Part shown: positions 1-57,796 of the stretch, piece after piece
How positions within the stretch are numbered: position 1 is the stretch's first letter
How the letters are laid out: the number at the start of each line of letters is the position of its first letter
Source: Bacillus sp. ISL-45
Lineage (GTDB): Bacteria > Bacillota > Bacilli > Bacillales > Cytobacillaceae
Direction: 5' to 3'
Assembly (NCBI RefSeq): GCF_018613195.1
Contig: NZ_JAGGQQ010000021.1
Location: 1-57,796 of the forward strand
DNA: 57,796 nucleotides
The notes under the pieces: model-generated
Told to the model about the DNA's origin: nothing
Seen by the model: the letters and a program-made list of their open reading frames with translations, nothing else
Database searches by the model: none
Program-made: the position numbers and the translations under genes

Positions 1-165
1 AGTAACGTCTTCTTCAGTGACATCTTCTTCAGTGACATCTTCTTCAGTGACATCTTCTTCAGTGACGTCTTCTTCAGTAACGTCTTCATCAGTGACATCT
101 TCATCAGTGACGTCTTCATCAGTGACATCTTCTTCAGTAACGTCTTCTTCAGCAACTTCTTCTTC
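1..165 (-). repeat. 15-bp tandem repeat encoding DVTEE/DVTDE
   Basis: Ten in-register 15-bp units fill positions 1-150 and a decayed unit follows at 151-165. Differences between units are mostly silent or Glu/Asp swaps, so selection for an acidic Asp/Glu-Val-Thr pentapeptide is plausible. The array continues beyond the window, so the copy number is unknown. Confidence 0.95.
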
Positions 166-1014
166 ACTGACTTCAACAGACAAAGCAACAGCAGAATTTT
201 CGTTAGCTTTCTCTTTAGCAACATCGCTTGCATTGAAAGCACTTGACTTCATTTTGTTAGCGATAGAAGGAGATTCCTTATCTTCTGTATCCTCTTCCTC
301 TTCGTCTTCTTCTTCAGTTTTCACTGTTGCATCTGTATCAAGATCGATGTCTTCAGAATCAGAGTCATTTTCTTCGTCTTCTTCAGTTTTTACAGTTGCT
401 TCTGAATCAAGGTCAATGTCTTCAGAATCCTCATCAGATTCTTCTTCATCTTCCTTTTTCATTTCAGTGTCAGCGTCAAGCTCAGCTTCATCTTCTTCTT
501 GTTTTGTTGCTGTATTTTCTTCAAGCTCAGCAGTTTCTTCTGATTCAGCATCTTTTTCAGTGCCATCAGTCACAACTGGGTCTGCTTCAACAACTTCTTC
601 AACAACCTCTTCAACGACTGGCTCCTGAGTAACAACTTCTTCAGTTGGAACTTCCTCAGCAGGTGCTTGCTGAACAGTTGAATGAACTGCTGCGTTTGGT
701 GATGCGTGCTTTTTAGCCGTTTCACTTGCATGAGTGCTAGCCTGAGATTTCGCTGCTTTTTCCTTAGCTTCAGCTTTTGGTGCTTTTACTTGAGGCTTGG
801 CAGCAGGCTTTGCTGGAACTGCCGGTTTTGCTTTTACATCAGCTTTTTTAGCAGACTGAACCTTTGCTGGTTTCACTGCGTGAGATTGTTCAACCTTAAC
901 TTTTTCAGGTCCTGCAGCTTGAGTAAATTGCCCTCCAGTCAGTACCCCGATTGACAATACTCCAGCTAACATAAAAGACTTCACAACTTTGGATCCATTC
1001 ATATAGTTATTCAT
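1..1014 (-). CDS. Secreted acidic repeat protein (partial, runs off the left edge)
   Basis: The first 338 residues of a longer protein are visible; the reading frame is still open at base 1. It starts with a Sec-type signal peptide (charged start, hydrophobic stretch, likely cleavage after TQAA around residue 34). A Lys/Ala/Pro-rich segment follows to about residue 110, then a very Glu/Asp-rich segment, and finally tandem DVTEE/DVTDE pentapeptides. The second gene of a two-gene unit: the upstream secreted gene stops 19 bp before this ATG, and the AAGGGAG ribosome site touches that stop. ATG at 1014 is preferred over an in-frame ATG at 1002 because of that site, although its 12-nt spacing is long. 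Function is unknown; the family is not recognised. An extracytoplasmic, disordered, cation-binding or spacer role is inference only. A serine-rich frame on the opposite strand is its shadow. Confidence 0.8.
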   Translation of the reverse strand, partial: MNNYMNGSKVVKSFMLAGVLSIGVLTGGQFTQAAGPEKVKVEQSHAVKPAKVQSAKKADVKAKPAVPAKPAAKPQVKAPKAEAKEKAAKSQASTHASETAKKHASPNAAVHSTVQQAPAEEVPTEEVVTQEPVVEEVVEEVVEADPVVTDGTEKDAESEETAELEENTATKQEEDEAELDADTEMKKEDEEESDEDSEDIDLDSEATVKTEEDEENDSDSEDIDLDTDATVKTEEEDEEEEDTEDKESPSIANKMKSSAFNASDVAKEKANENSAVALSVEVSEEEVAEEDVTEEDVTDEDVTDEDVTDEDVTEEDVTEEDVTEEDVTEEDVTEEDVT

Positions 1015-1033
1015 TTTAATAATTCGCTCCCTT

Positions 1034-1927
1034 TTAATTAACGTTATCCGTGGCTATTCCGTCGGTATACGGTAAAAAAGCAGGAGCTTTGTGCGGTGGC
1101 GGTGATGGCGGGGCATTGACCCATTGGCTTTGAAAAACAGCAACTCGCGATGTATATGGCTGCAGGAGATTTAAATTATATGATTCATCCCAAACAAACC
1201 ACTTATCGTTAATGAAAGTGCTCGCGTTTCCATAACTTGTCCTGTCACTTGACGGCCCCCCTGAAGCCTTTGTGCGTGAAGGAGGGGTTGGAATGTTGTC
1301 ACCCTTAGGATACCTCTCGTTTTTGGATGAATCCTTTTCATCATCTTTAACTAAAGGCATCTCTTTGCTTGCCGTCTTTGCTGTAGCTTTAACTACTGAC
1401 GGGGTCGCTGCTGACTCCTTGGATGGCTCAACCTTTTCCTTTAACCCAGGTGATCTGCGCTGTGTTTCTTTTGCGTAATTACCCTTATTATGTATGGATT
1501 TTAAAGCATCTTTATTGCTATGTTTATTGCTTTGTTTATTGCTATGCTTTGTTTTATGTTTTTCCTGTTTTAACTTCTCGTTGATCAAGGCCTTAGCCTT
1601 TTGAGGCAGGGCCGCTTTCTCATTTTTCTTGAATGATTGAGCTTTCCTATTGGATTTCACTGCATCAGCGGGCTTCTCTTTCGGTATTGCCTCGTCTGGT
1701 TTTTGAACGCCTGGCTTCTCCACCGGCTGGTTTTTGACATCAGGTTTGGCTGGAGTTTTTTCAGGAGATTGTGCATTCTCAGCCTTATCTGGCAGAGTAA
1801 CTTGTTCAGCCGCCACAGGCTTTTGAAGTTTTCCGGCATTTGGCCCTTTTTCAGCAAAAGCGATGTCAGGTACCAACATAGCTGCACCCGCAATAAAGCC
1901 AGTAATAATCAGTTGTCGGAAGTGCAT
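1034..1927 (-). CDS. Secreted Lys/Pro-rich hypothetical protein
   Basis: A 297-residue protein with a clear signal peptide (MHFRQLIITGFIAGAA, cleavage near IAFA around residue 25). A long low-complexity region rich in Lys, Pro, Ala, Gln and Ser follows, including a short SNKH/SNKQ tetrapeptide run. The C-terminal 60 residues look different: aromatic, with a NDKWFVWDESYNLNLLQPY segment and a PPSPPPHK stretch, and may be the only folded part. The start at 1927 has an almost ideal AAAGGAGGTGA site. It is probably co-transcribed with the acidic repeat protein that follows, so the operon would export one strongly basic and one strongly acidic polypeptide. No family is recognised and no function is assigned. 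Confidence 0.8.
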   Translation of the reverse strand: MHFRQLIITGFIAGAAMLVPDIAFAEKGPNAGKLQKPVAAEQVTLPDKAENAQSPEKTPAKPDVKNQPVEKPGVQKPDEAIPKEKPADAVKSNRKAQSFKKNEKAALPQKAKALINEKLKQEKHKTKHSNKQSNKHSNKDALKSIHNKGNYAKETQRRSPGLKEKVEPSKESAATPSVVKATAKTASKEMPLVKDDEKDSSKNERYPKGDNIPTPPSRTKASGGPSSDRTSYGNASTFINDKWFVWDESYNLNLLQPYTSRVAVFQSQWVNAPPSPPPHKAPAFLPYTDGIATDNVN

Positions 1928-2205
1928 TCTTTTTCACCTCCTTTCATAACGGTATTCTAACTTTCCGAAATAGCATTCTGGTTTTCAAACCTCTTTTTGT
2001 CGGTTTTTGAAGGATTTTATAATAAACCATTCTTTTAACCTACCAGGTTATTCAAAAAGATGCATAAAGACCTGGTACAATTTACCTTTCTTATAGGCAC
2101 TTATTAATTGGGATGGAAAATTAATGGGATTATTCTTGCCCTTTTATAAAAAAGGAGTAGAATGTTAGTTATGCTTTAATCGTTTAAATGAAAGAAGGAA
2201 ACATC
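1928..2205. promoter_or_regulatory. Divergent intergenic region with an inverted repeat
   Basis: This 278-bp gap separates the leftward secreted-protein operon from the rightward EamA gene. It contains an 8-bp inverted repeat (TACCAGGT at 2041-2048, ACCTGGTA at 2070-2077, 21-nt spacer), which could be an operator or a weak hairpin. I could not assign convincing -35/-10 elements. Confidence 0.45.
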
Positions 2206-3123
2206 ATGAAAAACCTTAAAATCTATTTGATTCTTACTGGTGTCATGTTTTTGTGGGGATTGAATGTAACGGCTCTAAAGATTATAGTAGGGAATTTTCC
2301 GCCAATCACCATCACCTCGCTCCGCGTCTTCACAGCTGGGGTCTCGGTGTTTATCATTCTATTTTTCTTAAAAAAAGTCCGGTTGCCATCCAGGCAGGAG
2401 TGGATTTATATATTCGGCGGCGCAATCCTGAATGTCACTGGGCATCATTTATTTCTCGGCATTGGATTAAAAGTGACTTCGGCAGTCAACGGAGGACTAA
2501 TCCTCGGCATGGGCCCATTGCTGACTGCTTTGATGGCGATTTTATTCCTTGGTAAACGGCTGACATTTATACGGATCCTCGGTTTTATTTTTGGGGGAAT
2601 CGGGGTCTCTTTGACAGTGATGGCAGGGAGTACAGGACTATCAGGCATGTCGATTGGTGATTTTTATGTATTTCTCTCCATATTGTCTCAGGCAATCAGC
2701 TTCATCATTATTTCAAAAGCCGCAAAAACCCTGGATCCCCGTCTGCTGACGGGATATATGCTGATTTTTGGCTCAATCCTGATGTTTTTTATCGGACTAT
2801 GGAAGGAGCCAAGTGGATTAGCAAGCTTAGGCAGTGGTTCCCTTGGGGTGTGGAGTGTGTTTTTTGCTTCAGCCATCTTCGCGACTGCAGTAGGGCACAT
2901 GCTCTACAATTACGCAATTGGCAAAGCCGGACCAGCGGAAGCATCCATTTTCCTGAACTTGAATACATTCCTGTCAATCATGTTCGCAGCTATTTTCCTC
3001 GGGGAGCATATTACTTCTTCTCACCTGCTGGGATTAATTTTCATCGTTTCCGGTGTCATATTCGGATCAGGGGCACTTGAGGAATTGTTGCTGAGAAACC
3101 GGATAAAACGGAACGCAGCTTAA
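2206..3123 (+). CDS. EamA/DMT-superfamily transporter
   Basis: A 305-residue integral membrane protein with about ten hydrophobic segments arranged as two EamA repeats, the usual architecture and length of drug/metabolite transporters such as RhaT/YdcZ-like permeases. Conserved features include the N-terminal FLWGLNVTALK segment and a second-repeat ATAVGHMLYNYAI stretch. It most likely exports or exchanges a small metabolite at the cytoplasmic membrane; the substrate cannot be inferred. The start is placed at ATG 2206, seven codons after an earlier in-frame ATG at 2188, because the AGAAGGA site lies between them. It stands alone, followed directly by a terminator. Confidence 0.85.
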   Translation: MKNLKIYLILTGVMFLWGLNVTALKIIVGNFPPITITSLRVFTAGVSVFIILFFLKKVRLPSRQEWIYIFGGAILNVTGHHLFLGIGLKVTSAVNGGLILGMGPLLTALMAILFLGKRLTFIRILGFIFGGIGVSLTVMAGSTGLSGMSIGDFYVFLSILSQAISFIIISKAAKTLDPRLLTGYMLIFGSILMFFIGLWKEPSGLASLGSGSLGVWSVFFASAIFATAVGHMLYNYAIGKAGPAEASIFLNLNTFLSIMFAAIFLGEHITSSHLLGLIFIVSGVIFGSGALEELLLRNRIKRNAA

Positions 3124-3133
3124 TATTGAAATT

Positions 3134-3167
3134 AAATGCAGGGCTTCGGCTCTGCATTTTTATTTTT
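3134..3167 (+). terminator. Intrinsic terminator after the EamA gene
   Basis: AAATGCAG pairs with CTGCATTT, with a G-T pair and GC/GC around a TTCG tetraloop, followed by a T-rich tail. Confidence 0.85.
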
Positions 3168-3354
3168 GCAAAAAGGAAACTCAACTAATATTCAAACTGC
3201 CGCCACTGGAATTAAATTGAACCCAACTGGTATTAAGAGCCATTTTATGTACCACGGGGAGCAGACCATATTCTAAATCAGATTCAACAGGAATAAAGCA
3301 TTCAATCATTAAAAAATAGCTCAAGTTACAGGGAGCTGTATTCAATATCTCAAA

Positions 3355-3380
3355 GTGTCCATTTATCCAGAAAACTGTCC
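3355..3380 (+). promoter_or_regulatory. Putative activator-binding element upstream of the SDR gene
   Basis: GTGTCCATTT at 3355-3364 is identical to the left half of the palindrome upstream of the other sigma54 promoter of this island. A second TGTCC lies at 3376-3380. The element starts 77 bp before the -24 box, against 80 bp at the other promoter. Here the right half is degenerate, so this may be a weaker site. Confidence 0.5.
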
Positions 3381-3431
3381 TGATTTTGCACACCTATCTC
3401 TAAAGATCTCTTTATTTATCATATACAGAAC

Positions 3432-3448
3432 TTGGCACGATTCTTGCT
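3432..3448 (+). promoter_or_regulatory. Sigma54 (SigL) -24/-12 promoter
   Basis: TTGGCAC-N5-TTGCT matches the sigma54 consensus TTGGCACN5TTGCA with the invariant GG and GC correctly spaced. The predicted start is near 3458, 33 bp before the SDR start codon. A dedicated sigma54 activator is encoded by the next gene. Confidence 0.85.
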
Positions 3449-3491
3449 TTATATAAAACTAACAAATTGGTAAAAGTGGAGGTCAGACAAA

Positions 3492-4259
3492 ATGAAAATT
3501 AGTGATGCAAGGGCGATAGTTACAGGCGGAGCTTCTGGTTTGGGAGAAGCAACTGTCAGGAGAATTGTAGAGAAAGGGGGAAAGGCGGCAATCCTTGACT
3601 TGTCAGTGGAACGCGGAGATGCTCTCGTTAAAGAACTTGGGGAACAGGCAATATTCATTAAAACGGATGTAACAAGTGATGAAGAAGTAATGAATGCCAT
3701 CAACAAAGCAATTAAATCACTGGGGTCGATCAACACGGTTGTTAACTGTGCAGGAATTGGAGTTGCAGGCAAGCTGTTATCACGGAAAGGTGTCCATCCT
3801 CTGGACATGTTCTCAAAAGTAATCTCCATCAACTTAATAGGAACCTTTAATGTCATCAGGCTTGCTTCAGAACAGATGTCTAAAAATGAGCCGAATGAAC
3901 ATGGTGAGCGGGGTGTCATCATTAATACAGCATCAGTTGCCGCGTTTGATGGCCAGATCGGGCAGGCTGCCTACAGTGCTTCTAAAGGCGGCGTTGTCGG
4001 GATGACGCTGCCAATTGCCAGGGAGCTTGCTGCCTATGGAATCAGGGTGATGACAATTGCCCCAGGGCTTTTCCATACCCCGATGTTCGATTCGCTCCCA
4101 GCGGAAGCAAGGGATTCTCTAGGCAAAATGGTGCCATTTCCGCAGCGTCTAGGTTATCCCGAGGAATATGCGATGCTTGCTGAAAGCATCCTGACAAATC
4201 CAATGCTGAATGGCGAAACAATCCGCCTGGACGGTGCCATCCGCATGCAGCCGAAATAA
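3492..4259 (+). CDS. Short-chain dehydrogenase, 3-hydroxyacyl-CoA dehydrogenase type II-like
   Basis: A 255-residue SDR. The cofactor loop TGGASGLG lies near residues 11-18, the catalytic Ser148 in [10 protein letters not shown], and Tyr161/Lys165 in YSASKGG. The whole sequence resembles the HSD10/17-beta-HSD type 10 group ([29 protein letters not shown]), which oxidises L-3-hydroxyacyl-CoA with NAD+; this is family knowledge. It would supply the third step of a beta-oxidation cycle whose other enzymes lie 3 kb downstream. GGAGGT sits 8 nt before the ATG. The sigma54 promoter at 3432 and a terminator at 4312 make it a single-gene unit controlled, by inference, by the activator at 4422. No enoyl-CoA hydratase is encoded nearby. 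Confidence 0.85.
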
Positions 4260-4311
4260 TATCATTGCAACCCATTTATAAGGATTAAAGTTATACATTT
4301 TTAAAGCCTGC

Positions 4312-4336
4312 ACCTGTTCGGGGAGCAGGTTTTTTA
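4312..4336 (+). terminator. Intrinsic terminator after the SDR gene
   Basis: ACCTGTTC and GAGCAGGT form an 8-bp stem with one wobble pair and a GGG loop, followed by six T. Confidence 0.85.
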
Positions 4337-4421
4337 CAGTCAATAAGTGTACCTTTCCGCAGCAGTGCTATATAATTGAAGTTATAATATTCAGAAATCT
4401 CTCATATAAGGAGGGAAATGA

Positions 4422-6470
4422 ATGATTGAATTCAAGGATATTGTTACGCCTGTCGACTGCAAGGTCACGGAAAAAACAACATTAAGAGAGGCACTTGGAA
4501 TTTTCAAAGAGATGAAATGGAATCTTCTGCCCGTCACAGACGCCGAACGGAATTTGCAGGGTGTTTTTACCCGGAGCGGACTTTATCAAATGATCCTGGA
4601 TGGCAGTCCGCTGGAGGCACCAATCCAGCCATACATAAAGAAGCAAGCAAGGTCCATCCGTATTGACACCCCTTACCGTGAAATCGAGAGAATTGTTAAA
4701 ACAAGCAAGGTTGGGACCGGGGTCGTGCTTGATGAGCAGGACAAGGTCATCGGTTTACTGACCAAGACCGATATGGTGGTCGCTCTGTTAAAATCTGCGA
4801 ATACACTTAAGGACCAGCTGGAAACAATCCTGCAGCATTCCAATATCGGGGTTCTCATGACTGACGGCCGGATGAAGGTAGTGTATGCAAATGATGCTTT
4901 CGCCAAAATCAGCGGCCGGTCCGTTGATTCGATCATGTCCAGCGAAATCGGTGAGATTTTTCCCGGCTTGTTGAATGAAGACAATTCACCTCATCATTAC
5001 GAAAAATTCAAATCGATTCTTCACATCTCTTCCTATGAAACAGTGAATAATGAAGAAGGGAAAATCCTGTTATTCCAGGATATTTCCGAATTTGAAAAAA
5101 TGGCAGAAGAGCTGGAGACCGTCAAAAAGCTGAAGCTGACAATCGAGACGACGCTAGAGAATGCGTATGATGGAATCTTGATGACCGATGAAAAGAACAT
5201 GATCACGATGGTCAGCCCGCCGCTGCTCGAATTGTTCAGCCTGGAAAAAACAGAAGTTTTACACAAACCAGTTGAGCAAGTGCTTCCGCAACTCAAACTT
5301 GAGAGTGTATTCAGATCAGAAATGGCAGAGGTCAGCAATTTTAACGAGATGAACGGAATCAGATACATAGTCCATCGAATCCCAATCAAGAAGGATGGCA
5401 AGGTAATCGGCGCGATTGGCAAAGTGATGTTCCGCCAATTGAATGAAGTCAGCGAGCTGTTCAAGAGACTTCAGAAAGCTGAGAACAAGGCTAGCTTTTA
5501 CCATCAGCAGCTGCAGAAATCAGAGTCGGCCAGATTCACCTGGGATCATATTTTCAGCGAAGATCCTTATATGGAAAAATTAAAGAAAAGTGCCGCCAAA
5601 GCAGCGAAAGGCCGATCCACAGTATTGGTCAGGGGTGAAAGTGGAACAGGGAAAGAGTTGTTCGCGCATGCTATCCATAACAGCAGTGCCCGGAGTGAAG
5701 GTAAGTTTGTTGTTGTCAATTGTGCCGCTATCCCGGAGGACCTGCTCGAATCAGAGTTTTTCGGATATGAAGAAGGGGCCTTTACGGGGGCAAAGCAGCG
5801 CGGTAAAATCGGGAAGTTTGACCTTGCGAATGGCGGGACGCTTTTTCTCGATGAAATCGGCGATATGTCACTCTCCCTCCAGGCAAAACTATTAAGGGTC
5901 CTGCAGGAGCGGGAGTTTTACAGAGTAGGCGGAAATATAAGGGTGAAGGTCGATGTCCGTATTATCGCGGCGACTAACCGTAACCTGGAAGAAATGGTGA
6001 GGCAGGGGGAGTTCAGGGAGGACCTTTATTATCGCCTGAACGTCATATCGTTGACTATTCCTCCGTTAAGGGAACGTGTTCATGATGTCGAGTATTTGAT
6101 CAGCGGTTTAATGAAAGAATTGAATTCGATGCTGGGCACGAGCATCACCGGTATCTCTTCCCCGGCAAAGACCGCACTGCTTCGCTATGAATGGCCGGGC
6201 AATGTAAGGGAACTGCGCAATGTCCTTGAACGTGCGATGACCTTTGCCGAGCATGGGAAAATTCAGGCTGAGGACCTGCCGGACTATCTAATCTCGCAAC
6301 TATCCAGCCCGCTCGGAGAACAAATCAGCCTTGCAGAAGATGCCGAGCTCGGAGCCATCAGAAAAGCGCTCTCCCAGGCAAATGGAAACAAAGCAAAGGC
6401 AGCAAGACTCTTAGGCATCAGCCGCTCAGGCCTTTATGAAAAAATAAAGAAATACCAGCTGAGCGTATAG
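4422..6470 (+). CDS. Sigma54-dependent transcriptional activator (CBS-PAS-AAA+-Fis HTH)
   Basis: A 682-residue enhancer-binding protein. Residues 1-120 form a CBS pair, roughly 130-230 and 240-345 look like PAS domains, and a short coiled linker follows. The AAA+ domain carries Walker A GESGTGKE at about 405, the sigma54-contacting GAFTGA loop at about 452 and Walker B LFLDEIGD at about 474. The C-terminus is a Fis-type helix-turn-helix (NKAKAARLLGISRSGLYEKI). The domain set resembles BkdR-type regulators of Bacillus. Two sigma54 promoters with shared upstream elements flank the gene, so it most likely activates both the SDR gene and the acyl-CoA operon when its CBS/PAS sensors bind a ligand, perhaps a nucleotide or acyl-CoA (inference). 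An AGGAGGG site precedes ATG 4422. Confidence 0.93.
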   Translation: MIEFKDIVTPVDCKVTEKTTLREALGIFKEMKWNLLPVTDAERNLQGVFTRSGLYQMILDGSPLEAPIQPYIKKQARSIRIDTPYREIERIVKTSKVGTGVVLDEQDKVIGLLTKTDMVVALLKSANTLKDQLETILQHSNIGVLMTDGRMKVVYANDAFAKISGRSVDSIMSSEIGEIFPGLLNEDNSPHHYEKFKSILHISSYETVNNEEGKILLFQDISEFEKMAEELETVKKLKLTIETTLENAYDGILMTDEKNMITMVSPPLLELFSLEKTEVLHKPVEQVLPQLKLESVFRSEMAEVSNFNEMNGIRYIVHRIPIKKDGKVIGAIGKVMFRQLNEVSELFKRLQKAENKASFYHQQLQKSESARFTWDHIFSEDPYMEKLKKSAAKAAKGRSTVLVRGESGTGKELFAHAIHNSSARSEGKFVVVNCAAIPEDLLESEFFGYEEGAFTGAKQRGKIGKFDLANGGTLFLDEIGDMSLSLQAKLLRVLQEREFYRVGGNIRVKVDVRIIAATNRNLEEMVRQGEFREDLYYRLNVISLTIPPLRERVHDVEYLISGLMKELNSMLGTSITGISSPAKTALLRYEWPGNVRELRNVLERAMTFAEHGKIQAEDLPDYLISQLSSPLGEQISLAEDAELGAIRKALSQANGNKAKAARLLGISRSGLYEKIKKYQLSV

Positions 6471-6477
6471 GAGCTAT

Positions 6478-6645
6478 ATGTATTCTAAAAAATACTGGCT
6501 GCTGATGCCGCCTTTCTTTTTGTTTGGACTGTTGCTTCTCGTCGTATTACCTGTGGAAAAAAGGCCATTTATATTTTGGGTGCCCCTGATTTTCTGGGCG
6601 GTATATTATGGGTGGGGTAAGCGCGGTCGAAAAAATGAAGATTAG
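6478..6645 (+). CDS. Small two-helix membrane protein
   Basis: A 55-residue ORF. It has two hydrophobic helices (about residues 7-25 and 31-45) joined by a short PVEKRP turn, and a basic tail GKRGRKNED. An AGGAG site overlaps the stop codon of the sigma54 activator, 4 nt before this ATG, so translation is probably coupled. The pattern of prolines and tryptophans loosely recalls small DUF3311-type partner subunits of solute symporters, but this is a weak impression and no symporter gene is adjacent. Function unknown. Confidence 0.6.
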   Translation: MYSKKYWLLMPPFFLFGLLLLVVLPVEKRPFIFWVPLIFWAVYYGWGKRGRKNED

Positions 6646-6677
6646 CCTAGTAGATTTACACATATGTTTAGCAAACT

Positions 6678-6700
6678 GGAAAAAACACGTGTTTTTTTCC
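6678..6700 (+). terminator. Terminator-like A/T hairpin after the activator unit
   Basis: GGAAAAAAC and GTTTTTTTCC pair around an ACGT loop. The stem is A/T-rich and of modest strength; the T run is part of the stem. It lies 3 bp before a repeat array. Confidence 0.45.
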
Positions 6701-6702
6701 AT

Positions 6703-6856
6703 TCGCCAATAAATCTTGGAAATCGACAATAAAGTTGTGAATTTCGCCAATAAAATCATAATATCGCCAATAAAATCATAATATCGCCAATAAAGTTGTG
6801 AACTTCGCCAATAAAAGTGTGAAAACCGCCAATAAATCTATAATGCCTCCAGTAAT
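6703..6856 (+). repeat. Intergenic repeat array, core TCGCCAATAAA, period about 20.5 bp
   Basis: Core copies start at 6703, 6723, 6744, 6764, 6784, 6805 and 6826, with a decayed copy near 6846. Each has a conserved 11-nt core followed by 9-10 less conserved bases; the copies at 6744 and 6764 are identical over 20 bp. Spacing alternates between 20 and 21, so the array cannot encode a repeated peptide. It lies in the 459-bp gene-free gap before the acyl-CoA operon. Confidence 0.9.
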
Positions 6857-6958
6857 ATCATCAATTAAGTACAAGAACTACCCAGTAAACTGCTAAACGA
6901 GCAATAAGATGAGATTTTTCCCGTTCAGTAACCACCATCTATTTAAATGTCCAAACAC

Positions 6959-6979
6959 AGTGTCCATTTTTCGGACACT
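6959..6979 (+). promoter_or_regulatory. Palindromic upstream activator site of the acyl-CoA operon
   Basis: AGTGTCC and GGACACT form a perfect 7-bp inverted repeat with a 7-nt spacer, about 60 bp upstream of a -24/-12 promoter. This is the placement expected for a sigma54 enhancer-binding protein. An extra TGTCC half-site lies at 6948-6952. Confidence 0.75.
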
Positions 6980-7039
6980 TTGCAGGGCAAACATCCAAAT
7001 TCCTGCTTGGTTGTTGCTGTCATCTTCATTTTTGGAAAA

Positions 7040-7056
7040 TTGGCATAATTATTGCA
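7040..7056 (+). promoter_or_regulatory. Sigma54 (SigL) -24/-12 promoter of the acyl-CoA operon
   Basis: TTGGCAT-N5-TTGCA fits the sigma54 consensus with the invariant GG and GC. The predicted start is near 7067, about 38 bp before the first gene. Confidence 0.85.
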
Positions 7057-7104
7057 TATAAAATGATGAAGGCGTTTTCAAATTAACCAGGGGGGAAGTT
7101 CGGT

Positions 7105-8628
7105 ATGGATATCGGGTCATATTTAGCGCAAAATGCAAGGAAAACACCGGAGAAGCTCGCGATTCAATGTGAAGGCAGGAGCTATACATACAAGCGGTTT
7201 AATGAGGAAGTGAACAAGTTTGCCCACGGACTGCTTAGCCTGGGGGTTAACAAAGGCGACAGGATTGCTTTAATGATGAGAAACTCTGATCAGTTTGTAT
7301 TTGCTTTTTTTGCTGGAGCTAAAATTGGTGCGGTAAACGTGCCGGTGAATTTCCGACTGACAGCATCCGAGGTCCATTACATACTGGAACAGTCTGGCGC
7401 TGTGCTGGTTATTTGCGATGATGAGTTCGAGGATATCATCACTTCTGCACGTGAAGGGACAAATACAGCTCATGTCATTTCGACTGGAACCCCTAGAACA
7501 GTTGGACATTATTCATTCGATAAAGTCCTTTCCGAAAATGCCGATGATCCACAAATTGAAATCAGCAATGATGATGACCTTGAAATCTTGTATACGTCCG
7601 GGACAACCGGCAGGCCCAAGGGTGCTTTGTTTGACCATAAACGAGTTTTCAATGTCGGCCTGACGATGATGATCAGCATGGGAATCAACCAGGAGGAAAG
7701 AATCCTCCATATCGCTCCGCTGTTCCACTCGGCACAGCTTAATCTTTTCCTGATATCAGGCGTCGTTCTTGGGGCAACCCATATCATTCATCGGGATTTT
7801 CATCCGGTTACAACGCTTGAAGCAATCCAGCAACATAAAATCACCCACTTTTTTGGAGTCCCGGCGATGTACAACTTTATGCTGCAGGTGCCGAATGCTT
7901 CTGATTATGACCTATCTTCGATTAAAAGATGCGGCTATGGTGCTGCACCAATGGCTCCGGAACTTGTCCGCAAAAGCATGGAGCTTTTCAGGACAGACCA
8001 GTTTTATAATCTATGCGGTCTGACTGAAGCTGGCCCTGGAGGCATATTGCTGGATCCGGAAGGGCATAAGCACCATTTTGGCAAGGGAGGAAAAGCCGCA
8101 TTCCTGACTGAAGCTAAAGTGGTGAATGAAGAAGGGAAAGATATAAAGCCTGGTGCAGTCGGTGAATTCATCATCAAAGGTGAATCCATTATGAAGGAAT
8201 ATTATAAGAAGCCGGAAGAAACGGCAAAGACAATCAAAAACGGCTGGCTTTATACCGGGGACCTGGCGACGGTCGATGAAAACGGATATATCACTCTCGT
8301 TGACCGGAAAAAAGACATGATCATTTCCGGCGGGGAAAATGTGTATTCAATTGAAGTAGAGGAAGTCCTTTATGAACATCCTGCTGTTCTGGAGGCAGCA
8401 ATCATCGGTCTGCCGGATGAAGTTTGGGGAGAAGCCGTCTGCGCAGTCATTGTGCCAAAGCAGGATGCAATAGTTGATGAGCAGGAGCTTAAGAGCTTTT
8501 GCCGCCAAAAACTTGCAGGCTATAAAGTTCCAAGAAAGATCTTCATCGAAGAGGCGTTGCCAAGGAATGCTTCTGGAAAAATACTAAAATACCAGCTTCG
8601 CCAGAAACTGAATGAAGTGAAGCTTTAA
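7105..8628 (+). CDS. AMP-forming acyl-CoA synthetase 1
   Basis: A 507-residue member of the adenylate-forming superfamily, which activates a carboxylic acid to acyl-AMP and then acyl-CoA. The phosphate-binding motif YTSGTTGRPKG begins near residue 163. The TGD motif, the hinge DRKKDMIISGGENV and the C-terminal ASGKILK lysine loop are present. No membrane segments; soluble cytosolic enzyme of usual length. It is the first gene of the sigma54-driven operon, so it would commit the substrate to the pathway. Fatty or another aliphatic/aromatic carboxylic acids are all possible; three different synthetases in one operon suggest several substrates or chain lengths. A GGGGGAAG ribosome site precedes the ATG. 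Confidence 0.88.
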   Translation: MDIGSYLAQNARKTPEKLAIQCEGRSYTYKRFNEEVNKFAHGLLSLGVNKGDRIALMMRNSDQFVFAFFAGAKIGAVNVPVNFRLTASEVHYILEQSGAVLVICDDEFEDIITSAREGTNTAHVISTGTPRTVGHYSFDKVLSENADDPQIEISNDDDLEILYTSGTTGRPKGALFDHKRVFNVGLTMMISMGINQEERILHIAPLFHSAQLNLFLISGVVLGATHIIHRDFHPVTTLEAIQQHKITHFFGVPAMYNFMLQVPNASDYDLSSIKRCGYGAAPMAPELVRKSMELFRTDQFYNLCGLTEAGPGGILLDPEGHKHHFGKGGKAAFLTEAKVVNEEGKDIKPGAVGEFIIKGESIMKEYYKKPEETAKTIKNGWLYTGDLATVDENGYITLVDRKKDMIISGGENVYSIEVEEVLYEHPAVLEAAIIGLPDEVWGEAVCAVIVPKQDAIVDEQELKSFCRQKLAGYKVPRKIFIEEALPRNASGKILKYQLRQKLNEVKL

Positions 8629-8654
8629 TAGTTTGAGTGAGAGGGGAGTCAATT

Positions 8655-9800
8655 ATGAAACATCCTTATTTAACAGATGACCATGAAATTTTTCGCAGGT
8701 CACTGAGGAAATTTTTAGAGAAGGAGGCATATCCATTTTACGAACAGTGGGAGGAAGAGCGACTGATACCGCGGTCCTTCTGGGAGAAAATGGGCGATCA
8801 GGGCTATCTTTGCCCTGATATCGATGAAGAATACGGCGGCAGTGAAGTCGACTGGGGATTCGCAGTTGTCATCAATGAAGAGCTTGAGCGGGTGGGCTCA
8901 GGCCTGGTTGGCGTAGGGCTGCATAATGACATCGTAGTTCCGTATATCACTTCCTATGGAACAGAGGAGCAGAAAAAACGCTGGCTGCCAAATTGTACCT
9001 CAGGTAAAACCATTACCGCGATTGCAATGACAGAGCCAGGGACAGGGTCGGATCTGGCGAACATACAGACAACAGCAATCCTTGATGGCGACCACTATAT
9101 TTTAAATGGGCAAAAGACTTTCATCACCAATGGAATCCAGTCTGATTTGATTGTCGTAGCCTGCAAAACCGATCCAAAAGCGAACCCCAAGCATAAAGGT
9201 GTCAGCTTGCTGGTCGTTGAGCGGGATACACCTGGTTTTACCCGAGGGAGGAAGCTGAATAAAGTGGGACTGCACTGTCAGGATACGTCAGAGCTTATCT
9301 TCGAAGAGTGCCGTGTTCCAAAGGAAAACCTGCTGGGTGAGGAAGGGAAAGGCTTCCTTTATCTAATGGAAAAGCTCCAGCAGGAACGACTGCTTGTTGC
9401 GATTGCAGCCCAGACCGCATCTGAGGTCATGCTGAAGCAGACGATCGAGTATGTCAAAAGCCGGGAAGCATTTGGCAAGCCGGTCAGCAAGTTCCAGAAT
9501 ACGCAATTCAAGATAGTCGAGATGGCGACAGAAATCGAAATGGGCAGAGCTTTCCTTGACCAGCTGATTGCCGAGCATATCGAAGGCAAGGATGTTGTCA
9601 CAAAGGTATCGATGGCAAAGTGGAAGCTGACAGACAGCGCGAGGAAAATTGCCGCAGAATGCATGCAGCTCCACGGTGGATATGGATACATGGAAGAATA
9701 CGAGATTGCGAGAAGGTTTCGTGATATCCCGGTTGCCAGCATCTATGCAGGAACGAACGAAATCATGAAAACCATCATTGCTAAAAACCTGGGTTTGTAG
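8655..9800 (+). CDS. Acyl-CoA dehydrogenase, LCAD/isovaleryl-like active site
   Basis: A 381-residue FAD-dependent acyl-CoA dehydrogenase that introduces the alpha,beta double bond and passes electrons to ETF. TEPGTGSD near residue 126, KTFITNG near 154 and the C-terminal LHGGYGYMEEY block are diagnostic. At the position where medium-chain enzymes carry the catalytic Glu (YEGT), this protein has YAGTNEI. A Glu in QERLLVA, residue 244, matches the alternative base used by long-chain and isovaleryl-CoA dehydrogenases; this points to long or branched substrates (inference). The start is set at ATG 8655, after GAGGGGAG, and not at an upstream in-frame GTG at 8637 that lies before that site. Confidence 0.9.
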   Translation: MKHPYLTDDHEIFRRSLRKFLEKEAYPFYEQWEEERLIPRSFWEKMGDQGYLCPDIDEEYGGSEVDWGFAVVINEELERVGSGLVGVGLHNDIVVPYITSYGTEEQKKRWLPNCTSGKTITAIAMTEPGTGSDLANIQTTAILDGDHYILNGQKTFITNGIQSDLIVVACKTDPKANPKHKGVSLLVVERDTPGFTRGRKLNKVGLHCQDTSELIFEECRVPKENLLGEEGKGFLYLMEKLQQERLLVAIAAQTASEVMLKQTIEYVKSREAFGKPVSKFQNTQFKIVEMATEIEMGRAFLDQLIAEHIEGKDVVTKVSMAKWKLTDSARKIAAECMQLHGGYGYMEEYEIARRFRDIPVASIYAGTNEIMKTIIAKNLGL

Positions 9801-9832
9801 AAAATCAGATTTTCAGAAAGGAAGATGAAAAC

Positions 9833-10987
9833 ATGCGTGAGGTTGTAATCGTTGAAGCCGTAAGGACGCCTGTCGGCAGAAGGAAGGGTTTATTGAAGGA
9901 TATCAGGCCGGATGAGCTGGCTGCAGGAGTTTTAAAAGAGGTTGTAAAGCGGGCCGGAATCAATGCAGGACTTGTAGAGGATGTCATCCTCGGCTGTGTA
10001 ACACAGTCAGGCGAACAGGCTGGAGATATTGCCAGGGTAGCGGCTTTGACAGCCGGTTTCCCGATTGAAGTACCAGGAACAACGATTGACCGCCAATGCG
10101 GATCGAGTCAGCAGGCAGTCCATTTTGCGGCCCAGGCGATCCTTGCAGGGGACATGGATGTCGTCATTGCCGGCGGCGTGGAGAATATGACACGTGTTCC
10201 AATGGGGTCTAATTATCAGGAAGCCAACCCTTTCAGCCCTAAATTAAGAGAACAATACGAGATGATCCATCAGGGATTATCCGCAGAACGGATTGCGGAG
10301 AAATATGGTTTTACCCGGCGGGAACTTGATGAGTTCTCTGCAGAAAGCCATCGCCGGGCTTTGAAGGCGCAGGCAGAGGGGTATTTTAAAAAAGAAATCA
10401 TGCCCCTCGAGATCACACTCGAAAATGGTGAAACAACTTTGGTGACGGAAGATTCAGGGCCTCGCGAAGGAACGACTCCTGAAGTTTTGGCCGGGTTGAA
10501 AACGGTCTTTAAAGAGGATGGTGTCATCCATGCCGGGAACTCGAGCCAGATCAGTGACGGTGCAGGTGTCCTGCTTTTGATGGACCGTGAAAAAGCTGAA
10601 GAGTTAGGCTTGAAGCCGCGGTTCAAGGTTCACACCAGGGTTGTGGTAGGTTCAGATCCGACATTGATGCTGACAGGACCAATTCCGGCAACGGAAAAAG
10701 TCCTCAAAAAAGCCGGCCTGAAGCTGGAGGATATCGATGTCTTCGAGGTGAACGAAGCATTCGCTCCTGTACCGATGGCATGGCTGAAGGAAACGGGAGC
10801 GGACCCTGCAAAACTCAATCCGAATGGAGGAGCAATCGCGCTTGGCCACCCTCTTGGAGCGAGCGGCGCCCGCCTGATGATTTCGATGATGTCCGAACTT
10901 GAAAGGACCGGCGGACGCTACGGCCTTCAGACAATGTGCGAAGGGCACGGCATGGCAAACGCCACCATTATTGAACGTCTGGATTAA
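9833..10987 (+). CDS. Thiolase (acetyl-CoA acyltransferase)
   Basis: A 384-residue type I thiolase performing CoA-dependent cleavage of 3-ketoacyl-CoA to acetyl-CoA plus a shortened acyl-CoA. The nucleophile Cys89 is in DRQCGSSQQ, His339 in GHPLGASGAR and the second Cys369 in CEGHGMANA; length and order are normal. It is separated by 32 bp from the dehydrogenase gene and has a GAAAGGAAG site. The degradative direction is favoured by the operon content; a biosynthetic role cannot be excluded from sequence alone. A 115-bp gap follows before the next gene, holding only a short GCCAA/TTGGC inverted repeat. Confidence 0.93.
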   Translation: MREVVIVEAVRTPVGRRKGLLKDIRPDELAAGVLKEVVKRAGINAGLVEDVILGCVTQSGEQAGDIARVAALTAGFPIEVPGTTIDRQCGSSQQAVHFAAQAILAGDMDVVIAGGVENMTRVPMGSNYQEANPFSPKLREQYEMIHQGLSAERIAEKYGFTRRELDEFSAESHRRALKAQAEGYFKKEIMPLEITLENGETTLVTEDSGPREGTTPEVLAGLKTVFKEDGVIHAGNSSQISDGAGVLLLMDREKAEELGLKPRFKVHTRVVVGSDPTLMLTGPIPATEKVLKKAGLKLEDIDVFEVNEAFAPVPMAWLKETGADPAKLNPNGGAIALGHPLGASGARLMISMMSELERTGGRYGLQTMCEGHGMANATIIERLD

Positions 10988-11111
10988 AAGAATGCCAACA
11001 TTTATTGGCGCCTGAAAACAGCAAAAGTAAGAAAAATAGGTCACCAATGAGACTACTATAAACTGCTACTCTGTAAAGCATAAAATCGACATTTTATTAG
11101 GAGGAATGCAA

Positions 11112-12683
11112 ATGAGCACAACGATCGGCAAAATCTTTGACCTGACGGTAATGAAATTCCCGAACAAGGAAGCCCTCTATGATGTCCGCAAAAATGTCCG
11201 CTTTACTTATAGTGAATGGAATGAGGAAGTGAACAGGCTTGCCAATGCGCTCCTTGCTGAAGGAGTGAAGAAAGGCGACCGGGTTTCTGCGTTCACATTT
11301 AATACCGAGGAATTGGGTACTGCGTTTTTCGCCTGTGCGAAAATTGGCGCAGTCTTCAATCCTATCAATTTCCGGCTGATGGGAGAAGAGGTCGCCTTTA
11401 TCCTGGGTGACGCAGAGCCAAAGGTCATCCTTTTTGAAAAGGCGGTGGAGCCAGTCATCGCCGCTATTGAAAGGCGATTCCCGCATATCGCTTTCTGGTA
11501 CATCGACAAAGATACACCAGAGTATGCCCAAAGCTATCATGAAAAAGTGAAAGCTGCGGAAACAAAGCCTGTTGATATTGAGGTAGATGAAAACGATCTG
11601 TACGCGATCATGTATACAAGCGGGACCACCGGCAGGCCAAAAGGCGTTATGCACAAGCACCGCAATATGGTCGAGCAGAGTATCATCGTTGTAGGTGCAA
11701 CCAAACTAGGTGCAAAAGATAAAGGGTTGGTGACTGCGCCAATGTTTCACTGTGCTGAGCTCCATTGCGCATTCCTGCCTAGAATCCATGTGGGCGGCAG
11801 CAATGTCATCCTCCATCAATTCGCCCCAAAGAAGGTTCTTGAACTGATTGATTCTGAAAAAATCACGAAGTTCTTCGCGGCGCCAACAATGTGGAATATG
11901 CTTTTGCAGGAGAACCTGGAAGACTATAATATCGAAAGTCTGGAGCTGGGTCTGTATGGAGCAGCCCCTATGGCGCCTTCGCTTGTCCATGCCTGCCATG
12001 ACAAGCTGGGCATCAAGCTGGTCCAGGCGTATGGGATGACGGAGATGGGTCCTGCGATCACCTTCTTATCTGAGGATGACCAGCTGACAAAAGCAGGTGC
12101 TGCTGGCCAGGCTTGCCTTAACCATGAGATCAGGATCGTCCGGCCGAACGAGGATGGCCCATCCGACCCCGACGATATCCTGCCTCCAGGCGAAAGCGGG
12201 GAAATTATCGTCCAGGGCCCATGCATGATGACTGGTTACTTCAATCGTGAAGAGGCTTCTGAAAAAGCGATGTATAAAGGCTGGTACCATTCGGGTGATA
12301 TCGGCTACCTGGATGAACAGGGTTATCTTTGGGTCAAAGACAGGGTGGATGACATGATTATCAGCGGGGGTGAAAACATTTATCCGCGAGAGGTAGAAGA
12401 TGTTCTCCATGCCCATGAAGGTGTCCTTGATGTCGCGATTGTCGGCCAGCCGGATGACCGTTGGGGCGAATCAGTAACTGCTTTTGTCGTGAAAAAAGAT
12501 CACGAGGTCACCGAAGGAGATTTAGATGAGTGGTGCAAAAACAGTGACAGCCTGGCAAATTACAAGCGGCCGCGTAAATATATCTTTGTAGATGCACTCC
12601 CTAGGAATGCAAGCGGAAAGATCCAGAAGTTCATGCTGCGTAAGCAAATGGAAGAACTGTTTTCAAAAGGGCAGCCGACGTAA
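11112..12683 (+). CDS. AMP-forming acyl-CoA synthetase 2
   Basis: A 523-residue adenylate-forming ligase with YTSGTTGRPKG near residue 168, the AYGMTEMGPA motif, TGYFNREEAS, GD and hinge DRVDDMIISGGENIYP, and the C-terminal ASGKIQK lysine loop. It belongs to the long-chain fatty-acid-CoA ligase-like group; the real acid is unknown. ATG 11112 is chosen over the in-frame ATG at 11106 because AGGAGG at 11099-11104 is only 1 nt from the earlier codon and 7 nt from this one. It is clearly different from synthetases 1 and 3, so the three copies are diverged paralogues and not a recent duplication. Confidence 0.88.
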   Translation: MSTTIGKIFDLTVMKFPNKEALYDVRKNVRFTYSEWNEEVNRLANALLAEGVKKGDRVSAFTFNTEELGTAFFACAKIGAVFNPINFRLMGEEVAFILGDAEPKVILFEKAVEPVIAAIERRFPHIAFWYIDKDTPEYAQSYHEKVKAAETKPVDIEVDENDLYAIMYTSGTTGRPKGVMHKHRNMVEQSIIVVGATKLGAKDKGLVTAPMFHCAELHCAFLPRIHVGGSNVILHQFAPKKVLELIDSEKITKFFAAPTMWNMLLQENLEDYNIESLELGLYGAAPMAPSLVHACHDKLGIKLVQAYGMTEMGPAITFLSEDDQLTKAGAAGQACLNHEIRIVRPNEDGPSDPDDILPPGESGEIIVQGPCMMTGYFNREEASEKAMYKGWYHSGDIGYLDEQGYLWVKDRVDDMIISGGENIYPREVEDVLHAHEGVLDVAIVGQPDDRWGESVTAFVVKKDHEVTEGDLDEWCKNSDSLANYKRPRKYIFVDALPRNASGKIQKFMLRKQMEELFSKGQPT

Positions 12684-12701
12684 TGGAAAGGATTTTTTAA
12701 T

Positions 12702-13784
12702 ATGCTGGAAGGAATTAAAATAGTAGACTTCACAAATTATATTCCCGGACCTTTTGCGACCTTGAGACTGGCAGAACTGGGGGCTGAGATTGTCAAAGTC
12801 GAAGCGCCGGAGGGAGACCCGGCAAGGAATACAGGAGAAGGCTATGTATTTAACGCCCATAACCGCGGCAAAAAGAGTATCGTCATCAATCTGAAACAGG
12901 CAGAAGGAAAGCTGCTTGCCCTTGACTTACTCGCCAGGGCGGATGTTGTTGTTGAGAGTTTCAGGCCTGGAGTGATGGATAAGCTTGGACTCGGGTATGA
13001 AGCAGTAAAAAAGGTCAACTCAGGAATCGTCTATTGCTCGGTGACGGGTTACGGCAGGAACGGGGAAATGGGCAGCCTGGGCAGTCATGACCTGAATTAT
13101 ATGAGCTTGAGCGGCGCTTTGGCCCAGATGAAGAACGATAAAGGAAGACCGGTTCATCCAACCCATACTTTTTCTGATTATATCGGGGGACTGGCGGCCA
13201 GTGAGAGAATCCTTGCTGCACTTGTTGCCAGGGGGAAAACTGGCGAAGGCAGCTATCACTGCATTTCCATTGCTGACAGCATGGCAGCCTTGATGGCAAA
13301 CCATGTCCTGATTGAAAAAGAAACTGGCTATCAAAATGGCGTTTCTGTGCTGAATGGTACTGTCATTGGGTATGGGCTGTACGAAACAAAAGGTGCCCGC
13401 TATGTCAGCCTTGGCGCACTGGAACCAAAGTTCTGGCACAACTTTTGTCGAGCTGTCGGCCGGGAGGATTGGCTGTCCGCCCATTATTCCAGCCCGGAAA
13501 ACACAAATCCTGTTTATCTTGAGCTTGTTGATTTGTTTAAAAGCAAGTCGCTCTCTGAATGGGCGGATTTTGGCATGAAGGTCGACTGTTGCCTTACACC
13601 TGTACTTGAGGCGGGAGAACTGGCTCACTATCCATATTGGCGAGAAAAGAATTTTGTATTGCCAGAAGGCCAAATTAAAATGCATGGAGATTTGCCAGCA
13701 CAAGAGGATGCAGCTCCACCGAAAAAAGGAGAACAGACAGAAGAGGTTTTAAGAGATTGGCTCAGTATAAAAAGCAGCAATTAA
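12702..13784 (+). CDS. Class III CoA-transferase (CaiB/BaiF family)
   Basis: A 360-residue family III CoA-transferase. The N-terminus GIKIVDFTNYIPGPFAT and the ELGAEIVKVEAPEGDPAR block are typical; the family includes alpha-methylacyl-CoA racemases, which share the fold. Such enzymes move CoA between carboxylates without ATP, or epimerise 2-methylacyl-CoA. With an LCAD/isovaleryl-like dehydrogenase in the operon, a role with branched-chain or methyl-branched acids is attractive but unproven. It starts 18 bp after synthetase 2. Length is slightly below the 380-400 residues common in the family. Confidence 0.85.
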   Translation: MLEGIKIVDFTNYIPGPFATLRLAELGAEIVKVEAPEGDPARNTGEGYVFNAHNRGKKSIVINLKQAEGKLLALDLLARADVVVESFRPGVMDKLGLGYEAVKKVNSGIVYCSVTGYGRNGEMGSLGSHDLNYMSLSGALAQMKNDKGRPVHPTHTFSDYIGGLAASERILAALVARGKTGEGSYHCISIADSMAALMANHVLIEKETGYQNGVSVLNGTVIGYGLYETKGARYVSLGALEPKFWHNFCRAVGREDWLSAHYSSPENTNPVYLELVDLFKSKSLSEWADFGMKVDCCLTPVLEAGELAHYPYWREKNFVLPEGQIKMHGDLPAQEDAAPPKKGEQTEEVLRDWLSIKSSN

Positions 13785-13829
13785 TAGAGGGAAATACCTA
13801 ATTTAATAAGTGGAAGGGGAATGTCGGTT

Positions 13830-15449
13830 ATGATGAATGTTCCATTGACAGTAGGATCGCTATTGGAAAGAGCAGAAAAATTTTTCCCGAAAAAGCAGGT
13901 GGTATCTCGTACACAATCAGGTATTCACCGGTTCACTTACAAGGAGATTGGCAAGAGGACACGCAGACTCGCCAGTGCGCTTGAAAAGCTCGGTGTGGAA
14001 AAAGGCGACAGAGTTGGCACTTTTGCCTGGAATCACCATCGCCATCTTGAAGTCTACTTCGCCGCTCCGGGTATGGGGGCAGTTCTTCATACCATCAACA
14101 TCCGCCTGTCAGCAGAACATGTCTCTTACATTATCAATCATGCAGAAGACAAGGTGCTGCTTGTCGATGAGGATTTGGTGCCGCTGATTGAGCGGAGCAA
14201 GGACCAATTTAAAACAGTAGAGGCATACATCATCATGACCGACAAAGACGAACTGCCCGACACAACTTTGGAGCCAGTCTATTCCTATGAGAAGCTTCTT
14301 CGCGATGCCAGTCCTGAATTTGAATTCGTGAAAGATATTGATGAAAATGATCCGGCAGGGATGTGCTACACTTCTGCAACCACTGGCAATCCTAAAGGTG
14401 TTGTTTATTCTCACAGAGGCATTGTCCTCCATAGCTTCGCATTCGGGTTGGCGGATACAGCAGCACTTTCTGAAACTGATGTGGTACTGCCTGTGGTGCC
14501 AATGTTCCATGCCAATGCCTGGGGTCTGCCATTCGCTGCTACATGGTTCGGCTCGACTCAGGTGCTGCCTGGGCCGCTGTTCACACCTAAGCTGCTTGCT
14601 GATCTCATTGAACAGGAAAAAGTCACCTTCACCGCAGGAGTGCCGACGATTTGGCTCGGCCTACTGAATGAGCTTGAAAATGGAAGCTATGATACCTCTT
14701 CGCTCAGATCAATTGTCTGTGGCGGTTCTGCAGCGCCGCGTGGCATGATAAAGGCGTTTGAAACAAAATATAAAATTCCATTCCTGCACGCATACGGTAT
14801 GACAGAGACCACTCCGCTGGCAACAGTATCACGCCTGAAGAGCTACCAGGTCGGCTTGGACGAAGATGAAATTTTAGATATCCGCTCAAAGCAAGGACTC
14901 CTTGTGCCTGGGCTTGAAATGAAAGTCATCGGCGGAAATGGCGAAGTGAAGTGGGATGGAGAAGAAATGGGAGAACTATTGCTGCGTGGACCATGGATTG
15001 CCGATGAATATTATAAGGATGAGCGTTCGGCAGATGCCTTTCGCGATGGCTGGCTGTACACCGGGGATGTGGCCACTGTTGATGAAGAGGGTGTCATCAA
15101 GCTAGTCGACCGCACGAAGGATCTGATCAAGAGCGGCGGCGAATGGATTTCATCGGTCGACCTTGAGAATGCCCTGATGGCTCACGAGGCTGTATTCGAA
15201 GCGAGTGTCGTTGCCGTCCCTCACCAGCAATGGCAGGAACGGCCGGTTGCATGCGTCGTACTGAAGGAACAATATAGAGGCAAGGTCGATAAGCAGGAGA
15301 TTCTCGAATTCATCGCCCCGCAGTTCGCCAAGTGGTGGCTGCCGGATGATGTTGTATTCATGGAGGAGATCCCAAAGACCTCGGTCGGCAAATTCCTGAA
15401 ACGCGCACTAAGAGACCAGTTGAAAGATCATCTGGTACAGAATTCTTAA
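13830..15449 (+). CDS. AMP-forming acyl-CoA synthetase 3 (AlkK-like)
   Basis: A 539-residue adenylate-forming ligase resembling medium/long-chain fatty-acid-CoA ligases of the AlkK type ([47 protein letters not shown]). The phosphate loop near residue 180 reads [11 protein letters not shown], with Ala in place of the usual Gly after Ser. The hinge [16 protein letters not shown] and terminal SVGKFLKR lysine are intact. ATG 13830 is preferred: GGAAGGGGA ends at 13820, directly against an upstream in-frame ATG at 13821. Last gene of the island operon, followed by a terminator. Confidence 0.87.
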
Positions 15450-15473
15450 AAATTATATGAAAAACATTAAAAG

Positions 15474-15506
15474 CAGCAACGTCTTAATAAACGGTGCTGT
15501 TTTTTA
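15474..15506 (+). terminator. Intrinsic terminator of the acyl-CoA operon
   Basis: CAGCAACGT pairs with ACGGTGCTG (one mismatch) around an 8-nt loop and is followed by six T. Confidence 0.8.
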
Positions 15507-15669
15507 GTTGTAAAATAAAATAATTAAGCCTATAAAAAATTTCAGCACCTAAAAGCAAAATAAATTATTCTCTTTCAATTCAAAAAATTCACCAAAAGAG
15601 GTATTATAGAAGATATAAAAATTCGTAAGCCGAAATAATCAAGGTCGTTTCAACGGGGGTCTTATCTTC

Positions 15670-17394
15670 ATGAGTATATTTTCGTTTGTAAAACCATATC
15701 GCATTCCGATAGCGGCTGCGTTAAGCTTGATGCTCGTCGAACTGGCGGTTGAACTTGTGCAGCCGCTGCTGATGGCTAAGATCATCGATGAGGGAATTGT
15801 CGCAAGGGACCTGGATACTGTCATCAAATTAGGTGCAGTGATGCTCGGGATTTCATTCCTTGCTTTTGCATCCGGTATCACAAATTCGTTTATAGCTGCC
15901 CATGCAGGCCAAAGCTTTGGCTATGATTTGCGGGAAAAGCTGTTTGCCAAGGTCCAGGCTTTTTCTTTTACTAACTTCAGTAACTTTCCATCATCATCTT
16001 TAATCACAAGGATCACTAATGATGTGACACAGCTGCAAAATACATTCTTTATGAGCTTGAGGATAGCATTGCGCGCTCCTCTGTTGGTCATCGGCGGAAT
16101 CATTATGGCCATGCTCGTCAATGTGAAACTGTCGCTTGCATTTGTCATCATTATCCCGCCTCTGTTGATATTCCTGATATGGATCATGATCAAGGCTGCA
16201 GGTTTATTCAAGAGTGTTCAAAAGCGCCTGGACAAAGTGAACGGTGTCATGAGGGAAAACCTTGTGGGAATGAGGCTGATCAAGGCATTTGCCAGAGGTG
16301 GTTACGAAGGAACAAGATTTGAAAATGCGAACAATAATCTTAAGGATAAAACCATATTTGCTCTAAGGGTTACAGAGGTAACGATCCCTGTCCTGCTGCT
16401 TTTCATGAATCTGAGTGTCATTGCTGTTCTTTGGTTCGGAAAAATAGAAGTCCAGACTGGCAGCGTTTCTGTCGGTGAAGTGGTTGCGATTGTGAATTAT
16501 GCAGCCAGGATCACCAGTGCTTTTTCTATGTTTTCATGGATTATCATGGTGTTTTCCCGTGCCCGGGCGTCTGCTGAGCGTGTGACCGATGTACTGAATG
16601 AGGAAATTGATCTTGAGGATACGATAGAAAGCAGTAAGGAACATGGGATTACTCAAGGGGGAATTGAATTTGACAAGGTTTCATTCCAGTTTCCGAACAC
16701 CAATATTCCAATCCTTCAAAATCTATCCTTTTCGATTGACCCTGGTGAAACCGTGGCTGTACTGGGTGCTACTGGTGCCGGGAAGACATCGATGTTCCAG
16801 CTTATACCCCGATTATATGATGTAACGAGTGGGGAAATCCGGATAGATGGCAGGAGAATCAAGGACTTTAAACTGAAAAGTCTTAGAGAGGGAATTGGCT
16901 ACGTTCCCCAGGAGGCTTTGCTGTTCACTGGTTCTATCAAGGAAAATCTTGCATGGGGCAAAAAGAATGCCACCGATGAGGAAATGGTTAAGGCTGCTTC
17001 TGATGCCCAGATCCATGAAACAATTGAAAAACTTCCTGATCAATATAATACACTTCTGGGACAAAAAGGAGTCAATCTGTCGGGCGGGCAAAAACAGCGC
17101 CTGTCAATTGCACGGGCTCTGATTAAAAATCCAAGAATCCTTTTGCTCGATGACAGTACAAGTGCGCTTGATTTAAAAACCGAAGCAAAGCTTTTGGATT
17201 CAATCACCAAATACCATTGTACAACAGTCATCATTACCCAAAAGATAAGCACCGCAAAGGAAGCGGATAAGATCCTGCTGCTTGAAGATGGCACTATAAT
17301 TGGATATGGAGACCATGAATATCTCCTCAACCATTCTGCTCTATATCAGGGTATTTACGAATCCCAATTTGGGGAGGTGAAGGCAGGATGTTAA
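15670..17394 (+). CDS. ABC exporter half-transporter with degenerate ATP site (YfiB-like)
   Basis: A 574-residue fused membrane-ATPase subunit: six N-terminal membrane helices, then an ABC domain with Walker A GATGAGKTS and a canonical LSGGQKQR signature. Two catalytic residues are changed: Walker B ends LLLDDSTSALD, with Asp for the catalytic Glu, and the H-loop reads ITQKIST, with Gln for His. These changes mark the non-catalytic half of heterodimeric exporters such as BmrCD or TM287/288 (family knowledge). Its partner is the next gene, whose start overlaps this stop by 7 bp. The pair resembles B. subtilis YfiB/YfiC. Likely exports drugs or lipids; substrate unknown. Confidence 0.92.
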   Translation: MSIFSFVKPYRIPIAAALSLMLVELAVELVQPLLMAKIIDEGIVARDLDTVIKLGAVMLGISFLAFASGITNSFIAAHAGQSFGYDLREKLFAKVQAFSFTNFSNFPSSSLITRITNDVTQLQNTFFMSLRIALRAPLLVIGGIIMAMLVNVKLSLAFVIIIPPLLIFLIWIMIKAAGLFKSVQKRLDKVNGVMRENLVGMRLIKAFARGGYEGTRFENANNNLKDKTIFALRVTEVTIPVLLLFMNLSVIAVLWFGKIEVQTGSVSVGEVVAIVNYAARITSAFSMFSWIIMVFSRARASAERVTDVLNEEIDLEDTIESSKEHGITQGGIEFDKVSFQFPNTNIPILQNLSFSIDPGETVAVLGATGAGKTSMFQLIPRLYDVTSGEIRIDGRRIKDFKLKSLREGIGYVPQEALLFTGSIKENLAWGKKNATDEEMVKAASDAQIHETIEKLPDQYNTLLGQKGVNLSGGQKQRLSIARALIKNPRILLLDDSTSALDLKTEAKLLDSITKYHCTTVIITQKISTAKEADKILLLEDGTIIGYGDHEYLLNHSALYQGIYESQFGEVKAGC

Positions 17395-19181
17395 AAAGGC
17401 AGAGCAAGACTGAGCAAAAAAGTAATTCGGTAAGGGGAATTGGACCGACGGTAAAAAGAATTTGGTCATACCTCGCAGAACAGAGGAGCCTGCTGATACT
17501 GGTTCTATTAATGGTTGTGGCAAGTTCTGCACTTGGTTTATTGGGACCATTCCTTATTGGAAGGGGAATTGATGAGTATTTTGCGACAGAATCCACTGAC
17601 GGATTCATCTTGCTGTTAGCCGGTCTTGGCATTGTGTATGGGCTGCACTCCTTATCCTTATGGCTCCAAAGCTATTTGATGATCGGGATTGCCCAGAAGA
17701 CAGTCTATACAATGAGGGAACAGTTATTTACTCACTTCCATAAACTTTCGATTGATTTCTTCAACAAGCGCCAGCATGGTGAATTGATGAGCAGGGTAAC
17801 CAATGATATTGAAAATGTCAGTGCAACGCTGAATTCTTCTGTCATCCAGATTTTTTCTAGTGTACTTACCCTTGTGGGAACTCTCGCAGTCATGATTTGG
17901 CTTAGCCCGCTGTTAACTCTTGTTACGATGATCATTGTGCCGCTGATGTTCATGGGGATGAAGTGGATTACGAGCAGGACAGGGAGGCTGTATAAAGAAC
18001 AGCAGCGCCGGCTTGGTGAAATGAATGGATATATTGAAGAAACCATCTCTGGCCAGAAAATCATTAAATCCTTCTCGCAAGAACCAAAAGTTATTGAAGA
18101 GTTCCGTGTTAAGAATAAACAGTTGAAGGAGTCCGGGTATTGGGCCCAGACCTTTACCGGCTTCATTCCAAAATTAATGAATATGCTCAATAACCTGAGC
18201 TTCACCATCGTAGCGGCTGTTGGCGGCTACTTCGCGCTTAGAGGCTACGTATCGATTGGGACAATCGTTATTTTCACGGAGTACTCCAGGCAGTTCACAA
18301 GACCGCTGAATGACCTGTCGAACCAGTTCAATACTTTACTTTCTGCAGTTGCAGGGGCTGACAGGGTTTTTGATATCATTGATACCGAAGAGGAGGCAGT
18401 CGATGAGAAAGAAGCTGCCTCACTTCAGAACATCAAGGGTAAGGTCGAGTTCAAGGATGTATCTTTTTCATATGAAAAAGGCGGGGATACAGTATCTGAT
18501 TTGAACTTTAAAGCTGAACCCGGCGAAAGTATTGCCCTCGTTGGACCTACAGGCGCTGGTAAGTCCACAATCATCAACTTGATTTCACGTTTTTATGAGC
18601 CAAATGAGGGACTCATTTTAATTGACGGATATGACAGCAAAAAAATCATCCGTGAAAGCTTGCGGACACAAATGGGATTTGTCCTCCAGGATTCATTCCT
18701 TTTCCAGGGCAGCATTAGGGAAAATATCCGCTACGGCAGACTGGATGCAACAGATAAGGAAGTAGAGCAGGCTGCGAAGGCAGCAAATGCCCATTCCTTT
18801 ATCCAGCGGCTTCCAGAAGGATACGATACCGTGTTAAGCCAGGATGATGCCGGCATCAGTCAGGGGCAAAAACAGCTGCTGTCCATAGCGAGAGCAATCC
18901 TCGCTGATCCATCGATTTTGATTCTTGATGAAGCAACGAGCAGTATTGATACGATCACAGAGCTTAAAATCCAGGAAGCACTCCAGCATCTGCTGAAAGG
19001 CAGAACAAGCTTCATCATCGCCCATCGTTTGAATACAATTAAAAGCGCTGACCAGATTATCGTCATAGAAGATGGGCAGATCATTGAAAAAGGCAGCCAT
19101 GACGAATTGCTTGTTCAAAAAGGTTTTTACCATAGTCTGTACACGAGTCAGCTGGAAAAGAAAATGTTAATGAACTATTAG
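17388..19181 (+). CDS. ABC exporter half-transporter with catalytic ATP site (YfiC-like)
   Basis: A 597-residue fused membrane-ATPase subunit with Walker A GPTGAGKST, Walker B ILDEATSSID with the catalytic Glu, and an intact IIAHRLNTI H-loop. Its signature is the non-canonical ISQGQKQ. With the upstream subunit this gives one complete ATP site (this Walker A/B plus the partner's LSGGQ) and one degenerate site (the partner's altered residues plus this ISQGQ), exactly the asymmetric heterodimer arrangement. The start overlaps the partner's stop, which indicates translational coupling. A strong terminator begins at the stop codon. Confidence 0.93.
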   Translation: MLKRQSKTEQKSNSVRGIGPTVKRIWSYLAEQRSLLILVLLMVVASSALGLLGPFLIGRGIDEYFATESTDGFILLLAGLGIVYGLHSLSLWLQSYLMIGIAQKTVYTMREQLFTHFHKLSIDFFNKRQHGELMSRVTNDIENVSATLNSSVIQIFSSVLTLVGTLAVMIWLSPLLTLVTMIIVPLMFMGMKWITSRTGRLYKEQQRRLGEMNGYIEETISGQKIIKSFSQEPKVIEEFRVKNKQLKESGYWAQTFTGFIPKLMNMLNNLSFTIVAAVGGYFALRGYVSIGTIVIFTEYSRQFTRPLNDLSNQFNTLLSAVAGADRVFDIIDTEEEAVDEKEAASLQNIKGKVEFKDVSFSYEKGGDTVSDLNFKAEPGESIALVGPTGAGKSTIINLISRFYEPNEGLILIDGYDSKKIIRESLRTQMGFVLQDSFLFQGSIRENIRYGRLDATDKEVEQAAKAANAHSFIQRLPEGYDTVLSQDDAGISQGQKQLLSIARAILADPSILILDEATSSIDTITELKIQEALQHLLKGRTSFIIAHRLNTIKSADQIIVIEDGQIIEKGSHDELLVQKGFYHSLYTSQLEKKMLMNY

Positions 19182-19206
19182 GAAGCCACTAGGCTTCCTT
19201 TTTTTT
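19181..19206 (+). terminator. Intrinsic terminator after the ABC exporter
   Basis: A perfect 7-bp stem, GGAAGCC/GGCTTCC, with a 4-nt loop and eight T; it starts at the last base of the stop codon. Confidence 0.92.
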
Positions 19207-19387
19207 CTACAAAAAGTGAATCGGTTTATGGAGGGAATCCGCCTGTAAAATATGACAAATTTCCCGGGCAATAGAGGATTCGTAAAAAGTTTGTCGTATT
19301 CCTAATATGAGACTTCAATTAGCATGACAGCATCCGTCCGTCCGTCCGGCTTTATGTATCCAACCCACTTCGAATGGAGAAGATGAA

Positions 19388-20683
19388 ATGCTTGCTGAGA
19401 AACTTCTTTTAAACGTCCTTATTATTCTGCTGCCAATCTTCATTCATAGTGTTCTTTTTTATAATAAAAGCATCGGGAAATCTCCTTATTTGTGCGGAGT
19501 GCTTCAAAGTGCTGCTGTGTTTCTCTCCCTTGCTTTTTCGTATGAGGAAGGCGGATTGTTCTGGGATCTTCGTTACGTCCCAATGGTACTGGCCTTTTTA
19601 TATGGCGGTCCTATTGCAGGTGCTATGGTTTGGGTTACCTACCTTGGAACAAGGACAATAATGGGCGGTGATCTTCTGCTCGGATACGCGAGCGGTTTTC
19701 TGGCAGCGCTGATTCCATTCATATTCATGAAAAAATTTTGGACGTTCGATGCAAAGAAAAGAATAAGGACAGTGGTCCTTGTTGGTTTATGGCCTTCGTT
19801 TTCCATGCTGATGATTCTTGTGGCCAGCATTATCATTAATGGTGCCATAGCGGAAGACACGAACCAAATTATGATGAATGTAGCCATTTTCGGTGCCATA
19901 CAGGTTTTTGCGGTATGGATTGCGGCGATTCTGAATGAGTCCTTGATCGAGAAGGATTTAATGAGAAAAGAAATCTTTCGCGCTGAAAAACTGAATACAC
20001 TGGGTGAATTAGCTGCATCAATTGCGCATGAAATCAGGAATCCTTTAACAGTTGTAAAAGGATTCCTGCAAATGATGCACAAACAAGAAAAAGGAAATAA
20101 TCATTATTATTTGAGTCTCGTCCTAACAGAATTAGGCAGGGCGGAGTCCATCATTAATGACTATCTGAATTTCGCTAAGCCACAATTTGAAAAACTTGAA
20201 GATGCCGAACTGGCAGAAATCATTGCTGAAGTCACATTGCTTATAGAGGCATTTGCTGCAAAGGAAGGTGTGCGGGTGAATGTCCAGTTTGAATGGGCGA
20301 TATATGTAAAGACGGACAGGAACCAGCTGAAACAAGCTCTAGTGAATATTATAAAGAACGCAATTGAAGCTACGGATGATGGAGGGGAAGTCAACATCAG
20401 CCAGGTGTCGGGCGTTAATGAAACATATATAGTAGTTTCGGATACGGGAAAAGGAATGGATAGTGCCCAACTTGCCAGACTAGGTACATTATTTTATACA
20501 ACAAAAGATAAAGGTACGGGGCTCGGAACCTCCGTTTCAATAAAAATCATTGAGGCTATGGGCGGTACGATTTCATTCAAGAGTGAAAAAGGAGTTGGGA
20601 CAGAGGTTACCATTATCCTGCCGACCTACAAGCAGGAACCATCTGATAACACTGAACATGACAAGGTGAATAACGCAATCTAA
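19388..20683 (+). CDS. Membrane sensor histidine kinase (5TM-LYT type, KinB-like)
   Basis: A 431-residue kinase. About six hydrophobic segments in the first 185 residues resemble the 5TMR-LYT sensor module (FWDLRYVPMVLAFLYGG). A HisKA domain follows with the phosphorylated His in ELAASIAHEIRNPLTVVKGF, then a HATPase domain with N box NIIKNAIEAT, G1 DTGKGM and G2 GTGLGTSVS. No response-regulator gene is adjacent, as for the orphan sporulation kinases that feed Spo0F; KinB has this architecture, so a sporulation or stress phosphorelay role is inferred. The upstream 180 bp carries a short CCGT repeat near 19334 but no promoter I can name. Confidence 0.88.
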   Translation: MLAEKLLLNVLIILLPIFIHSVLFYNKSIGKSPYLCGVLQSAAVFLSLAFSYEEGGLFWDLRYVPMVLAFLYGGPIAGAMVWVTYLGTRTIMGGDLLLGYASGFLAALIPFIFMKKFWTFDAKKRIRTVVLVGLWPSFSMLMILVASIIINGAIAEDTNQIMMNVAIFGAIQVFAVWIAAILNESLIEKDLMRKEIFRAEKLNTLGELAASIAHEIRNPLTVVKGFLQMMHKQEKGNNHYYLSLVLTELGRAESIINDYLNFAKPQFEKLEDAELAEIIAEVTLLIEAFAAKEGVRVNVQFEWAIYVKTDRNQLKQALVNIIKNAIEATDDGGEVNISQVSGVNETYIVVSDTGKGMDSAQLARLGTLFYTTKDKGTGLGTSVSIKIIEAMGGTISFKSEKGVGTEVTIILPTYKQEPSDNTEHDKVNNAI

Positions 20684-20704
20684 ATCTCGCTTTTCACAAT
20701 AGAA

Positions 20705-20731
20705 AAAGCGAACCGGAACCCGGTTCGCTTT
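20705..20731 (-). terminator. Strong hairpin between kinase and spore gene, T tail on the minus strand
   Basis: A perfect 12-bp stem AAAGCGAACCGG/CCGGTTCGCTTT with a 3-nt loop. Read leftward it is followed by a run of T, so it fits a terminator for transcripts from the SASP gene; it can also limit rightward transcription from the kinase gene. Confidence 0.7.
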
Positions 20732-21036
20732 CAAGTAACTTGCTACTCCACAAGATGTATAAAAAATCATCCATTATAAACTTTTGCCGCGGTACATAAT
20801 TCCACTTGATCCATTTTTTAACCTAAACGACACAAGCCCTACCTCTCTTGCATCCTTACGGCTCCGAAGCCGATCCAGTGTGAATAAGTTGTTACCGAAA
20901 AAATAAAAGCAGAACGCCATTAATTGTTTACATAATAATTTATTGTGATTCAAGTTACTTCTTTTTGGCGAAGCTTTACTAGTGTATTTCATTTTCCAGC
21001 AGATGTCAATCATTTTTGCGAACAGTTTTGAAATCC
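20732..21036. other. Gene-free stretch after the alpha/beta SASP gene
   Basis: An open frame of 79 codons exists here on the minus strand (20774-21013), but it has no ribosome site and no recognisable composition. I see no supported gene, RNA or repeat in this stretch. Confidence 0.5.
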
Positions 21037-21288
21037 TTACTTCTTACGCAGGTTTTCCTGTGCCATTTTAACGAGCTCGCGAACCATATTTCCTCCCAGT
21101 CTGCCGCCAACCCTCCCTGCTTCCCGGGTCGGAAGATTTCCGTTATATCCCTTGTTCAAGGGAACTCCAATCTCCCTGGCCGTCTCGTATTTGGCATCCT
21201 CCGGTTTCATTGTTCCGGCTACTTGAGCCTTCAAGTCATCCAATGCCTTTCTAGCTTCAGGTACAAGTATTTTATTCCTCCTTGCCAT
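21037..21288 (-). CDS. Alpha/beta-type small acid-soluble spore protein
   Basis: An 83-residue alpha/beta-type SASP, a DNA-binding protein made in the forespore that coats and protects spore DNA and is degraded by GPR protease at germination. The core YETAREIGVPL includes the protease-site region (Glu-Ile/Phe), and the C-terminal TREAGRVGGRLGGNMVRELV is the second conserved SASP block. The N-terminus is longer than in SspA-D. ATG 21288 is chosen, not an upstream frame start at 21318, because GGAGGG lies 8 nt before it. Expected to be transcribed by sigma G in the forespore; I could not define its promoter by eye. Confidence 0.9.
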   Translation of the reverse strand: MARRNKILVPEARKALDDLKAQVAGTMKPEDAKYETAREIGVPLNKGYNGNLPTREAGRVGGRLGGNMVRELVKMAQENLRKK

Positions 21289-21731
21289 TAGGAATCCCTC
21301 CGTGTTGTTAAATATCACTCCAATTAGGAATAGTATTTGATTTGTTCATGTAAATTATTTACGCCTTCGTTAATGAATATGGTTTGCGGCTTTAGAAGTA
21401 AGGGTAATATTAATAGCGATTATTTATCACCATACTTATCCACAGGTAAAATCACTATTTTTCGAGTACTCCACAGACTTATGCACATTATCCACAAAAA
21501 TGATGTAAAAAAGTTAGCGTATTAAAAATCTAATAATAGTAAGCGGTCGGAAGAGTTATTAACATTGTCCACAGTTGTGTTAATAACTGGATCATATTAT
21601 TTTTGAACAATTGGTGAAAGTCATTGTATAAGTTGGAGAGAAAGCGTATAGTGAAGATATCAAAAGTTAGTGAAAATATTCACAATGTATATCCCCATGC
21701 TAACTGTTGATATTCCCCTTCCCCTTAAAAG
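21289..21731. promoter_or_regulatory. Gene-free region with a cluster of DnaA boxes
   Basis: Perfect DnaA boxes TTATCCACA occur at 21436-21444 and 21488-21496, and a one-mismatch box TTGTCCACA at 21565-21573, all on the plus strand. Weaker matches lie at 21467-21475 and 21676-21684. The region is A/T-rich, has no credible ORF and lies between two leftward genes (yfhD and the SASP gene). It may bind DnaA as a titration or regulatory locus. dnaA and dnaN are not in the window, so it is not taken to be oriC. Confidence 0.65.
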
Positions 21732-21770
21732 AGAAAGCAGAACCCATGATGGATTCTGCTTTCTTTTTTT
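21732..21770. terminator. Terminator downstream of yfhD (likely bidirectional)
   Basis: An 11-bp stem AGAAAGCAGAA/TTCTGCTTTCT with T-rich sequence on both sides: seven T on the plus side, CTCTTTT on the minus side. It lies just after the yfhD stop. Confidence 0.8.
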
Positions 21771-21775
21771 ATGGG

Positions 21776-21961
21776 TTATTTCCGGTGTTTTTTTGCACGT
21801 TCGTCAGCAGCCTTAGATCGAGCCATTGCCTCAAGGTCCTCATGATCGGCAAGGTCCCTGTCAAATTCTACGTCAAGTCCATCAGATTTCATATTTTTAG
21901 GCACCTGAGGAAGAGAAGCTTTGTTTCGGTCACGTGTTTTATGTCCATGAGCACGACCCAT
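21776..21961 (-). CDS. yfhD: YfhD family protein
   Basis: A 61-residue, highly charged small protein (MGRAHGHKTRDRNKASLPQV start; LADHEDLEAMARSKAADERA toward the end) matching the YfhD family of Bacillus. The family is small and mostly disordered-looking; function is not established. An AAGGGG site lies about 10 nt before the ATG. It is the first of the leftward yfhF-yfhE-yfhD genes in the conserved block, separated from yfhE by a long hairpin. Confidence 0.85.
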   Translation of the reverse strand: MGRAHGHKTRDRNKASLPQVPKNMKSDGLDVEFDRDLADHEDLEAMARSKAADERAKKHRK

Positions 21962-21981
21962 TCGAAAAAACCCCTTTCACG

Positions 21982-22019
21982 ATAAAAGTACGGAAATAGG
22001 ATCATTTCCGTACTTTTAT
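21982..22019. terminator. Long perfect hairpin between yfhE and yfhD
   Basis: A perfect 16-bp inverted repeat (ATAAAAGTACGGAAAT and its complement) with a 6-nt loop. The arm ends in TTTTAT on both strands, so it can act as a terminator after yfhE. It is among the longest perfect stems in the window. Confidence 0.75.
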
Positions 22020-22049
22020 ATTCCGCAATAAAGGGGTGCTTAATGCTTA

Positions 22050-22169
22050 TTATCTCTTTCCATTTGTATAGCCGCCAGCTCTGTCGGCTTTCTTGAATTC
22101 ATGGCTGTATGTAACTTCCTGCATGCTTGATAAAGTGCTTTTAGTCTTGTCTCGTTTTTTCTTATCCAT
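22050..22169 (-). CDS. yfhE: YfhE family small protein
   Basis: A 39-residue ORF starting MDKKKRDKTKSTLSS and ending ADRAGGYTNGKR, which matches the very short YfhE family of Bacillus. It is too short for most ORF filters and overlaps a longer spurious frame (22040-22237). A GAAAGGGTGG ribosome site precedes the ATG. Its position between yfhD and yfhF, as in B. subtilis, supports the call. Function unknown. Confidence 0.9.
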   Translation of the reverse strand: MDKKKRDKTKSTLSSMQEVTYSHEFKKADRAGGYTNGKR

Positions 22170-22236
22170 TGGTTACCCACCCTTTCAAATTGTTTTACTT
22201 TACCAGTATTTCCTTTTTGAAAGGGATTAAACAGCA

Positions 22237-23136
22237 TTATTTGCCGAAAATTTCTATAAGTGCATCTTGGAGTTCGGGATACCTGAATGTAAATCCTTCT
22301 TTTAGGAGTTTTTCAGGAAATGCACGCTGTCCTTTCAATACAAGGATGCTCATTTCTCCCAGCAGTACTTTTAAAGCAAATGAAGGCACAGGCATCCAGT
22401 GGGGGCGTTTTATGACTCTGGATAAGGTTTCACCGAATTGCTCCATCTTTACCGGGCAGGGGGCTGTGAAATTTACAGGGCCGCTTACTTTATTATTTTC
22501 GATTGCGAAAATAACACCTCGTACCACATCCTCTATATGAATCCATGAAAGCCATTGCTTTCCGGATCCGATTTTTCCTCCAGCAAAAAATTTATATGGG
22601 AGGACCATTCGCGGCAGGGCTCCGGCAGTTTTATCAAGGATGACTCCAAAACGGCAAAAAACGGACCGGACACCCATAACATTAACCTGGGCTGCTGAAG
22701 CTTCCCATTGATCGACCGTTTCGGCAAGGAAGTCACTGCCTTTATGTGATTGTTCCGTAAATTCTTTGTTTACAGATGTGCCATAATAGCCTACAGCACT
22801 TGCGTTGATTAAAACAGAAGGTTTTTTCGGCATCATTTCAATAATCCTTTTGACTTCATCAGTTGCCTTCAGCCGGCTGGCAATAATTTTATGTTTATAC
22901 TCATCCGTCCATTTACTATTGATTGTGGCCCCAGCAAGATTGACAATAGTATCAATGCCTTCCAGTTCCTTTTCAGGTTCGTCTCCAGGATTGAGCCATT
23001 GGACAAACTTTGGGTTGCTGCTTTGTGATTCACCTGGATTCCGAGTTAATATATAGACTTGATGGCCTTCTTGTATCAAATAACTGCTCAGAGCTTTGCC
23101 AACAAGTCCAGTTCCTCCGGTTATCGCTACTTTCAT
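22237..23136 (-). CDS. yfhF: TIGR01777-type NAD(P)-binding epimerase-like protein (YfhF)
   Basis: A 299-residue extended-SDR protein with an N-terminal dinucleotide loop GGTGLVG, the NLAGATINSKWT block, the SAVGYYG segment and a C-terminal DUF1731-like tail ending in LQDALIEIFGK. The family (SDR39U1/YfhF) is conserved but its substrate is unknown. The start is ATG 23136 with GAGGAGGGG just upstream, not a start five codons earlier. It is divergent from recX with a 100-bp shared upstream region. It is probably followed by yfhE on the same transcript. Confidence 0.92.
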   Translation of the reverse strand: MKVAITGGTGLVGKALSSYLIQEGHQVYILTRNPGESQSSNPKFVQWLNPGDEPEKELEGIDTIVNLAGATINSKWTDEYKHKIIASRLKATDEVKRIIEMMPKKPSVLINASAVGYYGTSVNKEFTEQSHKGSDFLAETVDQWEASAAQVNVMGVRSVFCRFGVILDKTAGALPRMVLPYKFFAGGKIGSGKQWLSWIHIEDVVRGVIFAIENNKVSGPVNFTAPCPVKMEQFGETLSRVIKRPHWMPVPSFALKVLLGEMSILVLKGQRAFPEKLLKEGFTFRYPELQDALIEIFGK

Positions 23137-23236
23137 CAAACCCCTCCTCAATAAAGCCTCTTGTTAATATAGTACTTCTTTTAAAATGATAATCCTCCTT
23201 TGAATGTGTTAAAGTTTCATTAGAGGTGAAAATCAC

Positions 23237-24049
23237 ATGCCAGTGATCACAAAGATTTCTGTTCAAAAACATAATAAGGAAAGATACAGCATTTTTACCG
23301 ACAGCGGCAGAGGGGAAGAGTATGCCTTCAGCGTTGATGAAGATGTGTTGATTAAGCATAACCTGAAAAAAGGGATGGAGCTCGATGATTTTTCAGTAAC
23401 AGAGATGCTTTTCCAGGATGACATCCGGAAAGCTTATAATGCAGCCATCAATTATTTAGCCCATCGCATGAGGTCTGAAACTGAAGTACGTGATTACCTG
23501 TTAAAAAAAGAAATGGCTGAACCAGTTATAAAAGAAGCAATCCATAAATTATATGAATTCAAATTCCTGAATGACGAGGAATTTGCCAATGCCTTTGTCC
23601 GTACTCAGCTGAATACGACTGACAAGGGAGCAGAGGTGATTAAGCAGGAATTGAAGAATAAAGGAATATCACCTGATCTCATTTCAAAGATCATTGAAGA
23701 AGTTTCATTTGATGAACAATTAGAAAAAGCGATTAAGCTTAGTGATAAATATGCACAGAAAAATAAGAAGGATTCATCCAAAATCCTGAAACAGAAAATA
23801 GAGCAGATGCTTCAGCGTAAAGGGTATTCCTTCGCGATTATCAGGGCTGCCCTGCAAGAAACAAATGTGGTGAAGGAAGAAGACGATGAAATGGATGCAT
23901 TAAGGGTCCAGGGGGAGAAGCTGCACAACAAATACAGTAAACTGCCGGAACGGGAATATAGACAGAAGCTGAAGATGGCGTTGTACCGCAAAGGGTTCCC
24001 AATGGAAATGATTGATGATTTCATTTCTGAAAAAGAGAATGAGGAATAA
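23237..24049 (+). CDS. recX: RecX, regulator of RecA
   Basis: A 270-residue all-helical RecX/OraA protein, which binds RecA filaments and modulates recombination and SOS. The tandem three-helix repeats are visible (YLAHRMRSETEVRDYL, FLNDEEFANAFVRTQL, LQRKGYSFAIIRAAL, YRKGFPMEMIDDFI). Length matches the long Bacillus form of about 264 residues rather than the 150-residue E. coli form. It sits between yfhF and yfhH as in B. subtilis, with an unrelated SDR gene inserted after it. An AGAGGTG site precedes the ATG. Confidence 0.95.
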   Translation: MPVITKISVQKHNKERYSIFTDSGRGEEYAFSVDEDVLIKHNLKKGMELDDFSVTEMLFQDDIRKAYNAAINYLAHRMRSETEVRDYLLKKEMAEPVIKEAIHKLYEFKFLNDEEFANAFVRTQLNTTDKGAEVIKQELKNKGISPDLISKIIEEVSFDEQLEKAIKLSDKYAQKNKKDSSKILKQKIEQMLQRKGYSFAIIRAALQETNVVKEEDDEMDALRVQGEKLHNKYSKLPEREYRQKLKMALYRKGFPMEMIDDFISEKENEE

Positions 24050-24078
24050 AAAAATCATGACATGTGTCATGATTTTTT
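24049..24078. terminator. Shared bidirectional terminator of recX and the SDR gene
   Basis: A perfect 13-bp stem AAAAAATCATGAC/GTCATGATTTTTT with a 4-nt loop, giving T runs on both strands. The stop codon of recX and the TGA of the convergent SDR gene lie at or inside the stem. Confidence 0.92.
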
Positions 24079-24744
24079 AGATTCTATAACAATTTCGTCT
24101 TTGTTCAGATTTTCGATTATGATTTCGGCTACCTCGGCAGCTGACCGAAGTCTTGCTGGGTCAGCCACATGTTCACTATCATCCCAGAATGGAGTATTCA
24201 TTCCCCCCATATAAGCAGCAACGAATCGGATTCCGGTTCCTTCATACTCCTTCTGCAGGCTTTCAGTAAAACCCCTGACAGCGAATTTACTGGAGCAATA
24301 AACAGCTTCATTCTTTTTCCCGCGCAGCCCGGCAGTAGAAACAATGTTTAAGACCAGCCCTTCATGATTCTGTTCCAGATAAGGGAGGATGGCCTTCGTC
24401 AGATTAATGGTGCCAAATACATTCGTCTGGAACATCTCCTCGATTTCAGTATCTGAGACTTCGGAGAACGGGCCGAAGTAACCAAGACCTGCATTATTCA
24501 CGAGACCGAAAATTTCATGCTTTTTACTGATCAACAGAGCTTTTTCCTTGATATCCTCAAGGTTTCGAAGGTCAAGTTGGATTGCCGTGGCACTTCCTCC
24601 TGACTTCTCGATTTGCTCTTTGACTACATTTAGCTTTTCTTCAGTTCTTCCTGTTAAGATCAAATGGTAACCTTGTTTGGCCAAAAGCAAGGACAGCTCT
24701 TTTCCCAGGCCAGTACCGGCACCAGTCACAATGATTGCTTTCAT
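24067..24744 (-). CDS. Short-chain dehydrogenase/reductase
   Basis: A 225-residue classical SDR with cofactor loop TGAGTGLG, NNAGLGYFG, catalytic Ser in IVSTAG and the YCSSK Tyr/Lys motif. It resembles FabG/YoxD-like oxidoreductases; NADP preference is suggested by the basic TGRTEEKL after the second strand. Substrate unknown. It is slightly shorter than the usual 245-250 residues because the C-terminal region after AAYMGGMNTPFWDD is reduced. Convergent with recX, sharing its terminator; an insertion relative to the B. subtilis order. Confidence 0.85.
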   Translation of the reverse strand: MKAIIVTGAGTGLGKELSLLLAKQGYHLILTGRTEEKLNVVKEQIEKSGGSATAIQLDLRNLEDIKEKALLISKKHEIFGLVNNAGLGYFGPFSEVSDTEIEEMFQTNVFGTINLTKAILPYLEQNHEGLVLNIVSTAGLRGKKNEAVYCSSKFAVRGFTESLQKEYEGTGIRFVAAYMGGMNTPFWDDSEHVADPARLRSAAEVAEIIIENLNKDEIVIESKKS

Positions 24745-24833
24745 GATAGCCTCCTTAATATAACATGCTATAATTTAGTTATATCTTAAATGCTTGAATG
24801 TTAAAAGCGAGAACAATCCAGGAGTGATTATAA

Positions 24834-25169
24834 ATGAGCAGGGAAAAGCGTTACAGTGAGTTATCTGCATACGAATTGAACCAGGAAATCGCCAGTCTGC
24901 GTGATAAAGCTAGAAAGGCAGAGCAGATGGGGATGGTAAGTGAGCTTGCCGTTTACGAACGTAAAATTGCTATGGCCAAATCTTACATGTTAAACCCGGA
25001 TGATTTTAAATCGGGTGAAATCTATGGGATTGATGGGGACCCGGGCTCCTATTTCAAAATTGATTATATGAATGGCATTTTTGCCTGGGGTGCTCGTCTT
25101 AATGGAGATGGAAAAGAAGAAGCACTGCCGATTTCCTTATTATTGAAATTGGAGCAAAACCAGAATTAA
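24834..25169 (+). CDS. yfhH: YfhH family protein (DUF1811)
   Basis: A 111-residue small protein: a helical N-terminal half (RYSELSAYELNQEIASLRDK) and a beta-rich C-terminal half (FKIDYMNGIFAWGARL), as in YfhH/DUF1811. Function is unknown. Its location after recX is conserved in Bacillus. An AGGAGTG site precedes the ATG. The stop codon lies in the loop of a small terminator hairpin. Confidence 0.9.
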   Translation: MSREKRYSELSAYELNQEIASLRDKARKAEQMGMVSELAVYERKIAMAKSYMLNPDDFKSGEIYGIDGDPGSYFKIDYMNGIFAWGARLNGDGKEEALPISLLLKLEQNQN

Positions 25170-25185
25170 GTATCTGGTTTTGCAC
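25156..25185 (+). terminator. Hairpin at the yfhH stop
   Basis: AAAACCAG pairs with CTGGTTTT around a 10-nt loop that contains the stop codon. The T tail is short. Confidence 0.5.
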
Positions 25186-25238
25186 CTGGGTTTGGGTTTT
25201 TGCTGATTTTATAGCATCCTGCTGTTCAGTGTGAGCTT

Positions 25239-25421
25239 TTAATGGTCTTTTATAACCGCTGAAGTGTCATCTTCACGGTGAGATGAGGCGTACATGCGCT
25301 CTTGCGGATGAGTATTGATTGTACCATCAGCTCTTCTTGAAGCATATTCAGCTTTTGCCCGGGGTTCGCCCTCAAGCTTATTGTTGTTCTGGTTTGGGAA
25401 GTTGGTTACTTTATTTCGCAT
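25239..25421 (-). CDS. sspK: Small acid-soluble spore protein K
   Basis: A 60-residue minor SASP. The block [16 protein letters not shown] followed by [10 protein letters not shown] is characteristic of SspK. The C-terminal tail ([15 protein letters not shown]) makes it about ten residues longer than the B. subtilis protein. SspK is found in the spore core and expected to be made under sigma G. ATG 25421 follows GGAGGG; the frame extends further upstream without a ribosome site. Its place between yfhH and yfhJ is conserved. Confidence 0.9.
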
Positions 25422-25539
25422 ATTGCCCTCCGTGACGGGTAAAATTACGTGTATGCCAAAACAGCTGCACGCATTTATAGTATTGGATAAAACCAATCAT
25501 TCATAACTACATTAAAAATTGGCAAAGAGGTGTTCACAA

Positions 25540-25794
25540 TTGCAGGAAACTCTTGAGAAGCTGGCAAGCCTGCTGCAGGAAAAAAATAATGGGATCACTT
25601 ATGAGCAGGCATTGACATGGGTGGAGCTTTTATGGGGAGACTTTGAGTCAACCTACGCAAAAGCTGGACATAAATATATGGGCAGCGAAATGACTGAAAA
25701 AGTGGTCCGTCAATGGATCGAAAATTACGGGGGGCAGCTACATGAATTTGTCGCCAGGAACCCGAAGTATAAGCATTTATTGAATGCTGAGTAA
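25540..25794 (+). CDS. yfhJ: YfhJ family protein (WVELL motif)
   Basis: An 84-residue protein carrying the family-defining TWVELLWGDFE segment and the QWIENYGGQLHEF block. Function unknown. The start is a TTG at 25540, seven nt after AAAGAGGTG; another in-frame TTG at 25519 lies before that site. Helical and soluble. Position after sspK matches B. subtilis. It ends at a terminator that is followed by a 52-bp repeat array. Confidence 0.88.
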   Translation: MQETLEKLASLLQEKNNGITYEQALTWVELLWGDFESTYAKAGHKYMGSEMTEKVVRQWIENYGGQLHEFVARNPKYKHLLNAE

Positions 25795-25799
25795 ATGAG

Positions 25800-25829
25800 A
25801 ATCCCCATTTTCACGGGGATTTTTGTTTT
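25800..25829 (+). terminator. Intrinsic terminator of yfhJ
   Basis: AATCCCC/GGGGATT 7-bp stem with an 8-nt loop and a T-rich tail. Confidence 0.85.
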
Positions 25830-25858
25830 GCCAAGGTGAGGATAAAAAAGCCGAAATG

Positions 25859-26105
25859 CGCCTAGTCAGAGGGAGAAACCAGAAAACCGGTAACATAAAC
25901 AGTGGATATGTGCCCGGTTAGAGGGAGAACCAAGAAAACTGGAAACAAAAACAGTGGATATGTGCCCGGTTAGAGGGAGAACCCAGAAAACCGGTAACAA
26001 AAACAGTGGATATGTGCCCGGTTAGAGGGAGAGCCCAGAAAACCGGTAACAAAAACAGTGGATATGTGCCCGGTTATAAGGAGAACCCAGAAAACCGGTA
26101 ACATA
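25859..26105. repeat. Intergenic repeat array, exact 52-bp period
   Basis: Five units; the AGAGGGA segment starts at 25868, 25920, 25972 and 26024, and its decayed form at 26076, each exactly 52 bp apart. Internal units are nearly identical, while the first and last are more diverged. The segment TGGATA recurs at 25903, 25955, 26007 and 26059. The array fills the space between the converging yfhJ and yfhP genes. 52 is not a multiple of three, so no repeated peptide is encoded, although a spurious minus-strand frame crosses it. Confidence 0.93.
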
Positions 26106-26161
26106 AAATATTTTTTTAAAAGATACCATCCCTCTCCATATTCTCTGCGGAAAATCCGCAC

Positions 26162-26188
26162 AAAAAAACCGGGCAATATACGCCCGGT
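26162..26188 (-). terminator. Intrinsic terminator of yfhP
   Basis: On the minus strand ACCGGGC/GCCCGGT form a 7-bp stem with a 7-nt loop, followed by seven T. A second small hairpin (TGCGGA/TCCGCA) follows. Confidence 0.9.
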
Positions 26189-26189
26189 C

Positions 26190-27176
26190 TTAGCCTTCTC
26201 CAGGAAGGAATTCCAATTTCTTTCTTAGTTTTTCCTCACTATAGATCCACCCTGTGTAGGAGCTGAGAATTTCCAGGTCCTTGCTTAGATTCACGACAGC
26301 GACGAATGGATAATGCCCGTTACTGCGATAGCGCAGGTCAATGAACCTGACCTCGTAATAGTCATCATATTCATCGCATTCCCAGCGGTAGACTGGAGAG
26401 AAGGACAGGAACGCTGACAGGTTCTTGTCTTTTTTTGCTGCTTCCAATACCTCGGTTTCCGGGACAGGCACACGATTGAATTGATCGAGAATCCTCACAT
26501 GATGCTTGTGTCCGCGGCCGACAAAGAACTGGTGCTTGTTCATTACTGCGACCCGCCAATGATTAAACCTCATGGTCGGGGCGATGATGATCTCAGTTGC
26601 ATCTGGAACAATATTTTCAACTGCCCTTCTGATGCGAAACTTCATGATAAAGCGGTAAATATAGTAGAACACCAGGATGGCATAGATCGTTAAAAAGGTA
26701 TATCCAGGATGATATCCAAATGCCCAGAGGAACAATCCGACGACATGAAGCGCAAAAATAATCGGGTCGAATGTATTGATTACCCCCAGAGCGACCCATT
26801 TCGACGAGAAAGGACGCAAAGCCTGTGTCCCATAGGCATTGAAAATGTCGACAAAAACATGAAGGAAAACGGCAATAAATGTCCAAATCCATAAATGCAG
26901 CAAATTTGCTTCTGGGTTGAAAAAGTAGATTGTCCCAGAAATAAGCAGCGGCCACAGGAGGACTGCTGGAATCGAATGGGTAATGCCGCGGTGGTTCCGG
27001 ATATAGACAGCATTATTCCTCAATTTCAATACAGTATCGATATCAGGGATTTGCGATCCCACAAGTGTAGCAATCAGAACACTTGAGGCAGTGGCGGTGC
27101 TTCCGCTAACAGCAGGATCAAGCGTAGCTAACCCGCCTAGAGCGAATCCCATCACAACATGGGTTCCAGTATCCAT
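26190..27176 (-). CDS. yfhP: Membrane-bound YdjM-family hydrolase (YfhP)
   Basis: A 328-residue member of the YdjM/LexA-binding, metal-dependent hydrolase family. The N-terminal half has several membrane helices with the family's GTHVVMGFALGG start, the IPDIDTV segment, NHRGITHS and HVFVDIFNAYGTQ, whose His/Asp residues form the putative metal site. The C-terminal 130 residues are a soluble domain. In B. subtilis yfhP was reported to influence expression of the adjacent mutY/fabL/sspE region negatively; that is recalled, not seen here. AAGGAGG precedes the ATG by 8 nt. Divergent from the small gene at 27324. Confidence 0.9.
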   Translation of the reverse strand: MDTGTHVVMGFALGGLATLDPAVSGSTATASSVLIATLVGSQIPDIDTVLKLRNNAVYIRNHRGITHSIPAVLLWPLLISGTIYFFNPEANLLHLWIWTFIAVFLHVFVDIFNAYGTQALRPFSSKWVALGVINTFDPIIFALHVVGLFLWAFGYHPGYTFLTIYAILVFYYIYRFIMKFRIRRAVENIVPDATEIIIAPTMRFNHWRVAVMNKHQFFVGRGHKHHVRILDQFNRVPVPETEVLEAAKKDKNLSAFLSFSPVYRWECDEYDDYYEVRFIDLRYRSNGHYPFVAVVNLSKDLEILSSYTGWIYSEEKLRKKLEFLPGEG

Positions 27177-27323
27177 GGGAACAGCCTCCTTTTTATAAAA
27201 TTTATTTTATGCAAAACCAGCGCTTGGAAGGTAAAATTCCTTGTCACAATATGAATAATAGTTTACTTTTAAAGGGCTGTATCAATCAGTCCCTTCAAGA
27301 AACACATAAAGGAGCTGAATAAA

Positions 27324-27620
27324 TTGATCCAGATGATTGTTCAATATGAAGTAAAACAAAATCTGCTTAGCCAATACCGTGAAATAATCGATAAGATCTC
27401 AACCATGCTGCCTGATTTTGAAGCTGATATGTTTTCATGCAGCCAGTCGGATGAGCGTAATATGTTCATCGAATCATTCTATGTCCCGACTGAAGCCCAT
27501 TACCATGCGTTGAAAAAAATGCGGCTATCCCGGAACCATTCCGTTTTCGGAATCCTTGAGGACTTTGTTCCTGGCGGATTGGAACGAATAGGCTTCATGG
27601 CGATAAAGCAGAAGCGTTAA
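27324..27620 (+). CDS. Small hypothetical protein upstream of mutY
   Basis: A 98-residue protein with a beta-alpha-beta pattern (MIVQYEVKQNLLSQYREIID, ...FIESFYVPTEAHYHALKKMR) that recalls dimeric alpha-beta barrel or ABM-type folds, but no signature residue proves it. The start is TTG 27324, 9 nt after AAGGAG; the alternative ATG at 27333 would be 18 nt away. It is separated by 48 bp from mutY and probably co-transcribed with it. I do not recognise it in the B. subtilis order. Function unknown. Confidence 0.7.
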   Translation: MIQMIVQYEVKQNLLSQYREIIDKISTMLPDFEADMFSCSQSDERNMFIESFYVPTEAHYHALKKMRLSRNHSVFGILEDFVPGGLERIGFMAIKQKR

Positions 27621-27668
27621 TATTATATTCCCAAATTACCGGAAAGTTTAACACCTGGAGGAACAAAA

Positions 27669-28775
27669 GTGGCAACTGACATCAAGAAATGTATAGATAA
27701 AATGGATATAAAATCCTTTCAGGATGACTTGATAGGATGGTTTGTAAGTGAGCAGCGAGAACTGCCATGGAGAAAGGACCAGGATCCTTACAAAGTGTGG
27801 GTATCAGAAATCATGCTCCAACAAACAAGAGTAGATACTGTCATCCCTTATTTTAATCGATTTTTGGAAAATTTTCCAACAATAGAGGCGCTTGCAGCCG
27901 CTGATGAAGAAAGAGTCCTTAAAGCATGGGAAGGTCTCGGTTATTATTCCCGTGTCCGTAATTTACAATCCGCTGTAAAAGAAGTTAATGAAAGGTACGG
28001 CGGCAAAGTTCCAGATTCACCAGCAGAAATCTCTGCATTAAAAGGTGTAGGGCCCTACACTGCCGGAGCAATCCTCAGTATCGCCTATGGAAAACCTGAG
28101 CCAGCGGTGGATGGTAATGTCATGAGGGTATTATCACGTATCTTATTGATTTGGGAGGATATTGCCAGGCCTGCATCCCGTAAAATTTTTGAAACGGCAG
28201 TAAGGGAGCTGATCTCCCACGAAAATCCCTCCTATTTCAATCAGGCGCTGATGGAGCTTGGGGCCCTTATTTGCACTCCGACCTCCCCTTCCTGCCTGCT
28301 TTGCCCGGTCAGGGAACACTGCGAAGCTTTTCACGAAGGCGTGCAGAGTGAATTGCCCGTTAAAACTAAAAAGAAAAAGCAGAAAAATGTTCAGCTTGCT
28401 GCCGGAATTTTTAAGGACGAGGAAGGAAGAATCCTCATCAGAAAAAGACCTGGAACCGGCTTGCTGGCAAACCTGTGGGAGTTCCCGACTGTTGAGCTGA
28501 GCCTCGACTTCCAGAGACAAAGAGACCAGTTGTCAGAGCATTTTGAAGAGGCTTATGGGTTAACGCCAAAGATGCATGAATCCATAGGGGAAATCGACCA
28601 CGTGTTTTCGCATTTGATATGGAACATACAGGTATTCAGCGGACAATTTACGGGCGAAATCTACGAGACGTCACAGCTTAAATTGGTTACCGAGAAGGAA
28701 ATCCAAGAATTTGCATTTCCAGTACCATACCAAAAAATGCTGAAGCGCTATCTGGAATATAATAAGGCTGACTAA
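27669..28775 (+). CDS. mutY: Adenine DNA glycosylase MutY
   Basis: A 368-residue A/G-specific glycosylase that removes adenine opposite 8-oxoguanine. Catalytic Glu47 lies in EIMLQQT; the helix-hairpin-helix [11 protein letters not shown] is followed by Asp148 in AVDGNVMRV. The [4Fe-4S] cysteines 202, 209, 212 and 218 have the C-X6-C-X2-C-X5-C spacing. A C-terminal Nudix-like domain recognises 8-oxoG (HVFSHLIW loop). The start is GTG, 7 nt after GGAGG. Corresponds to B. subtilis yfhQ/mutY and keeps its place before yfhS and fabL. Confidence 0.96.
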
Positions 28776-28797
28776 CCAACGGGTTAGCAGCCTTATT
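28761..28797. terminator. Terminator overlapping the mutY stop
   Basis: A long nested stem: AATAAGGCTG/CAGCCTTATT outside and CTAACC/GGTTAG inside around AACG. The TAA-equivalent stop (TGACTAA) lies inside the stem. It separates mutY from the convergent yfhS. Confidence 0.8.
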
Positions 28798-28835
28798 TAT
28801 TTGAAAGAATTTTATACTCAAAGCGCTTTTCGATC

Positions 28836-29060
28836 TTAATCGTAGCTCACTTTCGTTCCATGAGTGTAATCAGCTTCGCCGCGGTTCAAACCACCCCGGT
28901 TTTCAATTTCTTCAACGATTTCCCTGTGGATCGTCTGGCCTTCAGCATTCAGGTAAGGAACCATTTGCTGGAGAGAGTGATGGAAAAAAGCAAGCTCGCT
29001 ATCCTTCCAATCGGTTTTGGGAATCATCGATAATTCGGTCATATCACGTCCTACATACAT
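28836..29060 (-). CDS. yfhS: YfhS family protein
   Basis: A 74-residue protein (MYVGRDMTELSMIPKTDW start, LQQMVPYLNAEGQTIHREIV middle) matching the YfhS family. Function unknown; helical and acidic, no membrane segment. An AAAGGA site lies 10 nt before the ATG. A second in-frame ATG at 29042 is possible. Located between mutY and fabL as in B. subtilis. Confidence 0.88.
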   Translation of the reverse strand: MYVGRDMTELSMIPKTDWKDSELAFFHHSLQQMVPYLNAEGQTIHREIVEEIENRGGLNRGEADYTHGTKVSYD

Positions 29061-29247
29061 TCGGGAATCATCCTTTCCTAAGATTATTAACCTAAAGATT
29101 AGTGTTTTCAGTACGGTGGTTTTTTATCAAAGGTTTCATTGACAAGGAATAAATCCTTATTGTCTTATATACCTGAAAAGGCTAAAATGAAACAAAATTA
29201 AGATTCTGCTATTCTTTGCAGGAGCTGGATAGAAAGGGATTTTTTAA

Positions 29248-29997
<750 letters not shown>

Positions 29998-30086
29998 GAA
30001 GAATGCTGTTGGATGAATTTGGTATAAAAAAGTCGGATAGCACCTTCAACGGATGGTTAATCTATTATTCGTGGAGGTGATAAACA

Positions 30087-30278
30087 ATGGCAAAACAACC
30101 TAACCAATCTCAAGCTGGAACTAACATTCAAGAAGTACGCCAGCAAAACGCTCAATCTGCTGGTCGCCAGGGCCAATTCGGCACTGAATTCGCGAGCGAA
30201 ACTAATGCTCAAGAAGTACGCCAGCAAAACCAGCAAGCTGAAGCTCGCAAAGGCCAAAACTCTGGCCAACAGCGCTAA
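30087..30278 (+). CDS. sspE: Gamma-type small acid-soluble spore protein SspE
   Basis: A 63-residue gamma-type SASP, rich in Gln, Asn, Ala and Gly, with two EVRQQN repeats and the GPR cleavage site in TEFASETNA. It serves as an amino-acid store degraded at germination and does not bind DNA. GGAGGTGA precedes the ATG. A forespore sigma G promoter is expected; a TGAATT near 30013 is a possible -35, not proven. Terminator directly downstream. The place between fabL and ygaB is conserved. Confidence 0.95.
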   Translation: MAKQPNQSQAGTNIQEVRQQNAQSAGRQGQFGTEFASETNAQEVRQQNQQAEARKGQNSGQQR

Positions 30279-30290
30279 TCACCTTAATGA

Positions 30291-30320
30291 AAGGCACTCT
30301 CATTCGCAGAGTGCCTTTTT
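30291..30320 (+). terminator. Intrinsic terminator of sspE
   Basis: A 10-bp perfect stem AAGGCACTCT/AGAGTGCCTT with a 7-nt loop and T tail. Confidence 0.92.
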
Positions 30321-30497
30321 CTATTGTTGCTGGATCCGAAACAGATGAGAAGGATGGTTTAACTGCCACAGATTCGCAATTAATCAAATATCCTCCATTC
30401 GACAAAGGTTCCAATTCCTCTACATAACTAGTCAAAGGATTTTCATCGCCACCCAAGAATACTTTTAAAAGATAAATTTTACAGGCGGTGGAAAAGC

Positions 30498-30752
30498 ATG
30501 GATAAATTTAACGATTTGGTTTCTACACAAATGCAAACGATGGAAAAACTTCTATATCTGCAGTCTGAATTGGAAAGATGCCAGGAGATTGAAAAGCAGC
30601 TGGATACCCTTAAGCAAAGCGCTGAACTAGAGGATCTTCGGATGGAAATTGACCGAAAAAAGCAGGATCTTAAGGAGATACACCAAATGTTTGAAAAGCA
30701 GACGGAGGAAGTAATCCATACTTATCAGGAGCTTGCCGTTACCTTTCGTTAA
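30498..30752 (+). CDS. ygaB: YgaB family coiled-coil protein
   Basis: An 84-residue, fully helical, charged protein with heptad patterning (LQSELERCQEIEKQLDTLKQ), consistent with a coiled coil. It matches YgaB by position and general sequence. No function known. GGCGGTGG lies just before the ATG. No clear terminator follows; the 237-bp gap to ntdP has no recognisable element apart from A/T-rich sequence. Confidence 0.85.
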   Translation: MDKFNDLVSTQMQTMEKLLYLQSELERCQEIEKQLDTLKQSAELEDLRMEIDRKKQDLKEIHQMFEKQTEEVIHTYQELAVTFR

Positions 30753-30989
30753 GACTTCTCTGTTTATTTGATTGGAATAAAAAATAGTGGACTTTTATAA
30801 AAATTCAAGCAAGTTTATTGGGCGATCGAGGAAATCGGTGGCTCTTTTGTTTTAAATTCTCTCGTTAACCGTTATAATAATAAAAAATAGGAATCGTTCT
30901 TTGTTGCCTTTTGTCGTTTTGAAGGAAATAGATACATATACATTAATAGGTTGCAAAGTTTCCGGGAAAGGAAAGTAGGGGAGAAGAAC

Positions 30990-31520
30990 ATGGGCGTACC
31001 CACAGAAGGTGAACCGATCCAAATCCATAGTTATAAGCATAATGGGCACATCCATCGAGTCTGGGAAGAAACTACCGTCTTAAAAGGAACGCAAAATCTT
31101 GTGATAGGCGGAAATGATCGGACAGTCGTGACTGAGTCAGACGGCAGAACTTGGATTACGAGAGAGCCTGCAATCTGTTACTTCCACTCTCAGCTGTGGT
31201 TCAACGTTATAGGCATGATTCGGGAAGACGGCGTGTATTATTACTGCAATATCAGTTCTCCATTTATTTTTGATGGAGAAGCGCTGAAATATATTGACTA
31301 TGATCTCGATATTAAAGTTTTTCCTGATATGACGTTTAACCTGCTCGATGAAGATGAATATGAGCGCCATCGTAAAGAAATGCAATACCCTGAGGTAATC
31401 GACAAGATATTAAAATATAATGTTGAAAAGCTAAAACGCTGGATCAGGCAAAGAAAGGGTCCCTTTGCGCCAGATTTCATCGACATTTATTATGAACGGT
31501 ATTTAACCTATCGTCGTTAA
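30990..31520 (+). CDS. ntdP: Nucleoside tri-/diphosphate phosphatase NtdP (YgaC, DUF402)
   Basis: A 176-residue DUF402 protein. The family includes S. aureus Ntdp, a Mg/Mn-dependent phosphatase acting on nucleoside tri- and diphosphates. Diagnostic blocks: [46 protein letters not shown] and the acidic [13 protein letters not shown] segment that binds metal. The start is ATG 30990 with GGGGAGAAG upstream; the frame is open further left without a ribosome site. Equivalent to B. subtilis ygaC and followed by ygaD, as there. Confidence 0.93.
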
Positions 31521-31544
31521 CCATACAGGGTAGACAAGCATCAG

Positions 31545-31573
31545 CCTGTTGATTGATTCAACAGGTTTTGTTT
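31545..31573 (+). terminator. Intrinsic terminator of ntdP
   Basis: CCTGTTGA/TCAACAGG 8-bp stem, 5-nt loop, T-rich tail. Confidence 0.8.
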
Positions 31574-31617
31574 CGTGCAGACAGCAAGGCAAGGCTCCAT
31601 AAGGGGGAACTTTTTAA

Positions 31618-33366
31618 ATGGGCAGCATCCGCAGATACTTAAAATTCGTCAAACCATATCGGCTGCAAATCATTGGAACAATCATAATCGGCATCCTTAA
31701 ATTCGCGATTCCGCTGTTGATTCCGCTTTTAATTAAATTTGTCCTTGATGATGTGATCGGAAATGAAACACTGGCCAAGGATGAAAAAATAGACAAACTG
31801 CTTTGGATAATGGGCATCATGATCGTTGTTTTTGTCGTGCTCAGGCCGCCTATTGAGTACTATCGTCAATATTTTGCCCAGTGGACAGCGAGCAAAATCC
31901 TTTATGATATAAGAGACAGACTGTTTACCCATATGCAGAGACTCAGCTACAAATATTACTCCAATACGAGAGCAGGAGAGGTCATCTCAAGGATGATCAA
32001 TGATGTCGAGCAGACAAAGACCTTCGTGGTTACTGGGCTGATGAATCTGTGGCTTGACGTTGCTACGATATTAATAGCAGCTGCTATCATGTTCTCGATG
32101 GATGTCCAGCTTACATTTGTTTCATTGATCCTGTTCCCTTTTTACGCTTTTTCGGTAAAATTCTTTTTCGGGAACCTTCGGAAGCTTACGAGAGAACGGT
32201 CACAGGCACTCGCGGGGGTACAAAGCTATTTGCATGAAAGAGTGGCTGGTATCTCGGTCATCAAAAGCTTTGCGATTGAGGATTATGAACAGACACAGTT
32301 TGACCAGCAGAATAAAAACTTTCTAACAAAAGCGCTTGACCACACGAGATGGAACGCAAAAGCATTTGCGGTAGTCAATACGATTACAGATATAGCGCCA
32401 CTGCTGGTTATTGGGTTTTCCGGTTACCAGGTCCTTCAAGAGAATCTGACCATAGGGGAAATGGCGGCTTTCATCGCGTATATCGACAGACTGTATAACC
32501 CTCTGCGCAGGCTTGTGAATTCATCAACTACATTGACACAGGCGATCGCATCAATGGACCGGGTTTTTGAGTTCATGGATGAAAAATATGATATCAAGGA
32601 TTCTCCTGATGCCATTGAACTGAAACAAGTGCATGGGGATATTTCTTTTAGAAATGTAAGCTTCTCTTATGAGGAAAACGGGGAGACGGTTCTAAAGAAA
32701 TTGAATATAGAGGTTAAGAAGGGAGAAACAATTGCATTGGTCGGCATGAGCGGCGGCGGAAAATCCTCGTTTGTCAGCCTGATTCCAAGATTCTTTGATG
32801 TTACCGAGGGTGAGATTCTCCTCGATGGTAAGGACATCCGTTCGTTCAAGGTCCGTTCCCTGCGCGATAAAATTGGCATGGTTGCGCAGGATAATATTTT
32901 ATTCAGTGAATCCGTCAAATCGAATATCCTTTTAGGAAGGCCGGGAGCTAGTGACGAGGAAGTAATTCAAGCTGCAAAAGCTGCAAATGCCCACGATTTT
33001 ATTATTAATCTGCCAGAAGGCTATGATACGAAAGTCGGGGAAAGGGGCGTCAAACTTTCCGGAGGCCAAAAGCAGCGAGTCGCGATTGCGCGCGTATTCC
33101 TGAAGAACCCGCCAATCTTGATTCTTGACGAAGCAACATCAGCGCTTGACCTTGAGAGTGAACATCTTATTCAGGAAGCAATCGAGAAGCTGGCAAAAGA
33201 CAGGACAACATTCGTTGTAGCCCACCGTTTGTCCACGATTACACATGCCGACAGGATTGTCCTGATCGAGCACGGGGAAATCGTCGAAGACGGCAGCCAT
33301 GATCAATTGATCGCAAAGCAGGGCGGCTACCATAGACTCTTCCAGGTCCAACAGCTTGAAAGTTAA
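31618..33366 (+). CDS. ygaD: ABC exporter YgaD (homodimer-type half-transporter)
   Basis: A 582-residue fused membrane-ATPase protein: six membrane helices, then an ABC domain with Walker [18 protein letters not shown], Walker [11 protein letters not shown] and VVAHRLSTI. All catalytic residues are intact, so unlike the pair at 15.7-19.2 kb it can function as a homodimer. It resembles MsbA/Sav1866-like multidrug and lipid exporters. GGGGGAA precedes the ATG. Conserved position after ygaC; the substrate is not known. Confidence 0.93.
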
Positions 33367-33376
33367 ATTATCCACC

Positions 33377-33410
33377 AAAAACCGAAGCTTTTCGCTTCGG
33401 TTTTTATTTT
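33377..33410 (+). terminator. Intrinsic terminator of ygaD
   Basis: AAAACCGAAGC/GCTTCGGTTTT 11-bp stem with a 6-nt loop and a T-rich tail. Confidence 0.92.
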
Positions 33411-33428
33411 GCTTATTATACTACATCT

Positions 33429-33457
33429 ATTCCCCGACATTGTTCGGGGAATTTTTT
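33429..33457 (+). terminator. Second terminator hairpin after ygaD
   Basis: ATTCCCCGA/TCGGGGAAT 9-bp stem, 6-nt loop, then a run of T. Tandem with the preceding terminator. Confidence 0.85.
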
Positions 33458-33519
33458 ATTGTATAGGAAATTTTAAAAGCATTTTTGTGTGAATAACTAC
33501 ATGTGGGTGTCTTAATCCA

Positions 33520-33880
33520 ACTCCAGCGCTTAGCCCCTCGAGATGCTTGTCTAGTGTCGCCTCCTAGAAACTCCGAAACTTCAACTCCGCCGGCAGAAGC
33601 AAAAAGCGCTTCTTTGTCGGAGTCTCCAGTTTCTGCGTTTCTAAGCAGTCGGCTATACTTTTCGAGTTCGGTCCTGCCAATGAAGTCAAAGAACGACTTC
33701 AATGTCAGGCCCTCCCAGGCTGCTAGATCCGCCAGCCACAGGATAAGGAAAGCTTCGAAGCGAATCAACGCACGACCGAAAGCGGTAGCTTTTGGGAGGA
33801 CGTGGCGTCATAGGCGGGCAGCGCTTGTCGGGGCTCAACGAGGCGCTTGCGCTTTTTGTTCTTCTAAGAGAGATTCACTA
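33520..33880. repeat. Mosaic dispersed repeat, copy A
   Basis: A G/C-richer block in an otherwise A/T-rich gap. 33547-33674 aligns without gaps to 38033-38160 with five mismatches in 128 bp. 33669-33715 also matches 37947-37993. The ends (CTCCAGCGCTTAGCCCCTCGAG and CGCTTGTCGGGGCTCAACGA) have the same modules as copy B in the same order. About 105 bp at 33716-33820 is unique to this copy. Internal inverted repeats (AGAAGC/GCTTCT, ACTCCG/CGGAGT) predict a structured RNA or DNA hairpin. Frames that cross it give spurious Ser/Pro-rich ORFs. Confidence 0.9.
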
Positions 33881-34102
33881 GAAAAAATATTACTTCCTCC
33901 GCATTTCTATAGTGTCGTAATTTATCAGCTTTTGACATACAAATAGTACCAAATGCCTAAAATTATTCTAAATTATTATTATATTTAAATAATTAAGAAA
34001 AATCAGTAGACTATCCTGGTGCATTTAATATAAAATGTTTAACACAGACATAAGTCATTTTTATTCAACAATAATATTTCGGTAATAGAAAGGAGTAGAA
34101 AA

Positions 34103-35116
34103 GTGGTACATGCTCCGGTTTTAGATGTAAAAAACTTAAGGACATCATTCATCACTAAAGATGGAGAGATTCCTGCAGTCGATGATGTAAGCTTTTCAGT
34201 TAACAAAGGAGAAATCCTTGGCATAGTCGGAGAATCGGGCAGTGGAAAGAGTGTTACTTCCTTATCAATCATGAAGCTGATTCCCCAGCCTCCAGGAAAA
34301 ATTGCTGGAGGAGAAATCCTTCTGAATGGGGAAGACCTTGTTCACGCTTCTGAAAGGAGAATGCGTGAAATCCGCGGAAATGAGGTCGCGATGATTTTCC
34401 AGGAACCGATGACTTCGCTGAATCCATTATTCACAATTGGTGAACAGCTCGTTGAGGCTCTCAAAATACATAAAAAGCTCGGCAAAAAGGCTGCTTATCA
34501 GCAGGCTGTGGAGATGCTTAAACTTGTCGGGCTGCCAAGGGCAGAACAAATCATTAAGGAATATCCTCATCAGCTGTCAGGAGGAATGAGACAGAGGGTC
34601 ATGATTGCAATGGCACTGAGCTGCCACCCGCGGCTGCTCATTGCGGATGAACCGACAACGGCGCTTGATGTGACCATCCAGGCGCAAATTCTGGCGCTGA
34701 TGAAGGATCTGAACGAAAAGCTCGATACAGCGATTATCATGATCACCCATGATCTCGGTGTTGTCGCAGAGGTTTGCCAGCGTGTCGTTGTCATGTATGC
34801 CGGGAAAATCGTGGAGGAAGGATTGGTCCAGGATATTTTTAAAAATCCGAAGCATCCTTATACGCTCGGCCTCCTAAAATCGATCCCGGATATCAGGGAT
34901 AAGCAGGAAAGATTATACTCCATTCCTGGTAACGTTCCGAAGCCAGGGTCAATTAAGGTCGGTTGCAGGTTTGCGGCTAGATGCGAATTTGTCATGGAAA
35001 GATGCCTGGGCGAAGATCCTGAACTCTATGAAACTGGCAGGCCAGGCCATACTGTTCGTTGCCTGCTGCATGAGAAGGAGGGAGTAGCCAATGGCCGAAG
35101 TACTGTTAAAAGTTGA
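34103..35116 (+). CDS. Peptide ABC importer ATPase (DppD/OppD-like)
   Basis: A 337-residue ATPase of a di/oligopeptide importer. Walker A GESGSGKS, the [18 protein letters not shown]-loop, LSGGMRQR signature, ADEPTTALD Walker B and [12 protein letters not shown]-loop are intact. The C-terminal oligo_HPY region ([23 protein letters not shown]) is typical of peptide importers. GTG start 7 nt after AAAGGAG. The first gene of a D-F-A-B-C set inserted between ygaD and ygaE relative to B. subtilis. The next gene overlaps it by 26 bp. Confidence 0.92.
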
Positions 35117-36059
35117 TGGATTAAAAAAATATTTCCCTATTAACGGGGGAATCCTTGGCAAGCAGACTGGAAGCGTCAAAGCTGTTGATGATATCAGCTT
35201 TTGGGTGAATAAAGGTGAAACACTTGGTCTTGTTGGTGAGTCAGGCTGCGGGAAATCAACTACTGGCAGAATGTTGATGCGTCTGATCGATCCGACAGAA
35301 GGGCAGGTCGTTTTTGAAGGAAAAGATCTTGTGACCCTTTCGGACAACGATATGCGCAAGGCCCGCAAAGATATGCAGATGGTCTTCCAGGATCCATTTG
35401 CCTCACTGAATCCAAGGCATACAGTTGAGAAAATCCTCGAGGAACCTTTGATTGTCCATGGAATCGGAACCAAGAAGGAACGCAAGCAGATGGTCAAGGA
35501 AATGCTTGAAGTAGTAGGTCTCAGCAGCTACCATGCCAAAAGGTATCCACACCAGTTCAGCGGCGGACAGCGCCAGCGGATCGGGATTGCCAGGGCCCTG
35601 ATGACAAGGCCGAAGCTAATCATAGCCGATGAACCTGTGTCCGCACTCGATGTTTCGATTCAATCACAAGTACTGAATCTGCTGGAGGACCTGCAAAAGG
35701 AATTCCAGTTGACTTATATTTTCATAGCCCACGACCTTGGAGTGGTAAGGCATATTAGTGACAGGGTAGGGGTCATGTATTTAGGAAGACTCGTAGAGAT
35801 CACGGAAGCCGAGAAGCTGTACGAAAAGCCGCTCCATCCGTACACGAGAGCCCTGCTTTCAGCGGTACCGATCCCGGATCCTGATGTAAAAAGGGAACAG
35901 GAGCTGCTGACAGGGGATCTCCCCAGCCCGGCGAATCCACCGCAAGGATGTGCATTCCATACAAGATGCAAGGAATGCATGGAAATCTGCAAGACTGATA
36001 GACCTGTATTGAAGGAAATTGAACCTGGTCATTTTGCTGCCTGCCATCTATATTCCTGA
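35091..36059 (+). CDS. Peptide ABC importer ATPase (DppF/OppF-like)
   Basis: A 322-residue second ATPase with Walker A GESGCGKST, MVFQDPFASLNPRHTV, FSGGQRQRIG signature, ADEPVSALD and FIAHDLGVVR. The C-terminal LHPYTRALLSAVP region and cysteines in CAFHTRCKECMEIC match DppF/OppF. It pairs with the preceding ATPase to power the importer. Its GAAGGAGGGAG site is inside the end of the upstream gene, so translation is coupled. The stop codon lies in the first of three small hairpins. Confidence 0.92.
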   Translation: MAEVLLKVDGLKKYFPINGGILGKQTGSVKAVDDISFWVNKGETLGLVGESGCGKSTTGRMLMRLIDPTEGQVVFEGKDLVTLSDNDMRKARKDMQMVFQDPFASLNPRHTVEKILEEPLIVHGIGTKKERKQMVKEMLEVVGLSSYHAKRYPHQFSGGQRQRIGIARALMTRPKLIIADEPVSALDVSIQSQVLNLLEDLQKEFQLTYIFIAHDLGVVRHISDRVGVMYLGRLVEITEAEKLYEKPLHPYTRALLSAVPIPDPDVKREQELLTGDLPSPANPPQGCAFHTRCKECMEICKTDRPVLKEIEPGHFAACHLYS

Positions 36060-36120
36060 TAATCAGGAATTATTTCATTCCAGGAAATCTGGAATCGATT
36101 TTCATTCCAGACAGGAATGT
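36050..36120 (+). repeat. Three tandem ATTCC hairpins between the ATPase and binding-protein genes
   Basis: Three successive inverted repeats built on the same ATTCC word: ATTCCTGAT/ATCAGGAAT at 36052-36070, ATTCCAG/CTGGAAT at 36077-36095, CATTCC/GGAATG at 36103-36119. There is no T tract, so they fit an mRNA processing or stability element better than a terminator. ATATTCCTGA at 36050-36059 equals the core of the array at 41.5 kb. Confidence 0.7.
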
Positions 36121-36199
36121 CTGCAGGGAAAACAGCATAGATGATAGATATTATGGACTGGATATATAAAACCAGTCCGAAAAAACAAGGGGGAAGAAT

Positions 36200-37801
36200 A
36201 TGAAAAGGCGTTTTGGATTAATGTTTTTTGCTTTTATCCTTATCCTTAGCTTAGGGCTTGCCGGCTGTAATAATGAATCCGGCGGGAAGAAAACTGGCGG
36301 TGAGTCTGGTTCTGATGGTGGATCATCATCCGGTGGAACTCTTGTATTTGGCCGCGGCGGCGATTCCACATCGCTTGATCCGGCTGTAACAACTGAAGGC
36401 GAAGCTTTCAAAGTAACAAAGAACATCTACGAAACTCTCATCGAGTTCGGTGAGCAGGATACAGAGATCCACCCGGGGCTTGCAGAAAGCTGGGAAGAGT
36501 CTGAAGATGGTCTGAAACATACACTTAAACTTCGTAAAGGTGTTAAATTCCATGACGGCACTGACTTCAACGCTGAAGCTGTAGTCTTCAACTTCGAGCG
36601 CTGGAAGGCCGGCAATAAAGAACAATTCTACTACTATAACTCACAATTTGGTGACGTAATCAAGGAAGTTAAGGCAGTGGATGAGCATACAGTTGAATTC
36701 ACATTGAACCGTATTCTTGCTCCATTCTACAAAAACCTTGCAATGTCTCCATTCGGGATTGCAAGCCCTGCTGCAATCGAGAAGCATGGTGATAAGTTCA
36801 TTGAAAATCCAGTAGGAACTGGACCATTCAAGTTTAAAGAGTGGAAACGAAATGACAGAGTAACGCTTGTGAAAAACGAAGAATATTGGGAAGAGGGCCT
36901 TCCAAAGCTTGATGAAGTTATCTTCCGTGTGATTCCTGAAAACTCTGCACGTTTGAATGCATTGAATACTGGTGAAGTGGACATTATCGATGGAGTGAAC
37001 TTCAGTGATGTCGAAGCGATTGAAGGAAATGCGGACCTGCAAACCTTCTACCGTCCTTCTCTGAACGTTGCTTACCTGGGATTGAATAACGAACGCGGGC
37101 CTATGAAAGACAAAAAGGTTCGCCAGGCATTGAACTATGCGGTCAATAAGCAAGCGCTCATCGATGCTTTCTATGCTGGTGCTGCTGAGCCTGCGAAAAA
37201 CCCAATGCCGAAATCGGTAGCTGGCTACAACGATGATGTAGAAGCTTATGAATACGACCCAGAGAAGGCAAAGGAACTTCTTAAGGAAGCTGGATATGAA
37301 GATGGTTTTGAAATGGAACTATGGGCAATGCCAGTTGCAAGACCTTATATGCCAGACGGAAAGAAAGTTGCTGAAGCACTTCAGAAAGATTTTGCTGAGG
37401 TTGGCGTAAAAGCAAAAATCGTTTCTTATGAGTGGGCAACATATCTAGAAAAAGCACGTATGGGTGAAGCAGATACATTCTTGCTTGGCTGGACTGGTGA
37501 TAATGGTGATGCTGATAACTTCCTGTATGTCCTTTTAGACCAGGATAATATCGACAGCAATAACTACGCACGATACGCTAACCAGGAAGTACATGACCTA
37601 TTCATTAAGGCTCAGTCTACAAATGACCAGGCTGAACGTGAAAAACTGTATAAAGAAGCTCAATTGTTAATTAAGGAAGATGCTCCTTGGATTCCGCTTG
37701 TCCACTCTGAACCTGCACTTGCAGGAAGAGCAGACGTTACTGGCTTCAAGGCACATCCAACAGGATCTGACCTGCTTGCAACGGTTGAATTCAAAAAATA
37801 A
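36200..37801 (+). CDS. Peptide-binding lipoprotein (SBP family 5)
   Basis: A 533-residue extracellular solute-binding protein for peptides. The signal peptide ends in the lipobox LAGC (Cys near residue 23), so it is lipid-anchored outside the membrane. A Gly/Ser linker follows, then the family 5 fold (LVFGRGGDSTSLDPAVTT, ETLIEF, LAESWEESEDGLKHT, GTGPFKFKEWKR, RQALNYAVNKQALIDA). It delivers substrate to the permeases downstream. GGGGGAAG precedes the ATG. It is followed by a strong terminator and a repeat, so it may be made in excess over the permeases. Confidence 0.93.
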   Translation: MKRRFGLMFFAFILILSLGLAGCNNESGGKKTGGESGSDGGSSSGGTLVFGRGGDSTSLDPAVTTEGEAFKVTKNIYETLIEFGEQDTEIHPGLAESWEESEDGLKHTLKLRKGVKFHDGTDFNAEAVVFNFERWKAGNKEQFYYYNSQFGDVIKEVKAVDEHTVEFTLNRILAPFYKNLAMSPFGIASPAAIEKHGDKFIENPVGTGPFKFKEWKRNDRVTLVKNEEYWEEGLPKLDEVIFRVIPENSARLNALNTGEVDIIDGVNFSDVEAIEGNADLQTFYRPSLNVAYLGLNNERGPMKDKKVRQALNYAVNKQALIDAFYAGAAEPAKNPMPKSVAGYNDDVEAYEYDPEKAKELLKEAGYEDGFEMELWAMPVARPYMPDGKKVAEALQKDFAEVGVKAKIVSYEWATYLEKARMGEADTFLLGWTGDNGDADNFLYVLLDQDNIDSNNYARYANQEVHDLFIKAQSTNDQAEREKLYKEAQLLIKEDAPWIPLVHSEPALAGRADVTGFKAHPTGSDLLATVEFKK

Positions 37802-37810
37802 TGCATCAGG

Positions 37811-37845
37811 AAAAGGGAGAACATATGCATTCTCCCTTTTCTTTT
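37811..37845 (+). terminator. Terminator between the binding protein and permease genes
   Basis: AAAAGGGAGAA/TTCTCCCTTTT 11-bp stem, 8-nt loop, T-rich tail. It lies inside the importer gene set, so permease expression needs read-through or a second promoter. Confidence 0.88.
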
Positions 37846-37877
37846 GAAAAGAGAAATATCAAATCAATTTGAATAAT

Positions 37878-38240
37878 GTCTAGCTCCGGCGCCTAGCCCC
37901 TCGAGTCGCTTGTCTAGCTGCGGCTCCTAACTCCTCGAGACGTTTCGGTCCTGCCAATGAAGTCAAAGGGCGACTTCACTGTCAGGCCCTCCAACGCATG
38001 TCGGAGTTGGGCAGTCGCCTCCGCTTTTCGAATTGTCTAGTGTTGCCTCCTAGAAACTCCGAAACTTCAACTCCGCCGGCAGAAGCAAAAAGCGCTTCTT
38101 TGTCGGAGTCTCCAGTTTCTGCGTTTCTGGACAGTCGGCTATACTTTTCGATTTCGGTCCGCCCACTGAAGTTAAAGAACGACTTCAGCGGTCGGCCCTC
38201 CAGCGCTTGTCGGGGCTGACCAAGGCGCTTACGCTTTTCA
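37878..38240. repeat. Mosaic dispersed repeat, copy B
   Basis: Same orientation as copy A. The 128-bp block 38033-38160 is 96 percent identical to 33547-33674. A module CGGTCCTGCCAATGAAGTCA...GGCCCTCC occurs at 37947-37993 and again, diverged, at 38155-38201, so this copy is internally duplicated and the element is built of shuffled modules. It ends about 20 bp before the permease start. Confidence 0.9.
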
Positions 38241-38260
38241 TCAAGAAATGAGGTGGGAAG

Positions 38261-39265
38261 GTGTTTGCCTATTCTGTCAGAAGGATTTTTTCACTAATTC
38301 CTGTACTATTGGGTCTTTCACTTATTGTATTTTTTATGATCAGAGCGATACCTGGCGATCCCGCCCAAGTCATTCTCGGGCAGCTGGCCACTAAAGAAGC
38401 AATTGCAGATTTAACAAGAGAGCTAGGGCTTGACCAGCCATGGTATGTACAGTATTTTACTTATCTTGGAGGGCTGCTGACGGGTGATTTAGGAGAGTCT
38501 TTAAGGACGAAATCAGCGATCAGCAGTGAAATCTTACCTTATCTGGCGGCAACGATGGAATTGTCTTTTGTTGCAATGTTAATTGCGATTGTCATTGGAG
38601 TAAATGCCGGAATCATCAGTGCGTGGTTCCAAAATTCCTGGTTTGATTACGGGGCGATGATCTTTGCGCTTATCGGTGTATCGATGCCGATATTCTGGCT
38701 GGGTTTAATGGAACAGTGGCTGTTCGCCATCAATCTTGATATCCTGCCGACTTCCGGGCGTGAAGAAGTGCGGAATCCGGTCGATGCAATCACCAACTTT
38801 TATATCATTGATACTCTGATTCAGGGGCGTACCGACCAGTTTGTCGATGTCCTGAAGCATCTAGTGCTGCCTGCGATGGCGCTGGCAACCATCCCAATGG
38901 CCATCATTGCGAGAATTACTCGTTCCACGATGCTAGAGGTGATGAGGTCAGATTTCATCAGAACGGCAAGGGCTAAGGGGTTGAGCATGTTCTGGGTTGT
39001 CTATAAACACTCATTGAAGAATGCTGTCATCCCTGTATTGACTGTCATTGGTTTGCAGACAGGCCTCCTGCTTGGAGGGGCTATCCTGACAGAAACTATC
39101 TTCAGCTGGCCGGGAATTGGCCGCTATATCTACGAGGCGATCAATTATCGTGATTATCCGGTTATCCAGTCTGGAATACTTGTCATTGCCTTGATTTTTG
39201 TAATGATCAACCTGGTAGTTGACTTATTGTACGCAGCAATTGATCCTCGGATCAAATACCGTTGA
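38261..39265 (+). CDS. Peptide ABC importer permease (DppB/OppB-like)
   Basis: A 334-residue inner permease with six membrane helices. The N-terminal RRIFSLIPVLLGLSLIVFFM, the GDPA motif, DLGESLRTK and the EAA loop (RTARAKGLSMFWVVYKHSLKNA) are typical of the DppB/OppB family. The start is a GTG after AGGTGGGAAG, close but acceptable spacing. It forms the channel with the next gene. It is separated from the binding-protein gene by a terminator and mosaic repeat, an unusual break in such an operon. Confidence 0.92.
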   Translation: MFAYSVRRIFSLIPVLLGLSLIVFFMIRAIPGDPAQVILGQLATKEAIADLTRELGLDQPWYVQYFTYLGGLLTGDLGESLRTKSAISSEILPYLAATMELSFVAMLIAIVIGVNAGIISAWFQNSWFDYGAMIFALIGVSMPIFWLGLMEQWLFAINLDILPTSGREEVRNPVDAITNFYIIDTLIQGRTDQFVDVLKHLVLPAMALATIPMAIIARITRSTMLEVMRSDFIRTARAKGLSMFWVVYKHSLKNAVIPVLTVIGLQTGLLLGGAILTETIFSWPGIGRYIYEAINYRDYPVIQSGILVIALIFVMINLVVDLLYAAIDPRIKYR

Positions 39266-39283
39266 TGGAAGGGGAGAGAGCAG

Positions 39284-40183
39284 ATGGAGATTTCAACTCA
39301 AAAACAAATACAGCCGCCAACCGTGCAGGTAGAGGAAAAAGTGGCGTCTCCCTGGGCAGAAGCATGGTATAGCTTCAAAAAAAATAAGCTGGCTCTAGTA
39401 GGTACAGTAATAGTATTGTTTTTTATTTTGCTGGCGATCTTCGCTCCTTTAATAGCACCAGAAGGAATCAATGAGCAAAAAATGGAGGTTCGTCTCCAGG
39501 CTCCTTCAGCAGATCACTGGTTTGGTACGGATGACTTTGGTCGAGACATTTTATCAAGAGTTATTTATGGAGCGAGGATTTCTTTATGGGTAGGAACATT
39601 TGCCGTAATGGGATCCATTGTTATAGGCTGTTTGCTGGGAATCCTTGCAGGATACTACGGCAGATGGGTCGATACAATCATTTCAAGAACATTTGATATT
39701 ATGCTGGCATTCCCAAGTATCTTATTGGCTATAGCAATTGTAGCGGTTCTTGGACCTTCGCTACGGAATGCGCTGATTGCGATTGCGATTATCAATATTC
39801 CAAACTTCGGCAGGCTGATCCGTTCCAGGGTACTCAGCGTAAAAGAGGAGGAATACATCATGGCAGCCAAGGCGGTAGGTATGAAGGACAGCAGGATTTT
39901 GTTCCAGCATATCCTTCCGAACAGTATGGCGCCAATCATCGTCCAGGGCACGCTGGCGATTGCCACGGCAATCATTGAGGCGGCTGCGCTTGGATTCCTC
40001 GGATTGGGTGCGGACGCGCCAAATCCGGAATGGGGAAAGATGCTGGCAGATGCGAAAGACTATATGATCCAAGCCCCATGGACCATGATTTTCCCAGGTC
40101 TGGCAATCATGCTGACAGTATTGGGATTTAACCTGATGGGCGACGGACTCAGGGATGCATTGGATCCTAGAATGAAGAGTTAG
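39284..40183 (+). CDS. Peptide ABC importer permease (DppC/OppC-like)
   Basis: A 299-residue second permease: N-terminal cytoplasmic tail, six membrane helices, the GTDDFGRDILSRVIYGARISL block and the EAA loop (MAAKAVGMKDSRILFQHILPNSM) of the DppC/OppC family. Starts 18 bp after the preceding permease with a GGGGAGAG site. Last gene of the importer set; ends at a bidirectional terminator shared with ygaE. Confidence 0.93.
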   Translation: MEISTQKQIQPPTVQVEEKVASPWAEAWYSFKKNKLALVGTVIVLFFILLAIFAPLIAPEGINEQKMEVRLQAPSADHWFGTDDFGRDILSRVIYGARISLWVGTFAVMGSIVIGCLLGILAGYYGRWVDTIISRTFDIMLAFPSILLAIAIVAVLGPSLRNALIAIAIINIPNFGRLIRSRVLSVKEEEYIMAAKAVGMKDSRILFQHILPNSMAPIIVQGTLAIATAIIEAAALGFLGLGADAPNPEWGKMLADAKDYMIQAPWTMIFPGLAIMLTVLGFNLMGDGLRDALDPRMKS

Positions 40184-40203
40184 TGCAATGATATGCAACA
40201 GGA

Positions 40204-40231
40204 AAAAGCAGCTGATAAACCAGCTGCTTTT
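40204..40231. terminator. Bidirectional terminator between the importer and ygaE
   Basis: A perfect 11-bp stem AAAAGCAGCTG/CAGCTGCTTTT with a 6-nt loop; the ygaE stop codon touches it and T runs are present on both strands. Confidence 0.9.
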
Positions 40232-41312
40232 AAATTTCTGTATTTTGATCCATCGTTACATTGCTGTCATCTTTATGGTAGGACTGGAAGCTGGTGACGA
40301 GAGTATCCAGATGCTCCACCTGCTCGCCATATTCCATGATGATCGACACGAGCTGCATGACATGATACAGCATCTGGCTGTTCGTTTGAGCCAGTTCATT
40401 TCTCTGCGCTAAAAATAATTCAAACAGCTGCTTTTTGTTCAGGCAAACCTCACCCTCGATATAGGATGCTTCAGGTCTTACTTTGCCGACGTACTTTAGC
40501 ATCACCTGCTCATGATGATTGATCAGGCAATCCAGCTGATGCTGGATGACTTCCTGGAATTCAACAGGAAGCTGGTTGAATTCATTCTCATAGCGGTGAA
40601 GCCTTTTTAGCGTCTCAAGCGATTTTTTAACCGTGGTGATCATCTGTCTGTAAATGACAAGCTTGCGTGATTTAGCAAGAGGGTTATTTTTAAAATAATC
40701 CCGTTCTTCCTTATACATCATATACAGCTGATCTAGCTTGATGATACCCTCTCGGAGTTTTTCAATATCTGCCTTCAAAAGCTGATGCTCGGAGGCGTGA
40801 CGCGTGCTCAGCCTGATCCACTTCGTAATTTCCTCTGATAAAATAGAACTCTTGTAATACAGCTTATTCTCATATTTTGGCGGGAGGAACACAAGGTTCA
40901 CAATGAATGCCGATACAACCCCAAGCATAATTGTCGAGAATCGGATCAGTGCGAACTGGATAAAATCATCACCAGGGGTCTCCATGATCGCTATCAAAGT
41001 AACAAGGGAAAGCGAAATGGTATTTTCCAGTCTCAGCTTAAGGTTTAATGTGATCACGAGTACTGCGGCAAGTCCGATAATGAAGATACTGTTGCCAAAT
41101 GCCATAACGAATAACACGGCGGTAGCGGCCCCAATCAGATTGCCCTGGATATGTTCAATAATCGATTGATAAGAGCGGTATACAGTTGGCTGCAAGGCGA
41201 AAATCGCCGCAATGCCGGCAAACACCGGAGATGGAAGATCGAAAATATGCGATAAAAATAATGCAAGTGTGATGGCAATTCCCGTTTTCAGTATGCGGGC
41301 ACCAAGTTTCAT
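40230..41312 (-). CDS. ygaE: Aromatic acid exporter family membrane protein (YgaE)
   Basis: A 360-residue protein. Four to five membrane helices fill the first 135 residues (ITLALFLSHIFDLPSPVFAG, AIFALQPTVYRSYQ, GNLIGAATAVLF), followed by a long helical cytoplasmic domain. This is the ArAE_1/FUSC-like architecture of B. subtilis YgaE. A role in efflux of aromatic or other organic acids is only a family-level suggestion. The start ATG 41312 has a weak GGAATCC-type site upstream. It keeps its B. subtilis place before hemL, but a glutamate synthase gene has been inserted between them. Confidence 0.88.
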   Translation of the reverse strand: MKLGARILKTGIAITLALFLSHIFDLPSPVFAGIAAIFALQPTVYRSYQSIIEHIQGNLIGAATAVLFVMAFGNSIFIIGLAAVLVITLNLKLRLENTISLSLVTLIAIMETPGDDFIQFALIRFSTIMLGVVSAFIVNLVFLPPKYENKLYYKSSILSEEITKWIRLSTRHASEHQLLKADIEKLREGIIKLDQLYMMYKEERDYFKNNPLAKSRKLVIYRQMITTVKKSLETLKRLHRYENEFNQLPVEFQEVIQHQLDCLINHHEQVMLKYVGKVRPEASYIEGEVCLNKKQLFELFLAQRNELAQTNSQMLYHVMQLVSIIMEYGEQVEHLDTLVTSFQSYHKDDSNVTMDQNTEI

Positions 41313-41509
41313 GGGAAGTGGATTCCTTTCATTCAGAGACAGAAAATCTCATTCATTAATTTATACTTTAAACCATTTTGTTCAAAACTAAACAATTATG
41401 TACTATACAACGGATTACCAAGAAGTTCAAGCGACAATTTTACGAAAAATAAGCCTTTTTTTAATGTAAGTGGTTACAAGTCGATTAGAGAGGATTTCCC
41501 AAAATCACA

Positions 41510-41665
41510 ATTTCCTGAAATAATACTCAATAATGAGGGGATATTCCTGAAATAGTGAAGGATATTCCTTAACAAGTAGATATATTCCTTAAAAACAAAT
41601 TATATTCCTGAAAATCAAGAGGATATTCCTGAAAGTTCATTGTATATTCCTGAATCAGAATTATT
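41510..41665. repeat. Intergenic repeat array, core ATATTCCTGAAA, period about 20.6 bp
   Basis: Cores begin at 41541, 41562, 41582, 41602, 41623 and 41644 (spacings 21, 20, 20, 21, 21). A diverged TTTCCTGAAA lies at 41511. Two copies have CTTAA for CTGAA. The 8-9 bases between cores vary. It lies in the gene-free gap between ygaE and the glutamate synthase gene, beside the latter's terminator. Confidence 0.92.
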
Positions 41666-41682
41666 CTAATCCTGACCAAAAT

Positions 41683-41714
41683 AAATGGCTCCGTCCAAGT
41701 GACGGAGCCATTTT
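41683..41714 (-). terminator. Intrinsic terminator of the glutamate synthase gene
   Basis: AAATGGCTCCGTC/GACGGAGCCATTT, a 13-bp perfect stem with a 5-nt loop; on the minus strand it is followed by ATTTT. Confidence 0.88.
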
Positions 41715-41720
41715 CATCAA

Positions 41721-44700
41721 TCATTCAGTTGATACTGCTGGGTCTGCCTGCTCTTTGACAGGAACGACCTGGATAAAGTGATCTTCCGGATGTTCCAGCA
41801 GAAGGGCGAGGTCAGCAGCTTCGTTTTCCTGGCCATGGTTTTTGACCATTTCGATGTAGTTCACCAGCAATTCTTTCACATCGCTGATGCCTTTTGGTGA
41901 GAGGGTCTCAATGGAAACCTTCGCGCCTTTGGCGATTCGGCGGGCGATGGCTTCTTTTGTCAATCCCATCTCCGGCTGGTGCCTCAGATAAACGACACCG
42001 CCTGTCATGCCTGCACAAATCCATGGTCCCGGATCTCCGAGAACGAGTCCGCGTCCGTTCGTCATATATTCAAAAGCAAAGCCTTTGATATTGGCGTTTG
42101 TTCCAAGATTCCCGAATTCTTTTTTAGGAATAGGCTTTTTCACCTGACCGCCGATGATCATATCGGCTCCCGATAAACGGATTCCTGCACGAGCATCTGC
42201 ATTGCCCTGTGCTACGAGCAAGCCTTTCTGCGCCCCGTACCCAAATCCTTTTCCGACGGAACCGTTGTAGAAACCTCCGTCCTTGCCAGGAGATTTTGCG
42301 ATCAAAATTGCGCCTCCGAATGACGTTTTGCCTACTCCGTCCTGGCCGCCGCCATCAATTTCTATACTGATGCCGTCTGTGTTGTAAGCGCCAAGTCCAT
42401 TACCGAGGATGGAGCCTTTGTAACGGAGTGAGACTGGCTGCAGCTTTCTGTAGGAGCCGTCAAGACGTCCGCGGACCCTGTGACAGGAAACCCTGCTTGC
42501 AAGCACTCGCTGCTCGGCAGTAACAGCCTGGAATTCACGTGACTGATGAAGCTCCTCATCGACAGCATCAAGGTATTCAGCGCCTGCTGCAACTTGAAGC
42601 TGTGCAGAAGCAAGGGAAGCGGCAGCTTCTTTTTGATGCGTGATTTGGCCAATTTCAAGCGGCTTCAGTAAATATGTTAAATCAAGCAGGTCTTTACCTT
42701 TAATTTGTTCAAGCAAGTCTGAACGGCCGACTGCTTCCTGCAAATTCTTGATTCCTGCAGATGCAGCGAGGGCCTTAAGCTCATTTCCAAAAGCAGTGAA
42801 CAAGTTCATGATGCCCTGGACGGCAAGGTCGAACTGGCGCGGTACAAATCGGCGCAGTCCATGTTCCTTCGCCTGTGCCTCGGAATCGATCTGTGTCGCG
42901 ATTCCTACATGGCAAGTATCTAGATGGCAGCCGCGGCAAGTTGTACAGCCGATGGCAAGCATTGACAGCGTACCGAAGCCGACGCGGTTTGCACCTAGAA
43001 GCATATATTTAATGACATCCTGAGCACTCTTCACACCACCATCAGCCCAGAGCTCGACATTGTCGCGCAATCCGGCTTCAAGCAGGGCGTTGTGTGCGGC
43101 TTTGATGCCGATTTCTGCCGGTAGCCCAACATATTGAAGGGCGTGAATACGGGCGGCACCAGTACCGCCATCGAAGCCGCTCAATGTGATGATATCCGCA
43201 CCAGCTTTTGCGATACCGACTGCGATCGTACCGATATTCGGAACAACAGGGACCTTAACGGCAACGCGTGCCTGGTCATTGGCTGTTTTCAACTCATGGA
43301 TCATTTGCGCAAGGTCTTCGATTGAATAGATATCATGGTTGTTTGATGGTGAAATCAAATCTGACCCAATCGTGGCATTCCTTGCTTCCGCGATTTTAGC
43401 CGTAACCTTCGAACCAGGAAGGTGTCCGCCTTCACCAGGCTTTGCGCCCTGGCCAATCTTGATTTCCAGAAGGTTGGAGGAGTTCAGTAATTCAGCATTC
43501 ACACCGAAACGTCCTGAAGCCACCTGTTGGCCGCGAGTGCGCGGGTACTTGCCAAGCATATCCTTTATTTCGCCGCCCTCGCCGTTCATGCTGACCATGT
43601 TAAGACGGTCGGCACCTTCAGCATAAGCGCGGAAAGCAATTTCATTTTGTGAACCGAATGACATCGATGCGATGACGAACGGCAGGCTGTGGTCGCCAAC
43701 ACCAATTTCAACTTCCTCCGGTGAAACTCCTGAATCACCCTTCTTCAATCCAGTCAAATGACGGATGGTTGTCGGGTTGCTGTCTTCCTGCTCGGAAATT
43801 TTCTCGCGGTAAACGCTGTAATCTCCTGTGGAAGCAACCTCGCCAATCGCCTTCCAGATACGAGGGAAGAGGTGGAAGGTTTTGCCGATTCGTTCTTTTT
43901 CATTCTGGAAATCTTCTGCTCTTTTTAATGCATCTTCTTTCATTGCTTCGAAACTGTATGCAAGTTCATTGGAACCAAAGAAGTTCACGATCACCAAATA
44001 ATCTGCTACTTCATCATTCAGGCCAATCGCCGAGAACAAACGTCCGTATCCCCGCAATTCATGGATACCAATAGTAGAAATTACTTTCTCAAGACCCTTT
44101 GTCAAGGCACTATATAGGTTAACGAGCGGCTTAACGGACTCATCAAGCACTGTCATGAACATATAGTACGGGCTGACTGCATCGGCACCAAGGCCAAGGG
44201 CAACAATGATATCATGCAGCGATCTTAACGAAGCAGAACGCAGCAGGAGTGAGCAGTCGCGGCGCAACCCTTCTTTTACAAGAGCCTGATCAATCGCCGA
44301 AACGACAAGGTGCGGATCTAGCCACAGTGCATTTTCCTGATGGGACATTGCGTCGTCAAGCACAAGCAGTGTTTTGCCATCCCTAACAGCAGCAATTGCC
44401 TCAACAGCAAGCCTTTCAAGGGCTTCTTTAACGGTTTCATCATTGTGGAAGACCGTTTCGAGATACGCTGCAAGTTTATCATCCTGGTAGCACTGAATGA
44501 CCTGGTCCATGCTTGGCTGGCCAGTTTCCAATGAAACCTCGTAGCCCGCCTTTCCTTCTACCAAAAGAGGCGTGATCAATTCTACGACTTTACCTGTCTC
44601 CGATTTGCCGAAAAGGGTAGGACGCTTGCCGAGAACAGTCCGTGTTGAGAAATGTTCAGCTTCACGGTCGCGGTCTATAGCGGGATTCGTTACGACAGCA

Positions 44701-46190
44701 ACACTTTCTTTGATGAAATCTGCGATATTCTTTCGTTCTGGATTCATCGCAGCAAGCGGCGCGTCGTGTCCGAGCGAGCGGATTGGCTCTGCGCCCTTTT
44801 CAGCCATCTGTTCGACAAGCTGAACATGGTCACGCTCCCAGCCAAATGCTTTATATTGTCCGTTATGGATTTTATCCGGATATGTCATTGTAACCGTCTT
44901 GCCAAGCTGTGGGCCCCCTAGGCGATGGCGGGCTTCCTGGAAAGCAAGGCGCTCTGAAAAACGCTTGAATACTTCACCCTGGAATTGTTCCATTTCAAAT
45001 ACTTCAATTGTGTCACCATTCCATTTCAGGCCGACCTTCTCGCCTGGTGCAAGAGGTTTTGGTTCACCTGTATACTCGGTTGACGGGATGATTCCCGGCT
45101 CTGATGAAAATAGGTATGAGCTTTCTGTGTCTACCATCCAAAGCGGGCGGAGGCCCAGTGCGTCTACACTGAATACCGCTTCATCAGCAAAGCGTGAAAT
45201 GATGCCAGCAGGTCCCTGGGCGAAATGGCCCCATGCTTCGCGTATATAAGTATATAAATCTTGCAAATGTTCCGGATAAGCTTTGATTTCATTGATGATT
45301 GGCGGGAACATCATGTCCATTGCCTCAAATAAAGAATAACCATCACGACAAATAAACGTTTCAATTGTCCGGCTGAGATCCTGTGAGTCACTTCCGTCTT
45401 TTACAAGCGGCACATTGACCATGCGCGCTTCATCGCGAAGTCTAGCGATTGTATTGATTTCACCGTTATGGCCAAGGACGCTGAACGGCTGGACACGGAA
45501 AAAGCTTGATAGAGTATTAGTTGAATAGCGATTGTGTCCAAGTGTCATGGTGGATGCCACCAGCGGGCTGGCCAGGTCATGATAGTATTTAGGAAGAATG
45601 TCTCCTGCGCCCATTACCTTATAAACAGCATGGTATTGGCTAAGGGAGGCCACATGAACCTGATCGTTTTTCTCAAAATCTACGATCATATCAAACAATT
45701 TGCCGGAAAGCTCCTGACCTGCTTGGTCTGCAAGGCAAGCGAACTGCCAGAATACAGGGTTTTCCTGAATCGCAATCGGTCCGAGCGCACCAGAATCAGT
45801 GACTTCGACTGATGAAAAAATCAGCTCCATATTCTGTTCTGCTAGCTTTGCCTCAAGCTCATCCTGAATTGCCTTTGCCTGCTCCGTCCTTGTGATAAAA
45901 ACATGTCCGACCACAAAGTTTTCTTTGTCGACGGCATTAGCTTCTGCACCTGCTGCTGCAAGCTTTTCCTTCCAGAGAGTGCGTGGAATGTCAATGTGCA
46001 CGCCAACGCCATCACCTTCGCCATTGATAAAACCAGCACGGTGGTTCATCGTGACCAGGCCGTTGATACAGTGGAAAATATTCTCGCGCGTAGGGGTTTT
46101 CTTCTTTTCAATGCTGGCAACGATTCCGCATGCATCATGTTCGAATCTTGAAAAGTCTTTAAATTGGGAAGGGTTCCATTGTGTTGTCAT
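41721..46190 (-). CDS. gltB: Glutamate synthase large subunit (GOGAT)
   Basis: A 1489-residue glutamate synthase large chain making glutamate from glutamine and 2-oxoglutarate. Order: class II amidotransferase with the nucleophile Cys21 in EHDACGIV, central domain, FMN barrel (GEGGEIKDMLGKYPRTRGQQ, GQGAKPGEGGHLPGSKV), the iron-sulfur segment CTTCRGCHLDTCHVG and a C-terminal GXGXG beta-helix. That segment keeps the usual C-X5-C-X4-C ligands and has one extra Cys. No small subunit is in the window, so the electron donor is unclear. ATG 46190 fits Cys21 maturation, but the only strong Shine-Dalgarno (AGGAGGTGA) is 37 nt upstream and overlaps an in-frame GTG at 46229. Absent from this place in B. 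subtilis. Confidence 0.9.
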   Translation of the reverse strand: MTTQWNPSQFKDFSRFEHDACGIVASIEKKKTPTRENIFHCINGLVTMNHRAGFINGEGDGVGVHIDIPRTLWKEKLAAAGAEANAVDKENFVVGHVFITRTEQAKAIQDELEAKLAEQNMELIFSSVEVTDSGALGPIAIQENPVFWQFACLADQAGQELSGKLFDMIVDFEKNDQVHVASLSQYHAVYKVMGAGDILPKYYHDLASPLVASTMTLGHNRYSTNTLSSFFRVQPFSVLGHNGEINTIARLRDEARMVNVPLVKDGSDSQDLSRTIETFICRDGYSLFEAMDMMFPPIINEIKAYPEHLQDLYTYIREAWGHFAQGPAGIISRFADEAVFSVDALGLRPLWMVDTESSYLFSSEPGIIPSTEYTGEPKPLAPGEKVGLKWNGDTIEVFEMEQFQGEVFKRFSERLAFQEARHRLGGPQLGKTVTMTYPDKIHNGQYKAFGWERDHVQLVEQMAEKGAEPIRSLGHDAPLAAMNPERKNIADFIKESVAVVTNPAIDRDREAEHFSTRTVLGKRPTLFGKSETGKVVELITPLLVEGKAGYEVSLETGQPSMDQVIQCYQDDKLAAYLETVFHNDETVKEALERLAVEAIAAVRDGKTLLVLDDAMSHQENALWLDPHLVVSAIDQALVKEGLRRDCSLLLRSASLRSLHDIIVALGLGADAVSPYYMFMTVLDESVKPLVNLYSALTKGLEKVISTIGIHELRGYGRLFSAIGLNDEVADYLVIVNFFGSNELAYSFEAMKEDALKRAEDFQNEKERIGKTFHLFPRIWKAIGEVASTGDYSVYREKISEQEDSNPTTIRHLTGLKKGDSGVSPEEVEIGVGDHSLPFVIASMSFGSQNEIAFRAYAEGADRLNMVSMNGEGGEIKDMLGKYPRTRGQQVASGRFGVNAELLNSSNLLEIKIGQGAKPGEGGHLPGSKVTAKIAEARNATIGSDLISPSNNHDIYSIEDLAQMIHELKTANDQARVAVKVPVVPNIGTIAVGIAKAGADIITLSGFDGGTGAARIHALQYVGLPAEIGIKAAHNALLEAGLRDNVELWADGGVKSAQDVIKYMLLGANRVGFGTLSMLAIGCTTCRGCHLDTCHVGIATQIDSEAQAKEHGLRRFVPRQFDLAVQGIMNLFTAFGNELKALAASAGIKNLQEAVGRSDLLEQIKGKDLLDLTYLLKPLEIGQITHQKEAAASLASAQLQVAAGAEYLDAVDEELHQSREFQAVTAEQRVLASRVSCHRVRGRLDGSYRKLQPVSLRYKGSILGNGLGAYNTDGISIEIDGGGQDGVGKTSFGGAILIAKSPGKDGGFYNGSVGKGFGYGAQKGLLVAQGNADARAGIRLSGADMIIGGQVKKPIPKKEFGNLGTNANIKGFAFEYMTNGRGLVLGDPGPWICAGMTGGVVYLRHQPEMGLTKEAIARRIAKGAKVSIETLSPKGISDVKELLVNYIEMVKNHGQENEAADLALLLEHPEDHFIQVVPVKEQADPAVSTE

Positions 46191-46356
46191 AAAAATCGGC
46201 TTATAAAGGGTTCCTTTAAGCCGGTTCACCTCCTGAAAAAATAATCTATAACTTGTCGTTTGATAGCTTGGTACATGAGGGTATAACCTTAGACGGGAAT
46301 TTAAAGCAGGGATTTAAAGCGGCCACTTGAATGGCAATCTTAAAATATTAATAGCA

Positions 46357-46385
46357 ATCATATCATAAGAATTTTCAGAAATCAA
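46357..46385 (-). promoter_or_regulatory. Putative sigma A promoter of the glutamate synthase gene
   Basis: On the minus strand TTGATT (46385-46380), a 17-bp spacer and TATGAT (46362-46357). It implies a 5' leader of about 160 nt. Confidence 0.5.
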
Positions 46386-46453
46386 TTAATTATACATTAG
46401 TTTGGATGAAGGATTCTCGTGAATGGGGAGATGGGAATAAAACACTCCTTTAA

Positions 46454-46469
46454 ATGTAAACGTTTTCAT
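46454..46469. promoter_or_regulatory. cre site (CcpA box)
   Basis: ATGTAAACGTTTTCAT matches the catabolite-responsive element consensus WTGNAARCGNWWWCAW at every position. It lies about 70 bp upstream of the putative glutamate synthase -35 and just downstream of hemL. An upstream position usually means CcpA activation; this is inference. Confidence 0.75.
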
Positions 46470-46475
46470 TTCGAA

Positions 46476-46512
46476 TGATAAAAATAACAGACATCAAACT
46501 GATGCCTGTTAT
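46476..46512 (-). terminator. Intrinsic terminator of hemL
   Basis: ATAACAG-CATCA pairs with TGATG-CTGTTAT (13 positions, one mismatch) with a 3-nt loop; on the minus strand TTTTT follows. Confidence 0.85.
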
Positions 46513-46530
46513 GTATAAAAAACTGTATAT

Positions 46531-47826
46531 TTATTCATTGGCCATTGAATAAAATGTCTGGTCAACAGCATGAAGGGTTGCCTCGATGTCTTCCCTTGAA
46601 TGGGCAATGGTCACGAACCATGCCTCATATTTGGAAGGAGCAATGTTGATTCCTTGTTCAAGCATCAGGTTGAAGAAGCGCGCAAACATTTCGCCATCAG
46701 TGTTCTCTGCCTGCTCATAATTCTCGATTTTTTCAGTTGTAAAGTAGATGGTCAATGCGCCCTTCAGACGGTTAATCGTGATAGGAAGGCCATGCTTGCT
46801 TGCTGAAGCAGTGATTCCTTCTTCGAGCATCGTACCGAGCTGGTCCAGATACTCATAGACACCGTCTTGTTTCAATACTTCCAGGCATGCGATGCCTGAG
46901 AGGATGGAAGCCGGATTTCCAGCCATTGTACCAGCCTGATAAGCAGGACCAAGCGGTGCCACCTGTTCCATGATTTCTGCACGTCCTCCATAAGCGCCGA
47001 TTGGCAGGCCGCCGCCAATGATTTTGCCCATAGCCGTCAAGTCTGGCGTAATACCCAGCAAGTCCTGTGCTCCGCCATACATGAAACGGAAAGCAGTGAT
47101 GACCTCATCGAAAATGATCAGCGAGCCAGCCTGATGGGTAAGCTCCTTCACTTCTTCTAAAAAGCCAGGTTTAGGCTCAACAATTCCGAAGTTGCCGACA
47201 ATCGGCTCCACAAGTACCGCTGCAATCTGGTCGCCCCATTTTTCAAGAGCTTCCTTGAAAGGTCCAATATCATTGAATGGCACTGTGATGACTTCCTGGG
47301 CAATGCTCTTTGGAACTCCCGCCGAGTCTGGAGTCCCAAGAGTGGATGGTCCGGAGCCTGCAGCAACCAGAACCAGGTCAGAGTGTCCATGGTAACAGCC
47401 TGCAAATTTGATGATTTTATCCCTGCCCGTATATGCTCGAGCAACACGGATGGTTGTCATAACCGCCTCTGTACCGGAGTTGACAAAGCGGACTTTATCA
47501 AGCGCTGGCATAGCTTCCTTAAGCATTTTGGCGAATTTGACTTCATGTGGGGTCGGCGTGCCGTATAGGACACCTGTTTCTGCGGCCCTTTTGATCGCTT
47601 CTGTAATATGCGGGTGAGCATGTCCGGTAATGATCGGGCCATATGCCGCTAAATAATCGATATATTGATTGCCATCCACATCCCAGAAGTAAGCTCCCTG
47701 GGCACGCTCCATCACGATAGGGGCTCCGCCGCCCACCGCCTTGTACGAACGGGATGGGCTATTGACACCGCCTACGATATGTTCAAGAGCTTCACTATGT
47801 ATCCGCTCGGAATTCGTTCTTTGCAT
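46531..47826 (-). CDS. hemL: Glutamate-1-semialdehyde 2,1-aminomutase
   Basis: A 431-residue PLP enzyme of fold type I that converts glutamate-1-semialdehyde into 5-aminolevulinate, the tetrapyrrole precursor. The [13 protein letters not shown] start, [26 protein letters not shown] and the PLP-lysine region [18 protein letters not shown] are diagnostic. At this locus B. subtilis carries gsaB, a hemL paralogue, so gsaB is the positional orthologue and another hemL may exist in the hemAXCDBL operon. GTAGGAGG precedes the ATG. It lies upstream of the glutamate synthase gene with a terminator between. Confidence 0.93.
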
Positions 47827-47915
47827 CGTAAAACCTCCTACTATATTACTGCTTTTCTATTTTATCATTATTTCTCGTTTTTACAGATTGTTTCACTTTT
47901 CGTTCATTTTCAGCG

Positions 47916-47954
47916 AAAAAAGAAGCCCGAAAGCAGTGAACTACTTTTCGAGCT
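47916..47954 (-). terminator. Intrinsic terminator of the YqjF-like gene
   Basis: On the minus strand AGCTCGAAAAG pairs with CTTTCGGGCT (one bulge, one wobble) and is followed by TCTTTTTT. The stop codon is in the loop. Confidence 0.75.
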
Positions 47955-48681
47955 TAGGCGGCCAGAAAAAGGCCTTTTTGTATTTGTTATAGTGAACGAG
48001 CGGTTGTTGTTCCAGCAGGTCTTGATTGATAAAAGGAATGAGCAGCTCTTGGGTGATCTCTGCACTTGCCTGCTGAAGCTCCCATTTTGTATGGTGGATA
48101 TCCCCACGAACCAGTTTGCTGCTGCGTTTTGTCCACAGACAATATCTTTCTGTTAGCCAATGTTCCAACGTCTCTGGTTTTGCGGAAAATACCTGAGTTT
48201 CTGGTATATATCGCAGCTCCATTTTTGCGTTTCCGCCATCAGCCTGTACACGTCTGGAAATCATCTCAAATTGGTTCTTTTCCTGAAAGCTGATGTTTGC
48301 TTGTTTATAGTTTAGGCCGAAAACTGCCTTTGCTCCAAGAACTGCAAGTAAGTGATTGGCATCCAGCAAAAAGAAATAGACACCAGTCCTGCCGCCGTAT
48401 TTTACATATGTCCTCACATTTACCTCTAGGTAAGAACTAACGCCCGGAATGGATGGAGTAAACCTTCCACGGGTATTCTTAACCTGGAAAGGGACAATTC
48501 CAATCCATGCGCTGCCATCAAAAGTGTCAATCTCAAGCTCTTGAGGAACATGCTCCCTTAATGAAGCGGCAGGCACTGGCCAGTGAACAAATAAGGTGTG
48601 ATGCCATTCCTGTGTCATGACCCATTTCATATCCGGCAAAGGATAGGGGCGGTGGCTCTGGACCAGCAATTCCTTTTCCAT
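47941..48681 (-). CDS. YqjF family protein (DUF2071)
   Basis: A 246-residue DUF2071 protein similar to B. subtilis YqjF. Conserved blocks: HHTLFVHWPVPAASLREHVP, LEIDTFDGSAWIGIVPF, YLEVNVRTYV and GVYFFLLDANHLLAV. The fold is related to acetoacetate decarboxylase but no catalytic Lys can be assigned here; function unknown. The ATG has a AAAAAGGAGGAG site. Monocistronic, divergent from the ABC-2 operon with a 121-bp gap. Confidence 0.87.
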   Translation of the reverse strand: MEKELLVQSHRPYPLPDMKWVMTQEWHHTLFVHWPVPAASLREHVPQELEIDTFDGSAWIGIVPFQVKNTRGRFTPSIPGVSSYLEVNVRTYVKYGGRTGVYFFLLDANHLLAVLGAKAVFGLNYKQANISFQEKNQFEMISRRVQADGGNAKMELRYIPETQVFSAKPETLEHWLTERYCLWTKRSSKLVRGDIHHTKWELQQASAEITQELLIPFINQDLLEQQPLVHYNKYKKAFFWPPKLEK

Positions 48682-48749
48682 TTGATACTCCTCCTTTTTG
48701 TGGTTAAAATACCCTTCAACAGCCAGGAGTAATCAGGCATAGCATTTGT

Positions 48750-48772
48750 TTTAGCCAGAAGGATTGGCTAAA
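48750..48772 (+). promoter_or_regulatory. Inverted repeat upstream of the ABC-2 operon
   Basis: TTTAGCCA and TGGCTAAA, 8-bp arms, 7-nt spacer, ending 30 bp before the first ATG. It could be a repressor operator or a hairpin in the 5' leader; no T tract follows. Confidence 0.5.
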
Positions 48773-48802
48773 CTGTTTGAGTGACCAAAGGAGGAAATAT
48801 TC

Positions 48803-49816
48803 ATGAACGCGATTGAAGTGAACGGGTTGCGGAAGGAATTCAAGGCTTATTCAAGCCGTTCCGGATTATCGGGAGCCTTCCGTGATCTTTTTACACGTAA
48901 TTATAAAATCGTTCCTGCAGTGAACGATATCAATTTTAACGTCAAACAGGGAGAAATGGTCGGTTACATCGGCGAAAATGGAGCCGGGAAATCGACAACC
49001 ATCAAAATGTTGACCGGGATTCTGACCCCGACTTCAGGGAGTGTCATCGTCAATGGCATGAATCCTCACAAGGAAAGGGAAAGATTCGTCCAGACGATTG
49101 GGGTCGTATTCGGCCAGCGTTCTCAGCTCTGGTGGGACATCGCTGTCCAGGAATCGTTCCGTTTGTTGAAGAAGGTCTATAAAGTCTCAGACGCTCAATA
49201 TAATGAGCATATGGATCATGTAATCAAGACACTTGATCTGGAGCCGTTGCTAGATAAGCCTGTAAGAAAGCTGTCGCTTGGCCAGAGAATGCGCTGTGAG
49301 CTTGCTGCCGCGCTGATCCATAACCCTCCGCTCCTTTTCCTTGATGAACCGACAATTGGTTTGGATGTGCTTGTGAAATTAAAAATCAGAGAGTTTTTGA
49401 AGGAAATCAATGAAAAGTACAATACGACGATCCTTCTCACGACTCATGACCTTACCGATATCGAAGCATTATGTGAGCGGGTCGTCATGCTTGATGAAGG
49501 AAACATCATCTATGATGGCGCGTTGAAAAACCTGAAGGAAACGTGGGGCGAAGGGAAGGAAATCAGCTTTGAGTTCCTTGAAAAAGCCGACGTCAGCCGT
49601 CTGGAGACTTTGACAGGTGACCTTGATATCAAGTGGGAGCTGGATGAAAGAAAACAGATTTTCACTGCGGTGACAGGGGACGATGAGGAAACGGTATCGC
49701 AGGTAATCGCACGTACAGTTGCCGCCTATAAGGTTAGGGATGTAAAAATCAATGAGCCTTCCACAGAAGAAATCATCCGCAATATCTATGATAAAGGGAT
49801 GACAAAGCATGGATAA
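48803..49816 (+). CDS. ABC-2 type transporter ATPase
   Basis: A 337-residue ATPase with Walker A GENGAGKST, GVVFGQRSQLWWD Q-loop, signature LSLGQRMR, LFLDEPTIGLD Walker B and TTHDLTDIE H-loop, followed by a 100-residue C-terminal extension. This variant, with KIVPAVNDINF and the QRSQLWWD segment, accompanies permeases of the ABC2_membrane_6 type. Together with the next two genes it forms a complete exporter of unknown substrate. The permease gene start overlaps this stop by 8 bp. AAAGGAGG precedes the ATG. Confidence 0.92.
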   Translation: MNAIEVNGLRKEFKAYSSRSGLSGAFRDLFTRNYKIVPAVNDINFNVKQGEMVGYIGENGAGKSTTIKMLTGILTPTSGSVIVNGMNPHKERERFVQTIGVVFGQRSQLWWDIAVQESFRLLKKVYKVSDAQYNEHMDHVIKTLDLEPLLDKPVRKLSLGQRMRCELAAALIHNPPLLFLDEPTIGLDVLVKLKIREFLKEINEKYNTTILLTTHDLTDIEALCERVVMLDEGNIIYDGALKNLKETWGEGKEISFEFLEKADVSRLETLTGDLDIKWELDERKQIFTAVTGDDEETVSQVIARTVAAYKVRDVKINEPSTEEIIRNIYDKGMTKHG

Positions 49817-50600
49817 ATATATCGAAATGATTCGCATCCGATTTTTGATGATGTTGGCGTACAGGACCAATTATTATACAGGGATCTTGATTTACAGCAT
49901 CAATATCGGAGCTTACTACTTTCTTTGGAATGCGATTTACGGCGGGAAAAGTGAAATCGAAGGCTTGAGTGCCGTCCAAATGACGACATATGTGGCGGTT
50001 GCCTGGATGGCAAGGGCGTTTTATTTTAACAATATCGACCGGGAAATGGCGACCGAAATCAAGGAAGGCAAGGTTGCCGTCGAGTTGATCAGGCCATATA
50101 ACTATCTCGGAATGAAAACGATGCAGGGACTGGGCGAAGGCATATTCAGACTGTTCTTCTTCTCGGTGCCAGGCATGGTCATTGTTTCCTTGATTTTCCC
50201 TATGGAGTTTTCAGCAGATGCGGCGACCTGGGGATTTTTCATGATTTCGATTGTGCTCAGCTTTCTCATCAACACACAATTGAACCTGCTGACGGGAATT
50301 ACCACTTTCTTTCTATATAATAATACAGGCCTGATCCGAGCCAAGCGTGTACTGATTGACTTGTTTTCAGGATTGCTCCTGCCGATCAGTTTTTTTCCTG
50401 GATGGGCACAGGATATCATGCGCTTCCTTCCGTTCCAGGGCATCAGTTATATTCCAAGCATGATTTTTACCAATGGATTTACTGGAAGCCAGGCAGTTGA
50501 AGGGCTTCTGCTCCAGACTGCATGGGTTTTAATACTGGTGCTCCCGATCCAGATTCTATGGTCCGTTGCTAAAAAACAACTGATCATACAGGGAGGGTGA
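49809..50600 (+). CDS. ABC-2 family permease 1
   Basis: A 263-residue permease with six membrane helices (LLMAYRTNYYTGILIYSINI, TTYVAVAWMARAFYF, VELIRPYNYLGMKTMQGLGE). This is the ABC2_membrane_6/DUF990 pattern. Overlaps the ATPase gene by 8 bp and is followed 3 bp later by the second permease gene, so the three are translated from one mRNA. The two permeases probably form a heterodimer. Confidence 0.88.
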   Translation: MDKYIEMIRIRFLMMLAYRTNYYTGILIYSINIGAYYFLWNAIYGGKSEIEGLSAVQMTTYVAVAWMARAFYFNNIDREMATEIKEGKVAVELIRPYNYLGMKTMQGLGEGIFRLFFFSVPGMVIVSLIFPMEFSADAATWGFFMISIVLSFLINTQLNLLTGITTFFLYNNTGLIRAKRVLIDLFSGLLLPISFFPGWAQDIMRFLPFQGISYIPSMIFTNGFTGSQAVEGLLLQTAWVLILVLPIQILWSVAKKQLIIQGG

Positions 50601-50603
50601 CGA

Positions 50604-51389
50604 ATGTTTTACATCAGCATGTTTTTTCAATATGTCGCCCAGTATATGAAGACTAGGCTCGAATACCGGGCAGATTTGATTGTTGAGATCTTTTCAGATT
50701 TATTGTTCCAGGCTGTCAACCTGATTTTTATCCTGGTGGTATTCGATCATACCGAATTCCTGAACGGCTGGAGCAGGGATGAAATCATCTTTATTTACGG
50801 TTTTTTCCTTGTGCCTTATGCCCTGTTCTCCGCTTTTTTCAATATTTGGGATTTCAATGAACGGTATATTGTAAAAGGTGAGCTGGACAGGATTCTGACA
50901 AGACCGATTCATAGCTTGTTCCAGATCATTCTCGAAAGGATGGAGCTGGAGTCATTGTTCGGGGCCGTAACCGGACTGGCTGTCATGTTTTATGCCGGTA
51001 GCCGGCTTGGTCTTGAGATGAGCTGGTCAGATCCTTTCCTGTTCATTTTATTCGTCCTGGGCGGGGTTCTTGTATACGCCGGCATATTCGTTATGATTGC
51101 CTGCATCAGCTTCTGGGCAGATGCTCGGACCTCGATCATGCCGATGATGTACAATATTGGCAACTATGGACGCTACCCGGTAGATATCTATAACAAGGCA
51201 ATCCGGTTTGTATTGACCTGGATTTTGCCATTCGCTTTCGTCGGCGTCTATCCGGCAGCTTACTTCCTGGGCCGCGATGAGTGGTACGGTTACTCATTTT
51301 TGACACCAGTGATCGGGCTTGTGTTTTTCAGCCTGTCTGTTTTCATCTGGAATGAAGGCGTGAAAAGATACCGGGGAGCCGGGAATTGA
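50604..51389 (+). CDS. ABC-2 family permease 2
   Basis: A 261-residue permease, homologous in layout to the preceding one: RADLIVEIFSDLLFQAVNLIF, IIFIYGFFLVPYALFS, GELDRILTRPIHSLFQII. Six membrane helices. GGGAGGGTGACGA precedes the ATG and overlaps the stop of permease 1. Likely partner of permease 1 in a two-permease ABC-2 exporter. A G/C hairpin with T tail follows. Confidence 0.88.
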   Translation: MFYISMFFQYVAQYMKTRLEYRADLIVEIFSDLLFQAVNLIFILVVFDHTEFLNGWSRDEIIFIYGFFLVPYALFSAFFNIWDFNERYIVKGELDRILTRPIHSLFQIILERMELESLFGAVTGLAVMFYAGSRLGLEMSWSDPFLFILFVLGGVLVYAGIFVMIACISFWADARTSIMPMMYNIGNYGRYPVDIYNKAIRFVLTWILPFAFVGVYPAAYFLGRDEWYGYSFLTPVIGLVFFSLSVFIWNEGVKRYRGAGN

Positions 51390-51407
51390 ATAGTTTGATA
51401 TCAAGCT

Positions 51408-51440
51408 GCGGCCGAGTGTAGGCCGTGGTTTTTTGTTTTG
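51408..51440 (+). terminator. Terminator of the ABC-2 operon
   Basis: CGGCC/GGCCG 5-bp core stem (GC extended by a mismatch) with a 7-nt loop, then six T and a further T-rich stretch. Confidence 0.65.
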
Positions 51441-51460
51441 TGGGTAGTACCCGAATTTAT

Positions 51461-51685
51461 TAGCTGATGGATACGTGAAACGGGCTTGTAGTGGGGAAAG
51501 CGCTATCCATGGGCTTGATGGAGACACATTTGGGGCCACTCGAAGGAAAAAACGTTATCCATGGGCCCGATGGAGACAGGAAAAGAGGGAATCAGTAGAA
51601 AAAGCGCTATCCACAGGCTTGATGGAGACACGAAAAAGATCCACGCGAAGGAATAGCACTATCCATAAGCTTGATCGAGGCTGGA
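51461..51685 (+). repeat. Intergenic repeat array, exact 52-bp period
   Basis: TATCCA starts at 51504, 51556, 51608 and 51660, each 52 bp apart. Each unit has a conserved part of about 28 bp (GCGCTATCCAT then GGCTTGATGGAGACAC) and a more variable part of about 24 bp. A decayed partial unit (GCTGATGGATACGTGAAA) precedes the array. It fills the gap between the ABC-2 terminator and the channel gene. Because 52 is not a multiple of three, the frames crossing it are spurious. Confidence 0.93.
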
Positions 51686-51782
51686 TCAAACAATCCCTCG
51701 GCATTATTGAAGGACTTGCTTGCATACTCGATATTTCACCAGCGTATAGTGAAGGGAGAGAAGCAGGAAATGAGGCTTGCGC

Positions 51783-52190
51783 ATGCAATTTTACATTTCG
51801 GTCATTTTAATCATTTTAGCGATATTTTTGAGTCTGAGAACATTATTTATTCCTCACAAGATAAAAGGTAAACAGGTCTCGTTCGAGAATTTCGTTACAC
51901 TTGCCCTGATTTACGCTACGGTAATGGGGGCATTTGGGCTATTGTATTATTTACTGGACCTGAAAGGGATTTGGGTGCTGTCCGATGTGAGCATGCGCCC
52001 GAGCACCTCTTCATATGAAAGGATGTCAACGAGTATGTACTTCAGTGCTATTACGTTATTTTCCGTGGGCTATGGCGATATAGCACCGGTTGGAATAGGG
52101 AGGGGAATCGCTGTTTTGGAAGCACTCATTGGCTACACGATTCCAGCCGCCTTTGTCACAAGGGCGGTGTTTGACCAGAAAAGATCTTAA
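51783..52190 (+). CDS. Small potassium-channel-like protein (ion_trans_2)
   Basis: A 135-residue membrane protein with an N-terminal helix, a second helix (TLALIYATVMGAFGLLYYLL), a pore region TLFSVGYGDIAP and a last helix. SVGYGD matches the K+ selectivity filter TVGYGD with Ser for the first Thr. There is no RCK/TrkA-N domain, so any gating domain would be elsewhere; it could be a bare tetrameric K+ pore. ATG 51783 lies 7 nt after GAGG; the ribosome site is weak. Confidence 0.82.
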   Translation: MQFYISVILIILAIFLSLRTLFIPHKIKGKQVSFENFVTLALIYATVMGAFGLLYYLLDLKGIWVLSDVSMRPSTSSYERMSTSMYFSAITLFSVGYGDIAPVGIGRGIAVLEALIGYTIPAAFVTRAVFDQKRS

Positions 52191-52228
52191 GGGTCATCAA
52201 ATTCTGTCTTATTTGTATTCCGGGCTCA

Positions 52229-52260
52229 AATTAGTTACGCTAATAAAAATAGAACTAATT
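52229..52260 (+). promoter_or_regulatory. Inverted repeat upstream of bcp
   Basis: AATTAGTT (52229-52236) and AACTAATT (52253-52260), 16-nt A/T-rich spacer, directly before the ribosome site of bcp. It could be an operator or leader hairpin; it does not match the PerR box. Confidence 0.45.
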
Positions 52261-52275
52261 TTGGAGGGATACATT

Positions 52276-52743
52276 ATGACACTAGAACTTGGAGGAAAAG
52301 CACCGGCATTTGAACTGCCGGCCAGCAATGGGGAAACCGTCAAGCTATCTGATTATGCAGGAAAAAATGTGGTCCTTTATTTTTACCCAAAGGATATGAC
52401 TCCTGGCTGCACAACGGAAGCATGTGATTTCAGGGATCACCATGAGAGTTTTGAAGGAGTGGACGCAGTTATTCTTGGAGTGAGTCCCGACCCAATCAAC
52501 CGCCATGAAAAATTCATCGAAAAGCACGGTCTGCCATTCTTGCTTTTGGCTGATGAAGACCACAAAACTGCCGAGGATTATGGAGTTTGGAAGCTGAAGA
52601 AGAACTTTGGCAAGGAATACATGGGAATTGAGCGTTCAACCTTCATCATTGATAAGAATGGCAATCTCGTAAAGAAATGGAGAAAAGTAAAAGTGAAAGG
52701 CCATGTTGAGGAGGCCCTTGAATATATAAAAGAAAATCTTTAA
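52276..52743 (+). CDS. bcp: Thiol peroxidase Bcp (peroxiredoxin, YgaF)
   Basis: A 155-residue atypical two-cysteine peroxiredoxin that reduces hydroperoxides with thioredoxin. Peroxidatic Cys45 and resolving Cys50 are in DMTPGCTTEACDFRD, the usual five-residue spacing of the BCP group. The FYPKD, GVSPDPINRHEKF and ERSTFIIDKNG blocks are intact. ATG 52276 follows TTGGAGGG by 6 nt; the open frame extends further left without support. Corresponds to ygaF, which lies close upstream of perR in B. subtilis. Confidence 0.95.
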   Translation: MTLELGGKAPAFELPASNGETVKLSDYAGKNVVLYFYPKDMTPGCTTEACDFRDHHESFEGVDAVILGVSPDPINRHEKFIEKHGLPFLLLADEDHKTAEDYGVWKLKKNFGKEYMGIERSTFIIDKNGNLVKKWRKVKVKGHVEEALEYIKENL

Positions 52744-52746
52744 TCA

Positions 52747-52776
52747 AAGGACAGCCGGGAGAAAGGCTGTCTTTTT
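52747..52776 (+). terminator. Intrinsic terminator of bcp
   Basis: GACAGCC/GGCTGTC 7-bp stem, 8-nt loop, five T. Confidence 0.88.
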
Positions 52777-52827
52777 GCTGATTTGGCTAAATCTATAAGC
52801 TATAATAGGGTATGATAATAAAAAACT

Positions 52828-52843
52828 ATGACCAGTCAGTCAT
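52828..52843 (+). promoter_or_regulatory. Putative operator of the TetR-family gene
   Basis: ATGAC-N6-GTCAT palindrome (with inner GAC/GTC repeats), a typical TetR-family operator shape, 33 bp before the regulator's GTG start. Autoregulation is inferred. Confidence 0.55.
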
Positions 52844-52875
52844 TCTTATTTTTTTAAGTTGGGGAGGCTTTAAGA

Positions 52876-53739
52876 GTGAAGGAAAAGGAAAAAGCAATCA
52901 TCGAAGCAGCGATCAAGCTTTATGCGACTAAAGGATTTGCATCCACTTCGATCCAGGAAATTGTTTCGGAAAGCGGGATCTCCAAGGGAGCATTCTATTT
53001 ATACTTTAAGTCAAAGGATGCTTTGTTGATCGCGATTCTTGAATATTATTTTGATTATATACAAAGGAAGCTTGAAGCGTATGAGCAAAAGCAGCTGCCT
53101 CCTAGGGAAAAGTTTTCATTACAGCTGGCTGCGTTATTCAATACAATGCTTGAGCATAAAGAGTTCATCATCATGCAATCTAGGGAACAGGCAATTCCGC
53201 TGAATGAAGAGGTAAAGGACTTGATGATCCGCAAGTATTATGAAGCCCAAATGTATTATCAAAGAAGCCTTCGTGCTATATATGGACCCAAAGCTGAACC
53301 GCATCTTTGGGATTTGGCTCTCATGCTAGAAGGGTTCTTTAACTCATATGTGAAGCTGCTGATTTTTAATCCTGAGGGCTTCAGGATTGATGAATTAGTG
53401 GAATATTTACTAAGAAGAGTCGATTCATTAGTGGATGGCCTGGAAGGAGAGGAACCGGTAGCCTCCGAAGAAAAAGTCCAGGAACTTATAAATAAAACAA
53501 AGGCGTTCTTCCTGGCGGATGCCCAGGGTATTAAAACGATCCTCAAAAAAATGAAACATACGATCTCCAATCTGGAAAATACCGAAGATTTGAATGTTTC
53601 ACTGGAAGTGCTTGAAAGTGAAGTGGAAAGGGAATCGCCGCGTATTCCAGTGATCCAGGGGATGTTATCAAACTTCAAGGATGAACAATCGCTGGATGCC
53701 TACCGGGAGGCCATTGCAGAGTTTTATGGTCTGAAATGA
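52876..53739 (+). CDS. TetR/AcrR family regulator
   Basis: A 287-residue regulator. The N-terminal helix-turn-helix is typical (IIEAAIKLYATKGFASTSIQEIV, SGISKGAFYLYFKSKDALLIA). The ligand domain is larger than the usual 190-residue members, with an extra 80-100 residue helical C-terminus (ILKKMKHTISNLENTEDLN). GTG start, 8 nt after GGGGAGG. No transporter is adjacent on the same strand, so its target is probably elsewhere. Not in the B. subtilis order here. Confidence 0.9.
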   Translation: MKEKEKAIIEAAIKLYATKGFASTSIQEIVSESGISKGAFYLYFKSKDALLIAILEYYFDYIQRKLEAYEQKQLPPREKFSLQLAALFNTMLEHKEFIIMQSREQAIPLNEEVKDLMIRKYYEAQMYYQRSLRAIYGPKAEPHLWDLALMLEGFFNSYVKLLIFNPEGFRIDELVEYLLRRVDSLVDGLEGEEPVASEEKVQELINKTKAFFLADAQGIKTILKKMKHTISNLENTEDLNVSLEVLESEVERESPRIPVIQGMLSNFKDEQSLDAYREAIAEFYGLK

Positions 53740-53839
53740 TAAAATTAACCGCCTATTTTTATCAATACAGGCTTCTGTCCATTCATTTTAGCTCTAACTG
53801 AATATCATTGTATTAGGGCATACCTCCTCAAACGATTTA

Positions 53840-53868
53840 GCGGGCTACAATAGCCCGCCTTTTTTTTA
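53840..53868 (+). terminator. Intrinsic terminator after the TetR gene
   Basis: GCGGGCTA/TAGCCCGC 8-bp perfect stem, 3-nt loop, eight T. Confidence 0.92.
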
Positions 53869-53954
53869 TTGTAACTAAATGCTTGTAAGTTGTTTAATAG
53901 AGTGAAAATTAATACAATTATTTATATGACAATAGAACGAAGGGTTTGGTCTAT

Positions 53955-54899
53955 ATGAAAATTTACTCCTCTATTCTGCCTGCTGAGGCTTTGCAGGATG
54001 ATGTGAAAAAGGAATTTCCGCAAGTCAGCTTTGAGTTTCAGAAAGGGATAAAGGAAGATCTATTTTTGGAAGCTGAAATCTGTCTTACATACGGTGAGGA
54101 TTTAACTGAAGAACTTATATACAAGGCAGACAAATTGAAATGGATCATGGTCATGTCAGCCGGACTGGATCGGATGCCATTCGCGGCCTGCAAAAAGCGC
54201 GGGATTTTGGTTACTAATGTCAGGGGGATCCATAAAATCCCGATGGCTGAATTTACAATTGGCATGATGCTGCAGCATGTAAAGCAAATGAAATCCCTTT
54301 TGGCAAATGAACAGACCAGGACATGGGAGCGGAAATTGCCGATGGGAGAATTATACGGCAAGACATTGCTCATTCTAGGTATAGGTGCTATTGGCGGAGA
54401 AGTGGCGAGACTGGCGAAAGCTTTTAATATGAAAACAATTGGTGTGAATCGGAGTGGGCGTGAAGCCGAATGGGCTGACGAAATATTCACGATGGAAAAC
54501 TATCGAGGGGCCTTGCCTCAAGCAGATTTCATTGTCTCAGTATTGCCAAGCACAAGCGAAACAAAGCATTTTCTGGATCTCAGCGATTTTGACATGATGA
54601 AGGAAACAGCGGTGTTCATCAATATTGGCCGCGGTGATTTGGTCACGGATGAGGTTTTAATTGCTTCGCTTCAGGAAAATAAGATAGCACACGCGTACTT
54701 GGATGTATTTTATGAAGAACCGCTGGAAGAAAGCCACCCATTCTGGACGATGGATAATGTAACGGTAACGCCGCATATTTCAAGTCTTACGAAAAATTAT
54801 CTGCCACGCTCTTTTGAAATTTTTAAACATAATCTGCATACATATATTAAAAATGGATCGGATTATTTCAATGTAATTGACATGGACAGGGGGTACTAG
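53955..54899 (+). CDS. D-isomer-specific 2-hydroxyacid dehydrogenase
   Basis: A 314-residue NAD-dependent dehydrogenase of the D-lactate/phosphoglycerate family that interconverts 2-oxoacids and D-2-hydroxyacids. GIGAIGGEVARLAKAFNM is the nucleotide loop; the catalytic triad residues lie in NIGRGDLV (Arg), YEEPLEESHPFW (Glu region) and VTPHISS (His). Substrate unknown. ATG 53955 is preferred over a TTG three codons upstream; GAAGGG lies 10 nt before it. The adenosyltransferase gene begins 3 bp after its stop, so the two are co-translated. Confidence 0.9.
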   Translation: MKIYSSILPAEALQDDVKKEFPQVSFEFQKGIKEDLFLEAEICLTYGEDLTEELIYKADKLKWIMVMSAGLDRMPFAACKKRGILVTNVRGIHKIPMAEFTIGMMLQHVKQMKSLLANEQTRTWERKLPMGELYGKTLLILGIGAIGGEVARLAKAFNMKTIGVNRSGREAEWADEIFTMENYRGALPQADFIVSVLPSTSETKHFLDLSDFDMMKETAVFINIGRGDLVTDEVLIASLQENKIAHAYLDVFYEEPLEESHPFWTMDNVTVTPHISSLTKNYLPRSFEIFKHNLHTYIKNGSDYFNVIDMDRGY

Positions 54900-54902
54900 G
54901 GG

Positions 54903-55454
54903 ATGAAGATTTATACGAAGACTGGGGACAAGGGAACAACGTCCCTTATTTATGGAACAAGGGTAGCTAAGAATGATAAACGTGTAGAAGCTTATGGTAC
55001 ATGTGATGAAACGAATTCAATGATTGGGCTGGCTTTAAGTTATTTGAACGGTGAATATTTCAGCGGCAAAGAAGATATGCAGGAAATATTCCATAAAATC
55101 CAGACAGCATTGTTCCATGTCGGTGCTGAACTTGCTACACCTTCAGGGAAAAATGTAAAGTGGACTCTTGAGGAAAAAGACATCAAAGAGCTAGAGGCGA
55201 AGATTGATGCCTGGGATGCAGCTCTTCCGCAATTGTCGAACTTTATTCTCCCTGGAGGACATCAGGCCGGAGCGGCTTTGCATGTAGCAAGGACTGTAGC
55301 AAGAAGGGCAGAACGACAGGCTGTTGAACTGGGCGAAGAGGTTAACCCGCTTGTCCTCTCCTATTTAAATCGACTCTCTGACTTCCTGTTTGTTGCAGCG
55401 AGATATGTGAACATGCATCTGGGGTCAAAGGAACAAACTTTGCACCAGGATTAA
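54903..55454 (+). CDS. Cob(I)alamin adenosyltransferase, PduO type
   Basis: A 183-residue ATP:corrinoid adenosyltransferase (PduO/YvqK family) that makes adenosylcobalamin. The N-terminal KIYTKTGDKGTTSLIYG binds ATP; VEAYGTCDETNS, FILPGGHQAGAALHVARTVARRAER and LSYLNRLSDFLFVAAR are the other signatures. A five-helix bundle trimer is expected. No B12-dependent enzyme is in the window. Coupled to the preceding dehydrogenase gene. Confidence 0.94.
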   Translation: MKIYTKTGDKGTTSLIYGTRVAKNDKRVEAYGTCDETNSMIGLALSYLNGEYFSGKEDMQEIFHKIQTALFHVGAELATPSGKNVKWTLEEKDIKELEAKIDAWDAALPQLSNFILPGGHQAGAALHVARTVARRAERQAVELGEEVNPLVLSYLNRLSDFLFVAARYVNMHLGSKEQTLHQD

Positions 55455-55493
55455 ACAACTGCAGCATTTGTGTATGTTTGTGAAGTAGCAATA

Positions 55494-55540
55494 TTGACAA
55501 AAGTGGAATGAAATTAGTACACTATTTATAAATATTATAA
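55494..55540 (+). promoter_or_regulatory. perR promoter with overlapping PerR box
   Basis: TTGACA (55494-55499), an 18-bp spacer and TACACT (55518-55523) form a sigma A promoter. TTATAAATATTATAA at 55526-55540 matches the PerR box TTATAATNATTATAA at all but one position and covers the predicted start site, so PerR autorepression is expected. A further ATTATAAT half-site lies near 55549. Confidence 0.8.
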
Positions 55541-55574
55541 AATAAGAATTATAATCTAAAGTAAAGTGAGGTGC

Positions 55575-56018
55575 ATGGCGGTGGTACAGAGTCAGTTAAA
55601 AGAAGCCCTGGATACCTTGAAGGATACAGGAGTCCGTATTACTCCGCAACGTCATGCGATACTCGAATTTTTAATAAACTCAATGTCGCACCCTACAGCT
55701 GATGAGATATATAAAGCGCTTGAAGGAAAATTCCCGAACATGAGCGTAGCGACAGTTTATAACAATTTGAGAGTATTCCGTGAAGTTGGATTGGTAAAGG
55801 AACTGACATATGGAGATGCTTCAAGTCGTTTTGACTTTGTGACTTCCCATCATTATCACGTTATTTGTGACAAATGCGGGAAGATCGTCGACTTCCATTA
55901 CCCAGGACTTGACGAGGTTGAACACCTGGCTTCCCATGTAACGGGTTTTAAAGTCGGTAACCATAGAATGGAGATTTACGGCACTTGTCCGGATTGCTCC
56001 GCGAAGGAAGCTCATTAA
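55575..56018 (+). CDS. perR: Peroxide-responsive repressor PerR (Fur family)
   Basis: A 147-residue Fur-family metalloregulator that represses peroxide-defence and iron genes until Fe-catalysed oxidation of its His ligands. [25 protein letters not shown] carries the His37 region; [18 protein letters not shown] holds the Asp/His regulatory ligands and the first CXXC; CPDC near the end is the second CXXC of the structural Zn site. Nearly identical to B. subtilis PerR in the DNA-binding half. ATG 55575 is used; the frame start at 55566 is a GTG inside the ribosome site. Confidence 0.96.
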
Positions 56019-56024
56019 ACTAAC

Positions 56025-56057
56025 ACTGATGGCAAAAGCTATCAGTTTCTTTTTTTA
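56025..56057 (+). terminator. Intrinsic terminator of perR
   Basis: ACTGAT-GGC pairs with GCT-ATCAGT around a short A-rich loop, followed by TTCTTTTTTT. Confidence 0.8.
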
Positions 56058-56160
56058 GATCATTGAGCAGGCCGGCTAGGGTTCTTTTCGAAGGATTTCT
56101 GAATAAAGATTGCATTTATTGATTGAGAAAGCAACAAAGCTGCGAAAAGAGCCATATAAA

Positions 56161-56194
56161 TAGAACTCGGCTTCCGCCGAGTTCTATTTTTTTT
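56161..56194. terminator. Terminator overlapping the ygzB stop
   Basis: TAGAACTCGGC/GCCGAGTTCTA, an 11-bp perfect stem with a TTCC loop; eight T follow on the plus side. The minus-strand ygzB stop codon is inside the stem. Confidence 0.88.
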
Positions 56195-56534
56195 GCTTTC
56201 GGTTGTATTGTTCATCAAACTCTTTGCCCTCAAGAGATGGGTCTAGAGTTAACGGTTCATTGCAGTACATGCATATATCTACACGGCCGAGCATTTTGGT
56301 CTGTTTGCCACAGTTAGGGCAGACTACTTGGACTGTTTTAGTCGATAACATTCCAATCCAAAAATAAACAACAGTGCTAGCAATGATGAAAAGCAATCCA
56401 AGGATCATGAAAATGGTCATGACCAATGGGGAGTTCCGAAAGAAAATGCCTGCGTACATTACGATGAAGCCAATGAAAATCAGGCTCAGCGCAAAGGTGC
56501 GGATTTTATTTATTTTATTAGAATACTTAGCCAT
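56184..56534 (-). CDS. ygzB: UPF0295 membrane protein YgzB
   Basis: A 116-residue protein with two membrane helices ([19 protein letters not shown] and [20 protein letters not shown]), then a cytoplasmic zinc-ribbon-like CPNC...CMYC and an acidic/basic tail. Matches UPF0295/YgzB; function unknown. A GGGAGGGAAAA site precedes the ATG. Convergent with perR, divergent from ygxA, as in B. subtilis. Confidence 0.92.
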
Positions 56535-56692
56535 GGAATTTTCCCTCCCTAAAATCTAACTATATCATATCTTATACGCCAAGATAATCATAAAAAAGTC
56601 TAAACTCATGTCGAAAATTGTCTAGAGAAAATGCAGGAGATCTTATATAATTGTCGAACATATATGCTAACAAACAAATGGAGGAGTTTATT

Positions 56693-57568
56693 ATGGAGGA
56701 TATCCTTCGTTCGATTTATCAAGAACGTGCAAGCCATCCTAATACTGTAGGAGTAGTGGTGGTCGAGAAGAGGCAAAAAGCCCTCGCCGCCACTGATACT
56801 TTTGATGTTATCCTGCTTATTATAGTAAAAGAAAATAATGATCCCGTCTTTGTAAAACATTATTCTTATGAAGATAAAAAAGCAGCGATGCATATAGTGA
56901 CAGAAAAGCAAATCAATGATTGGCTGTTAATAGGAAATAACAAAAAAATATTTGATTGGCTGTACAACGGGAAGATCGTTTTTGACCGGAATGAACGGAT
57001 TGCCAGTCTAAAACACGAACTCAGGGAGTTTCCTTTCTTTGGCCGAAAGATTAAGATGGGGATCGAGTTTGCGAAATTAATCAGAAGGTATTCTGATGGG
57101 AAAGTACTCTTTGACAACTTCAACTATCTGGATGCTTATAATCATGTGGTCCATTCGCTGCATCACCTGGCAAGGTTAGCGGTCATCGAAAACGGGTTCC
57201 ATCCAGAAGTCACTGTGTGGCATCAGGTCAAACAGATTGAACCGGAAATATACAAATTATATGAAGAGTTGATTTGCAGTGAGGAGTCCATCGAAAAGCG
57301 GCTGGAGCTATTATTCCTGGCCAGTGAATTCCTGATTCATAAAAGAACGAAGGTCGGGTGCCAGCATTTGCTTGAGGTGATGGAGAGTAATGAACATTGG
57401 TCATTCAATGAATTGATGTCACATCCTGAGTTGGCACCCTACTCTGTAGACCTTGGTATTCTTGTGGAATATTTAATAGAAAAGAAAATCCTTGATGTAG
57501 TCAAAGTCGAAACAAAAGGCCAAGGCATTTTCCATAGATATTATCAATCTACAGAAAAATTATCCTAA
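56693..57568 (+). CDS. ygxA: Nucleotidyltransferase-like protein YgxA
   Basis: A 291-residue protein matching YgxA, the gene that precedes an rRNA operon in B. subtilis. The N-terminal part (VGVVVVEKRQKALAATDTFDVILLII) recalls the beta strand and D-x-D region of minimal nucleotidyltransferases; the rest is helical. No biochemical function established. ATG 56693 follows GGAGGAG by 8 nt; the frame starts further left without a ribosome site. The short distance to the rrn promoters means read-through would enter the rRNA operon. Confidence 0.9.
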   Translation: MEDILRSIYQERASHPNTVGVVVVEKRQKALAATDTFDVILLIIVKENNDPVFVKHYSYEDKKAAMHIVTEKQINDWLLIGNNKKIFDWLYNGKIVFDRNERIASLKHELREFPFFGRKIKMGIEFAKLIRRYSDGKVLFDNFNYLDAYNHVVHSLHHLARLAVIENGFHPEVTVWHQVKQIEPEIYKLYEELICSEESIEKRLELLFLASEFLIHKRTKVGCQHLLEVMESNEHWSFNELMSHPELAPYSVDLGILVEYLIEKKILDVVKVETKGQGIFHRYYQSTEKLS

Positions 57569-57584
57569 AAAAATAAAAAACCTA

Positions 57585-57613
57585 TTGACCATTTAAAAAA
57601 TACTTGGTATATT
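57585..57613 (+). promoter_or_regulatory. rRNA operon promoter P1
   Basis: TTGACC, 17-bp spacer, TATATT, preceded by an A-rich upstream element. Located 17 bp after ygxA. Confidence 0.85.
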
Positions 57614-57712
57614 AATAACCGTCGCTGCGGAACACAGCAAAAACATTTTCGCGGCAGACGGTTGAAAACTTAAAGTGCTTTTCGGTCGATAACATTTCTT
57701 TTTAAAAAGTTA

Positions 57713-57741
57713 TTGACAGAACAAACGCCGGATGTTATATT
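57713..57741 (+). promoter_or_regulatory. rRNA operon promoter P2
   Basis: Consensus TTGACA, 17-bp spacer, TATATT; the same double-promoter arrangement as Bacillus rrn operons. An interrupted inverted repeat (AACCGTC/GACGGTT) lies between P1 and P2 near 57617-57665. Confidence 0.92.
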
Positions 57742-57796
57742 AGTAAAGTCGCTTCTAGGCGATATGCTAACTAACTTGCTCTTTGAAAACTAAACA
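57742..57796 (+). promoter_or_regulatory. rRNA leader (start of an rrn transcript, 16S beyond the edge)
   Basis: The sequence GCTAACTAACTTGCTCTTTGAAAACTAAACA contains the boxA-like TGCTCTTTGAAAA seen in Bacillus rrn leaders. The 16S gene itself is not in the window. Confidence 0.8.

Follow-up and report, generated by a model that had tools for sequence, protein, structure and literature searches.

The window analysed here is the whole stretch of 57,796 nucleotides of contig NZ_JAGGQQ010000021.1 from Bacillus sp. ISL-45. It carries short-period tandem arrays of two classes, together with the hairpins and terminators that adjoin them:

3178-3236: fifth array, weak, 21 nt, behind a terminator at about 3134-3159
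6676-6702, + strand: head inverted repeat of the CGCCAATAAA element, CTGGAA-N15-TTCCA, in a copy one base shorter than the usual TTCCAG-TT
about 6703-6836, + strand: array 1, 20-21 nt, found by TRF, seven cores
6704-6836, + strand: cores of array 1, CGCCAATAAA with CGACAATAAA as second core, spacings 20, 21, 20, 20, 21 and 21
25797-25824, + strand: yfhJ terminator (WVELL protein), preceding array 2
25844-26108 (25868-26108 by TRF), no strand assigned: array 2, 52 nt, about 5.1 copies
26165-26191, - strand: terminator of the convergent YdjM-family gene, on the far side of array 2
41539-41654 (end at 41654-41675 depending on scoring): array 3, 20-21 nt, core TATTCCT, found by TRF
41683-41713, - strand: terminator behind the glutamate synthase gene (gltA), beside array 3
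51403-51431, + strand: terminator behind the ABC-2 transporter gene, before array 4
51497-51679: array 4, 52 nt, degenerate, about 3.5 copies, found by TRF with relaxed scoring only

All four arrays of a preliminary description were recovered, but they are not all the short-period arrays of the window, as the fifth shows; the gap orthologous to that of the fifth array holds arrays of the 21-nt class in three congeners (G018, G010 and G008). The hairpin at 6678, previously listed as a terminator, was not called as one. Its stem is followed by TCGCC without a T-run, and it belongs, as the head, to a dispersed element in which usually six phased cores follow. TRF reported further repeats at 8-171 and 301-461, and comparison of the window with Rfam gave BsrC as the sole match.

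Periods of 20-21 and 52 nt dominate the non-coding repeats of the own genome. The two quantised periods proposed earlier were borne out in 2.46 Mb from four genomes, where the best non-coding arrays fall at 51-53 nt (72), 20-21 nt (48) and 40-42 nt (39). Within 1.26 Mb, about 27% of the own genome, intergenic DNA held 32 arrays with a period of 51-53 nt against none in five dinucleotide shuffles, which puts the 52-nt class beyond doubt, whereas the 16 arrays of 20-21 nt compare with 14 summed over the five shuffles, so that this class stands about six-fold above chance in that test. The constant repeat of 51-53 nt that defines 52-nt satellites was found in arrays 2 and 4 and in 87 arrays of the 2.46 Mb (69 of 52 nt, 13 of 53 nt and 5 of 51 nt); the published definition asks for at least four repeats, against about 5.1 copies in array 2 and about 3.5 in array 4. 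These 87 form 35 families at <62% identity and are non-coding, with a coding overlap <0.5 by gene calls made here from hexamer scores; several unrelated families occur per genome. The 20-21-nt arrays likewise show the repeat length and the short conserved signal of the satellites of that size.

The class had been suspected to be undescribed, but both periods are already in print. B. selenatarsenatis, one of the species concerned, is now placed in Mesobacillus, the presumed genus of the present genome. Satellites of 20-21 and 52 nt were catalogued in Bacillus including this species, with 30 arrays of 20-21 nt and 49 of 51-53 nt that are common to B. boroniphilus and B. subterraneus (Subirana & Messeguer, PMC8161180); the complete catalogue comprises 1886 arrays of 51-53 nt. 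They share with the present arrays the two periods, the non-coding location and the several unrelated families per genome, and their species signals AARGACA, ATGACAC and AAAGCTGTC contain GACA/TGTC, as does the consensus given below. The authors reported no sequence conservation, noted short signals together with their reverse within one repeat and already suggested a polymerising protein (PMC8161180). The words terminator, intergenic, palindrom, hairpin and downstream are absent from the main text of that paper; new with respect to this text are the base-centred dyad, the GTC-N19-GAC motif, the 10.4-bp rhythm, the headed six-core element, the constraint on cores and the re-occupation of gaps.

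The 52-nt units have a common symmetry. Among 38 units with a length of exactly 52 nt (20 own-genus families and 18 published), the dyad is centred on a base pair in 34, with four ties and no opposite case, and this also holds for units without a common 7-mer (9 of 9) or 8-mer (14 of 15, one tie); shuffles gave 267 base-centred and 267 between-base dyads with 286 ties, out of 820. The arms of the inverted repeats vary by 4.6% against 12.6% elsewhere and are the less variable part in 54 of 54 arrays, compared with 10 of 19 when columns were shuffled. The base-centred inverted repeat is CCGGTT..AACCGG in array 2 (score 6, p 0.08) and TCCAT..ATGGA in array 4 (score 5, p 0.32). A constant arm spacing was looked for in the 52-nt units and was absent, the centre distances ranging from 13 to 26.

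Aligned on their axes, own-genus units hold 12.1 bits of information against a null of 4.9 (sd 0.6) and published units 10.0 against 6.0 (sd 0.9), the null coming from 12 permutations that were given fewer restarts than the actual data. GTC-N19-GAC is top or joint top among all combinations of 3-mer and gap in both sets; 13 of the 35 families from the own genus and 7 of the 24 published units contain it, with shuffle maxima of 5 and 4. It is present exactly in 35 of the 87 arrays and absent in exact form from arrays 2 and 4. Common descent may explain much of this signal, as only 2 of 14 units sharing no 8-mer contain the motif. At the 10.4-bp harmonic, AA/TT reaches a percentile of 0.80 in the 87 arrays and 0.70 in the 35 families (p 5e-4), other harmonics not being raised, and in published units 0.72 for AA/TT (27 units, p 2e-4) and 0.75 for GG/CC (24 units, p 1e-6), against 0.54 for random intergenic 52-mers and 0.49 for coding sequence. 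Since the 87 arrays are interdependent, the family and published figures are the ones to rely on; families, too, are not statistically independent. Single units of 20/21 nt showed no AA/TT phasing (0.54, p 0.43). Static curvature was rejected as the whole explanation: a wedge model lacked significance per family (0.58, p 0.12), with 0.61 (p 0.044) at fixed twist. The whole 52-nt unit repeats, unlike the identical repeats with unrelated spacers of a CRISPR array.

For the 20-21-nt class, the CGCCAATAAA element occupies 20 places in the own genome, and its exact core pattern was found in 20 of 21 same-genus genomes and in none of 40 others. Cores are spaced by 20 nt in 209 and by 21 nt in 156 of 434 cases. 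Among the matches listed (partly from the best 80 of 110 stretches, orthologous copies included), 2 nt separate the head from the first core in 97 of the 98 copies with a head, and 1 nt does so in the class of the window copy; the head is present in 12 of 17 congeneric loci with cores at the array-1 place. Divergence in place is 3.4/24.6/19.0% for cores, spacers and flanks in four gaps and, across 12 genomes, 5.8/24.0/21.9% at the place of array 1; when cores were called more loosely, the figures were 5.5/24.9/18.9% and 10.3/25.8/21.3%. Cores are thus constrained, with 3-10% divergence against 24-26% for spacers. In array 3, no head inverted repeat was seen. Derivation of the CGCCAATAAA element from plasmids or phages was rejected after a distant blastn of plasmids and phages gave no match; among viral contigs, four stretches matched the element, and the two inspected were two cores (L384) and an 11-bp tandem (L385).

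Arrays of both classes lie close behind genes. By terminator calls made in this analysis, a terminator is predicted at 60 of 83 gene ends adjoining 52-nt arrays (72%, p 0.026) and at 44 of 56 adjoining 20-21-nt arrays (79%, p 0.005), compared with 540 of 904 gene ends without arrays (60%). The median distance from terminator to array is 48 nt and 31 nt, respectively, with 27 of 50 and 29 of 38 arrays within 50 nt, and arrays are closer to the gene end than randomly placed ones (KS p 9e-4 and 5e-10). The association with terminators claimed in the preliminary description therefore stands as regards proximity, but the enrichment is modest, and the objection raised there, that terminators may be found in nearly all array-free gaps of like length, half applies.

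The notion of a common niche gained support from the comparison of three congeners, which showed re-occupation of the same orthologous gaps by unrelated arrays, in some cases with the other period (odds ratios 21-54). In non-divergent gaps of at least 100 nt with a terminator, such sharing exceeds expectation 9-10-fold or more, with small counts ([[42,1],[0,3]], p 3e-4; [[41,4],[3,3]], p 0.028; [[37,4],[4,4]], p 0.017); the thresholds for class and relatedness excluded two to three ambiguous pairs per comparison. At the place of array 4, which has no second copy in the own genome, G017 carries the same family and other congeners different families. The family of array 3 has two more places in the own genome and occupies the same place in congeners, and array 2 has one related array elsewhere in the own genome. 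Distances and counts at orthologous loci cover those in the orientation showing the right side (12 of 18 for array 3, 10 of 18 for array 2 and 13 of 18 for array 4). Four gaps were aligned with empty sites, and neither a target duplication nor a precise insertion boundary could be read.

The reading that we consider slightly more likely than not takes the arrays of both classes as series of phased sites to which a symmetric protein binds, perhaps wrapping the DNA. Within an array, the spacing would put all of these putative sites on double-stranded DNA on the same face of the helix. The 20-21-nt arrays repeat a core of 10 bp (CGCCAATAAA or TATTCCT) every two turns, and their commonest family is a discrete element with a dyad head, whose arms are two turns apart, and as a rule six cores. 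Each unit of the 52-nt class would be one two-fold symmetric site every five turns, with the consensus TGTC-N19-GACA, a dyad on a base pair and W-rich stretches phased at 10.4 bp. A symmetric protein, probably bending or wrapping DNA, may assemble along the array. The arrays are kept behind transcription units, where one array can be replaced by a different one and where they may form boundaries. Periods, constraint on cores and arms, parity, 10.4-bp phasing, location and re-occupation are observed; the protein, the wrapping and the boundary role are inferred. LrpC and RemA are octameric DNA-wrapping proteins of Bacillus (PMC8481266), and a protein of this kind would explain symmetric, bent and poorly conserved repetitive targets.

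A passive link to terminators is possible but unlikely: selfish or neutral tandem repeats, spread by recombination, might survive only behind terminators, where they harm neither genes nor promoters. This would suit the avoidance of divergent gaps (11 of 77 arrays of 52 nt and 4 of 55 of 20-21 nt against 275 of 1049; 2 of 90 oriented headed arrays among the matches listed, orthologous copies included), the unrelated dispersed repeat that G016 and G017 carry at the place of array 3, and families that are dispersed, variable in copy number, and gained and lost among congeners. However, cores are kept in place while spacers drift, arms are conserved in every array compared, and gap sharing exceeds expectation even in matched gaps, albeit at small counts.

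Considerably less probable are RNA (or cruciform) hairpins, which would work upon transcription by serving as stacked terminators, as RNase III substrates or as sponges, in line with what has been proposed in print for small RNAs. Consistent with this idea are inverted repeats, which reach p<0.05 in 53 of the 87 arrays and in 13 of the 24 published units, terminator-like hairpins at 52-nt intervals in several arrays and the reported transcription of B. coagulans 52-nt satellites (PMC8625621). Of 18 double changes that affect stem pairs, 10 restore pairing, which suits a nucleic-acid hairpin too, but this covariation is weak (10 cells of 3748). A hairpin is indifferent to loop parity, and the parity, constant although loop lengths vary, argues for a symmetric protein rather than a free hairpin; the fixed distance of TGTC from the dyad and the 10.4-bp AA/TT rhythm also speak against RNA. 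GT (83) and AC (72) mismatches are equally common, which indicates no preference for an RNA strand, the strand not being oriented to genes.

REP/BIME elements are said to bind several proteins. In enterobacteria and pseudomonads, they are palindromic extragenic units that lie behind genes and form clusters of regular spacing, like the present arrays, which differ in their fixed 52-nt period, free sequence and lack of an obligate RAYT. Mobilisation of such elements by a RAYT-type transposase is very improbable here: Y1_Tnp genes occur in 19 of 21 genomes searched, yet G005, without a Y1_Tnp match, has 73 core-pair matches, and the unit sequence varies freely, unlike the conserved palindromic REP consensus. 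A report on STAR elements of Staphylococcus (PMC3532100) describes similar intergenic direct repeats that are lineage-stable, with locus-specific spacers expanding and contracting, but STAR loci differ in place between species, whereas the present arrays re-occupy orthologous gaps across species.

For the phased protein sites, a wider form can be put forward tentatively, and is itself somewhat doubtful: all Bacillales 52-nt satellites might be arrays of a single degenerate two-fold site, centred on a base pair (TGTC-N19-GACA, with a dyad every five turns) and recognised by one conserved DNA-wrapping protein, forming a chromatin-like fibre between transcription units, with the 20-21-nt arrays in the same places serving a second protein and the two being mutually replaceable. 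The question of why certain Firmicutes possess 52-nt repeats by the hundreds, all of exactly this length yet without an evident shared sequence, has stood since 2020-21. The parity rule, the cryptic dyad across species, the 10.4-bp rhythm and the re-use of gaps make it testable, the proposed answer being five helical turns between symmetric sites. If true, the arrays at gene ends would represent a Gram-positive counterpart of REP/BIME elements or of a chromatin fibre.

All four short-period arrays of the preliminary description are present in the window, which spans all of C14, one of the 27 contigs that make up a 4.6-Mb draft genome, together with a weak fifth:

8-171 and 301-461: 15-nt and 69-nt repeats at the extreme contig start, where the assembly breaks; they probably encode an acidic repeat protein
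3178-3236: weak fifth array
6703-6836: array 1, period 20-21 nt
20817-20903 (+): small RNA BsrC by Rfam match (71.7 bits)
25868-26108: array 2, period 52 nt, behind yfhJ; the sole other copy of its family in the genome (locus L022, another contig) is 75% identical
41539-41654: array 3, period 20-21 nt, core TATTCCT, near the glutamate synthase gene
51497-51679: array 4, period 52 nt, behind the ABC-2 gene

They had been proposed as an undescribed class, which is wrong because the same two size classes were already described in Bacillus, with several unrelated families per species (PMC8161180); for B. selenatarsenatis it lists 30 arrays in the 20-21-nt class and 49 in the 51-53-nt class. That study left the function unknown and suggested a polymerising protein or small RNAs, and in its main text terminator, intergenic, palindrom, hairpin and downstream do not occur. 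A limited search of the later literature found nothing on the place or symmetry of these arrays.

In 1.26 Mb of the genome, 32 intergenic arrays of period 51-53 stood against none across five shuffles, and 16 of period 20-21 against 14 summed over five shuffles. Among the best non-coding arrays in 2.46 Mb of four genomes, periods peaked at 52 (57 arrays), 21 (36) and 41-42 (32), the last being double of 20.5. Genes and terminators were called by our own predictions in these four genomes, each sampled in part.

A tie to terminators had also been proposed. The niche behind genes is real, and arrays of both classes lie closer to the gene end than under random placement, whereas the specific tie is modest. 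A terminator was predicted within 70 nt of 60/83 gene ends beside 52-nt arrays (p 0.026) and 44/56 beside 20-21-nt arrays (p 0.005) versus 540/904 in array-free gaps of 100-1500 nt (25/38, 17/19 and 276/514 in an earlier, smaller sample). Median distances from terminator to array were 48 and 31 nt, with 27/50 and 29/38 arrays, respectively, within 50 nt. Divergent gaps were under-used (11/77 and 4/55 versus 275/1049), and the terminator association could be a by-product of promoter avoidance.

Orthologous gaps are re-occupied by unrelated arrays. At the place of array 4 (13 of 18 loci examined), three different 52-nt families occurred in two, six and two genomes, a 20-21-nt-like array in one and almost nothing in two; that of array 2 (10 of 18) was occupied by one 21-nt array and by 52-nt arrays of three kinds. 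At the place of array 3 (12 of 18), TATTCCT arrays were found in seven genomes, 52-nt arrays in two and, in a further two (G016, L222; G017, L218), another dispersed repeat that has CTGTTGATT..AATCAACAG as its terminal inverted repeats. Across 274 gaps common to three genomes (G018, G010, G008), 237, 10, 9 and 18 had arrays in none, one, two and three species versus 199.9, 66.5, 7.3 and 0.3 expected under independence; the 28 gaps with at least two arrays held one size class in 24 and mixed classes in 4. With related and ambiguous pairs removed, unrelated arrays still co-occurred (odds ratios 42.9, 20.7 and 53.8). The same held, on small counts, when only non-divergent gaps that have a terminator and measure 100 nt or more were compared (infinite, 10.2 and 9.2).

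The hairpin at 6678, taken for a terminator, is instead the head of the dispersed CGCCAATAAA element. The CGCCAATAAA pattern occurred in 20/21 same-genus genomes and 0/40 others. Among the 80 of 110 stretches listed in a named-genome scan, it also turned up under the record names Mesobacillus subterraneus, selenatarsenatis and boroniphilus; from this occurrence we infer that the genus is Mesobacillus. Mesobacillus-type arrays also stood in records of Chryseobacterium sp. ISL-80 (L112, L127, others) and Cytobacillus oceanisediminis DE0166 (L129, L130, others), which may be misnamed. Among the matches listed, 98 of 152 distinct CGCCAATAAA arrays carried the head CTGGAA-N15-TTCCAG by our own pattern, with near-misses in some of the other 54. 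The head lay exactly 2 nt ahead of the first core in 97 of these 98, with a loop of 15 in 89. Six cores followed it in 53, and the whole element was 111-113 nt long in 54, with core spacings mostly starting 20, 21, 20. The arms of the head were almost invariant and showed no covariation. Of 90 headed arrays for which a gene was called on either side, orthologous copies included, two lay in divergent gaps (background 285/1153), and the head pointed towards the upstream stop codon in 46 versus 20. At the array-1 place, 12/17 congeners had cores, variable in number, and all 12 the head. The CGCCAATAA-type core may predate the genus; it was found in 20-21-nt arrays of Metasolibacillus, Sporosarcina, Allobacillus and Alkalibacillus records (L107, L124, L139, L158, L184). 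A 21-nt array with CGCCAATAAATGAAATATTGG was seen in a Tannerella metagenome bin (L155), outside Firmicutes.

Dispersed repeats in neutral decay would keep cores no better than the rest, but the cores are spared. Conditioned on cores in only one species, divergence over four orthologous gaps was 3.4% in the core, 24.6% in the spacer and 19.0% in the flank (5.5, 24.9, 18.9% with looser core calling). The array-1 place gave 5.8, 24.0 and 21.9% in the same order (10.3, 25.8, 21.3% with looser calling). The TATTCCT array gave 4.2, 27.9 and 16.1% in a stricter comparison conditioned on cores in both species.

The 52-nt unit carries an inverted repeat (p<0.05 in 53/87 arrays and 13/24 published units). 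Arms varied less than the rest in all 54 good-repeat arrays (4.6 vs 12.6%), and column-shuffled controls showed no difference (lower in 10/19). The axis runs through a base pair in 36/36 even-length arrays with a good repeat, in 58/62 even-length arrays (4 ties), in 34/38 distinct own and published units of exactly 52 nt (4 ties, 0 opposite) and in 9/9 units sharing no 7-mer; two published units, 54 and 50 nt long, depart from this rule. In arrays 2 and 4 the repeat is base-centred but scores 6 and 5 (p 0.08 and 0.32), which makes both weak members. Aligned on the axis, unrelated units share TGTC at -13 to -10 plus its mirror: the 19 own-genus units gave 12.1 bits where 4.9 were expected, and the 15 published ones 10.0 versus 6.0. 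An axis-free search placed GTC-N19-GAC top in both sets (13/35 own, 7/24 published; shuffle maxima 5 and 4); the exact motif occurred in only 2/14 units without a shared 8-mer and in neither 52-nt array of the window. AA/TT was raised at 10.4 bp (percentile 0.80 in 87 arrays, 0.70 in 35 families) and at none of the remaining harmonics of 12 tested. The rhythm was replicated in published units (AA/TT 0.72, GG/CC 0.75; background 0.54 and 0.49), with AA/TT and G+C steps in antiphase; wedge curvature per family was marginal at best.

Inverted repeats might work as RNA or DNA hairpins, but an odd or even loop is immaterial to a hairpin and matters to a two-fold symmetric protein. Common descent of every 52-nt family from one array could preserve parity if indels were barred, but would still require selection on unit length and arms. 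Half-sites would lie 22 bp apart within and 30 bp between units, together five turns and therefore all near one helix face; direct repeats every two turns would give the 20-21-nt arrays the same layout. On the base-pair axis and this one-face spacing, we read both classes as putative platforms for DNA-binding, perhaps wrapping, proteins behind transcription units. Proteins of such a DNA-wrapping kind exist in Bacillus, namely LrpC and RemA (PMC8481266), though nothing links either to these arrays. The sole same-genus genome of 21 without the exact CGCCAATAAA pair, G007, is also the most diverged at the compared loci (75-79% identity) and is a candidate for comparing DNA-binding genes.
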